This document shows positions 1 through 64,000 of a stretch of DNA of 64,000 bases, in pieces. Made by a program: the position numbers and the translations under genes. Below the pieces are notes generated by a model, which saw nothing but the letters and a program-made list of their open reading frames with translations, was not told the DNA's origin and did no database searches. Numbering within the stretch: position 1 is the first letter of the stretch; each line of letters starts with the position of its first letter. This stretch comes from Sipunculus nudus (Eukaryota; Annelida; Sipuncula; Golfingiida; Sipunculidae), in contig CM049309.1 of assembly GCA_026874595.1 (NCBI GenBank), forward strand, positions 21,993,033 through 22,057,032, read 5' to 3'.

Positions 1-297
1 AAATTGATATGGAAAAAGTCGTTTTCATTTTTTTAACTTATGAATTTTATTTATTTTTTTCCTCCTCTTCTCCACCTCTTTTCATTTCTTCGTTCCAGAA
101 ACTATCTACTGAATATGTAAGGCCAAAATGGGAAATGTATATGGGTTAAACCCTTGGTTTAAAAAAATTATATATTTTATTCAATGACTATCACCTCCCG
201 CACACAAACATGCTAATCAAATTGAAGTACTTGCTAATCATTTTGTAAATTGATTAGCTACCACTGCTAGGCAATTTTGAAAAAGTAAATTATACCC
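1..297. other. 5' flank, AT-rich, no feature recognised
   Basis: AT-rich sequence with poly-T stretches and no open frame, RNA gene or repeat I can name. It abuts the truncated family B element that starts near 298. Confidence 0.5.
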
Positions 298-789
298 TGA
301 AGGTCACAGGACACATCTTTAAAAAGATGTGGATGCATTTTCAGCCAAACATTTCATCTCAGATCTTTCATCTTGCACATATAGTTCTCCTCCAAGAGAG
401 GAAGAACACTATCAATTTTGAGGTCACAAGGTCAAAGGTGAAGGTCACAGGAGCCATCTGTCCAAAAATTAGTTTCTGGGTGATAATTCCTGCTTTATTG
501 ATGTATAGATTTCAAACTTAACTTGCATATGTCCCATTGGAAAAGCAAGACCAGAATTGATTTTGGGGTCATGAGGTCAAAGGTCAAGGTCACAGGACAC
601 ATCTTTAAAAAGATCAAGGTCACAGGACCAACATCTTCAACAAGATTGTGGATTGTTAGATGGAAGAAACAATAAATATGCCAAGTGTCAGTATATGCTG
701 CTAAAAATGGGGTTCTATTTATAAAGGGGGGGGGGGGCCTACTATGTCTGGGAATACTCTGGCACCTGGGGTGCCAAGAAATGTCTAGT
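298..789 (+). mobile_element. Family B element, 3' fragment
   Basis: Homologous to the right end of the complete family B copy at 36289-38334: the ~289-bp internal unit with AGGTCAAAGGTCAAGGTCA at 574-592, a run of G at about 726-737, TACTATGTCTGGGAATACT, the hairpin GGCACC-tgg-GGTGCC, and the terminus CTAGTT. The left part of the element is missing, so this is a 5'-truncated copy. The inner boundary near 298 was placed by eye. Confidence 0.8.
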
Positions 790-2262
790 TAATTCCAGTA
801 AATCAGTTCACCATCTCCTATGTACTGCTCTTTATGTCAGCTGCTGATTATTAGTGTTCAGTTTGAGAATTGATATTATTGTTTTATAGTTTTGGACATT
901 TCTTTCATATGGAATATGATTAAAATCAAATGTGTGGTGTCTTTGGTATTATTGCTTACCTTCCACAGCTCCTAATATTATTGGGAGCCTCCAAATTTTC
1001 ATAGCAGCTTCCTGACTACACAGTCAGAACTCTGGATATGGATGAATAATTGAGTATTAGTCTGAAATTTTATATTTCTGCCAGTATATTTGAGCTAATC
1101 AGATGTCATTTTGATAAAAGTTTAGAGGTATTGTGATGTCCAGTCAAAAGGTCAAGAAAATTATGTTCAGACAACACAGAAATATAATGAATGCTCTTGT
1201 GCACACACATCAACCTAGCTCGATTAATTGATCTTTACTCAGGCATGTGAGATATTAATGACAGGATAAGATGAAGTTCCCATGTTTTTAAGGTCCAGGA
1301 GTAAATACATCAGATGTCTTTCATTTCATGCAAAATAAATCATTCATGATGGAATAAGACAGTTTGCCCAAGATGATTTTAACCATGCATGCATTCATTT
1401 TCCTTTATTCCTATGTCATTCTTGTTTTGGTGTATCAGGTATCCAACAACCAGGATGGCAATTGTGTTTGCTCAATTATTTTAAGATTAAATATTATAGG
1501 CCTCAGTGTATGTTTCTCCAAAGAAAAACTATCAGAACTGTTGACTCCTATTCATCAGTGTTTTATTTAGCTATTGCTAATATTAAGAAACAATGCTGGT
1601 TTACTTTTTCTTATTGATGATTCAGTAAGGCATTTCATCACTGGCTGGGATGGGATATTTATGACTTGAGTGATTGTGTTTTTAGGGCTTTCATGAAGCT
1701 TCAAATTATGCCCACATGACCAGGCCCAGACACAGCAAGTCATGCCTGAAAGCACTTCCCAGGCCATTGGGGGCAATCATGTCCTAATGGACTGCTTGTT
1801 TATCTGGGGGAGGGGTGTGGCCTGCCGGTCACATAAGGTATGACTTAAGTTACATGTGCCCTAACAGTAGCTTTCAGTGCTGCCAGAGGAGGGAATCCCA
1901 AGAGACTGCTCAAGGCATGGTCAGACTAAGTGTTTGATTAGTTTGTGAGCCACCTATTATGTATCCAATTTGTTGCTTATCATTTGTTTGTATGGATTAA
2001 ATCAAACTCTTGGATCTGAAACACAAATTTGGGATTTTTCCTGGACCAGTTGAAAGAAGTGACTTGAGGAAGATTTGATGATTATAAGGCAATTAATTAA
2101 GCTTTGTTAGTGGCAAGGGAACCCAGCTGACAGGGAGGCACCCCCAGGGTCCTTACTAGCAGTATCTGAGTTGCTTCAGTATCCACCCTATGTATCTAAT
2201 CTGTCAGTAAACCCCTGGCAGGTTTCTGTCATTTGCTGGCACAGCCAGTGATAACAGAAGCA
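790..2262. other. Intergenic or upstream region
   Basis: No convincing gene. Short open frames at 1364-1570 and 1567-1776 have no family signature and no repeat-independent support. The stretch leads into the putative promoter of the ZO gene. Confidence 0.4.
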
Positions 2263-2434
2263 GTGTCTTAACCAATAGCAACAAAGAAGCAGAGCTGAGT
2301 GTGATCAATGAGTGAGGGGGGGCTGCTTCAGTAGTTCACAGTGACTGGAGAGGGCTGGGGCACTACTGCTGCCAGGGTTCTTACATGCTTCTCTGTCTGG
2401 ATCTGGGTCACAGTTAACTGTTCAGCTGGCCGAA
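2263..2434 (+). promoter_or_regulatory. Putative promoter/5'UTR of the ZO first exon
   Basis: The ~170 bp before the start codon is less AT-rich than its surroundings and contains a CCAAT box at 2272-2276. No clear TATA box is seen. A pyrimidine-rich stretch ending in GTCACAG at about 2413 could instead be a splice acceptor, in which case the 5'UTR would begin further upstream. Neither option can be settled from sequence. Confidence 0.3.
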
Positions 2435-2554
2435 ATGGTGGTCAGCAAAACCGCCTCCAAAGGTGACCACCACCATCACCACCACCACCACCGCGATCAC
2501 AAAAAGGAACACAGGAAGGGACATGAGCCCAGGGATAGTTCCAAGCACAGACGA
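2435..2554 (+). CDS. TJP1: ZO exon 1: start codon and His-rich leader
   Basis: ATG at 2435 (G at -3 and G at +4, a fair initiation context) opens 40 codons that end at a GTGAGT donor at 2555. The frame is open back to a TGA at 2342-2344 with no other in-frame ATG, so this is the only start in the exon. The peptide starts MVVSKTASKGD, then has eight consecutive histidines (residues 12-19) and a basic tail rich in H, K, R and E, ending SSKHRR. It joins in phase 0 to the 30603 exon. No signal peptide or membrane segment is visible, as expected for a cytosolic scaffold. The assignment to this gene rests on frame, donor and position; the leader itself has no family signature, and vertebrate ZO leaders differ. 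It might be one of several alternative first exons. Confidence 0.7.
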
Positions 2555-5500
2555 GTGAGTAGTATAGTAGTATTTGTTTTTATGGAACATGTGTGATTGA
2601 TTCAGCCAGCCCGCTCTTTGCCAGGAGGGTAAATGATACTCCCATAGTCCATGGTGGCATTAACTGGTGATTCTGTGAACTTGTGTTCTCTTTACAGGTA
2701 ACAATGTCTCATTACATATATACCCAGCTGAACTTCTGTAATCAGTCATTGTTCTGACAGCTCCCATCTCAGCGACCTGTGTCTTGGTTAGGAAACATAC
2801 ACAAAAAACATCAGTGTTGTTCATCTCTGTCATCAGTTCTGCTACTAGTACTATACAGCAGTCCTCATTGCTCATCTCTGTCTGTGACAGCCAAAATGTG
2901 AAATAAAGGAGGCCTATGACATCACAGATCATATGTGCAGTAATAATATTGTCATTTTGTCTTATGATTTTTGTTTATGATAGTTTGAATAGAATACTAT
3001 TTTTTGGCTTTAATTGCTTAAGTCTTCCCCTACAATAAAATTGAAATATTGACAGCTTATATTGTATATATAAAGTTTATATTTAATAGTTAATTGTCCT
3101 TTTGATAACAGTTTATCTAACACTTATTTGTGGAGATAACATAAATTGATGGGTAATTAAAATCAGACGTTGAAAAACTTTTGACCCATTAATTGTTAAA
3201 TTGAATATACACTGTTTTAAGGAACTTATATGTTTTATATTACAATAAGAGAAAATAAAGGATGGTCAGAATTTCAAATACAGATGTGTGGCTACCAGTA
3301 TTAGCTGATCAGGTTTGTTTCAGATGAGCAAATTGTAGACTGGTGGGTTGATGCAGGTATTTTTATGTTCTTGGCTATTTTCAACATAAATTACTAATTT
3401 AGTGTGAAACATTAATGCATACAAATTGTACAAAGGATTTAGCAGGAAAGTCTCATGCCTGTCAAAATAACGTCGATTATACAAGTTTTGTTCTTGTAAA
3501 ATCAATCAATTTAACATGTAAACCAAAAGCATTTTATCAAGAATGGCCAGTTTCAATTACAATGATGGCTACAAATCTTTAATTAAGTGAAAATAAATTC
3601 ACTGTTGTTTTGAACAGAATATTTAAATGTAGAGTATTTTTTGCCAGTTTAATTTCAGATTCAAATATAGGATCAGTGCTCTTGCTGCACACCTTTCATT
3701 TTATAATTCTGCACTTTACTGGAAACTGTGTGTGTTTGTGTGGAGATCAGTCTCGTAGAGTTTTGCGTAATTAGAATAAAACTAGAAGAGATAAGTACTA
3801 GTAGCAGGTTTTCTGGTGGAGCTCTTGGCCTACTGAGATAAACAGTCAACTGCTTGGCTCAGCTTATCTGGCGAGGTTCTTGGTATTTAAACTCGGCCAA
3901 GTAGGTCTTCTGTTTAACCATCAGGTTAATGTTGTACATTAAAAGTCTATAATACATTTTATGTTATAAAGGTTATTTTATTCATGTTGACATGATGAAC
4001 TGGCAGAAAAGGACTTCAAATAGTTTAGCCCAAAGAGTTTTGACAGTCAGTCTTAATGTGATCAATAAGCCATAATTAGCAAAAACTTGATCAGTGGCCT
4101 TTTCAGGCTACTTTGATGATATGAAATCTATAATTCCGGATATATATTGAAATGAATGTACCTTGACATTATGATTTTGTCTCGGAGAAACTTTCTTTAG
4201 AAGGAAGTCAATGAACAGCGTAAGATATTTTAGGTTAAAGCTAAAATGATAATCGCCTGTGAATTTTGACATCAGGCGACGGACACGTAAATTGTGATTG
4301 TTCATGGATATCCACATAGATTTATGGTACAATTTTTACTGAAAATTACAATCACACTTCATTTTTGTCTGCTAACCTCAAAGATTTAATTTTGTTTTGA
4401 ATGGTTGTGAGTTGTGATTGATATCCAAAGGGTGTCTTACCCCATATATCACTCGAATCCTGAAAAAAGATGACTTTAGTTGGTCACATATATAGTGTCA
4501 TCTGTTGCCTTTTGGATCATTCCTTTATTCCCTGTGATCTTGTCATCTGAATCTGCACATGAGAAGTGTGGTTGTACAAGATATAAAATGAAATTGTATC
4601 ATAAATTGAAATGTATTCATTAGTAAGCAAATAAAGAATATTTGTTGAAAACTCTGAAAATAGTAGAGGTTTTATCAAATACATTACATGAAATAAGAAA
4701 AGGGTTACATTTATTAGTACCCATTAACCAGTTTCCCTCCCGCACATACCAAGATAAGATGCCAGGCTGCTTGTAGATAACATGATAGCCAAGGCATCCA
4801 AAGACGGAGTTGTCTGTTTCTTAGTGGCAGTGATAGGTCTTACCGTTCAGGCTGTAACAGTAAAGGTCACAAGCCGCACTCATCCCTACCTACCCCTTTC
4901 TCTGTGATGTTTTTTCTGACGTTCACATACTGTGGTGGAACCTTTCAGTGCCTTTCACACAGTCCATGACACTTTTTTCCCCCTGTTTATATGAACCACA
5001 ACCTCAACAATGCCCTTTTCACACACAGACCACTTTTAAATTGATTTGGGTTGTGTGTATAAATCATGTCAGTTCAAATCTAAACAGTTCTTGGCATTTA
5101 CACTGCATATTAATGGCTACCCAGTTTGAAACAATTTATCCATGTGCCTGCAGCCTCATGAAAAAAAGTCATTTCATATATGAAGCATCATGTAGTCACC
5201 CTCGTTCACTCATCACAAGTTTTATGGATACATGTCAAAATGATTTTAAAACAACTTCCCTGATCAGGTTTCAAAACTGTTTCATTAAAAGCTTTTAATT
5301 CCTTTGTGGTATACACAGTCAATTTTTAGACGATTTTCAAAGTGATTTCCTTTTACTGTGTGAGAGGGGTATGGCAGGCATAATGATTGAGCTTTATAGC
5401 CTGCACCACTCTGACAAATGATGATTGATTGTATCTTTGTATGAGGTATGCTTTATGTAAAACTGATACACATAACCAAACAGCTGTTGAGTCAGGTTTT

Positions 5501-8139
5501 CAATGGTGTTGGTGAAGTCTGATTGTCCAGAACTCAGAAGCCTGCCGCCCACTGGAGGTTTTACTGTGATTTTTACCTGTGACCAGTTGTAGACATTCAG
5601 TGATGTCTGCAAATGCTTGGGACTGACAATTGCTGACCAGTCTCTTAGACAGTTTGTAATCTTCTGTAACTGCTTGCTTCTGGCAGTGAAAAGTAGCAGT
5701 CTCAAGGTTACAGAATGTCATGCTTTGTATATATTGGAGATGATAAACTTGACAAGATGGTTCTCACACAGGGAGGACTACCAGTAGTTGCTGACTCAGT
5801 AACCTTGCCAGAACTTCCCCAAACCAGTCACAAATCGCATCCCAAGCAATAGCAGATGCCCGCAACAGTCACAAGTGCATCCAAAGTTTTCTGACATGCC
5901 AGAAACCTTGAGATCATCTGTGACCGCAGGTTGTAAGTATGTAAGTCACAAGTCCTGCTCACCAGTGATTCATGTGATTATAGTTGGTGGCTATTTGCAG
6001 ATTTTTTTTGCGATTCTAGTTGCATTACATCAAAGGAAAATGGCCAGAGAGCAGCAGGCCTAACTATTCCCAGCTGACATTCTTTACCTTAACTCAGAAA
6101 TGCCAATCTGGTGCTCCTGTCCTGTTTTCTTTCTCTCTGGTGTTATGGCTATTTTATTTGGTCCAGCTCATTAGTACATGTTTTAGTGCTGGTGTCATAG
6201 TCTTGATATTCACACTTAATTAACTGGCTTTAGGATTCTTGTCTGTTAATCAATTTACATACCTTATGCGATCTGAACTTTCAGGTAGATAGACTTGCTT
6301 TTTAATACATGTGAATTATTACATCAAAAATACCTCTATGAGCAATGTAGAAGATACTATTATTCACATAAACTTAAATGTACACCAAACAAATCAAACA
6401 AAAGTATCACAGCCAGCATCTGTGCCATTACAGTTCCCTACCAATCATACATTGGGAAAATACCAGTAGATAATACAAATGAATTCAAGAACCATATGCC
6501 TTTTAATTATATAAAAATGTGGTGTAACATTACATTCACCAATGCAATATATAATCATGGCTGGGGGGTGTTATTAAGACAGGCCAAATGTACAGTGTTT
6601 AAGGCTTGGTCATGGCTCAGACATGCCTGGTTCTGTAGCTTCTACTGCAGCTGTTGATATTGGCTGGCCAAGTCCACACAAACCTGATATGTAGTCTGAC
6701 CCTTCACAAGTAAATCAGATACCAGGCCTGCTTACAAACACTGCCTTATCATCATCAAGAATGTGTAATTATGTTTCATCTTGTGCGTCTGTCATGGAGG
6801 AATATTGCAGCTGCTTTTACACTGCTCAAACTATTATGGTGTTATGGTCAGGTAAATGGTTCTGATATGACATGTGTCTGCTTGAGTGATTCTCCAGTCC
6901 TCTGTGTTATGTTGTTATTGTTTATGCTGACCAGAAGCATCTGTGCTGCAGGGCTTCTTGTGTGAGATGTGGTTCTTATGCAGATTCAAGGTGTGTCCAG
7001 TGCTTGCTTTTTCTATTACACTTGAAATCCTGCACTGGACAGTTGTCCTGACATTGTTTGCATCCTTGGTGTATTTTGACAGTCAGCAAGCAGCTGTTTG
7101 TCCCCTCCCCCTTACGTCCCTTACAATCATAACATGACAGACACACCTGGACACTTGGGTCACACAAAAACAACTGGTAAGGTCAGGGCAGTAAGCCTGA
7201 AACATTTAATTCAGTTGGGCAGAGATTATTTATTCACCCTTACATTACCTGTGTTAAATGATGTTGTTATCAGAGAAGGGACCTTTGTACATTTTTTTTG
7301 TTTATCTGGACTCTATTTTGTCTACCCATGGATTACCTCTCTCCTTCTCTAATTCATGCTTCAAACCCAATGAGAATAGCAGTCATTTCTCCATTCAACC
7401 TGTAAGGGCAGTTGACAGAATGTTCCTGCATAATCACAGTGAACTCCTATCAAATCAAGGAACAAATGGCCACTACAGGAAAATTTATTTTCCTTTTTAC
7501 TTTACATCTGCCTGATTGATTGATTGGTTTTGCTTTATATACCAAGGACTCCTCTAGTTGAATATTTTTTCACTTGTAATTAATGAATAGAACAAATTTT
7601 GTATCACAGTAACAGAATTCCTTTAATTAGCTTGTACAGGCTCAAGGGTTTATAAGTCAACGGTAATTTAACTGCTGGAAGCTGTTTTTACCACTACTAA
7701 GACCATAAAACCATTTTAACTAATGTTACACTGAGTCTTGTTAGTTTTCTGTGAAAGCACAATTAAAAAATATGAAGATTGTTTGAGCAAATTTGGTGGC
7801 TGTAAACCTGATCATAAAGAAATTCATGTAAGGTATACTGGAATTCCATTTAAATTTCCATGATACAGGGTACTGGAAGTCCATGCTGTTTACCAAATTG
7901 AATATAATTACCAGAATGTCACATTTTACATAACATGAGCTAAAGCATAACCTTGGGATATTTGATTCACCATTGAATACCTTATTTATTTACTATGCAA
8001 GAGTTATTTTATATTTTTGTCTCCAATATCTGGATTTAGTGAAAGGTTGGACGCTGACAATCTGTTAACTCTCTTTTTAATGATCACATGACAGGGAAAG
8101 GTCCACATTTAAACTCTTTTCAACTTTAAGGAACTGTAA

Positions 8140-8168
8140 AGAAAATAATAATAATAATAATAATAATT
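8140..8168. repeat. (AAT)n microsatellite
   Basis: About nine uninterrupted AAT/ATA repeats within intron 1. Confidence 0.85.
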
Positions 8169-9249
8169 ATAATGATATAAGGTATACCCTCAGATTTAAA
8201 TAGAAACTAGCAAAGTTTTGAAGCCTAAAAAAAACTGCACTGATGCACCTAAATAAAATTGGATTTATAACTGACAGTTCAAAGCAAAAGAGACTATTGA
8301 TGTTAAATAAATACATGTTTTATGATTATTTTCAGTTTTTATAGGTACCTTGTTATGTCCCTGTGTCTTTATCAGTGTTAGTTTTTTACAATAATGTTTG
8401 TTTCAAGTGTGCAAACAGATCATGTGATTGTCACAGAAGTGAGGACCTTATCTGTGAACAGGAGGTGGGATGGTTTTACTTAACAGAGCAGTTGAGGGGC
8501 TGCATGTGTCAGCTGACCTGAGAGCTGACCCAGCCAGGCTGACAGAACACCAGCTTGTCAGCAGACATGACAATCCACAGGGAGGGAGGGTAGGCTGCAA
8601 GCACTGTCAGTCCCCAGCCCATGCACCTGCTGGCCTGTCCTATCTATGCTGGTGATCTGAGCCACACAGGGGATATGGCCTGGTCAGACATTAACTTCTG
8701 ACCCAGCATTTAGCTGCAGGGTCATGTCAGCACACCTGGCATTTTTGTGGCATGAAACTCAAGTTCTCAACTGGCAGTCAACAACAGGGCCTTAATGAGA
8801 GCTGCTTAATGTGTCACTGCAAATTAACATTATTGTTTGAGTATACATAAATAATATGTATGCTCCCAATTTTCTTACATATCATCCAATAATCTATAAT
8901 CACATGTGGATATCAAATATGTTGATTTTTTTTTCACCTATATGTATCTACCTTTCTTTTTGTGTAATGATGGAAGTACTCATAGGTTGCTTTAGTGCAA
9001 AATATAAGAAGTTTGCCCCAACCACAATGGTAGTCAGTGCATTTATACCAATGCATTAATGATCCGACAAATTATGCAAAACTTACTTTGCAGAAGGAAG
9101 GTGGGAGATACTTCCATGAGAAGTGCAGGGTTAATCATGCGGTTAAGACTATGTCAGACAAAAATTACCAATTGTTTCCAGCAATTGAAAACATTCTCTT
9201 ATTGATTGGTGTCAGAGGGTGGGTGCAAATTTGCGCTGGATGATTGGCC

Positions 9250-10090
9250 TGTGATCTAGACTTGAATGGGAATATGGAGAACTGGCATCAGACCATCTAA
9301 ACTTCACATGTAGGTCCAGTATCAGATCATTCGAACTACCACTGCAGGATTTTAATCAGACTATCAAACTTCTGCTGTCTGACAGTGGAGGTGTCATATC
9401 AAGTAATCTTTCAATAGATGAATGGTGTCAGAATGTCCAAACTTACAGTAGAAGACATGGGTCAGACAGTATCCAAACTTCCAGTAGAGGACTTGGCTCA
9501 AACTATCCAAACTTTCAGTGGAGGACTGATGTAAGATTTTCTGAACTTCCAGTTGAGGATTTTTGTCAGTGCAATCCAATCTTCAGGTTGAGGACATGTT
9601 TCAAGCTATCTTAACATCCAGTGGAGGACTGGTGTCAGACTAACCAAAAATTCCAATTGAGGACTTATGTCAGACTATCCAAACTTCCAGTGGAGGACCG
9701 GTGTCAGATTATACAAACTTCCAATGAAAAACAATGTCAGTCCATCCAAACTTCTAGTGAAGGACTGGTGTCACACCATCCAAACTAGAGGACCATCCAA
9801 ACTAGGGGACTTGCGTCAGACTATCCAAAGTTCTGCTGCAAGACTAGTGTCAGACTATCTAAATTTCCAGGAAAATAGGGTCAGACAGGATAAACTCTCT
9901 GTGGAGGACTGGTGTCAGGCCAACTAAATTTCTAGTGAAGGGCCAATGTCAGTCTATACAAATTTCCAAAGGGCCAGTGTCAGTCCATACAAACTTTCAA
10001 TGAAGGACCAAATCTACTTTGTTGGACTGGTGTCAGATCATTTAATCCTTAATTGCAGGACTTGGATGAGACCATCCCAACGATGACTCT
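9250..10090. repeat. Degenerate ~34-bp minisatellite
   Basis: Some 20 or more diverged units of the pattern GTCAGACTATCCAAACTTCC followed by AGTGGAGGACTGGT. Spacing measured at 9669, 9703, 9735 and 9769 is 32-34 bp. Units drift by substitutions and small indels, which points to an old array. Open frames through it (for example 9667-9927) are by-products of the periodicity, since the period is not a multiple of three and the frames are short. Confidence 0.85.
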
Positions 10091-11407
10091 ATAGGTGTGA
10101 TCTGAAACATAAAGCTTTAATTACTTGAGTGATGTCAGGCTTCAACTTCTTGAATTTTAAAGACAGTTCTAAAAATGGCATAAGCAGATTATATTTAATA
10201 GACATTTTAACAAAGAACCAAATTCTGGAACATTTTGTATAAACTCATATTTGTCTTTTAACCATGGATAAAGTCTAGTTATAGTGTCAAGGCAGGAAGG
10301 GGTGAGTGCTCTATCATGTTTGCATGAGGCCAGTCTAGGACCAAGCTGTTATAGACCAGTAATTTAGCAGTTGATACTTGAGCAGCAGCTTGACCTTAAG
10401 CAAATGACCAAAACAGGTGCTGCTGAATACCAGCCAAGGACCTGTTGGTAATACATGCCAGAAACAGCACCTACCACAAAATTGGACCATTTGTACCTGC
10501 TATGAAGCAAGCGCAAGATTTTGTTAATGCTACTATGGGCAAAATCATTTATTTTTTTTTTCAGGAATATCTCATGTGAACATTTCAAAGCTCTTGTATA
10601 CCATGTTGAGGTAGATATAAGCCTCTTAGCATGGATTACTTTATTGTAAAGGGTACATGATTAACACTTACTTGTTTTCATTGCTTTCACAAAGGGGTTT
10701 CTTGACTGCTGTTATAACAATAATACATTATGCCATCAGGCATCAGCAGAGTTTTAGTAACAGAGTCTTGGCACAGTCTTATACCAATTTATGTACCAAT
10801 TCAGTCGCAGGTTATTTCTTGCATGACTTAGTATTTGTTTTCTTGATAATGGTTATTCAATCAAACAGGCTTTTGTATGAGTGCCTGTATAAACTAATCT
10901 GTCCTCCTGCATTGTAACTCAGTAGTTGTTAGCAGGTTATTAATGACCGGGCTACTCCTGTTTAATCTCAGGCTTGACCTCCAGGATCACCACTAGAGCT
11001 GACTGCCAGTATGCAGGTAGGGTAACAGCTTTGAGTGATATGTTTATTAACCTGTAGGACAAACTGCTGTCAGTAAGGTGACAACCTTCAGGTACTCCAG
11101 TGGAACACTTGTTTGCTTGTTTCAGAGTTTCGCCAGTTGTCTGAGGAGTAAAACATACCTCTCTTGCATTCTGTCCAAGCTACAAGCAATCATGGTTTGA
11201 CATTAGGTGTTCAATAATTAACCTGAATGCTGCAAAATGCAGCTGTATATCCTTTTTACATAGAATTTTTTCAAGGATGATATTTTGGACTAGTCGTATT
11301 ACTTTGTGAAGATGAGGGTGATCCAAGTTGGCTATCACAATGGTTATGTAAGTATGGTCAGTATGTGTATCTTTGTTAACACTGTATGATTTAATGCCAT
11401 AGCAATA

Positions 11408-11540
11408 ACAGGTTTGGCTTTAACATAGTGGTTAAGGCATTGGACAAAGGAGCAGAGGTTACCCAGTTTTAATCCCAACAGAGCATTTAATGCAAGTCAG
11501 TGATGTCAGGGATTTGATCGAAGTCTTTATAAGAAGTTAT
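11408..11540 (+). repeat. tRNA-derived SINE-like remnant
   Basis: TAGTGGTTAAGGC at about 11426 resembles an RNA polymerase III A box and GGTTACCC..TTTTAATCCC at about 11457-11476 resembles a decayed B box of the AGAGG-CCCGGGTTCGAATCCC kind, spaced as in tRNA-like SINE heads. The tail is not resolved. One copy only was noticed, so this is a tentative call. Confidence 0.4.
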
Positions 11541-12850
11541 GATTTCTTAATGATTCCTGGCTCCACCTATGAAAAACATGAAACCCAGAAAGCCTAATTA
11601 TAACATTATATTAAATATCCTTCATATCATATGGTTACTTCTATCCCCCTTTGATAGGAATTACAACTGTCAAGCCATGAACCTATCCTTTAAAAAAGGT
11701 TGTTGCAAAAATGCCTGTGATTTTCATGGTTCACAGGAAAGGAATATTTCATGTTGTGTTGGGGCACCCAATAACTGCCTACACAGGCTGAATGTGACAA
11801 CTCTGGGTAATTAGCCTTGAATTATTTACCCACAGAAATGTTGAATGGTACACAAAGTGTATGTTGTACAACCACACTGGTGATACTGAAACCGGAAAGA
11901 TCATCTAAAATACCTTGGATATTTGTTGTGACAGTTTAGTTTCATTATTAATATATAGACAAGTTTCCACTTTTAAAAGGTAAGGGAGTTTAAGTTTTCA
12001 TAGAGCACAAGTCTTTAAGAATATTATGGTGCTTAAGATATTTAGTCTATCTGTGAAGGATCATTATATTTGCTTCTTTTTGCTTCAAACAAAGACCAAA
12101 ATGTATAAATATCAACCCTTAAAAAGTTGGATGTTCTGCAGAAATACTTACATATGCTGTGTAATTTTCAGGTTTTAATTTTGTCCCCATTTCTGTTTAT
12201 TCTATTAATTCGTAAAGAAATCCTTGGCGGGTATTATTTCTGTGAATGGAATTAGCTGATAAGCTTCAAATACCATATACTTTCAGTATGCATACAAGTT
12301 TTGACATAAAATATCATTTGCAGATATACTAAATTTGACCTGCTGTGAGTCACTTTTATTATTATCAGGTGTTTTTATACTCTCAGTCTCTTACATTGAC
12401 TTACAAGGGGACACATCATCTGGTTGTATGTGTAGAATGTGTATCTCAGGAGCTTGTGTCAGTGAGTTCAGACCTTGCCTGGCCATGCACATTATAAACA
12501 GTGTGTGACTCACAGAGGCGTGTTTTAACCCTGATGATAAACACTAAGTTTATTAACAGATAATGGCTAAACCGTAAACACCCATGAGACAGCATGTATA
12601 TATTTTCAGCTTCATATTCTCAGACTCAAGTATAGAGTACAGTAACATCATCAGTTTCTGCATTACATGCAGTTGTATTTACTTTTATGGCAATTTAGCT
12701 ATTTGTAGGAAATCTTGCTCCTTAAAAAAAAAACTTTCAACTTAGCTATCTAATACCTATAAAAGGAATTCAGTTCACGTTTGTTCGCAGTGTTCTCTAA
12801 AACAGTGTTGTTTACAATATTGTGCCATACATCATTTCAAAGATTATTAT

Positions 12851-13530
12851 CCCCGCAGTGACATAGGCGATATGAATCGGCAATCGCGGGAATGCATGCA
12901 TCGTGGTTACTTAACCTCTAACACTAAGGACTATTGTTCATATGAATAACGCATGCTTTCAATGAGGGCTTTGACCCACATGCGTGGTCAGTAAAAGAGA
13001 AAATCACATGTTTCTCGCTTCATGAAATGGAGAGTTCAACCCAGGAGGATTACCGGTAATGACAAAAGCTAATTCATGGTCCTAATTTCAGGAACAGGGC
13101 TGTGGGGGGTCGAAGGTCTGGAAATGGGATACGGACCCACTGCATGGAGTCCCGCCGGGTCCGCTTCTGCTACTTACAATGTATGCATATTTCTGTTTAA
13201 TAGAAACCAGTCAAATATCAACGAAACACTGTATGCCTCCGCGTCTCATTCCAGTTCGCAATGTAAACCATCACTGACCAGGTCATTAAGGTAAACATAC
13301 CAGGATATGATTTTACCACGAGCACAGGCGCCGAAATAACAGTAAAAAATTATTTGTACATATCGTATTCTGAGAGTATCCCACTAAAAAATCTATATTT
13401 TCTTTTAACTTTTATAATAAAAAATGAGCCAACGTTCAATATCTCAGTAAATATATCTCCCAAACTGCGGTAAAAAGCCCGGTATACCGGGTTTATCAGC
13501 TAGTCCCTGATAATGTCATTTCGCACTGGC
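12851..13530. promoter_or_regulatory. CpG-dense pocket inside intron 1
   Basis: I count about 28 CpG dinucleotides in roughly 680 bp, whereas adjoining intron sequence has very few. It includes a perfect 14-bp palindrome CCCGGTATACCGGG at 13478-13491. It could be an unmethylated regulatory region or an alternative first exon, but I could not identify an exon joining in frame to 30603. A repeat of unknown family is the other explanation. Confidence 0.35.
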
Positions 13531-14299
13531 AGGGTAAAGGTATGCAAATCTTGTTGAAGGGAAGTATCCAGATCTAAAGATGTTTGGAAACTGAAAATAT
13601 ACTGTGATTTAACAATGTTGCTAAATCAAGTTTTCTCTCGTTCCAGGAGTTTTGTTAAATTAGATGTGATATCACAAGTCTTGGTAGGCCCTAATGAAAG
13701 GAGTAATAGCCTTTCTTTCCTTTATTTAGCTGCAAAATAGCTGTATTCCTATATTCTGTACTTATACATGGACCATTTATAAGATGGCATAAATTAATGG
13801 AAGTAAATAACCTTAATTGTATCCCTAGACAAAGTCGGGATACTATGGTTTCACGACGGTCCCGCCGCCACCGCCGCCACCGCAGAAAAACCTTGTGAGC
13901 GGGATAACTCAAAAAATATTTCACTGATCTTTTTCAAACTTTACATTTGTATAGATATAGGTAAGAGGAAGAAGCCTTTTCAAAATGGGGTCATGACCTA
14001 TGCTAGGAGAGTGACCTTGACCTTGAATAGGTCCATTTTTGCTGAAAATAACACAAATTCTTAAATATCTCAAGTAAGGTTGCATGGACTGGTCCAAAAA
14101 TCAAGGTGACCAAAGATCTTGGATAGCCTTGTGATATACTGGAAACTGGTGGCGCCATCTATTATCCTTTTCTTGTTTTTAGCTCAGCTGACTGAAAGTC
14201 ATCTGAGCTATAGCGATCACTCTTTGTCCGTCGTCCGTCTGTCCGTCTGTCCGTCCGTTAACCAGGCACAAATTGTAACCGCTGGACCTAGAACCTTGT

Positions 14300-16250
14300 A
14301 ACTTGGGATTCTGAGAGGTCCATAAAAAATCTCCTTGGAAACCAGAAATTAGGTCTCTGTTACCCATATCCTTCGAGCTATGTGGCCCCAAAGTACCCCC
14401 CAGAAAAGTCAAAAATTTCATACAAAAACTTCAATATCTCATTAACTACTCGACTGATGGTCATGATTTTTGGCATACATGTTGATCATGAGATGTTACA
14501 TCACTTCCTGCAGACTGGTGGCGCCACCTGTATTTTTCGATTTTTTACGATTTTTTTTCTCTATTTTTGAGACCTTTGAGGATGCTGTCATCTGTTAGCG
14601 TGGCACAAATCGTAACGACTGGACCTATCATCTTTATTTTTGACACACTGAGAGACCTATGAAAAGTCTCCATGGAAACCAGAAATTAGGTCTCTGTTAC
14701 CCATATCCTTTGAGCTATGGGGCCCCAAAGTACCCCCCAGAATAGTAAAAAATTTCATACAAAAACTTCAATATCTCAATTACTACATGATAACATCACT
14801 GATGGTCTTCATTTTTGGCATACATATTGATCATGAGATGTTCGATCAGTTCCTGCAGACTGGTGGCGCCACCTGTACTGTTTGATTTTTTACGATTTTT
14901 TCCTCTAATTTTGAGACCTTTGAGGATGCTGTCATCTGTTAGCGTGGCACAAATCGTAACGACTGGACCTAGAATCTTCATTTTCGACACACTGAGAGAC
15001 CTATGAAAAGTCTCCATGGAAACCAGAAATTAGGTCTCTGTTACCCATATCCTTTGAGCTATGGGGCCCAAAATTACCCCCCAGAATAGTCAAAAATTTC
15101 ATACAAAAACTTCAATATCTCATTAACTACATCACTGATGGTCATGATTTTCGACATACATATTGATCATGAGATGTTTCATCAGTTTGTGCAGACTGGT
15201 GGCGCCACCTGTATTTTTCAATGTTCACGAATTGTTTTCTCCATTTTTGAGACCTTTAAGGATGTAGTTATCTGTCAACAGGGTACAAATCGTAACGACT
15301 GGACCTAGAATCTTCGTTCTTGACACACAGGGAGACCCATGATAAGTCTCCATGGAAACCTGAAATTTGGTCTCTGTTACCCATATCCTTTGAGCTATGG
15401 CACTCCAAAGTACAGCTCAGAATAATGGAAAATTTGATACAAAAGCTAAAGTATCTGAACAACTAATGCAGAGATAACCATAATTGTTTGCATGGATATT
15501 GATCATGGAGTGTTTCATAAGTTTCTGCAGACTGGTGGCACCACCTGTATTTGTTCGGGTTTTTTTACGAAATTTTTCTGTATTTTTGAGACCTTTAAAG
15601 ATATGAACATCTGTTAACAGGGCACAAATCATAAAAACTGGACCAAGAATCTTCATTCTTGACACACAGGGAGACCCATGAAAAGTCTCCATGGAAACTT
15701 GAAATTAGGTCTCTGTTACCCATATTCTTAAGCTGTATGGGTCCAAAATACCCCCCCCCCCAGAATAATGGAAAATTTGATACAAAAACTGCAGTATTTC
15801 AATAACTAAAACACTGATGGTCATGATTTTCGGCATACATATTGATCATGAGCTGTTCCATCAGTTTCTGCAGACTGGGTGTGCCACCTCTATTTTTTTT
15901 CAAATTTTTACGAATTTTTTTTCTTTTTTTTTGAGACCTTTAAAGATGTGGTTATCTGTCAACAGGGTACAAATCGCAACAACTGGACCTAGAATCTTCA
16001 TTCTTGTCATGCAAGGAGGCCCATTAAAGGTGCCTGTGGAAACTTGAAATTAGGTCTCTGTTACCCATATCCTTTAAGCTATAGGACTCCGAAGTATCCC
16101 TCAGAATAATGGACAATTTGATACAAAAACTGAAGTATCTAAACAACTAATGCAGAGATCACCATGATTTACTGCATGGATATTGACCATTAAGTGTTTT
16201 TATTAGTTTCTGCAGACTGGTGGAGCCACCTGTATTTTTGTATCTGCCAA
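14300..16250. repeat. ~340-bp tandem repeat array in the element
   Basis: Six units anchored on CAGACTGGTGGCGCCACC-type sequence at 14511, 14856, 15192, 15528, 15871 and 16212, giving spacings of 345, 336, 336, 343 and 341 bp. Each unit contains or has derived from the 12-bp palindrome GGTGGCGCCACC. Confidence 0.85.
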
Positions 16251-16440
16251 AACGAAGTTTTGCGGATAATATGTTTTTGACCGAGTTCCTCCGCCGCGGC
16301 GGCGTTCGTTTCCAGAGAGCTCCTTGGAGACTAATGGACCGATTTTTCCCAAACTTACACCTATTATTTGGTCACATGTGAACTGGTGCCTAACCAATTT
16401 GCGTTGACCTCTGACCTTTCCTCTCTATCCAGTGTCCATT

Positions 16441-17290
16441 TGTGGGTCTGTTTCCACTCATAAACCCTCATATCTCGGGAACCGTTTGACTGATCAGGAA
16501 ATAAAATTGATACAAATGTAGCCCTTGGATTCCTTTATAACATACACAAAAAATGGTGGCGCCACCTGTAACCATGTTTGCACAGTGTCCATCTGTTCAT
16601 CTGCCTTGAGTTAAAATCACTCATATCTCTGCAGTGAATTGACTAATTCACCTGAAATTCGTCATGCGTATACATCCAGGATAGCTTTCTTGATTTTATG
16701 ACAGGTGGCGCCACCTACGTTCACGTTCACGCTGATGACATCCAAGCTTATATCTCGGGAACCGTTTGACCGATCAGGAAATAAAATTGATACAAATGTA
16801 GCCCTTTGATAGCTCTGTAACATACACAAAAAATGGTGGCGCCACCTGTAACAATGTTTGCACAGCGTCTGTCTGTTAGTCTGCCATGACCTAAAATCAC
16901 TCATATCTCTGCAGTGAATTGACTAATTCACCTGAAATTCGTCATGCGTATACATCCAGGATAGCTTTCTTGATTTTATGACAGGTGGTGCCACCTACAT
17001 TCTAGTTAACCCTGCACACATCCAAGCTCATATCTCAGGAACCATTTGACCGATTGGGCCAAAATTGTGCATGTGTTTAGATCTCACATAGGTCTTTATC
17101 ATACACAAAACTGGAGGGGTTACCTGCAAAGATTTTTGCACAGTGTTTGTCTGTTTGTCTGCCATGGGCAAAAATCGCTCATATACATGTAGTGGTTTGA
17201 CTTTTCTGCCTAAAATTTTGCAGGTGTATACAACTTTCACAGCTTTCTGGATTTGTGGTAGGTGGCACAACCTACATACACATTTAGGCT
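16441..17290. repeat. 280-bp tandem repeat, three units
   Basis: Units share TATCTCGGGAACCGTTTGAC at 16471 and 16751 and a diverged form at 17031, exactly 280 bp apart. Each also carries copies of GGTGGCGCCACC or its variants and a Y-rich block. Confidence 0.85.
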
Positions 17291-17896
17291 GCAGACATCC
17301 ATCCTAATATGCAACATACCTCACTCTATTTCCCCTTGCCACTCAATCCATGCCTCACTATCCGATTTTGGCAGATACATGTAGTCACTTGTCGGTTACC
17401 CGTATTCTAGTTTTAAAAGTTTACACATTTTTCTCTATTTTTGAGATATATAAATACAGACTAAATCTTGGCCTGTTGGTTAATCTGTTTGATGCTTCAG
17501 TTGAATGGGTATATACTACCATTCTGATGATAAAATTTCCTTTTGCGAATCTCTTTCCAGTCAGCTGAGCGTCATGACCCATGGGTCACTTGTTATGCCT
17601 TTTAATACCCCCATAATTGCCACTTGACAGTACTGTAAGCATTATAAGTCAAAAACTAATGGACAGATTTCTCTCATATTATGCACATGTAGAGAGATGG
17701 GTTATGGGATGAGGTCTATTTACATTTGGGTCATGACCCTTACCATGAGAGTGTCCTTGATCTTTTATGTGTCCATATTTGGTGAAAATCACACACCTCA
17801 TATGATATCTCCAGTGTTGATAGCCATATGGAGTTCAAACGTGACTTATGTATGGCCCACCACTAAAGTAAGAACCCTATAGCTTCTAGGGTCATG

Positions 17897-18785
17897 AGGT
17901 CAAAGGTCAAGGTCACTGGACTCGCATCTTAAAAGATACTGTGGATGCATTTTAAGCCAAACTTTCATCCCAGGTCTTCCATCTTGAATATATAGCTCAC
18001 TTGCCAATAGTGGATGATCCATATCAATTTTGGGGGTCACAAGGTCAAAGGTCAAGGCCACAGGAGCTATCTGTCAAAAAATTAGTTTCTGGGTGATAAT
18101 TCCTGCTTTTATTGATATATTGATTTCAAACTTGACTTGATATATGCCCCATTGAAAAAGCAAGACTCCAATTGATTTTGGGGTCATGAGGTCAAAGGTC
18201 AAGGTCACAGGACACATCTTTAAAAAGATTGTGGATGCATTTTCAGCCAAACATTTCATCTCAGACCTTTCATCCTGCACATATAGTTCATCTGCCAATA
18301 GAGGAAGACCCCTATCAATTTTGAGGTCACAAGGTAAAAGGTGAAGGTCACAGGAACCATCTGTCCAAAAATTAGTTTCTGGATGATAATTCCTGCTTTT
18401 ATTGATGTATGGATTTCAAACTTGACTTGTATATGTCCCTTTGGAAAAGCAAGACCTGAATTGTTTTTAAGGTCATGAGGTCAAAGGTCAAGGTCACAGG
18501 ACACATCTTTAAAAAGATTGTGGATGCATTTTCAGCCAAACAATTCATCTTAGATCTTTCATCTTGCACATATAGTTCACCATCCAAGAGCGGAAGACCC
18601 CTATCAATTTTGAGGTCACAAGGTCAAAGGTGAAGGTCACAGGAGCCATCTGTCCAAAAATTAGTTTCTGGATGATAATTCCTGCTTTTATTGATGTATG
18701 GATTTCAAACTTGACTTGTATATGTCCCATTGGAAAAGCAAGACCTGAATTGTTTTTAAGGTCATGAGGTCAAAGGTCAAGGTCA
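17897..18785 (+). promoter_or_regulatory. Cluster of composite AGGTCA half-site motifs (family B)
   Basis: AGGTCAAAGGTCAAGGTCA occurs exactly at 17897, 18189, 18478 and 18767. It contains two AGGTCA half-sites one base apart (a DR1 arrangement), a third half-site with no spacer, and TCAAGGTCA, the extended monomer site of the NR5A/ERR type. Whether any receptor binds is unknown; the presence of the motif is seen directly. Confidence 0.6.
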
Positions 18786-21700
18786 CAGGACATGTGGATG
18801 CATTTTCAGCAAAACATTTCATCTCAGATCTTTCATCTTGCACATATAGTTCACCTGCAAAGAGAGGAAGAACCCTATCAATTTTTAGGTAACAAGGTTA
18901 AAGGTGAAGGTCACAGGAGCCATCTGTCCAAAAATTAGTTTCTGGATGATAATTCCTGCTTTTATTGATGTATGGATTTCAAACTTGACTTGTATATTTC
19001 CCATTGGAAAAGCAAGACCCGAATTGATTTTGGGGTCATGAGGTCAAAGGTCAAGGTCTCAGGACACATCTTTAAAAAGATTAAGTTCACAGGATCAACA
19101 TCTTCAAAAAAATTGTGGATTGATAGATGGAAGAAACAATAATTGCTTGCCAAGTGTCAGTATATGCTGCTAAAAATGGGGGCCTATTCTTAAAGGGGGG
19201 GGGGGCGTACTATGTATAGCGATACTCTGGCACCTGCGGTGCTGTGAAATATCTAGTTGTAATGTAAGGTCTGGCTACTTGGAAGAAGTGACATCATATG
19301 CTTTTTTGTGGTAATACATATACCCTGTGTGAAACATATTTGTTATACAGTCAAAAGTCCTACCTCTAGAGTCATTAGTTGCTGTGATAAAGACCAAACT
19401 TAGATTAAATCCAAACCAGAGATTTAAAAAAAACGTTTGTATCAACTTTAGTTTGTTGTCAGATATCTCAATAGCATCTCAAAATCTTGCAAACATTTCT
19501 ATATGATACATACAATTAATTTCTTTTTCAGTTAGCTGTACCAATTTATGATCGTATTTATTTTTGTATTGCTTCTTGTCAGAGCCATCAGTAATCATAC
19601 TGAACCTTGCCTGAGCCATGACTATTTATTTTACTTCTTGCAGAGGCATTGGTTATCATTTCAGTACTTCTGCATCAATTCACATATGCAGCCGTATCCC
19701 ACACCTAATGAAAAGCTGCAATGAAAAACTAAAAATTACACCTTAGTTCAGTTTACCTTATTATCAAGACAATTCAGAAGTTTTTCATCATCACTTAACT
19801 GCATCAAGACATAGATAACTTATAAGACTTTTTGTGATTAAAAATATTGATATATTTTCTTTGATTTTTTATGATAAACTTAAAAACAAACATTTCTTCC
19901 AATATTAAGCCCAAATTTAATCGATGATTGATCACTTAACCATGGTCATAAGTGAATATTAACATTTCTCTCTATATAGCCAGTGCTAGTGTTAAAAGTC
20001 ACAAGTGAATGTATTAGTCAACACAAATAAATGAAGGAGGATGGATGATTCAGACGAGTGAATGCCTGTGGACTTGATAGAAAACAGCATCAGCTTTATT
20101 TGTAGTTGCAGCAGTTACTGTTGATTGGAGTGCTTGTCAGTGGGGGCTTGTTCAGTCACATCTACACTTGAGGAAAGACAGAGAGGGGTTTTTCTCATCA
20201 CTTCCTGTCTGAAATCTGTGTCACAGACACACTTATATCCCCTCAGTTACATGCACATTTGGCTGAGTTTCAAACTGCACAGGTTTTATGAAGAAGATGG
20301 AAATCGTTAGAGAAATCTCATTAATGAACCTGTGACCTGAGTGTAGTGCAACCTCCACTTCCATCAGTGATATCTTGTATACAGTCAGTCTCAAGAATAA
20401 AAAAACATACATATTAACTGTAGTCTAAAGCATGGAGATTATGTCATGTACAAAAGATAAATACAGGATAGTTCTTCTGTCTGACAAGTAATTACCAGAA
20501 TAATTTAATGGAGTAGTGCAGAATAGTACAGGTCAAATGTCAAGGGAGCTAAAGTTAGATCAATTGCTATATGTAATATGTAACACTGCCAGCATCACAT
20601 TGGTCTGTCCTCTCTCTGGTTGACAGGTTTAGCCCTTGGCTTGTGTATAGGTATATTGATTACCTGATGGATCAGAACTATTTTTTTATGCCACCTTCTG
20701 TACAAAGAAACCTAAGATTAAATTTCCATTGATTTCAGGGTCATCTTGCCTCAGTGTTTGAATTACTCATTCTCAGTGCCTAAAGATGAATCCTGTAATA
20801 TATTGACAAAAGACTTCAGTTTTGATAAATAAATATTGGGTAAATTGATTTTCAAGATTGTTCATATATTTTCAGGTCTGTAATTATGGTTACCTTATGA
20901 GTTCATTTGTCACATTTATAACCTGATGGACTGACCTATCCAGTTTTCTCATATTTAGACTAGCAGACAAAGTGAACCAGATAAACCACTAAAGGGTTAT
21001 AAAATGAAAATTGTTTCTAATATATGTGATTATTTTGACTGATACTGGCATCATTTCTTATTTTACTACCCAATATATTTAGCACTAACTTTACAGAGGA
21101 GATGTTTCCCCCTACAACACATATATTCTCAGTCATTAATTGTGTGACATATTGGGCTTGTAAACCATGATTGTCTAAGTGGAACAGTACTTGCCTACAA
21201 TAGAAGTTGAGCCATTATAAGATCAGAAGATAAGACATGGCCAACAAGAGACAGGTTGAACAGGTACAGAATAGTTTGGTTCAGTGAGAGGTTACAGTTA
21301 TGAGCCACATCACAAGACCAGTGCTGACAGGAACTCCTCAGTGGTTCTATACAGGTCCACCAAGGCAGGTCTGTACCAACATGTCTGGCATGTCTCGGTG
21401 ACAGTGTAGTTGGTGGTATTTTGACCTAATGTATGTTTCAGGTTACTGTGGTTGCCTTTTTGGGTAAGCACAAGGGTTTCAAAATTCAAGATTTTTGCAA
21501 AATGAAATTATTGCAAAGATTAACCCACTGTGAATAAAAGGCCCCATTGTCAGAGGCAAGTAAAAATCATCAGCCAATAATGAACAGTATTTTTTACTCG
21601 TTAAAAGTCACTTGGGTCCCTGTCCAATCATTGTAATTTTGTGCACATACTATCTAATATTATAAACCCATATAATTGTTGCTTTTGAGTATAATATTGT

Positions 21701-23617
21701 ATGGCATGCTTGTAAATATGGAACTACTGCAAAACAATGAAAACAGGGAAAATCATGAACTTTAACCTTCTGCATTTTCCTGGTGCAGTCAACAGTCTCT
21801 GCGAGATTGTGGAAATCTTTGTATTAATGAATGTGAACCAACACAATCTATACCTGATTGTTGATCAGAAGTTCTATTAATCAACAAATACTCATTACAT
21901 GTTGAGCTACCAAGTAATTTAAATTACAATAGATTTTCAATTCCCTGCATGCATCTTGTTTTAGCCAGTTCTATTATAAACTACATTTTCATTTTGATAA
22001 TTCATACTCGGCTTGAATGAAATTATAAATTTTAAAAAGCTCACACCATTTTATTGAGTGGTAGACTAGCTGTAGTTACTGTAGGTATTTCTTTAGGTCT
22101 GTAAGCACAGATATATATGTAGGCACTATTCTTGGAATATTAATGGGTTATCATTCTATCATTCATCGCAAAGATTTTGTCATTTGCTACTGTATGGCAA
22201 GGTGCAGGTTTCTGCAGTGTTGTTTGTATTTCCCAAATCTTGTGTATTTAGTATCTCATGACTGGCTAGGTCCTTATATAAATTGATCTTTTCATATCAT
22301 ATGCAAGTGTTATCAAGTACATTTTCTTGGTGGGAAAGACATGCATAGAGATCGCCATGGTTCAGACAAGAGGTCCACTCATTGTCTTGTTTTTTTTTTT
22401 TGTTCTAACATCAAAACAAAGATATCACATATTTTTATACTGTTTGCTACCTTTCAGAGCATATATTGTTTACAAAATTGTCTTAAAAGTATCTGAAAGT
22501 TCACTAGCCTCTATTACCAATCAATAGCCCACAATGGCAAAGAATCATTTGAATTAAAAATATATTATGGGGATTCAGATTGCCTCTAAAATTTTATGGA
22601 TTATTCCTTTTGTGTTACCCTAACCCTTCACAAAATTTCATGAGATTCTGTGCAGGACTTTTTGCATGAAGTTGCTGAATGAAATCAATACCCCTGTTTT
22701 GCCTGATTCAAATTAAATAGATAGTACTGTCCTTCTAATTTGTAAACATTGATGGAACAATCAAAGGTCTGCTACATAATAGTGCAAAGCTAGTCTATAA
22801 ACTATATATTTATTTGACTCCAGCAATCTTGTTTCTTTGCAGTTGCTTCAGTGCTTCTTGCTAGAGATTAATGTTTCATGTATCAAGTGTAAACTCAGTC
22901 ACCCGACCTGTACTCATGACAGCCTGCATGTTGTCTGGTACTGCTATTCAGTGTCACCAAATATCACAGAACCATGCACTTATTGACCAGCAATTTTCCA
23001 TGGTGGTATGACAGTTGTTTATCATATTTTTATGGTGAACAATGTAATTTAAAATAAAACCTGTAATTGTGGCCGTTAACTGTTCTACCTCATTTTCTTG
23101 TCTCTGTGATCTTTCTGTGAATATTAACAGGACTATGAGCTTCATTTCTTGTTTTTACATTTAACTGGCAAAGGAAATCTAAAGCAAGAATGATTGGGAA
23201 TCGACTCCTCTTTCATTTTTAGCTCAGCTGACTGTAAGTCATCTGAGCTATAGTCGTGGTCCTTTGTCCGTCGTCCGTCCGTTCGTCCGGCCGTCTGGCT
23301 GTTAACAGGGCACGTTTTAAAACTGTTGGACCTACGAATCCAAAACTCTGAATACCATTAGATGTCCCCAAAATCTCCTACCATACCGAAAATTGGGTCA
23401 TTAGAACTTCGTTCCTTCGAGATATTAAGGAAAAACCTCCGTTTTCCATAAAAAAGCAATTGTTACACTTCAAGTCTGCCTAATATCAAAACCACTGATC
23501 TGTTTTTGATCATATTTAGTATTCATATTCTTCCATATATTTTCTGTGCACATACCAAAAATTAGGTCAGTATTGGGTATTATTTTGAAGTTATAGGCCC
23601 AAATATAATGCAATTTT

Positions 23618-26188
23618 TAGCTCAGCTGACTATAAGTCATCTGAGCTATAGTCGTGGTCCATTGTCCGTCGTCCGTCCGTCTGTCCGTCCGTCCGTCCGT
23701 AGATGTGGCACGTTTTGAAACCGTAAGACCTAGGAATCCAAAATTCGGCATAATGTTAGATGTCCCCAAGATCTCCTACCAAGCCAAAAACTGGGTGTTT
23801 GCAACTTCGTTCCTTTGAGAAATTAAGGAACACACTTCAGGACTGTCTAATATCAAAACCACTCATCTGTTTTACCTCATATTTACCATAAAAATATTCC
23901 TCTATATAGTTCCTATGTACATGCCAGAAATTATGTCTGTATTATTTAATTTAAAAAAGTTATGGGCCCAAACATAATGCATTTTGTAAAAAATCAGAAA
24001 AGATATTTGATCACTTAACACAAAAAATGTTAATGCTATGGACCTTTTTTCCAGTAATATAACTTTAATTAATCAAAATTAAATTGTATACCCAAAATTA
24101 GATGAAAATCTTTTAAATTTTTTAAAATATTAATAAAAATAAAAAATTGGTACCTTAAATTTTGCCCAACTTTGACCATGGCACGTTTTTTTCCTGTAAG
24201 TACTGTGGATTTAATTTTCACAGCATGTTTTTGTTAGCATTTCAACTGTTAACACAAAAAATTTGAAACCAGTTGATCAAAAACTGTAGATTTTAATCAA
24301 GTTTTCAAGCACCATGTAACATATTGTTTACATCAAGCTAGTGTTATGCAGTTTGCAAGAGCTCAGCTCCCCAGCTTCAGCTCTAAGTTCCTTAAATTCG
24401 GCATACAGTTAGATGTCTCCAAAATGCCAAGAATTTGGTCACTAGGACATTCGAGATATTAATGAAAAACTTCATTTTTCCATTAAAAACCCATTGTTAC
24501 ACTTCAAGACTGCCTAATATCAAAAAACCACTGATCTGACTTTAATCATAAATAATATACATATTTTTCATTCTCTATGCACATGCCAGAATGATGTCAG
24601 TATTGTGTAATTGTTTTAAGTTATGGGCCCAAACATAATGCACTTTGTAAAAAATCAAGAAATATATTTACTCCCTTAACAAGAGCATTGCTGAAGCTAG
24701 AGATTTTTTTGTCAGGGATGTAACATTATTTAATCAAGATTCAATTGAATACCCAAAATTAGTTCTGAATTTTTCAAATTTTATTTAGTATAAATATAAA
24801 ATTAGTACCTTAAATTTTGCCCAACTGTGACCATGGCACGTTTGTTTCCCGTGAGCACTGTTGATATAATTTTCATATCATGCACACATAAGCATTTCAG
24901 CTTTTTAGTTTAGAAAGCTAAAAAGAAATTGGCAAAAAAATTGTAGCTTTTATTAATGTTTTTTATGAGACCCTGTCAGACTTTGGCTCTCTCCAGCCCC
25001 TCTTGAGTCACCTGTATGTTGACCTTGTTGACCTTTCATCAAATTATGCACGCTTGAGGCGAGGCATACATGGAATCAAGGCAGCTAATGGCAAGCCACA
25101 GTTGATCCAGGTGTCCAACCCAACTCATCTAGTAGTTTTAACCAAGAACATAACAAAAAAAAATAAATTAATAAATTTTTATTGGTTTTTAATAACAAAT
25201 TAAAGAAAAATAGAAAAGGAATTTGTTAGTTTATAATAACAGGAAATTAACTTGCAGTTACTGATGATATAAGAATCTTGTATCGATGGGTAGAATGTCA
25301 CATATTCCAAATAACACCATGCAGTCACCTTTGGCATTTTTCAGTTCAATTTTAATGATAAAGAAGTAAATCATATTATTCATTATTAATCATTAGGGAT
25401 CATATGAAGGAAATTAGACAAAGATGCAGTTGATAATATTAATCTAGATTCCTGCTGTGTCTAGTGTGTACAATGATGTGAAATTAGTCCAAAATGAATT
25501 TTTTACAGTTATTTTTTAATATAAATAAAAGCCATAAAACCAGGTACTTATGATCATTATTTAAATGAGTGAATTTTGTATATTCTGGATTCTCAACATC
25601 ATTGTTTGGTGAAAACTGAATAAATTCCAGACATGGTGCAAATACTTTGTAATTGTATTTAAATACGAATATGATTTTGTACTCCATTATAAAATTTCTT
25701 GCATAAAGAATGGGAATTCAGGTAAAAATGAAAATATATGAATACTCGTGCAAATACTTTCAAAATGTATTCATGAATGCATTCATGAATATATTCTTTA
25801 ATATTATTTTAATAATCATATCAGTTATATTTCATTTTAAAAAATCATATGATTCTCTTATTATTTTTAATAAAAATTATATTTGGGACAATATTTGTAT
25901 TTTTTTTAATAAATAGTTAAACTCTTATATTATATGTTCTGCTTATAAGTTATATGGCCAAGTCAAAATCTGTGTGACAATAGTACTCCATTTGTTAATA
26001 AAATAAATGAAATCAATCCTCTTCCCTGTCTCCAAAGGTACTATCAAAATCATACATAAGCTAAACAACAACAACTCATAATACAGCTTATATTTATTAC
26101 CACACAAAACCAGCATGTGCCTCATTTCTAAATAATATTTTTTTATCATATATAACAGCTGAGCGTCGTGACCCATAGGTCCCTTGTT
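23618..26188 (+). mobile_element. Inner family A element (AT-rich interior)
   Basis: Full-length copy: 5' hairpin, TCCGTCGTCCGTCCGTC microsatellite, AT-rich interior, and 3' end with CAGCTGAGCG, GACCCATAGGTC and CTTGTT. Closest in sequence to the copy at 39166-41793 (both share the stretch around TTGTTTACATYAAGCTAG). An internal segment at 24967-25150 is richer in GC and open for about 60 codons, listed separately. Confidence 0.88.
24967..25203 (+). pseudogene. Coding-like segment inside family A (unknown)
   Basis: A local GC-richer block within the AT-rich interior reads ETLSDFGSLQPLLSHLYVDL and on through VDLSSNYARLRRG to a stop at about 25203. The same block occurs at 34384, 40570 and 43731; the 40570 copy keeps the frame, while the 34384 and 43731 copies share a one-base loss that breaks it. 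I do not recognise the protein. It might be a remnant of a captured exon or simply a conserved non-coding block. Confidence 0.25.
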
Positions 26189-26529
26189 TAAAAATCAGGA
26201 AATATATTTGCTCACTTAACATGAGAATTGCTGAAGCTGAAGACTTTTTTTCAGGAATATAACTTTATTTAATCAAGATTAAATTGTTTACCCAAAATTA
26301 GATCTGAATTTTGCAAATTTTTCAAGTTATTAGCATAAATAAAAAATTAATACCTTAAATTTTGTCCAACTTTGGCAGTGGCACGTTTTTTCCCTGTAAG
26401 CACTGTTGATTTAATTTTCACAGCATATATACATAAGGATTTAATCTTTTAAAATCTGAAATTTCAAAGAAATTGTTTGAAAAGAGTAGCTTTTATTCAA
26501 GTTTTCATACACCATGTCAAGTGTTGTTT

Positions 26530-27676
26530 ATATCTGGCCCACCTAGTAGTACAGCCTTCACTTGCATTATGTAACCCACCAAGGCAGCTTGCCTTGAACC
26601 AGCTTGGCCACTACTAGCAGGCTTCTCCTCTGCCCTGCACTCAACCCCCCCCCCCCCCCCCCAGCTGTTGCATAAACTAGATAAATTTTATAATTTTCTG
26701 TATTTTATTTTATTCTTGGACATGCTACATTTTAGATTTTGGATTGTACCACCAGGGTTACAGTGATTAAAGTGCACATTTAATTGTGTCCACAAAGTGA
26801 TGTATTGCTATGAAAGTATGGATGTTCATCAGATAAGTAATGCTTTACTTCAGAAGAGTAAAACTTCACCAGGTGTGAAATTGACTATTAATTCCAGTTA
26901 TTAATTATAGCTTAGATTGTAATTAGCATAATGATATTGTTTGTCCCTCATTCAACCAACAGTGTGTATACTTTATTTAAAAGATGTTTTTATTTTATCA
27001 AATTTACTGAATCTTTTATTTTATTTCGGTGAATAAAATTAAGCTTGTCCTGAAAACTCCAATGTGCAAAACTTTTAAATAGGAATTCAAGGAATAATTT
27101 TGTAGATGCCATGTTGTGGCATTATTTTCTTTTACATTCAGTTTAAACATTTGATTTAAAAATAATAAAATATATGTGTATGCATAATATGACCCAATGT
27201 GAGCTACACTCTGGATATATAATGATTGCAACTTAGAATTCTAATATTTTAACTTATATTTTCACTTTTATATTACAAATTTATAACACTTGTAAATAAA
27301 AAAAATGAATCAGATAAAAACTATTAATGAAAAAAGTGGATATGCTAAAAAAATAGGCTTGTATATAAACTTAAATGCATTATTCCTTTGAAAGTGAAAT
27401 GAAGGTATTAGTCCATTCTGTCCACTTGCCTGTCCATCTGTAAATTTTTCATATGCATCACAGTATCTCAAAACTTTTACTGTTTTTCGTCATGACAGTC
27501 TTGTCAGAGTATTAGTCAATCATATATTGAGAACTTTACTATAACCAAGTAGGAGGACCCTTTCCTCTTAGCTTCTCATATGCTTATATAAATATAAAAC
27601 ATTACAATAGAATATTTTTCATATTTTGCATTTGCAAAAATTTCAAACTTTTGTCATGACCCATGGGTCCTTTGTT
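26530..27676. other. Unassigned stretch ending in a family A terminus
   Basis: Replaces the segment that other family A copies have here. It includes the poly-C tract and AT-rich sequence without recognisable 5' end, and finishes in ATGACCCATGGGTCCTTTGTT. Best read as the 3' part of a third, diverged family A-type insertion with unclear left boundary. Confidence 0.4.
26643..26662. repeat. Poly-C tract
   Basis: An uninterrupted run of about 18-20 C within the rearranged part of the outer family A element. Confidence 0.8.
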
Positions 27677-30602
27677 TATATTCTGGATTCTCCACATCAT
27701 TGTTTGGCTAAAACTGAATAAATACCAGACATGGTGCAAATACTTTGCAAATGTATATGAATATGAATATGAATATGTACTCCATTATAAAATTTCTTGC
27801 ATAAGAATGGGAATTCAGGTAAAAATGAAAGTACTTGATACCAGTGCAAATACTTTCAAAATGTATTCATGAATGCATATATTCTATAATATTATTTTAA
27901 TAATTAGTTCAGTTATATTTTATTAAAAAAAAAATCATATGATTCTCTTATTATTTTTAATAAATATTATATTGGCACAACATTTGTTATTAAATTTTAA
28001 TAAATAGTTGAACTCTTTTATTTTATGTGCTGCTTATAAGTTATATGGCCAGGTCAAAATCTGTGTGACAATAGCACTCCATTTGTTAATAAAATAAATG
28101 AAATCAATCCTCTTCCCTGTCTCCAAAAATACTGTCAAATCATACATAAGCTAAACACCAACAACTCATAATAAAGCTTATATTTATTACCACACAAAAC
28201 CAGCATATGCCTCTTTCCCAAATCATATTTTTTATCATATATAACAGCTGAGCGACGTGACCCATGGGTCCCTTGTTCCTTACTTGTCAGCATAGAATAT
28301 CAATATCTTACAAGTAATTATAACAGAAGAGTATTTTCTTATTTTCTATGTCACTACCTTACTGTGTGACTTTTTTAATGCACACTGAACATTTAACACA
28401 GGCCTGCCAATTTTCATAACATGATATCATACAAGGATTAACAGATTAACTCAGGATTTAGACAGATCAATCTCTCTTGCATATTAAAAATCTGAATCAC
28501 TCTAATACTCTAATGCAGTTTATCATATGATCATATCTGTATATGCTTTTATGTAATGTGTGGATCTTTTATTCATATTTCACCATTCTGTAACCCCATG
28601 TAACATGGATGTACACATGGTTTACTGAGCCTTTGAAGTTTTGCAGTCTGTGTACTGACCTGTCAAGTGAATTTTGAATTGCTTTGAAGTGAATGTATCA
28701 CAATTTGTCAGTTGAGAAGACAGCTAATATGCTCAAGTGCCATATGTCAATTCTAAATTATCAAATTTAGAAAGGAGATGAAAGACCTTGATCTGACATA
28801 AAAAGGAATAATTTCTCCTCATGGTTGCCAGCCTGGATCTAATCTACTTAAATAATACCTTGCGGCACTTGAGCTTAAATGGAAAGTAATCTTGGATTAG
28901 TGAAGGCAGGAAACCAAATCCAAGTTTATAGTTGGCTTCAATATTTTTCACAGCTACAGCAAAGTTAATATGTGAATGAGTAGCATTAGAATTACCAGGT
29001 TGTGGTATTTCTTCAGTCATATAATTCAGACTGCCAAAGGAGGGTCCACCTGGCATATATGTATTACAACATGGTATTTATTTCCAACCCATTAATGCCT
29101 TCTCTAAGAGCTGTAGCTACACAGGCTCAAATGTGTCTGCCAAAGCTCTGCTTGTAAATCATACATTATGCAGGCCCACCGGCATGTTGCCAGATTAATA
29201 TTCCAACAATGAGCCAGGTTAAGTATACCTCTAAACCATGGTCTTACAGGAGTATCTTTGCTCACTGAAGTGTGTTACTTGTGTACATATCAACTTGTAA
29301 TTCCTCCAGTGTTCTTAATATAGGACTTGTAAATCCGTGGTCCCAGGCTTATTAGTTATTAGAACTCTTTATTGCTACATATATAATATTTCTGAGTGAC
29401 TTTTCCATGCTATTGTTCTTAACATTGTGTTAATTAACCACAGGCAGCTTACATTATTTAAGAAAACTTTTGTATGACAGAAGCAGAGTTATGATGATCC
29501 ACACACCCTCAGCCCCCCTTTCAGGCTTTTAATCAGATGTGACCGTTGCAGCTGAAAATGGTCCATGCTGATGTCAGCTTCCTTTCTTAGGGTCATTATC
29601 TTCTCCATGTGGAGTACTGGGTGTTTGTGATTTTATGGGACATGCCTGAATTCTGAACAGAAACTGAAAGTGTTTTCTGCCACTCTGGTTTGGTCAGAAT
29701 AAAATTTGTTGTTAAAGTTCATGTGGAAGACATGTTCCCAAGACCAGCATGTTGGGACAGGAATTTACTTCCAGTTATTGAGGTGTACAGTAAACAGTCA
29801 TTAACTGTATATATATGAGTGCACGGTGATATAAATGACCCTATGGGTATGTACAGACGTTACTCTGAGTGACCACTGGTCTATAAAGTTTATAACAGGT
29901 GTCTGCTAATGATACCACTATATTGCTGAGCTTCAGGACATTTGGTGACATGTTCAGTACAGGAAGACTAGGACATGGTTGCCATCATAAAAATGACATA
30001 TGATTTTATGGAATATACATTCTTGAATTGAATATACAAAAAGTGGGAAATTCCAGTATAATTGGATTTGATATAACTGTGAGGTCTTCAATGATGCAGT
30101 TTCCATTGTACTTCCTTTACTTGAACCAGGTAGGGTGTGTTATATCATCCATGAGAGAACATTTACATAATTATGAATCACTAAATTCAGTAATGTTATA
30201 TAATACATTACATCACAGCTGACATATTGAAAGTAAACTTCTTTGAACAAGTGTTTCCGTGAATATAACTTTGTCAGTGCATTATCAGGTATGTACAGGG
30301 TTGTTCCAAAGCAGTTCATAGATTACTAAAATTTGCTACCTCTGTTTATTTCTGACATGTTTGAATATGTTTCTGCATTAAACTAGTCCATGATATAATA
30401 TTAAGTATTAATCTTGTTGTCTCTCCAGTTAAAGCAGCATTTATAACAGTTTGATTTCCAGCCAGATGATGTCAGTTTGATAATATGACAGGAATGGCTG
30501 ACATTGCAGATACTTTGTTTTGTGGTCAGTTATCAGTAAATAATATATCATAGATGGGATAAAGGTTAGGTTTATTATAACAAAGATTTGTGATCATTTC
30601 AG

Positions 30603-30650
30603 GGAGGAGAAAGGACAGCATGGGAGACCCATCATGTCACCTTGACAAAG
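30603..30650 (+). CDS. TJP1: ZO exon 2: lead-in and first strand of PDZ1
   Basis: A 48-nt exon between an acceptor ending TTTCAG and a GTAAGA donor. It encodes 16 residues, GGERTAWETHHVTLTK, which align with the segment just before PDZ1 of ZO-1, where the vertebrate protein has a Trp-Glu-x-His-x-Val-Thr-Leu pattern. The last residues form beta strand 1 of PDZ1. It is a phase 0-0 exon, so it could be skipped without a frameshift, but that would remove the first strand of PDZ1. It is far too short to be seen as an open frame by itself; it is called from the motif match, splice sites and compatible phases on both sides. Confidence 0.88.
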
Positions 30651-32973
30651 GTAAGATCTTATCAGTAACATTTATTTCTCTGATGCTTGTTTGTGGTCTT
30701 GCCTTATTTTGCCAACAAGTTTATTCTATGACTGGTTTTGATAACTGTGTTGAATAAGGTTTGTTGGATTTCCTGGGGGCAAAACATTTGATTTATATAA
30801 ACATGCTTCATGCCATATATTTGTTAGCAAAGGTTGATCTCAACTATGTACCAACTGTAATAATGAAAATAGATAAGGAACAAAAGTTCATAAAGTAGGA
30901 AAAAAAAAGAATCATAGAGGCAGAACCAAAAGATGACTGTCAGGAGGGAGAAAGAGGATATGCATGTATATATATGGCTAAATGGTCACAAAGATCTTGT
31001 TATAACTTCAGTCATGGTCAGCTTAGTTGTCCACCACTTTCAGTTGCAAATGTTTGTCATAAAAAAATTAGCAGGTTAAAAAATACATCCAACAGTAATT
31101 CCTGTGTGATAGTAACCTGCTTGGTTAAACTGCTGTGACTGATGTTCATGGGATAGGTTTTTAGAAGGATTTATAAATTATAACATCTTGTCATGTATTG
31201 ATAGCAAAGTTCAATCTCAGCTTTCAGTGTTTGTACTTAGTGTTATAATTATGGCAATAAGAAGATTGATTTAAAAGGTAAAATTATTAGCTGGCCTTGG
31301 CTGTAAATTGTAACTGTTTTACCATCTTTTCTGTTTTGCCAAGAAGATTTGTCAGAGATAAAGGCAAAGTTATTAATACAATGAAGTATGTACATGGAGG
31401 TTAATGGCAGGGCAGACCAAACAAATGTAGTGTCACAATCAACTTTGTCTTCTTTTTCAACTCAAGGACACCAACAGTTTTGTCTCACTCAATAAATGTC
31501 AGGGAAAGTTAACAAGTTAAGCAGTAGTGGTCTTAAATGTTTGATTAAAGAAACTGCTGCATGGAAGTCTAGTTCCTATGACAGTTACACTTTTATGGGT
31601 TTTGCTATTTTTCCCCTCTTTTTATATAGACATAATCCCCCATTAAATCAGCCTTCTTAGTCTTTTTATTGTGTTGTATTTTGCTTTGAAGGTGTCTTGG
31701 AATGCAGCAAGTATATCTACAGGATATTCCACCATGTCTGACATAACTCAGCAGGACATCCATTGCATCTTTGTTTATCTATAATGTTAACAGTTATGAC
31801 CATTTATAGTGGTGAATCTATCTTATATTAAAAGGAATTAACATATGTGAGCTGAGTTTAAAGTTTTCTTCAGTGGTAATACAATGATTATAGAACAGTG
31901 AAACAAGGACACTGAACAAAAAAAATTAAGAACTTTTATTATTGCACAGTTGTGTTCACAAGATGTTAAGTGAGAACCTAATTTAGGATTTACATGCCAC
32001 TTTCTTCACAGGGTTTGGGTTTTATTCTTGTCTTTTTGCATTATGTCAAAACACGTTAAGTGAGAATGCTCCCATTTAGGTTCTTTATGTGTGTTATTTT
32101 AACAACAACATGGAACATATGCTGTTCTATTTGTAGCTTATTACCCAGAGTACCTCTGCTACCTCAATATAAAGGGCGCTAAAACTGATGCAATTTGCTC
32201 ATAATTGTAGTGGTACCCTGAGACAAGATTGAATCTAGAGGGCTCTTAACAAAGCACTGATAGCAGTCTGGCATCTTATTCACCTTTCATACTTTACCTG
32301 GCTGACTTAAGCTTCTATTCAGCCATTAGATTTGCACTCACTGTGAATAGATTGATGACTGACTTTTGCGCAGAGTGAGGCAGATTTCCCATTGACTTTA
32401 AAATCTGTCTGAGAAGCCACTATAGCTGTATTCTTTTGAGAATTTCTACATCTAAACTGCTATCCTGGAGCTAAAGACTGTCAAATTGTTTACAGACATT
32501 TTTACTGATCCTCAGCTAGGGAGAAAAAATATTTCATTGTATTTTGCTGATTTTTTGTCAAATCAGTGAACACCTCCAGCTAGCTTAGGAAAGTTTCATC
32601 ATAAACAGTTATAAACAGTGAACACTTTTTGATATGACAGATATGGTTGTAGATCACATTTCCCACAGCATTCACTGTTAAATTTAAGCAATTTGTACAG
32701 TACCCACTGCCAAAGTCATTTATCTTAACCTTCATCATGCTTCTGCCTGCAATAGGATTTCTGTTAATGCAAGAAACCTGCAGTGATTAAAATTTCACAT
32801 CTACATGTATGTTTTCTCCCAGCATAAATCACAGGAGTAGGTAAAAACATGCAAATCTGATCATCTAAATGGTCCAGTAGTTATTATGTTAGTATTTCTA
32901 ATGATGCTCTGGGGACCTATGTAGCTTCAAATAGGTCATATGTGACTCTAGTAAAGACAATCTGTTTAATTTT

Positions 32974-35585
32974 TAGCTCAGCTGACTATAAGTCATCTGA
33001 GCTATAGTCGTGGTCCATTGTCCGTCGTCCGTCCGTCTGTCCGTCCGTCCGTCCGTCCGTCCGTCCGTAGATGTGGCACGTTTTCAAACCGTAAGACCTA
33101 GGAATCCAAAATTCAGCATAATGTTAGATGTCCCCAAGATCTCCTACCAAGCCGAAAACTGGGTCTTTGCGACTTCATTCCTTTGAGAAATTAAGGAAAA
33201 ACCTCAATTTTTTATTAAAAACCTATTTTCACACTTTAGGACTGCCTAATATCAAAACCACTCATCTGTTTTTCCTCTTATTTCCTATAAATAATCCTCT
33301 ATATAATTCCTATGTACATGCCAGAAATTAGGTCTGTATTATTTAATTTAAAAAAGTTATGGGCCCAAACATAATGCATTTTGTAAATAATCAGGAAAGA
33401 AATTTTATCTCTTAACACAAAACTTGTTAAAGCTAAGCACTTTTTTTCCAGTAATATTACTTTTATTAATCAAAATTAAATTGTATACCCAAAATTAGAT
33501 CAAAATCTTTTAAATTTTTAAAAATATTAGCAAAAATAAAAAATTGGTACCTTAAATTTTGCCCAACTTTGACCATGGCACGTTTTTTTGCTGTAACTGC
33601 TGTGGATTTAATTTTCACAGCATGTTTTTGTTAGCATTTCAACTGTTAACACCAAAAATTTGAAACCAGTTGATCAAAAACTGTAGATTTTATTCAAGTT
33701 TTCAAGCACCATGTCACATATTGCTAGTGTTATGCAGTTTGCTAGAGCTCAGCTCTCGAGCTACAGCTCTGAGTTCCTTAAATTTGGCATACAGTTAGAT
33801 TTCTCCAAAATCCCCTACCATGCCAAGAATTTGGTCACTAGGACTTAATTCCTTCGAGATATCAATGAAAAACTTCATTTTTTTCATTAAAAACCCAATG
33901 TTACACTTTAAGACTGCCTAATATCAAAACCACTGATCTGACTTTGATCATATATAATATACATATTTTTCTATACATTCACTATGCACATGCCAGAAAT
34001 GATGTCAGTATTGTGTATTTTTTTTAAGTTATGGGCCCAAACATAATGCACTTTGTAAAAAATCAAGAAATATATTTACTCCCTTAACAAGGGCATTGCT
34101 GAAGCTGGAGATTTTTTTTGTCAGGGATGTAACATTATTTAATCAAGATTCAATTGAATACCCAAAATAAGTTCTGAATTTTTCAAATTTTATAAGTTAT
34201 TAGTATAAATATAAAATTAGTACCTTAAATTTTGCCCAACTGTGACCATGGCGCGTTTGTTTCCCGTGAGCACTGTTGATATAATTTTCATATCATGCAC
34301 ACATAAGGATTTCAGCTTTTTAGTTTAGAAAGCTGAAAGAAATTTGCCAAATATTGTAGCTTTTATTAATGTTTTTTATGAGACCCTGTCAGACTTTGGC
34401 TCCCTCCAGCCCCTCTTGAGTCACCTGTATGTTGACCTTGATGACCTTTCATCAAATTATGCACGCTTGAGGGGAGAATCCAGGCAGCTTATGGCCAGCC
34501 ACAGTTGATCCAGGTGTTCAACCCAACTCATGTAGTAGTTTTAACCAACAACATAACAATAAACAATAAATTAATAAATTTTTATTGGTTTTTAATAACA
34601 AATTAAAGAAAAATAGAAAAGGAATTTGTTAGTTTATAATAACAGGAAATTAACTTGCAGTTACTGATGATATAAGAATCTTGTATTGATGGGTAGAATG
34701 TCTCATATTCCAAATAACACCATGCAGTCACCTATGGCATTTTTCAGTTCAATTTTAATGATAAAGAAGTAAATCATATTATTCATTACTAATCATTAAG
34801 GATTATATGAAGGAAATTAATGATAGACAAAGATGCAGTTGATAATATTAATCTAGATTCCTACTGTGTCTAGTGTGTACATTGATGTGAAATTAGTCCA
34901 AAATGAATTTTTTACAGTTATTTTTTAATATAAATAAAAGCCATAAAACCAGGTACTTATGATCATTATTTAAATGTGTGAATTTTGTATATTCTGGATT
35001 CTCAACAGCATTGTTTGGTGAAAACTGAATAAATACCAGACATGGTGCGAATACTTTGTAATTGTATTTAAATACGAATATGATTGTGTACTCCATTATA
35101 AAATTTCTTGCATAAAGAATGGGAATTCAGGTAAAAATGAAAGTATATGAATACTCGTGCAAATACTTTCAAAATGTATTCATGAATATATTCTTTAATA
35201 TTATTTTAATAATCATATCAGTTATATTTCATTTTAAAAAATCCTATGATTCTCTTATTATTTTTAATAAAAATTATATTTGGGACAATATTTGTAATTT
35301 TTTTAATAAATAGTTAAACTCTTATATTATATGTTCTGCTTATAAGTTATATGGCCAAGTCAAAATCTGTGTGACAGTAGTACTCCATTTGTTAATAAAA
35401 TAAATGAAATCAATCCTCTTCCCTGTCTCCAAAGGTACTATCAAAATCATACATAAGCTAAACAACAACAACTCATAATACAGCTTATATTTATTACCAC
35501 ACAAAGCCAGCATGTGCCTCATTTCTAAATAATATTTTTTTATCATATATAACAGCTGAGCGTCGTGACCCATAGGTCCCTTGTT
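32974..35585 (+). mobile_element. Family A element (AT-rich interior)
   Basis: Full-length 2.6-kb copy with TAGCTCAGCTGACTATAAG at the left, (GTCC)n at about 33021-33070, and GACCCATAGGTCCCTTGTT at the right. Closest to the copy at 42314-44938, sharing several small indels. No transposase frame; the minus-strand open frame over its right end (35340-35810) recurs in every copy because the DNA is repeated. Confidence 0.9.
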
Positions 35586-36139
35586 GTTGAGAGGAATATT
35601 TTGCACTTTTAACACAAGCCTGTGTTGCTGAAGCATGTGGCTGGAGAATATCTGCACAGCCCTGGTCTCCAACCACAGCCAGCGCTGGTACTGGTGGATT
35701 TCAGTCACCAAACACTGTACACAAACACACACTAAAGAATGACAGATATGCTGTGTGTTTTCATACCAGAGGGGGCCTGAATATGATTTGTCATGACGTT
35801 TTATACACAAGCCCTGGTTCTGACCTAGTGTTTCCTCATCACCTCACTGATGTTTTGCTCTGTATCTTGGCTGTGCTTGACTGCCATTGACAATTTAGTC
35901 CATTTCTTTTAGACCAATTACTTATGCCATCCACACCTAAGTTCAGTGATTTACAACTGGACATGGGTGTTTCATCACTGCATATGCAGTCTGGCATTCC
36001 TTTTTGAGAACTTGACAGACTGACATGGTGTTTACTACATCATGTACAGCTGTGCCCAGGTCCCTGTACAGTATATTCTGCTGTTCTCAATGCAATTTCT
36101 AAATAAAGGATAATTCCTAGAGGCATTTTCTGTTATAAA

Positions 36140-36288
36140 TAAGTACTGCTGATCTACATATTCTGCTGTTTATCTACACTTTGACCACTGATATATTCCT
36201 TCCTCTGCCACTGATCTGCTGTTTGCTCTTCTAGCTATTCCTTGATTCTTTTCTTCGGATCAACTAATGCTTATGCTGACCTCTTAAT
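36140..36288. repeat. CT-rich ~24-bp minisatellite, left piece
   Basis: Irregular units around CTGCTGATCTA and CTTCTGCC/CTCTAC. It resembles the array at 38335-39060 on the far side of the family B insertion. Confidence 0.6.
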
Positions 36289-38334
36289 TGTATCCCCAGA
36301 CAAAGTCGGGATACTATGGTTTCACGACGGTCCCGCCGTCGCCGCCGCAGAAAAACCTTGTGAGCGGGATAACTCAAAAAATATTTCACTGATCTTTTTC
36401 AAACTTTACATTTGTATACATATAGGTAAGGGGACGAAGCCTATTTAAAATGGGGTCATGACCTATGCTAGGAGAGTGACCTTGACCTTGAATAGGTCCA
36501 TTTTTGCTGAAAATAACACAAATTCTTTAATATCTCAAGTAAGCTTGCATGGACTGGTCCAAAAATCAAGGTGACCGAAGATTTTGGATAGCCTTGTGAT
36601 ATACCGGAAACTGGTGGAGCCACCTATTATCCTTTTCTTGTTTTTTGCGCCTTTTAATACCCCCATAATTGCCACTTAACAGTACTGTAAGCATTATAAG
36701 TCAAAAACTAATGGACAGATTTCTTTCATATTATGCACATGTAGAGAGATAGGTTATGGGATGAGGTCTATTTACATTTGAGTCATGACCTTTACCATGA
36801 GAGTGTCCTTGACCTTTAATGTGTCCATATTTGGTGAAAATCACACACCTCTTATGATATCTCCAGTGTTGATAGCCATATGGATTTCAAACGTGACTTA
36901 TGTATGGCCCACCACTAAAGTAAGAACCCTATAGGTTCTAGGGTCATGAGGTCAAAGGTCAAGGTCACTGGACTCGCATCTTAAAAGATACTGTGGATGC
37001 ATTTTAAGCCATGCATTTTAAGCCAAACTTTCATCCCAGGTCTTCCATCTTGAATATATAGCTCACTTGCCAATAGTGGATGATCCATATCAATTTTGGG
37101 GTCACAAGGTCAAAGGTCAAGGCCACAGGAGCTATCTGTCCAAAAATTAGTTTCTGGATGATAATTCCTGCTTTTATTGATGTATTGATTTCAAACTTGA
37201 CTTATATATGTCCCATTGAAAAAGCAAGACTCCAATAGATTTTGGGGTCATGAGGTCAAAGGTCAAGGTCACAGGACACATCTTTAAAAAGGTATTGGAT
37301 GCATTTTCAGCTAAACATTTCATCTCAGACCTTTCATCTTGCACATATAGTTCATCTGCCAATAGAAGAAGACCCCTATCAATTTTGAGGTCACAAGGTC
37401 AAAGGTGAAGGTCACAGGAGCCATCTGTCCAAAAATTAGTTTCTGGATGATAATTCCTTCTTTTATTGATGTATGGATTTCAAACTTGACTTGTATATGA
37501 CCCATTGGAAAAGCAAGACCCGAATTGATTTTGGGGTTATGAGGTCAAAGGTCAAGGTCACAGGACACATCTTTAAAAAGATTGTGGATGCATTTTCAGC
37601 CAAACAATTCATCTCAGATTTTCATCTTGCACATATATTTCACCTGCCAAGAGTGGAAAACCTCTATCAATTTTGAGGTCACAAGGTCAAAGGTGAAGGT
37701 CACAGGAGCCGTCTGTCCAAAAATTAGTTTCTGGATGATAATTCCTGCTTTTATTGATGTATGGATTTCCAACTTGACTTGTATATGACCCAATGGAAAA
37801 GCAAGACCCGAATTGATTTCGGGGTGATGAGGTTAAAGTTCAAGGTCACAGGACACATCTTTAAAAAAGATGTGGACGCATTTTCAGCCAAACATTTCAT
37901 CTCCGATCTTTCATCTTGCACATATAGTTCACCTGCCAAGAGAGGAAGAACCCTATCAATTTTGAAGTCACAAGATTAAAGGTGAAGGTCACAGGAGCCA
38001 TCTGTCCAAAAATTAGTTTCTGGATAATAATTCCTGCTTTTATTGATGTATAGATTTCAAACTTGACTTGTATATGACCCATTGAAAAGCAAGACCCGAA
38101 TTGATTTTGGGGTCATGAGGTCAAAGGTCAAGGTTACAGGACACATCTTTAAAAAGATAAAGGTCACAGGACCAACATCTTCAAAAAGATTGTGGATTGA
38201 TAGATGGAAGAAACAATATTTGCTTGCCAAGTGTCAGTATATGCTGCTAAAAATAGGGGCCTATTCTTAAGGGGGGGGGGGGGCTACTATGTCTGGGGAT
38301 ACTCTGGCACCTGCGGTGCCAAGAAATGTCTAGT
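36289..38334 (+). mobile_element. Complete family B element (reference copy)
   Basis: Starts TTGTATCCCCAGACAAAGTC, has a CCGCCGTCGCCGCC tract, several ~289-bp internal units, a G run at about 38271-38283, the inverted 5' motif TGTCTGGGGATAC at 38290-38302, the hairpin GGCACC-tgc-GGTGCC at about 38306-38320, then AAGAAATG and CTAGT. No protein-coding frame of transposase type, so non-autonomous. AGGTCAAAGGTCAAGGTCA occurs exactly at 36949, 37253 and 37542. The layout matches non-autonomous Helentrons. Confidence 0.88.
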
Positions 38335-39060
38335 TACTCAACTGTCTTTCTGTTTGTTTTTTTATTGTGATTATACTCAATTCTTCTACTGCACATCACT
38401 CATTCCTGTTCTGCTGAGTATTGCTCTATTAATTGCTCTTCTGTCTATGTCTATGTCTGATATATGTGTCCCTCTTGACTGATCTATTAATTCCTCCACT
38501 GCTGAGTCCTCTCCTGCTGATCCATTAATTCCTCTAATACTAAATATATAAGTTCCTCTAGTGCTGATCCATTAATGCCTCTAGTGCTGATCTATAATTC
38601 CTCTACTGCTGGTCTATTATTTCCGCTACTCCTGATCTACCAGTCTCTCTACTGCTGATCTATTAATTCCTCTACTGCTAATCTATTAATTTTATTACTG
38701 CTGATTCCTTTAATGGTGATCAGTCATTCCTCTAATGCTGATCTGTTAATTTTTCTTCTGCTGATTAATCAATTCCTCTACTGCTGATCTATTAATTCCA
38801 CTTTTGCTGATTACTCCACTGCTGATCTATCAACTCCTCTACTGATAACATTTTGTTTTATTGCTCATCTAGTCAGCCCTCTACAGCTGATGGTATTCTT
38901 CTTTTCTTCTGACCTACTCATTCTTCTCTATTTGATCTTATCATTTTCTTCCATTGATCCTCTCATTCTCCGGTACTGATAATCTTCTCACAAAGTACTG
39001 GGTGCTGATGATCTTCTCCTCCTTGATTTACTGATTCTTTACTGATCTTCTCATAGGGCT
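38335..39060. repeat. CT-rich ~24-bp minisatellite, main piece
   Basis: Many degenerate units of the form CTGATCTATTAATTCCTCTA followed by CTG, clearest between 38490 and 38850. Flanked on the left by a family B element and on the right by a family A element, both apparently inserted into the same array. Confidence 0.85.
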
Positions 39061-39165
39061 TAACACCCGTTCTTAACCACTGTCCAACTTTCTTCTGCTT
39101 TTCTCTTTGTTTTCTGTTTCTGACCTTTCCTGGAAATGGTTCCTATGATCTTCTCATAGCTTTTT

Positions 39166-41793
39166 TAGCTCAGCTGACTATAAGTCATCTGAGCTATAGT
39201 CGTGGTCCATTGTCCGTCGTCCGTCCGTCTGTCCGTCCGTCCGTCCGTCCGTCCGTCCGTAGATGTGGCACGTTTTGAAACCGTAAGACCTAGGAATCCA
39301 AAATTCGGCATAATGTTAGATGTCCCCAAGATCTCCTACCAAGCCGAAAACTGGGTCTTTGCAACTTCGTTCCTTTGAGAAATTAAGGAAAAACCTCAAT
39401 TTTTTATTAAAAACCTATTTTCACACTTCAGGACTGCCTAATATCAAAACCACTCATCTGTTTTTCCTCATATTTCCTATAAATATTCCTCTATATAGTT
39501 CCTATGTACATGCAAGAAATTATGTCTGTATTATTTAATTTAAAAAAGTTCTGGGCCCAAACATTATGCATTTTGTAAAAAATCAGGAAAGATATTTGAT
39601 CACTTAACACAAAAAATGTTAAAGCTATTGACCTTTTTTCCAGTAATATAACTTTAATTAATCAAAATTAAATTGTATACCCAAAATTAGATGAAAATCT
39701 TTTAAATTTTCTAAAATATTAATAAAAATAAAAAATTGGTACCTTAAATTTAGCCCAACTTTGACCATGGCACGTTTTTTTCCTGTAAGTACTGTGGATT
39801 TAATTTTCACAGCATGTTTTTGTTAGCATTTCAACTGTTAACACCAAAAATTTGAAACCAGTTGATCAAAAACTGTAGATTTTAATAAGTTTTCAAGCAC
39901 CATGTAACATATTGTTTACATTAAGCTAGTGTTATGCAGTTTGCAAGAGCTCAGCTCCCCAGCTTCAGCTCTTAGTTCCTTAAATTCGGCATACAGTTAG
40001 ATGTCTCCAAAATCCCCTACCATGCCAAGAATTTGGTCACTAGGACTTAATACCTTCGAGATATTAATGAAAAACTTCATTTTCCATTAAAAACCCATTG
40101 TTACACTTCAAGACTGCCTAATATCAAAACCACTGATCTGACTTTAATCATAAATAATATACATAATTTTCATTCTCTATGCACATGCCAGAATGATGTC
40201 AGTATTGCGTAATTGTTTTAAGTTATGGGCCCAAACATAATGCACTTTGTAAAAAATCAAGAAATATATTTACTCCCTTAACAAGGGCATTGCTGAAGCT
40301 AGAGATTTTTTTGTCAGGGATGTAACATTTTTTAATCAAGATTCAATTGAATACCCAAAATTAGTTCTGAATTTTTCAAATTTTATAAGTTATTAGTATA
40401 AATATAAAATTAGTACCTTAAATTTTGCCCAACCGTGACCATGGCACGTTTGTGTCCTGTGAGCACTGTTGATATAATTTTCATATCATGCACACATTAG
40501 GATTTCAGCTTTTTAGTGTAGAAAGCTGAAAGAAATTGGCCAAAAATTGTAGCTTTTATTAATGTTTTTTATGAGACCCTGTCAGACTTTGGCTCTCTCC
40601 AGCCCCTCTTGAGTCACCTGTATGTTGACCTTGTTGACCTTTCATCAAATTATGCACGCTTGAGGCGAGGCATCCAGGCAGCTTATGGCCAGCCACAGTT
40701 GATCCAGGTGTCCAACCCAACTCATCTAGTAGTTTTAACCAACAACATAACAATAAACAATAAATTAATAAATTTTTATTGGTTTTTAATAACAAATTAA
40801 AGAAAAATAGAAAAGGAATTTGTTAGTTTATAATAACAGGAAATTAACTTGCAGTTACTGATGATATAAGAATCTTGTATTGATGGGTAAAATGTCACAT
40901 ATTCCAAATAACACCATGCAGTCACCTATGGCATTTTTCAGTTCAATTTTAATGATAAAGAAGTAAATCATATTATTCATTATTAATCATTAGGGATCAT
41001 ATGAAGGAAATTAATGATAGACAAAGATGCAGTTGATAATATTAATCTAGATTCCTACTATGTCTAGTGTGTACATTGATGTGAAATTAGTCCAAAATGA
41101 ATTTTTTTACAGTTATTTTTTAATATAAATAAAAGCCATAAAACCAGGTACTTATGATCATTATTAAATGTGTGAATTTTGTATATTCTGGATTCTCAAC
41201 ATCATTGGTTGGTGAAACTGAATAAATACCAGACATGGTGCAAATACTTTGTAATTGTATTTAAATACGAATATGATTATGTACTCCATTATAAAATTTC
41301 TTGCATAAAGAATAGGAATTTAGGTAAAAATGAAAGTATATGAATACTCGTGCAAATACTTTCAAAATGTATTCATGAATGCATTCATGAATATATTCTT
41401 TAATATTATTTTAATAATCATATCAGTTATATTTCATTTAAAAAAATCATATGATTCTCTTATTATTTTTTATAAAAATTATATTTGGGACAATATTTGT
41501 AATTTTTTTTAATAAATAGTTAAACTCTTATATTATATGTTCTGCTTAAATAAGTTATATGGCCAAGTCAAAATCTGTGTGACAATAGTACTCCATTTGT
41601 TAATAAAACAAATGAAATCAATCCTCTTCCCTGTCTCCAAAGGTACTATCAAAATCATACATAAGCTAAACAACAACAACTCATAATACAGCTTATATTT
41701 ATTACCACACAAAACCAGCATGTGCCTCATTTCTAAATAATATTTTTTTATCATATATAACAGCTGAGCGTCGTGACCCATAGGTCCCTTGTT
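39166..41793 (+). mobile_element. Family A element (AT-rich interior)
   Basis: Full-length copy with the family 5' hairpin, (GTCC)n at about 39220-39260, and right end CAGCTGAGCG, GACCCATAGGTC, CTTGTT. Left flank is TCTCATAGCTTTT and right flank TTAATCATG, i.e. a T-rich target. It keeps the coding-like block open (40573-40800). Confidence 0.9.
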
Positions 41794-42313
41794 TTAATCA
41801 TGTTTTTGTTTCAGGTTTTTCTGTTACTGATTCTCTCTTGCTCTCATTCTTACTTTCTCTGTTGTCTTTTTCTTTTCTTCTACAAGTGCTCTCCTTATTC
41901 TCTTCTACCAATATTTTCCTGCAGCTGTCTCCCGCTATTTCATTTCTTGTAAATCCTTGCTACTTGTGAACTCCTCATTCCTGCTGTAATTGTTAGGCTC
42001 AGTGTGTTATCATTTTGTTGAACTGTTAGTTGCTTGTACAGAGTGTACAAATACTACTTAGAATATTTAGAAATTATGGATCAGGTGATAATAAAAAAAC
42101 TGTAACTGGTGCTCTTATTTGTCATTCTATCAGAACCACCAATTAGGAATGTCTTAGCTCACTTGACCTATCACAAATTTTGTGTACTGAAAGCATTTTA
42201 AGAGCTCCAATGGGAAAATTTTTTGCCTTTAAGTGGATGTATGTTCTGTGTCATATCAGGAAGTGATATTGTGCAATTGTATACCATGCTTGTATTATCT
42301 ATGGTAACATTTT
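41794..42313. other. Short spacer between two family A elements
   Basis: The first ~170 bp are CT-rich (GATTCTCTCTTGCTCTCATT and similar) and look like the right-hand end of the split minisatellite; the rest is unremarkable intron sequence. Confidence 0.5.
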
Positions 42314-44938
42314 TAGCTCAGCTGACTATAAGTCATCTGAGCTATAGTCGTGGTCCATTGTCCGTCGTCCGTCCGTCTGTCCGTCCGTCCGTCCGTCCGT
42401 CCGTCCGTCCGTCCGTAGATGTGGCACGTTTTGAAACCGTAAGACCTAGGAATCCGAAATTCAGCATACTGTTAGATGTCCCTAGGATCTCCTACCAAGC
42501 CGAAAACTGGGTCTTTGCGACTTCATTCCTTTGAGAAATTAAGGAAAAACCTCAATTTTTTATTAAAAACCTATTTTCACACTTCAGGACTGCCTAATAT
42601 CAAAACCACTCATCTGTTTTTCCTCATATTTCCTATAAATAATCCTCTATATAATTCCTATGTACATGCCAGAAATTAGGTCTGTATTTTATAATTTAAA
42701 AAAGTTATGGGCCCAAACATAATGCATTTTGTAAATAATCAGGAAAGAAATTTTATCACTTAACACAAAACTTGTTAAAGCTAAGCACTTTTTTTCCAGT
42801 AATATTACTTTTATTAATCAAAATTAAATTGTATACCCAAAATGAGATCAAAATCTTTTAAATTTTTTGAAATGTTAGCAAAAATAAAAATTTGGTACCT
42901 TAAATTTTGCCCAACTTTGACCATGGCACGTTTTTTTGCTGTAACTGCTGTGGATTTAATTTTCACAGCATGTTTTTGTTAGCATTTCAACTGTTAACAC
43001 CAAAAATTTGAAACCAGTTGATCAAAAACTGTAGATTTTATTCAGGTTTTCAAGCACCATGTCACATATTGCTAGTGTTATGCAGTTTGCTAGAGCTCAG
43101 CTCCCGAGCTTCAGCTCTAAGTTCCTTAAATTTGGCATACAGTTAGATTTCTCCAAAATCCCCTACCATGCCAAGAATTTGGTCACTAGGACTTAATTCC
43201 TTCGAGATATCAATGAAAAACTTAATTTTTCCATTAAAAACCCAATGTTACACTTTAAGACTGCCTAATATCAAAACCACTGATCTGACTTTGATCATAT
43301 ATAATATACATATTTTTCTATACATTCACTATGCACATGCCAGAAATGATGTCAGTATTGTGTATTTTTTTTTAAGTTATGGGCCCAAACATAATGCACT
43401 TTGTAAAAAATCAAGAAATATATTTACTCCCTTAACAAGGGCATTGCTGAAGCTAGAGATCTTTTTTGTCAGGGATGTAACATTATTTAATCAAGATTCA
43501 ATTGAATACCCAAAATAAGTTCTGAATTTTCAAATTTTATAAGTTATTAGTATAAATATAAAATTAGTACCTTAAATTTTGCCCAACTGTGACCATGGCA
43601 CGTTTGTTTCCCGTGAGCACTGTTGATATAATTTTCATATCATGCACACATAAGGATTTCAGCTTTTTAGTTTAGAAAGCTGAAAGAAATTTGCCAAATA
43701 TTGTAGCTTTTATTAATGTTTTTTATGAGACCCTGTCAGACTTTGGCTCTCTCCAGCCCCTCTTGAGTCACCTGTATGTTGACCTTGTTGACCTTTCATC
43801 AAATTATGCACGCTTGAGGGGAGAATCCAGGCAGCTGATGGCCAGCCACAGTTGATCCAGGTGTTCAACCCAACTCATCTAGTAGTTTTAACCAACAACA
43901 TAACAATAAACAATAAATTAATAAATTTTTATTGGTTTTTAATAACAAATTAAAGAAAAATAGAAAAGGAATTTGTTAGTTTATAATAACAGGAAATTAA
44001 CTTGCAGTTACTGATGATATAAGAATCTTGTATCGATGGGTAGAATGTCACATATTCCAAATAACACCATGCAGTCACCTATGGCATTTTTCAGTTCATT
44101 TTTAATGATAAAGAAGTAAATCATATTATTCATTACTAATCATTAAGGATTATATGAAGGAAATTAATGATAGACAAAGTTGATAATATTAATCTAGACT
44201 CCTACTGTGTCTAGTGTGTACATTGATGTGAAATTAGTCCAAAATGAATTTTTTACAGTTATTTTTTAATATAAATAAAAGCCATAAAACCAGATACTTA
44301 TGATCATTATTTAAATTTGTGAATTTTGTATATTCTGGATTCTCAACATCATTGTTTGGTGAAAACTGAATAAATACCAGACATGGTGCGAATACTTTGT
44401 AATTGTATTTAAATACGAATATGATTATGTACTCCATTATAAAATTTCTTGCATAAAGAATGGGAATTCCGGTAAAAATGAAAGTATATGAATACTCGTG
44501 CAAATACTTTCAAAATGTATTCATGAATGCATTCATGAATATATTCTTTAATATTATTTTAATGATCATATCAATTATATTTCATTTTAAAAAATCATAT
44601 GATTCTCTTATTATTTTTAATAAAAATTATATTTGGGACAATATTTGTAATTTTTTTAATAAATAGTTAAACTCTTATATTATATGTTCTGCTTATAAGT
44701 TATATGGCCAAGTCAAAATCTGTGTGACAGTAGTACTCCATTTGTTAATAAAATAAATGAAATCAATCCTCTTCCCTGTCTCCAAAGGTACTATCAAAAT
44801 CATACATAAGCTAAACAACAACAACTCATAATACAGCTTATATTTATTACCACACAAAACCAGCATGTGCCTCATTTCTAAATAATATTTTTTTATCATA
44901 TATAACAGCTGAGCGTCGTGACCCATAGGTCCCTTGTT
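42314..44938 (+). mobile_element. Family A element (AT-rich interior, long microsatellite)
   Basis: Full-length copy with the longest (GTCC)n tract of the set, roughly 42361-42416. Right end GACCCATAGGTCCCTTGTT. Shares with 32974-35585 the frame-breaking base loss in the coding-like block and other small differences. Confidence 0.9.
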
Positions 44939-45483
44939 GAAAGCTGAAGTGGATGTTTTCAGGGATTAAACAATGTGAGAAATAAGGCCTGGTCTCAGGT
45001 TGCTTGTAGCATACATTGCAAAGTCTGTGAGCTTTCTGTCAACAGTACAGGGTATAATGGCCAGACTGCCCTTGTTGTGGGATTCCAAGTACACAGGCTT
45101 GCCTATTTTGTGTTACTGTTATTGTCTGGCTTTCATTTCTGATGACTTCACCAGGGATTCCTGTACTGACAGTCACTGCTGAACTGCCAAATAAAACTGT
45201 AAAATTCTGGTTTTCTGTTTTTTTTTGTATCACTTGTTAAAATAGCTCTGAAGCAGTCTTTATGTGGTCTGACTACAGATTAATCGGTCATTTGAAACAG
45301 TTCATTTTATGTAACATATATTAATTTAGTGAAATTATCAGGTCTTATTGCCTGCACATGTATGTGGATCACCTTCATACATGATATATGTATCTCTTGT
45401 AAAGTTACATAAGGGAAAGATTTTAGGGTAATTACGTTCGATTGATTTTGTGGTTTAGGTAATATTGAAGATAAGAGTAACAC

Positions 45484-45567
45484 ATTTTCCACACAATGGT
45501 AACACCAGAATAACCGTCAGTAACATCTTTTCCATGTCATGGTAACACCAGAATCACCATCGGTAAG
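45484..45567. repeat. 43-bp tandem duplication, diverged
   Basis: Two copies of TTTTCCAY..AATGGTAACACCAGAAT-type sequence, with GGTAACACCAGAAT at 45498 and 45541. Confidence 0.7.
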
Positions 45568-46864
45568 TCTGTCACATGACCAGCCTGTGGTATTCAGACA
45601 GATGTTACAGTTTCTGTGACTGACATACTTACCATTCTTGTTTATAGAACAGATGAGAGAGATGGTTCTTTTTTGGTAGGTTTACACTGGAGTAGAAGGA
45701 GGAGGGATGGGAGAAGGGTGTTGCAGGATCAATGCAGAAGACATCTAAACACCATGAACTGAGCCCCTGCCCCTGCTGGGATAGTCATTTATCTACTGGC
45801 GTTTTGTAGCAGCTGTCACTCTTAACAACCATTTGTTAGGGACATGTCATCAAAATCAAAAAGTTCTCCCGGGGGTTTGTGTCAAGGCCTGTGAATGATA
45901 TCAGCTTATCTTCCTTCCTTTTTATAGATGGAAAATACATTCCCAAACTAATGTGTCTTTTTCAAATACATGTTATATCAACAGTTTTGATTCACAGAAT
46001 GAATATTTCCTGTATCTTCTTACAAAAGATAAGGAGCATCAGAAACAAAATTTTTTTTTTACTGAGGAGTTGTTTTGTTTTATATGCGAGGTGTAAAATC
46101 CATGGTATGTAGAGGGAAACTTATATTTAGAGAACCTCCTAATTACAAGCACCACTCTGCTGTGGACACAGGAAATGGTCCTGTGATATAAAGATTTAGT
46201 TGTTCATAATCTCTATATAAACCAGGCACCTTTCTGTTTGGCTGATTTAACAGGTACACCGCAGAAATGTAAATTGCATGCGTTTCCCTTGGGGCCAGTC
46301 TTTTTCCATATAAAGGTTTGGGATGCGTTTGCCAGGCGGGGCCTTCCTGACACAACTGAACGGACTCAAAAACACAAGGACAGCATGTGTACAGGAAAAC
46401 TCTACATGTAACGTCATTTCTAAAGGTGGAATTCTTATGCATTTGCCATGCTGCAAACACAAAAATCCAGCATTGCTGGATTCAAAAACTGATGCATGCA
46501 TTTTCGGCACCCCAATCACACACATGGAAATAGGACATAGCTTTATAACTTAATAAATTTTTGCTGCACAGCAAACACATATAGAAAGGCACCCCTAAAG
46601 GGAAAACCTTGGTCCTGTCAGTGATTATGATTAGTAGGTTTCTCTGTATATGAATTATAACAGTATTATTGTCCGTTAGTGTCACTGTTGTTTGGTGTGT
46701 TCAAGAGGTAGAATTAGAAAAATAAATAGCTATGCATCAGTATGCTTGTAGAGCTTTTTTTGCATATTTTCTATGAATTATCTTTTACCATGTGAACTTT
46801 GCATGGTTTTGATATATTGCTTCAATGATATGGCTTTAATTGTTTGCTTGTTTGTTTGTTTCAG

Positions 46865-46989
46865 GTGCCGGGCTATGGCTTTGGTATTGCTGTGAGTGGG
46901 GGGCGGGATAACCCCCACTTCAGCAATGGTGACCCTGCCATAGCTATATCTGATGTGCTAAAAGCTGGCCCAGCAGAGGGCAAGCTACA
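46865..46989 (+). CDS. TJP1: ZO exon 3: PDZ1 core with carboxylate-binding loop
   Basis: A 125-nt exon after a T-rich tract ending TTTCAG, with donor GTAAGC. It encodes [19 protein letters not shown] followed by [22 protein letters not shown]. The GYGF loop (residues 59-62 of the model) is the peptide-carboxylate-binding loop of PDZ domains, and the following SGGRDNPHF and ISDVLK-GPAEG blocks are nearly identical to PDZ1 of vertebrate ZO-1, including the pocket that receives claudin C termini. The exon ends after two bases of a codon (phase 2), completed as Gln by the first base of the next exon. This is the strongest single piece of evidence for the gene's identity. Confidence 0.97.
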
Positions 46990-47471
46990 GTAAGCATTAC
47001 TGTTGCTTAATAAACCCCAATAGATAGATTCAGTCATATCAGTCATTACCGTAAAGTGGCTTGCTTGTGTTTATATGATTATCAAGCAGTTTTATCCGAA
47101 ATATGCAATATATGTGTTTCTATTAAAATTGCTATAGTAAAACAAAAAAATCATGTCTGTCCTGACTTATAATACCTCATCAATCTACATACAGTAGATT
47201 ATTTGTAAATTGGCTCACTAATCTGTGTTTTTTGCATGGACAGATGTGATTAATGCATATAAATTTGACAAATAACTGTTACACTTTTAAATTAATATAT
47301 AAATAAAAACATGCTTAATTGTGTCAAATTCAGCCATCTTATAAAAATATCTTTATTCTTACAGTTCATTTCATCTTGATTTTATTTTATAAAGATATAT
47401 TAAATTTGGAGCTAGAGCTTTTGAGTATTTGTTAAATATTTATGAACTCATGAAGTTAATGCTGTTTGCAG
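46990..47471 (+). other. ZO intron 3 (482 bp)
   Basis: GTAAGC to TTTGCAG, phase 2. AT-rich, no repeat element. The only short intron of the visible gene; it splits PDZ1. Confidence 0.9.
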
Positions 47472-47574
47472 GATCAATGACCGAGTAATGAGTGTCAATG
47501 GAATTACATTGGAGAATGTTGAACATGACATGGCTATTGCATTACTCAAAGACAGCGGAAATAGTGTCAGTCTA
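47472..47574 (+). CDS. TJP1: ZO exon 4: second half of PDZ1
   Basis: A 103-nt exon (acceptor TTTGCAG, donor GTAAGT) reached across a short 482-bp intron. The first base completes Gln98, then 34 codons run [18 protein letters not shown] and on through [16 protein letters not shown]. The order matches PDZ1: NDRV-x-x-VNG beta strands followed by the helix starting at VEH, whose His (about residue 116) sits where class I PDZ domains place the residue contacting the ligand Ser/Thr. ZO-1 has NDRV-MVNG-VEHAFAV at the same place. Ends in phase 0. Confidence 0.96.
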
Positions 47575-50500
47575 GTAAGTATCCAGAACAGATTCTCTGT
47601 GTTTGATTATTATATAAAGTAACAAATATCTGGTGATCCTGGTGTAAAATTTTATAAATTCTGCAGGTGAATTACTCATATTTATTAGGGGGTTTGTAAA
47701 AATTTAATAATGAAAGTTATAGAATTAATATTTAGGAGTTACCACTGCGCAAACATCAAGACTTTCTTTAAGTTACCATCAGTTCAGAGATATTGTTGCA
47801 TATTTTGTTACATTTCATGATTTTGAAAAAAAAATTACTTCCAAAATTTAGTTTCCACACAAAATTCAAATTTGGATTTTAAGCGAGAAGGAAGCATGGT
47901 GAAAAGAAACCATAAACACTCTTGAGAAATTTTCATGTTGTGTGGTTTAATAAAACCAAATAAAAGAGTAACAGGTGACCTACTTAATTACTTAATGCTG
48001 TAAATAATGTACCTAAAATGTATTTTAAAATTAACACACATGCCATTTGACAGACCACTGAACTAAATTTAAAATAATGTTTACCTCATGTGTCTAACAT
48101 TAATCTAAAACAATTGCTTGATAGATTTTAAATTAAGATGTTTTAGACAGTTATGCTACTTAAAAAGAATCATTTACTGCTGCTACCACTTACTGGTGAA
48201 TCAATATTTGTAAGATGAGCAACTGTGGTAGGTGATCTTAATTATCTGAAATTTAGGAAACTTTTGTATTTTTCAGTATATCAGTACAGATATTAAAAAA
48301 AAAACCCATCCCTGATTTCTTTAGATTTTGTTGAATCTGTAAAGGAGAAACCTACATACTGAATCACATCACTAGCCTCCATCTGGAATTGAATAAACTC
48401 CCTTACAAATTACAGCCCTAGCCTCTAGTGTATTCCCAGGTACCTACTAGTTACATTGTGTTTTACGGAATTTGGAGTTCAAATGGCAGTGATTTTATAG
48501 CACCTGCATGTGGAAGAAATCAGGATCAGCTGGCATTCACATGACTTATCATTCATATTGACATCAAATAGCTATTCTTTAAGCTAAAATTAGCTGCAGT
48601 AACTATGGTTACAATTATGACATCATAATATCTGTTGAAGTATGGGAATAAAGTTTGCTGCAACATTTTCTGTCGGTAATAAGCAACTGTGATATTCCTG
48701 ATATTGCTGTAGCTTTATTGGTCTGTTTGTTGTATTTTGATGTGACAGATTTCTTGATAGACACAGAAAAAAAGACAACACAGCAATAAAAAGAAACAAA
48801 CTGTTAGTTGAATACTAATAATAGCTCCAGTGACTGTTTGGTATATTGCACTGAAAGCCCTAACATTTTATACATGATAGGGTGTTATGGTTTATTAAGA
48901 CAACATATTTCAAGCTCCATACATGAACAGTTTTATATTTTAAATGCCAAAACCAGTGTCCTTAGGAATGCATTCTACTTACATAAATCTGGATCATATT
49001 TTCAGATAAACATTTGAATATAAAATGTAAAAAAGCTCTGAAATTTGTAATTATAACCTTTTGAAAACAGGATCTAGAGCCTCTACACTTCTCTATGAAC
49101 ACCATAGCACCTAGCTAGCTGAAGGTATTCACTGATTAACCAGTATGTTATAATTGAACTGTACCATGTTGTGTTATTTTATACAAACAGCCACTAATAA
49201 TTTGACAAATAAACTAGTGATGTAAACTGGTTAAGTGTAAGCTTGCCACACAAACACTGACAGTTGTACAAGAGCAGTAACAGATTTATTTACTGTAGTG
49301 TATAAATAACTACAAGCCAGCAGATTCAGTTGCCAACACAAAACAGGTGTGTGTATGATGGGGCCACCTAGAGAGGAAGGGGTAGAGGTGGTACACTGGC
49401 TGGCCTCAATATCAGCAGCTGATATATTTCATATTTACAATGTATGACCTGCCTCCTATTTTCTGCTCCACTGCATTAAGATTACACCTCTCGTTCTCAC
49501 AGGTGTATACCTGTCACAGGGTGTTAGTGGATGTAGCGTTTCCTCAGTGATGTGGAAACTTACATAATTGAATTTGCACCAGTAGACCCTACCTTTGTTT
49601 CTCTTTATTACATTCTTGTTAAAAAAAACCATATTCACACTAAAAAACTAGATTGATGATGTTCAGTGTATAGTCTGAAAGAGTTTCCATCACAGAAGTA
49701 AATTTTAACTTAATCATGTCAAAACTTGCTTTTAAGTTGTTCATGCACTCTTTAATTTAATTTGCCTGGCCTTTGTCTCCCTGAATAGTAAATTTAAACT
49801 TTAATTATGTCAAATTTTGCTTTTTATGAATTATGAATCTTTACTATTATTTGCTGGGCCTTTGTCTCAATGAAATAGTAAATTTAACTTGAATTATGTC
49901 AAATTTTGCTTCTTATTATTCATTTCCTCTTTAAAAGTATTTGCTGAGGCCTTTGTCTTCATGATATAGTAAATCACTTAGACCCAGTTTCTCAGGTTTC
50001 ATTTATCACTTTCACTTTGCACTGTCAGAAATACACTTGATCCTGAGAGCTGGTATATATATATGTACATTAGGGTAATTATTTTATATTGAGATTTAAA
50101 CAGCTAAATATTTCTCTGGACAGAATATAGTACCTGTTTTTTGTATGAAACAGCACAATGTATAGGCACTTGTATTTTATATAAATAATATTCACTTATT
50201 GTTACTGACAGCCATGTTTCATCTTCATCTGAGAAAGAGTCATTGGCCTAACTTAGATGAAGAAACTGGGTCACTGTCCAGATTTGCATAAATTAGCATG
50301 TTGTTAGGCCATTTTGTGATCAGCGCTCTCCCTTTTACTTGTTAGCTACACATTTCACTTGATCCAACTCAACTTGGGTGGCATTTCTATAACTTTAATG
50401 AAGCAGTCCAATATTAAAAATTTATAAAAGAAACATGTTACAGTTACTTGTGGAGATATTTAAACAAAGGGGGAGACTTCAGCATTGGGTCATGACCTAA

Positions 50501-51165
50501 GGTCACTGGTTCTGTCAAGATGTTTGGAACAGCTACATTTGTGTCACTTTAGATTCCTGCTGGGAGGTTAATAGTGACACCAGATGTGTACTCAGTGACC
50601 TGGGATTGGTGTGCCTCTGTAGCTATATGGGTACTTCTATAAATCATAAAGTTAAACCAATACCAGCTGATTTTCACACCAAAAAACAGATGCCACACAC
50701 ACTGAGATGTCTATCAGTTCCACCCTGCAATTTACAATGCTATCACAAGTGTTAAGATTCATCTTGATTTTCATAAGATATGTGATTAAAATGTGTCAAG
50801 GTTAAATTAAAGTGCAAGTTTTAATCATCTATTTGGTGAATGTGGAATATAATTTGGACAGAAACTCATAGAATAAAGTAACTTGATAATATGTGATACT
50901 GATAGATGCAGTTGATAACCAAAGTGGGCTTGTGTTGCATTATGTAATATCCAGTTGACTTGTTTCTGAGGCAAAAGGATATTTTCATTGGGTAAATTTG
51001 TGTCCCAGAGATAACATTTTTATAATATTCATATTTAATAAATGTTTATCTCATTTATATCCATGTTAATTTTAATATAAAAAATTTACTTAAGACATGA
51101 TTTCACTCAGGATAAGAAATCAGATGTTGATGCTGAAGTTGTAAAGTGTTTCATTTATCTACCAG
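47575..51165 (+). other. ZO intron 4 (about 3.6 kb)
   Basis: GTAAGT to CTACCAG, phase 0. Free of family A and B copies. Contains a ~95-bp degenerate tandem repeat at 49690-49975 and otherwise AT-rich sequence with no recognised feature. Confidence 0.85.
49690..49975. repeat. Degenerate ~95-bp tandem repeat, three units
   Basis: Each unit has AGTAAATTTAA..TTAATTATGTCAAATTTTGCT and then a TTTGCTGGGCCTTTGTCTC-like block. Three rounds are recognisable with increasing divergence. Confidence 0.75.
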
Positions 51166-51253
51166 GTCATCCGGCGGAAAGGCGTGGCTCATTCCCATGA
51201 GGGGGACACCTACCAACACAAGGTCACGCTGACCAAGAAAGGCAGGAGGGATG
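51166..51253 (+). CDS. TJP1: ZO exon 5: end of PDZ1 and short linker to PDZ2
   Basis: An 88-nt exon (acceptor CTACCAG, donor GTGAGT) encoding VIRRKGVAHSHEGDTYQH then KVTLTKKGRRD plus one base. VIRRK is the last strand of PDZ1 (vertebrate ITIRRKK), and KVTLTKKGRRDE is the first strand of PDZ2 (vertebrate KVTLVKSRKNEE). The linker between the two domains is therefore only about a dozen residues in this splice form, whereas vertebrate ZO-1 has several tens of residues there. The 3' 23 bp of the exon and its donor are copied once more immediately downstream; reading through the first donor meets a TAG within three codons, so the first donor must be used to keep the frame. Ends in phase 1. Confidence 0.93.
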
Positions 51254-51346
51254 GTGAGTAGGCCTACCTATACAGAAATATTATACATGACCAAGAAAGG
51301 CAGGAGGGATGGTGAGTAGGCCTACCTATACAGAAATATTATGCAA
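51231..51346. repeat. 58-bp tandem duplication across exon 5 donor
   Basis: The block starting GACCAAGAAAGGCAGGAGGG at 51231 and running through the GTGAGT donor and the next ~35 intron bases is repeated at 51289 with at most one mismatch in the overlap. The copied part includes the last 23 bp of the exon and the splice donor. Confidence 0.95.
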
Positions 51347-51640
51347 GTTAGCTGAGCCCATCTATTGATGAGCAATGATATTGTAGTATATAGTCCTTTA
51401 GATTTACACTGTATTCATTCAGATCTTACATACAAATGGTTAGGCCTACATCTAGAACTGTTGCTGAGATGATTCTTGTTGACTTTGGATATTTTCTTCT
51501 ACTCTGCTGGCTTTGTCTCTCTTAATCTCGTTTTCAGTTACTGGCCTCCTCACTATCCTCACTGTCTCCTGACTATCTCCTGATTCTGACTGATGTCTCT
51601 ACTGACTGAACTGACTGACCGCTTGACAATATTGATATAC

Positions 51641-51797
51641 AGTGAAACCTGTCTGAAAGACCACCTGCATATAAATACCACCCCTGAAAAAATACAGACC
51701 ATCCACATTCAGTATAACTGACATGTCTAATAAGACCACCTATAAATGAGACCATTTTGGCCAGTCCAAAGGGTGGTCTTGTTACACAGAATCCACT
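51641..51797. repeat. GACCACC interspersed repeat
   Basis: Starts AGTGAAACCTGTCTGAAAG and contains AAGACCACC at 51657 and 51732 and the inverse GGTGGTCTT at 51772. This pattern of tandem and inverted GACCACC words resembles a common invertebrate interspersed repeat; the family name is not known to me. Confidence 0.55.
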
Positions 51798-52879
51798 GCA
51801 TTATATATAATTCAATGAAAAAGGACTGCTATGATCATCAGTGGCTCTTACAACGTTTCAATGTAAATACTATCCCATTTAATATTCCTTGATGATTTTC
51901 CTGAATCTAGGTCATTTGCATGCCAGATTCAACCAAAATCTAATAAATTCTTCTTTGGCTATTCCTTCAGGTTAAGCAGATGTATTCCAAAATTCATTAT
52001 ATTATCTTATAACATAATTGCCTATGAAAAAAAAATTAATGTAAATTTTACTTAAATTGAACCCATTTCCTGGAGGAAAATCATTTTTCTGTCTATTTTT
52101 CCACACACAAAAAGAGGAGGTTGTGTGATTTGTTAAAAAATATTGTCTGATTTATGAGCACTGTCAACTTGGAATTCCCCTCTGACTAAAAATTCTAGAT
52201 CTCATCCAAAGCTTAGTATTTCTGACACTGTCAGCCCCATATTTTTCAGGAATTAATAAAATTAACATGTATTGCTAGATTTAAGTCATTTCTAAATTTT
52301 GCCTGTGACATCACATTTTGCACCAGCCTATCACATCAGGGCCCAGTCACTGTTCTGGATGAAATCTACCCTGCACATAACAAAACCACAACAAACCAAT
52401 GTGCTATTACATTTACCTAACCTTCAGTGCCCTGAAAATTTCATGAGATTCAGTTCATGATTGTATGAATTATATTGTGAACAAACACAAACACACACGT
52501 AACCAGGGATTAACACATACTCTCCTGACAGATGTAGATATATAAAATTTGCATTGCTGTAAAGGATCTAATACCATTTTCAGGGGAACTGATGATCTGG
52601 CAATTTATAACAATAACAAAATATTTGTCAAAGGATTATTCATATTTTAATTTGGACTCTAGTCTGGAGGACATTGGTCTGAAGAATGTCTGTCACTACA
52701 TGACTTTTCATATGAACTTATTTTAAAGTTTTAACTTAGTTTAAAATTTTCAGTTAAGTTAAATACAAATCAGTATGATTCATGTTGTTCAAAAATACTT
52801 TCTCCTAAGTTAAAAACATCTATTCAACCTGCATCTGTCTACCCTGTCATCCTACATATAAAAACTGCAGGAAGAATTA

Positions 52880-55800
52880 TTGTATCCCCAGACAAAGTCG
52901 GGGGATACTATGTTTTCATACAGGTCCTGCCGCTGCCACCGATGCCGCATATAAATCTTGTTGGCGCGATAACCCAAAAAATATTTCACGGAACTTTGCC
53001 AAACTTGGTATATTTATAGATACGGGTAAGAGGACGACGCCTATTTAAAATGAGGTCATGACCTTAACGAGGAGAGTGTCCTTGACCTTGAATAGGTCCA
53101 ATTTTGGGGTAAATCACACAAATTCTTTAATATCTCAAGAAATCTTGCATGGATTTATCCCAAAATTAAGTTGATGGAAGATCATGGATAGGGTTGTCAT
53201 GTTCCAGAAACTGGTGGCGCCACCTATTATTCTTTACTTGTTTTCGTGCCGTTTAATACCCCCAAAATTGCCACCTTACAGTGCTGTGAGCATTATATGT
53301 CAAAAACTAATGGACAGATTTCTTTTATATTATGCATATACATAGGTATGGGTTATGGGATGATGTTTATTGTATCCCCAGACAAAGTCGGGGGATACTA
53401 TGTTTTCATACCGGTCCCGCCGCCGCCGCCGCCGCATATAAATCTTGTTGGCGCGATAACCCAAAAAATATTTCACGGACCTTTACCAAACTTGGTATAT
53501 GTATAGATATGGGTAAGAGGACGACGCCTATTTAAAATGAGGTTATGACCTTTACTAGGAGAGTGTCCTTGACCTTGAATAGGTCCAATTTTGGGGAAAA
53601 CCACACAAATTCTTTAATATCTCAAGAAATCTTGCATGGATTTATCCCAAAATCAAGTTGATGGAAGATCATGGATAGGGTTGTCATGTTCTCAGAAACT
53701 GGTGGCGCCACCTATTATTCTTTACTTGTTTTCATGCCATTTAATCCCCCCAAAATTGCCATCTTACAGTACTGTGAGCATTATAAGTCAAAAACTTATG
53801 GACAGATTTCTTTCATATTGTGCATATACATAGATATGGGTTATGGGATGATGTTTATTTAAATTGGGGTCATGACCTTTCCTATGAGAGTGGCCTTGAC
53901 CTTGAATATTGCCATATATGGTGAAAATCACACACCTCTTATGATATCTCCAGTGTTGATAGCCATATGGATTTCAAACATGACTTATGTATGGCCCAGC
54001 ACTAAAGTAAGAACCCTATAGGTTCTAGGGTCATGAGGTTACAGGTCAAGGTCACTGGACTGGCATCTTAAAAGATACTGTGGATACATTTTAAGCCAAA
54101 CTATCATCCCAGGTCTTCCATCTTGAATATATAGCTCACTTGCCAATAGTGGATGATCCATATCAATTTTAGGGTCACAAGGCCAAAGGTCAAGGCCACA
54201 GGAGCTATCTGTCCAAAAATTAGTTTCTGGATGATAATTCCTGCTTTTATTGATGTATTGATTTCAAACTTGACTTATATATGTCCCATTGAAAAAGCAA
54301 GACTCCAATTGATTTTGGGGTCATGCGGTCAAAGGTCAAGGTCACAGGACACATCTTTAAAAAGATTGTGGATGCATTTTCAGCCAAACATTTCATCTGA
54401 GACCTTTTATCATGCACATAGAGTTCATCTGCCAATAGAGGAAGACCCCTATCAATTTTGAGGTCACCAGGTTAAAGGTGAAGGTCACAGGAGCCATCTG
54501 TCCAAAAATTAGTTTCTGGATGATAATTCCTTCTTTTATTGATGTAAGTATTTCAAACTTGACTTGTATTTGACCCATTGGAAAAGCAGGACCCGAATTG
54601 ATTTTGGGGCATGAGGTCAAAGGTCAAGTTCACAGGAAACATCTTTAAAAAGATTGTGGATGCATTATCAGCCAAACAATTCATCTCAGATCTTTCATCT
54701 TGCACATATAGTTCACCTGCCAAGAGTGGAAGACCGCTATCAATTTTGAGGTCACAAGGTCTAAGGTGAAGGTCACAGGAGCCATCTGTCCAAAAATTAG
54801 TTTCTGGATGATAATTCCTTCTTTAATTGATGTATGGATTTCAAACTTGACTTGTATTTGACCCATTGGAAAACCAAGACCCGAATTGATTTTGGGGTCA
54901 TGAGGTCAAAGGTCAAGGTCACAGGACAAATCTTTAAAAAGATGTGGATGCATTTTCAGCCAAACAATTCATCTCAGATCTTTCATCTTGCACATATAGT
55001 TCACCTGCCAAGAGAGGAAGAACCCTTTCAATTTTGAGGTCACTAGGTCAAAGGTGAAGGTCACAGGAGCCATCTGTCCAAAAATTAGTTTCTGGATGAT
55101 AATTCCTTCTTTTATGGATGTATGGATTTCAAACTTGACTTGTATTTGACCCATTGGAAAAGCAAGACCAGAATTGATTTTGGGGTCATAAGGTCAAAGG
55201 TCAAGGTTAAAGGAAACCTCTTTAAAAAGATTGTGGATGCATTTTCAGCCAAACAATTCATCTCAGATCTTTCATCTTGCCCATATAGTTCACCTGCCAA
55301 GAGTGGAAGACCCCTATCAATTTTGAGGTCACAAGGTCAAAGGTTAAGGTCACAGGAGCCATCTGTCCAAAAATTTGTTTCTGGATGATAATTCCTGCTT
55401 TTATTGATGTATGGATTTCAAACTTGACTTGTATATGTTCCATTGGAAAAGCAAGACCCAAATTGACTTTGGGGTCATGAGGTCAAAGGTCAATGTCACA
55501 GGACACATCTTTAAAAAGATGTGGATGCATTTTCAGCCAAACAATTCATCTCAGATCTTTCTTCTTGCACATCTAGTTCACCTACCAAGAGAGGAAGAAC
55601 CCTATCAAATTTGAGGTCACTAGGTCAAAGGTGAAGGTCACAGGAGCCATCTGTCCAAAAATTAGTTTCTGGATGATAATTCCTGCTTTATTGATGTATA
55701 GATTTCAAACTTGACTTGTATATGTCCCATTGGAAAAGCAAGACCCGAATTGATTTTTAGGTCACGAATTCAAAGGTCAAGGTCACAGGACACATCTTTA

Positions 55801-55985
55801 AAAAGATCAAGGTCACAGGACCAACATCTTCAACAAGATTGTGGATTGATAGATGGAAGAAACAATAAATATGCCAAGTGTCAGTATATGCTGCTAAAAA
55901 TGGGGGCCTATTCTTAAAGGGGGGGGGGGGGGGGCTACTATGTCTGGGGATACTCTGGCACCTGCGGTGCCAAGAAATGTCTAGT
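52880..55985 (+). mobile_element. Family B element with duplicated 5' end
   Basis: The 5' end TTGTATCCCCAGACAAAGTC occurs at 52880 and again at 53370, 490 bp later; the first copy runs to ATGATGTTTAT and is then directly followed by the second start. After that the element continues through ~289-bp units (exact composite motif at 54903), a long G run at 55918-55934, hairpin GGCACC-tgc-GGTGCC and CTAGTT. Both 5' copies keep GGTGGCGCCACC, at 53213 and near 53700. No coding capacity. Confidence 0.85.
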
Positions 55986-56099
55986 TTTATTCACATTTCT
56001 TTTCTAAACTGGCATAAAAATTTATATAACAAGCAATCCACTTACAACAAAGTGTTCTTCATGTAACATAAGTAGAGCAATAGAATTTGCATGTTTTTT

Positions 56100-56106
56100 T
56101 TTACAT

Positions 56107-56140
<34 letters not shown>

Positions 56141-56405
56141 GTCAAGTTTAGGATTGTAATCTCGGCTGGACAGATCTAAGATCTGTCCAGCCCAGATTGT
56201 GATCCTGAAGCAAGAAAGACAGGATCGCAATCTGGCCGGACTAAACTGCGATCACAATCTGGGCTGGACAGATCTAAGATCTGGCCAGCCTGGATTGCGA
56301 TTGCAATTTGGGCCGGTCTGAACTGCGATCGCAGTTTAGGCTGGACAGATCTAAGATCCGTCCAGATCGCAATCTGGGCCTTGGCATATATATATATATA
56401 TATAC
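56100..56405. repeat. Palindrome cluster between TA microsatellites
   Basis: Between TA tracts at about 56105-56140 and 56386-56402 lie three related palindromic blocks. The first is perfect: GGCTGGACAGATCT (56164-56177), one base, AGATCTGTCCAGCC (56179-56192). Two diverged forms follow at about 56262 and 56340. Intervening words such as GATCGCAATCTGG and the 16-bp palindrome AACTGCGATCGCAGTT repeat in both orientations. Confidence 0.85.
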
Positions 56406-57494
56406 AGGGTTTTCACACCCCTAAATATTGGCTGGTAAACATCATTTTCCCACAGAGAAAGCATCTGGAAATTCCAACGAAAGTTACTGTATTTTAGCCT
56501 AGTAATTTGCCTAGTGGGCCTACATATGATACAATTGTTTACGTAAAGCATGGCAGACTGTCACATAAATTTGAGGAAAAGTACGCCCTGGTTCATGCGT
56601 GCCCTTTGGTCTACTTCTGCAGATTGCAACATCACATATAAGTGTTTTTAAAGGCGTTATTTCCCAAAATTCTGCAGTTAAAAATACCCAGCTCAGAGAT
56701 CCAATAGGGTTGGAGCCAGCACCTTGCAGACTGTAGCACTTTTGTCTGATATTGATATATCTCTTCAGCAAATAACAGGTGACGTTAGACTGCATAATTC
56801 GAAAGGAATGTCACTACACAGGTAACCTCTATTGGTCCTTTGATTTGACCTGGTCAGCCAAGTACTCTTTTTGGATCCCTTTGGGATATATGCGTTTGGT
56901 TGGGTACCTTGCCACGGCATTTGAGCCAGTGGATATATTAACTAGAACACAACGGTCAAGCAAGCCAAGTGAAGGTCATGGCTGTATGTATGTTACACCT
57001 GCGTTTTTCATGATTCTTTTGTGGTTTTAAACAAGAGAATCTCTGTGAAAACACAATGCATCACCTCACAAGTCCACAGATCATCAGTGAATATCAGTTT
57101 GAAACATCGCATTATTAGTATTTACTTTATATGTGTACTGAAAATGTTGTGCTGACAGTGTTGTCCAAAATTTCAAATTCTATATGATGTTAGTTGACAA
57201 CCTGCCACAATTTTGGATGATGGATGGCTTTCAGCTGCAGGTTTTGCTTCTTGTCCTTTGCAGGGCTCTGTTTGGTGCTATATTTAGAAATTTGGTAAAC
57301 CAGTAGAAATTCTGGAGATGATGTCAGTGTATATTTAAAGCAGTGGATTTGGCAGGGCTTGTTGCTTGTTAAAAGTCCAATTGCATATACCCAAAAAAAG
57401 AGACCCCAAGAAACTTTTCTTTGGACTTTACTTTTACAAGAATTGTCTACACTTTTGGAGGGAGTGTCCCCCCTCCTACACCAATCCCCAATTT

Positions 57495-59929
57495 TAGCTC
57501 AGCTGACTTTCAGTCATGCTGGGCTATAGAGATGGGTCTTTGTCCGGCGTCCTTCCGTCTGTCCGTCCGGCCGGCCGTCCGTCCTGCAGTCCGGCCGGCC
57601 GGCCGGCCGTTAGCAGGGCACAAATCGTAACCGTAGGGGCTTGGGCCATGAACCCTATGCAGTCTTAGAGGTTATAAAAAGATCTCCTTGCAAACCTGAA
57701 ATTAGGTCACTGTGACCTATATTCTCGAAGTTATGGGGTGTGTTTGCACCCCCCAGAAATAACTCTTTGAGACAAAATTTTCATCCCAAACCTTCCATCT
57801 TTCACATACAGCTCACCTACCAACAGGGGAAGGACCATAATTTTTTTTAGGTCAAAAGGTCAAAGGTCAAGGTCACAGGAGCCTCTTCTTTGAAAAGCCT
57901 GTGGATGCATTTTAAGCCAACCCTTTCATCCCAATTCTTTGATCTTTCACATATAGCTCACATACTAAGTTGGAGAAGAATCCTATAGATTTTGAGGTCA
58001 TTAGGTCAAAGGTCAGGGTCACAGGATCCACTTCTTTGAAAAGGTAGTGGACACATTTCAAGCTAGACTATTCATTCCAAACCTTCCAGCACTGATATCG
58101 CTTCTCTGCCAACAGGGGAAAAGACCTGTTGATTTTGAGGTCAAAGGTCAAGTTCACAGCACCCACTTCTTGTGTGGAGCCATTTTCAGGCAAACTTTTC
58201 AATCTGTACCTTCCATTTGTCATATATAGCTTATCTACCAGTACGGGAAGAAGCCTATTGATGTTGAGGTCAAAAAGTCAAAGGTCAAGGTCACAATTTT
58301 TAATTGTTCTAAATGCTTGTGAGCATATTTCAAGTGTAACTGTTCAACCCAAACCTTCAGTCTTTCACATATGCCACATCTATGCATCACTCAGTTTGAC
58401 TCAAACTTCATATATATGGGTCTTTTTGCTTGAATAAATAAGTTATTGATTTTGGGGTCAGCTGGTCAGCAGGTTAATGGTTGCAGGTCAAAGTTATTCA
58501 CCCATTGGTTGCCAAGTAATTACACCAGATTTAAGTGGTCAGTAGTTACAAATCATTTAGAAAGAATCCAGTTGATATATGGGCAAAAGGCCAAGGTCAT
58601 AGGTCAGGGATGTTCACAATTACTTATTTTATAGACCATCTCTATTTTTCTTGTATATATAACCATCCCACTCCAGCTGGTACATCTCCCACTGGTGACA
58701 TATGACTCCTTTTTGTATCAGCCTATTAAGTGATAAGGCTCAGTGATAAGTACCTCGTTACTTCATAACAAAAACACTGTTGTCAGAATGCTTCAGCAAG
58801 GCATTAAGACTATGAGAGTATAGTATTAAGGTTTAGCTACTGATTTATAAGATGATGGGAACATTTTGCAGTTTATTTTATGGAATCCTAGCAATAAACT
58901 TAGTTTCCTAGATATCTGAATATTTTAATATATATCACCACATATAAAAGCAAGTGTTTGTTCTCATAATATGTGGATGTGTACCTTGATTTAGGATGGC
59001 TTTTTGTTTTATTTCAAGACTCTTAGTCATGCTTTCTGCATTTCTTTTCTTTCAGGTTTGGCAGTTTACCTACCCTGCTGACCCCATTGAAAAGCAGAGT
59101 GATAATAAAAAATATTGGACTTACACTTTTTACAATTGCATATCTATAAATCTGATATGAGGGCCTGGACATGCCTTTTGAATTATTTTGGGCATTTATT
59201 ACTGGATAATTTGCCCCAAGTTTGGTCTCTTATTGGAGAATGTGGGCTATCAAATGTCATACTTGTCAGAAATCCATTATGTCTGCCAGTTAGCCACCTT
59301 AGAAATTCTTACTTCAGGGCAGTTTCAGTAATTTTTCTTTAATGTTTGGTCCGATTTAGAGAATGTTTGTTGTCTGATTTCAGACTTGTCAGAAGTCCAA
59401 TATGGCCACCAGGCAACCATCTTTTAATTCCTTTTGATCATATTATCTCAAAAACAGTTAAAGTGAATGCAGTTGGATGTATATTTATGTAATCTTGTAA
59501 AGGATTGGGTCAAATATTTCTGAGTAAATATTACCATCATTTATAAAAGTGCAGTACAGTTGGCCTGTATTGAATAAAAATTCATACAGAAGCACCTGTT
59601 TCTCAATAATTCTTGCATGTATTTCCTTGATTTTTGCTATATAGTTTGATCTTATATTTGCCCTTTGTGGTGTTCCTTTTGAGACTGACAGGTTTCAAGC
59701 AAGCTGTTGGAATAGTTCCTGATAGCTTAACAATCATGCATTTTCCTCAGACCATCAATTCACTGTGTTTTAACCAGACATAGGTGATATATATTTTTGT
59801 TGTCATAGAAAATTTTCAACAAATTGGCAAATTGGTTCTTCAAAATTTGACTGGAAGTTGTGAATCTCAGTCCATGATGTCACAGGTCATGCTTGGCAGC
59901 TGAGCGTCATGACCCATGGGTCACTTGTT
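57495..59929 (+). mobile_element. Family A-type element with family B-like interior
   Basis: Left end TAGCTCAGCTGACTTTCAG, a GTCCGTCC/GGCC-rich microsatellite at about 57540-57610, right end CAGCTGAGCGTCATGACCC-ATGGGTCACTTGTT. The interior differs from other A copies: it has AGGTCAAAGGTCAAGGTCA at 57857 and degenerate units with GGATGCATTTTAAGCCA-like sequence similar to family B. It is the most diverged A copy. No coding frame. Confidence 0.82.
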
Positions 59930-59969
59930 TTTTTCAAAAACTGACAATCTTTTTTCCTGGTGAGACCCT

Positions 59970-60010
59970 GATATATATATATATATATATATATATAAAC
60001 ATATATATAT
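59970..60010. repeat. (TA)n microsatellite
   Basis: TA repeats with one short break, just right of the family A-type element. Open frames with runs of Tyr-Ile on the minus strand arise from it. Confidence 0.9.
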
Positions 60011-60669
60011 CTTGGTGTAAAATAGGCAACATAGAGATTATGCATGGGCAGACACTGGCAATATTTGGTTGAATCGTTCAATTCTATAGGGGATTTGCAA
60101 CAATCAGGTGATTGTTCATTTCTCTGACCTCCTAGGCCTCAGTTTGGTTTGTGTCATCACAAGAGTGGTCATGTGATTCACAGTCATGTGACCTTTAATA
60201 TTTGCAATGGCGGACAATGATGATGTTATTTCCTGCTTAGAGCTAAAATTTATTTGACTTAACCTCCCTTACCCCTAACCTCTCCTGCCACCCCTTTTTC
60301 TGTTACTTTCTTTTTCTCAGTGGCCTTTGCGGAAACTTTGTACCCCACCTTCAATGCTCACTTCTGTTTACTGATGCAATATTGCATTATAGTCACTTTG
60401 CTGTAGGTTGTAGGTCTTCTGGCATGTTCTCAAGGTGTTAATGCTCATCTCTAGCAATCCAGTCTAGCATTATACATTAGTAAAGTTAATAAGGGATAGG
60501 TAACCTATTTGTGTTGCTGTTAGCTCATTTGAAACATACTTGTAATATGATAAGCTTATTTGCAGGTGGCCAACCTGCAGTTTGTAATATCTGCCATGAT
60601 ATATTATTTTACCTTTCGTCATAATAAATGAAATTTTATCATATATATTGAGTTAGTGGTGTTTGCTGC

Positions 60670-60672
<3 letters not shown>

Positions 60673-60739
<67 letters not shown>
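60673..60739. repeat. (TA)n microsatellite, long
   Basis: About 33 uninterrupted TA repeats, the longest simple repeat in the window. Confidence 0.95.
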
Positions 60740-60743
<4 letters not shown>

Positions 60744-62724
60744 CTAGTGCTCTATTAATGAAGTTTATAATGCAAATGTTTACCAAAGAATAAAACTGAA
60801 ACTCCATCTACCATGTGGGTCAGCAAAATGTATGGTTAAGTATTTAAATAGTGCTCATAAAAAACAAAGAGATGTAACATATATGTTTAGACAGAAATAA
60901 TACTTAGGAGGAGAACAGTAATTTGAGGTCATTGGCCTACTTGCAGCAGTTTTTTTTTAAAAAGTTAAATAATCAAGAGGGTTTAGCAGTGAGAACAAAC
61001 AGTCCCACTATCAGTAGGGTTGACGATGAAGGCTACAGTTTTGCTGTATTGTGGATGATAGTTTGAGAAATGCCACCTCCCGCTGTGTGGCCTGGTACGG
61101 CCACTTCACCAGAGACAGAGCAAAGTGAGAGACTTTGTAAGAGCTTTCCTTACTGATAGTGATAAGGATACAGCATATCTGTTAGCTTCTGAAGGGCTTG
61201 TCTCTCTCTGCCAGCTGTGTAGAAACTGCTAATAGTGGCCTCAGATCTATGGGGTAAACACAGATTACCCCAGGCAGCCTTGGTGGTCCCTGGGGCAACC
61301 TTTGACCTTAGTGGAAATTAGCTCAGTGTAAACCCCACTTTAAGGTGGGGTAGACAGTAATCATGATGATAACACTAGGTTATCTATCAAGGTCATATCA
61401 GTTATGGCTATTCAGGTCCAACTAAGCATGTGATATATCAGCGTTCCAGTCCTTGTTGTTGATTTTTGTTCAGGCTCCTCCTGATGTACTGTTAATATAA
61501 ATGTTACTGTATTGATCAGATTTGTCCTTTGAAACTCTCACCTGTCCTTTAAAGACCATCAGATTATATTATCTCATTATGTGCAAATGATATTGTTCTT
61601 TTATATACCACTTACTATTTCTTTTTTTTTCATCAAGCTTTTTAACTTGGAATGTCTATTCATGTTAATGCAATTGCATTTTCCTTAAAACAACTGCTTT
61701 AGGATTTGTTCTATATAAATTTCAGCTCTCTAATCATGAAAGGTCTGGAGGAAATCTAAATAGAAAAAGTTCTTTCAACTGTTTATACAATGCCTGAGCT
61801 TATATAAACATTTGCTGACAAAGCCTCATGTTGGATACTCATTTATTTCTTGCCCTGGACAGTGTGATTGTCATATAAATACATTTCATATGAAGAAAAC
61901 ACATGAAACACTTTTAAGCAATATCTTTGAAGTCCAGTAAACATTTCTATTTAGTTTAGTTGTTTATGACAAAACATGACCTTGAAAAGAGTGAAACCCT
62001 GTTTTATGGATGACTGTTGACAGTTACAACTCAAGGGGAGATGACTTTCTGGAACAGGGATTTAATTGTTATCATGGGCGTGATACTTAATAATCCCTTT
62101 CATAAGTAGTTGTTAAACATTTAAATTAATCCAAAATTTTTTTAATTAGGCACAGCTTAAGTTAACCATGTTGTAGCTGTTGTTCTTATGTCACCTGTCT
62201 GACATTGCTTTAAAATAGCATGGGAACTAGGGATTTGATTTAAAAAATTAAGTTATCTGAAATCATAATTCTGCAGCTGTGAGCCACTAAAAATATATGT
62301 CTCGACACTTTTTTTCCTTACCTGTGGTTCCTCTCACAGTTACATATATGGACATCCCATGTCCATGACAGAATATGTATTTCCTTTTACTTGACCTGCC
62401 AAAGTTAAACTTGACAGCCAAAGTAAAACGGGTCTTCAGTGAGTCCCAGTCACATCCAGTGTTCTTGCATGTGATACCCCTGGGTAGTAAATTATCATGA
62501 ATTGGTGACTAATGGGTAAGGATTTTTATTTTATACACTAGAGGGTCATACATCTGAAGACTGTTTATCCGAAAAAATTTTTCATCTGAAATAAAAAAAC
62601 TGAGAACCAAAAATTTGCCCATTTATACGAAATCTGAAGAAAGACATGGTAAAAAAGATTGTCTAATTTAAAAAAAAATGTAGCCAGATTAGTAGTCATA
62701 GGCCAAAATAATTAGTGCACCCGA

Positions 62725-62945
62725 GCGCTTGCAGTAGATGTGTAGAACACCACCCAGCCAGTTCCTGTTGTCCTCCCAAGTGCTTTAATCAGGATGCTGA
62801 GGCCGGGGTAAATAACCAGTTTAAACAAAATGTTACAACAGATCTTAACTTAGCAGCTGACCGTATGATGTAGGTGTAAAAAACTCTGCTCCGCCAGTTC
62901 GTGAAGTCCTCGGCTCAGCTTTGATCAAGGTGGCTTTAAAGGATA
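62725..62945. repeat. Weak diverged duplication
   Basis: Two blocks share the pattern GTGTA-AA-A-C-C-GCCAGTTC followed by GTCCTC and GCTTT-ATCA; they lie about 140 bp apart (near 62735 and 62870). Similarity is low and the origin is unclear. Confidence 0.35.
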
Positions 62946-63343
62946 GCAATCATCATTCAGGTAATTTTGTGGCTATGGAGTTTATATGTGCCTATGTTAT
63001 TTACTCACAAATTCTATTTGTCAGATTATTTCTGCTCAAAATTTGTGAATTTTGATTTAATTGGTTAAATCGTAGTAAATCTATCTCCCTTGAGATGGCA
63101 GCACTTTCTAGGTCATGGCAGGTCAATCCAGTTATCATTGCAGGTACAGGTGACACTCTACTGTATGTTGCAAACTGCATATGCAGTTACAATGTTGTAT
63201 TTGTTTCCACAGCAACCAGTCAAGTAAATCTTAATATAATTTTTCCTGAAACATAAAACTGAAGATGAAGTGATAAGAGGATTTAGTTTTACTTTGTTAG
63301 TATACAATACAATTTTGCAATGAAATGTTTGATGTTGTTTCAG

Positions 63344-63447
63344 AGTTTGGAGTAGTATTGGGATGCAGGTTTTATGTGAAGGAAATAACAGGCAATAGTT
63401 TAGCAGCACAAGATGGTGGCATCAAAGAAGGAGATTACGTCCTCAAG
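63344..63447 (+). CDS. TJP1: ZO exon 6: first half of PDZ2
   Basis: A 104-nt exon after acceptor GTTTCAG. With the single base carried from exon 5 it reads [19 protein letters not shown] followed by [16 protein letters not shown]. This matches PDZ2 of ZO proteins (vertebrate pattern YG-x-x-L then FVKEI, SLAA-x-DG-x-IQEGD-x-VLK). It ends in phase 0 at GTAAGA; vertebrate ZO-1 continues there with an INGT segment, which should be the next exon beyond the window. The donor sits inside a 49-bp unit present three times in tandem, so three near-identical donors follow each other. Use of the second or third would add residues or shift frame. Confidence 0.95.
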
Positions 63448-63586
63448 GTAAGAAAACCCTTTTGGTTTCAGCACATTTTGATGGTGAGCCCTCAAGGTAA
63501 GAAAACCCTTTTGGTTTCAGCACATTTTGATGGTGAGCCCTCAAGGTAAGAAAACCCTTTTGGTTTCAGCACATTTTGATGGTGAG
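63441..63586. repeat. 49-bp tandem triplication across exon 6 donor
   Basis: CCTCAAGGTAAGAAAACCC and the next 30 bases repeat at 63441, 63490 and 63539, with a period of 49 and no mismatch seen. Each unit contains the donor GTAAG and, 24 bases later, an acceptor-like TTTCAG. Confidence 0.95.
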
Positions 63587-64000
63587 CCCTCCGCAGAATG
63601 GTTGATTCTGGTGTGTTCACAAGCTACAATGTTTGGTTGCTTGTCTTACAATGAAAACAACAGCATGCGCTCAATGTTATGATTATTCTTGCTGGTGCTT
63701 TTGTAACCCACTTATATTATTTCGGAAGATAAGGTACAGTTTATGCTAATGGTTTATTGTAGTGGATTTCTGTGTCCAAATGGTTCTGCAACATGTCTGA
63801 CTTAAGTTAAAACATCTGATTGGGTATACAGTTATCATATAAGACACTTATGGGCCTAAGTGATGGCAGAATTATTTGTTTACCTCTTCTAAGGAGATTA
63901 CCTTTACATCTTTGTTGGTTTGTTTGGCAGCAGGGTTATGCAGAAACTACCAATTATTTCCCACAAAACTTTGCAGACATGGGGCTTAGGCCAGAAAAGA
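63448..64000 (+). other. Start of ZO intron 6
   Basis: After the donor triplication the sequence is AT-rich intron with no exon recognised before the window ends. Confidence 0.7.

Follow-up and report, generated by a model that had tools for sequence, protein, structure and literature searches.

Helentron-type elements and box arrays in the window

The window, that is, the whole 64-kb stretch of DNA analysed here, contains a 34-codon PDZ-domain exon of a ZO-1-like gene (63346..63447, + strand), the best match of which is the tight junction protein ZO-1 (E 7.1e-6), in agreement with the junction gene proposed by the first-pass annotation. At the end of this exon, a 49-bp unit is repeated 3.1 times with a 100% match (63441-63591), each unit including GTAAG, TTTCAG, and GTGAGC, such that splice-site-like sequence is duplicated. 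A Pfam search with 10 of the 49 open reading frames of at least 85 amino acids in the window returned no domain above the cut-off.

Repeated elements on the + strand were assigned to three families of HINEs (non-autonomous Helentron-type elements), namely A, B, and C, all of which display subterminal inverted repeats (subTIRs), a microsatellite, central tandem repeats, and a 3' palindrome. The element ends were taken by reading the sequence; fuzzy end searches missed true sites (for instance both ends of B2 and the right end of B1), and their lists are incomplete. Family B is ordered as TATCCCCAGACA, its partial complement, a CCG-rich tract, the left flank, the array, TGTCTGGGGATA, GGCACCTGCGGTGCC, and CTAGTT, whereas AGCTCAGCTGACT and a GTCC tract open the elements of families A and C, and the palindrome TGACCCATGGGTCA and CTTGTT close them. 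The subTIR feature accordingly consists of TATCCCCAGACA, an inverted repeat (IR), and TGTCTGGGGATA in family B, and of AGCTCAGCTGA, an IR, and CAGCTGAGC in families A and C; in each case the palindrome (GGCACCTGCGGTGCC or TGACCCATGGGTCA, respectively) follows the 3' subTIR, and the left-flank microsatellite (GTCC or CCG tracts) is followed by the central repeats (~146/336 bp).

Family B is represented by the 5'-truncated B1 (301..790, start approximate), in which the left end is absent while the right end retains the subTIR, palindrome, and CTAGTT, with boxes (described below) at 429 and 574; by B2 (13818..19258), which carries nine boxes between 17897 and 19059 and is split by a nested family A element; by the complete B3 (36289..38335), in which the subTIR TATCCCCAGACA with its IR, the CCG-rich microsatellite, the array, the 3' subTIR TGTCTGGGGATA, the palindrome GGCACCTGCGGTGCC, and CTAGTT can all be followed, the left flank including the ends amounting to ~600 bp; and by the complete B4 (53373..55986), with 13 boxes, directly upstream of which a 3'-truncated family B left flank (52883..53372) lies head-to-tail. 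The family A element within B2 (14178..17594) comprises the AGCTCAGCTGACT left end, a GTCC microsatellite, 336-bp repeats, and the TGACCCATGGGTCA palindrome, without a box. This single nested insertion, compared with the uninterrupted B3 and B4, occupies a T-run site with no clear target duplication. The family C element (57494..59929) has the AGCTCAGCTGACT left end, a GTCC/CCGG microsatellite, ~146-bp repeats, the palindrome TGACCCATGGGTCA at 59910, and CTTGTT. Short repeats of alternating GATCTAAGATCTGGCC-type sequence were also observed at 56158-56365.

The box, AGGTCA-A-AGGTCA-AGGTCA-C, was rightly parsed by the first-pass annotation as a DR1 with a spacerless third half-site and TCAAGGTCA. 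All ten exact positions that it had listed (574, 17897, 18189, 18478, 18767, 36949, 37253, 37542, 54903, and 57857) were recovered, all on the + strand and with no further exact copies in the window, although the range that it assigned to the feature, 17897..57875, leaves out its own site at 574. One hundred dinucleotide shuffles of the window gave an expectation of 0 exact copies, and 37 sites with up to three mismatches were found in the 64 kb as against 0.08 expected. All 37 fall within five arrays on the + strand, at ~429-592 (two sites, 145 bp apart), 17897-19059 (nine sites), 36949-38136 in the centre of B3 (nine sites; period ~146, dimer 289), 54036-55785 (13 sites), and 57857-58293 in the centre of the family C element (four sites, the three intervening spacers being 63-68% alike). 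That these tandem arrays sit within HINEs is, in our judgement, nearly certain.

Every monomer of the window arrays carries a box, at a spacing of 128-158 bp with no unit missing, and RGGTCA stands two bases upstream of the box in 31 of the 37 units. The TRF periods of four of the five arrays are 289, 289, 288, and 146. The 289-bp recurrence reported previously therefore stands as a period of the three long family B arrays but not as their unit: 289 bp is a dimer, because each monomer has its box and the variants AGGTCAAAGGTCAAGGTCA and AGGTCAAAGGTGAAGGTCA, with C or G at position 12, mostly alternate along the arrays. Microsatellite slippage as the sole cause of the boxes is disfavoured by the invariant register of the core in the window arrays.

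Two HINE-like families in the window appear to do without the box. Family D copies (23221-28260, 32975-35570, 39167-41780, and 42315-44925) have the AGCTCAGCTGACT left end, a GTCC tract, and repeats ~672 bp apart, with parts that are 95-99% identical. AGGTCA was not clearly enriched in family A (3 vs 1.5 expected) or in the family D copy tested, 39167-41790 (3 vs 0.8 expected), and because of these two families we regard the box as optional; as a requirement for HINE movement it is ruled out by the same families, taken together with the 95-99% identity between parts of the D copies.

Abundance in the genome and recurrence in other assemblies

The exact 19-mer box occurs 22,468 times in the 1.43-Gb assembly (1,426,538,692 bases; 11,219 and 11,249 copies on the two strands), and the reversed control was found 0 times; with the shuffle expectation at ~0 as well, a chance origin of the box is ruled out. 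From the genome total, ~1.0 exact copy would be expected per 64 kb, compared with the ten in the window. Across the window, 20 genome regions, and three loci of other assemblies (L002, L003, and L007), 202 boxes with up to two mismatches were collected, the flanks of which resolve into two large spacer classes (families B and C), a family E, small clusters, single cases, and the foreign loci. The 20 regions are the first listed matches on one contig and hence a non-random sample; when six 5-kb pieces from predetermined positions of the same contig were examined, one contained boxes. Family E has a different left end and, in L019, a period of 1.26-1.34 kb. A second segment, CCTATTGTTTTTGG, is retained beside the box in most family E repeats (L016, L019-L021, L028, L033, and L034). 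In L036 (C1:1405000-1413900), family B arrays lie within a larger tandem of ~2.8-2.9 kb, a pattern suggestive of joint amplification of the left flank and the array.

A scan of genome contigs for the box matched six contigs. L002 and L003, from a Bacteroidetes bin, have HINE-like ends and the box in ~147-bp arrays, and L007, from a Bathymodiolus brooksi symbiont assembly, has HINE-like ends and the box in two repeats 158 bp apart, its orientation (read by eye) being opposite to the left-to-right order of the element. From this anatomy, we infer that all three are animal (host) DNA within bacterial assemblies. Their spacers scored hardly above shuffles against the window spacers (z of at most 2.5 in 24/24 comparisons); as the loci were selected by the exact box, they demonstrate recurrence of the box amid unrelated spacers rather than its frequency, and box-less families could not appear among them. 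We attribute the matches in L004 and L005 to chance in bacterial DNA and regard that in L006 as unclear; the conservation counts exclude these three contigs. In viral contigs, a 23-mer search gave no match, and the single GC-rich contig matching the 19-mer was taken as chance.

AGGTCA ranks first (with some ties) or second among hexamers in box-bearing pieces, and it shares the first rank in the left flank of family B, which is not tandem (5 vs 0.24 expected). Outside the elements in the window it is also above the base-composition expectation (38 vs 14.4; the control word ACTGGA, 31). The inverted arrangement IR3 has the estrogen-response-type spacing. Perfect IR3 sites of the form AGGTCANNNTGACCT number 13,608 genome-wide against 93 for the reversed control, with varied spacers among the sites listed, whereas IR4 yielded 131 sites against 171; one perfect IR3, AGGTCACTGTGACCT, lies within the family C element, in its left flank (57704..57718, no strand assigned). 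In an analysis of seven unit classes (56 units) that omitted two 6-mismatch boxes, one in L002 and one in L003, the DR1 + DR0 core, with AGGTCA half-sites in receptor-type spacing, was the majority sequence, with one half-site altered in classes B_B (AGGTGA) and B_B0 (AGGCCA) and a tie within the core for the two mussel-record units of L007.

Conservation of the box relative to its spacers

Comparison of the four type consensuses of family B and the four window units of family C gives an identity of 93% in the box and 55% in the remainder, and the box shares the top rank among 19-column windows. Since the two dimer spacers M and X are ~60% identical, and the family C spacers are 63-68% identical to one another and 65-75% to M, much of the spacer divergence, in our reading, predates the copies now present. 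The larger sample, comprising the window and the 20 regions, provided 281 ungapped candidate boxes: 58 A-type, 48 B-type, and 175 that fitted neither and were left out. Deviations in the A-type units amounted to 22/1098 in the box against 176/3014 upstream and 292/3494 downstream (2.0% vs 5.8% and 8.4%; p=3e-13), and in the B-type units to 14/909 against 136/2492 and 118/3107 (1.5% vs 5.5% and 3.8%; p=4e-6). The small window classes gave 2/57 in the box vs 15/381 elsewhere (A0) and 1/57 vs 3/380 (B0). The single family C array showed 3/76 in the box vs 91/489 elsewhere, a contrast that we read as divergence predating insertion, although no date can be set from a single copy. These comparisons give good support for the box having been conserved as the element lineage evolved.

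Private mutations, by comparison, fall on box and spacers nearly equally. Among the A- and B-type units of the window (27 of 37), 12/513 were counted in the box and 72/3264 in the spacers (p=0.87), and the larger, overlapping sample of A-type units had singletons at 1.09% in the box vs 1.06% and 1.14% on either side (p=1). When units were gathered by spacer words, a collection in which the words are themselves conserved, true units were missed, and the lists are incomplete, the box differed at 2.8% and the words at 2.6% (39 units), or at 3.3% and 3.2% (43/44 units). The first-pass annotation had proposed as a refutation that the motif decays at the rate of the rest of the unit and is closed, methylated, and unbound in all tissues. 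As regards a function for the host, the private mutations largely bear out the first part of this, apart from the B-type singletons of the larger sample, which are borderline depleted in the box (6/909 vs 85/5599, p=0.046). In view of these singletons and of the family C array, the box may be under weak constraint in single insertions.

These figures bear directly on the suggestion that the arrays act on the ZO-1-like gene as receptor-responsive enhancers or decoys. The arrays do lie upstream of its exon on the same strand, and their boxes are composed of textbook half-sites; other repeats furnish precedents, as far as the available texts describe them, in the functional Helitron-borne heat shock elements of Caenorhabditis (PMC6927752) and the DR2 retinoic acid elements of Alu (PMC1785376). 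Against this, singletons are as frequent in the motif as elsewhere in the window, exact copies of the box abound across the genome, and of the family B copies one is truncated and another interrupted, which leaves the enhancer or decoy suggestion without support for this gene and, in our estimation, highly improbable. The alternative raised in the same annotation, that the motif serves the element itself, fits better with the strong depletion of old shared variation in the motif and the recurrence of the box among unrelated spacers.

The combination of few deviations and ordinary singleton numbers would be left by selection on the element lineage followed by near-neutral drift, and equally by an old, slowly changing segment. 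The box could accordingly be the segment that changes most slowly in an old, satellite-like monomer of HINEs, passively inherited with no DNA-binding protein involved, its conservation then being a product of conversion, of recombination at a short junction rich in repeats, or of the way in which the monomers were amplified; we hold this to be a serious contender, albeit with a probability appreciably below one half. In oyster HINEs, too, the repeats at the centre resemble satellites, and the BIV160/Cg170 monomers, as the accessible part of the report describes, contain two conserved segments with a loose, statistically unsupported clustering of junctions close to them (PMC5139131). Unrelated spacers likewise meet at the box within one array (L002, 1911 vs 2210), private mutations are about equally frequent in the box and its spacers, and the box is itself built of AGGTCA units. 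What speaks against passive inheritance is that the spacings are continuous and no window unit has gained or lost a core half-site, unlike in a microsatellite (outside the window, the box search was ungapped, and L036 shows two 281-bp gaps where a unit went unrecognised), and that AGGTCA enrichment extends beyond the tandem repeats into the family B left flank and into the precise IR3, but not IR4, arrangement.

Candidate receptors, proposed role, and known systems

The receptor DNA-binding domain (zinc finger) was matched by 67 exons in the genome, twelve of which were translated, and the four domains that were searched found their best PDB matches in HNF4, RXR, NR5A2, and COUP-TF1; the host thus encodes receptors of the kinds named by the first-pass annotation (HNF4, RXR, NR5A, and COUP-TF). 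Another of the translated domains presumably resembles TR2/4. DR1 sites are preferred by HNF4, RXR, COUP-TF, or TR2/4, and TNAAGGTCA by NR5A or ERR. A receptor as the reason for the conservation of the box is plausible.

The explanation that we favour, with a confidence of about one half, is that the element lineage has retained the box as a cis module, most likely because host nuclear receptors that bind AGGTCA act on it. The boxes would have been spread by transposition of the elements and tandem amplification of the ~146-bp monomers, AGGTCA-A-AGGTCA-AGGTCA-C being kept as the element lineage evolved while the spacers diverged; after insertion, the box would drift in individual copies about as the spacers do. 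Host receptors (HNF4, RXR, COUP-TF, or TR2/4 on the DR1; NR5A or ERR on TNAAGGTCA) would bind the box where the element mobilises, and an element so bound would be rendered accessible, transcribed, or recombination-prone. Receptor binding, its benefit to the element, and the cell type concerned are what we infer here. A wider proposal, which we consider rather doubtful, is that Helentron-type elements of several marine animals independently kept the same composite receptor site as a cis module that serves their spread. The genome would in this way have been sown with tens of thousands of candidate sites, both direct and IR3, that might be recruited as hormone-responsive switches.

Receptor binding might instead aid the amplification or recombination of the monomers, in that receptors on tandem half-sites would bring copies together, a mechanism already proposed for the binding of orphan receptors to variant telomere repeats. 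The monomers are indeed in tandem, with larger blocks as well in L036, the box contains a directly abutting (DR0) pair of half-sites, and orphan receptors are implicated in ALT (PMC11194075, PMC7691514). The box-less HINE-like families, on the other hand, also have tandem repeats, and the title of one of these papers argues for an indirect role of NR2F2 (PMC7691514), such that we deem this explanation improbable. According to the available portions of these papers, the (TCAGGG)n variants of ALT cells resemble the present arrays in having tandem half-sites within repeats, bound there by NR2C/F orphan receptors, and differ in being telomeric, of a 6-bp unit, and not transposon-borne (PMC11194075, PMC7691514). 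In the open-access literature, as far as its text was available, no paper was found in which AGGTCA boxes are connected to the satellite or Helentron repeats of molluscs.

Should receptors bind the box as a cis module of the element, it would constitute a further case, beside the Caenorhabditis heat shock elements, of rolling-circle elements that retain a host-factor site for their own benefit and spread it genome-wide. Alu, for its part, is a retroelement. It too spreads AGGTCA-type direct repeats through a genome, in the form of DR2 retinoic acid response elements as partially available text describes them, but the geometry here is DR1 with an abutting third half-site, in tandem, in a Helentron-type DNA element (PMC1785376). 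In Caenorhabditis, Helitrons have similarly spread clustered motifs of one host factor, and the authors speculate, in the part of the paper at hand, that the motif first served the element; the factor is a different one, and binding and induction were measured there, whereas the box is known here from its sequence alone (PMC6927752). The DINE-1-like elements of Drosophila miranda offer a Helentron-type example, having spread a site for the male-specific-lethal complex, although that is a dosage compensation complex and the site was co-opted by the host; the HINE/DINE-1 anatomy given in the available text agrees with families A, B, and C (PMC4067079).

The closest structural counterpart is Cg_HINE of Crassostrea gigas, the substructures of which, as described in the accessible text, agree with families A, B, and C (PMC7492417). 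Cg_HINE and the related pearl elements share the subTIR with IR, the microsatellite (GTCC-type in families A and C), the short array of satellite-like repeats (140-180 bp), the 3' subTIR, and the palindrome, and the insertion sites of Cg_HINE are oligo-T without target duplication (PMC7492417). Compared by description rather than by repeat sequence, they differ in that two conserved segments are reported and no receptor-type box is named in the available text, and the term "transcription factor" is absent from the main text of the paper (PMC7492417). If receptors bind the box, this would suggest why the satellite-like repeats of HINEs keep a conserved segment, for which the oyster work, in its accessible part, gives the segment without a named function.
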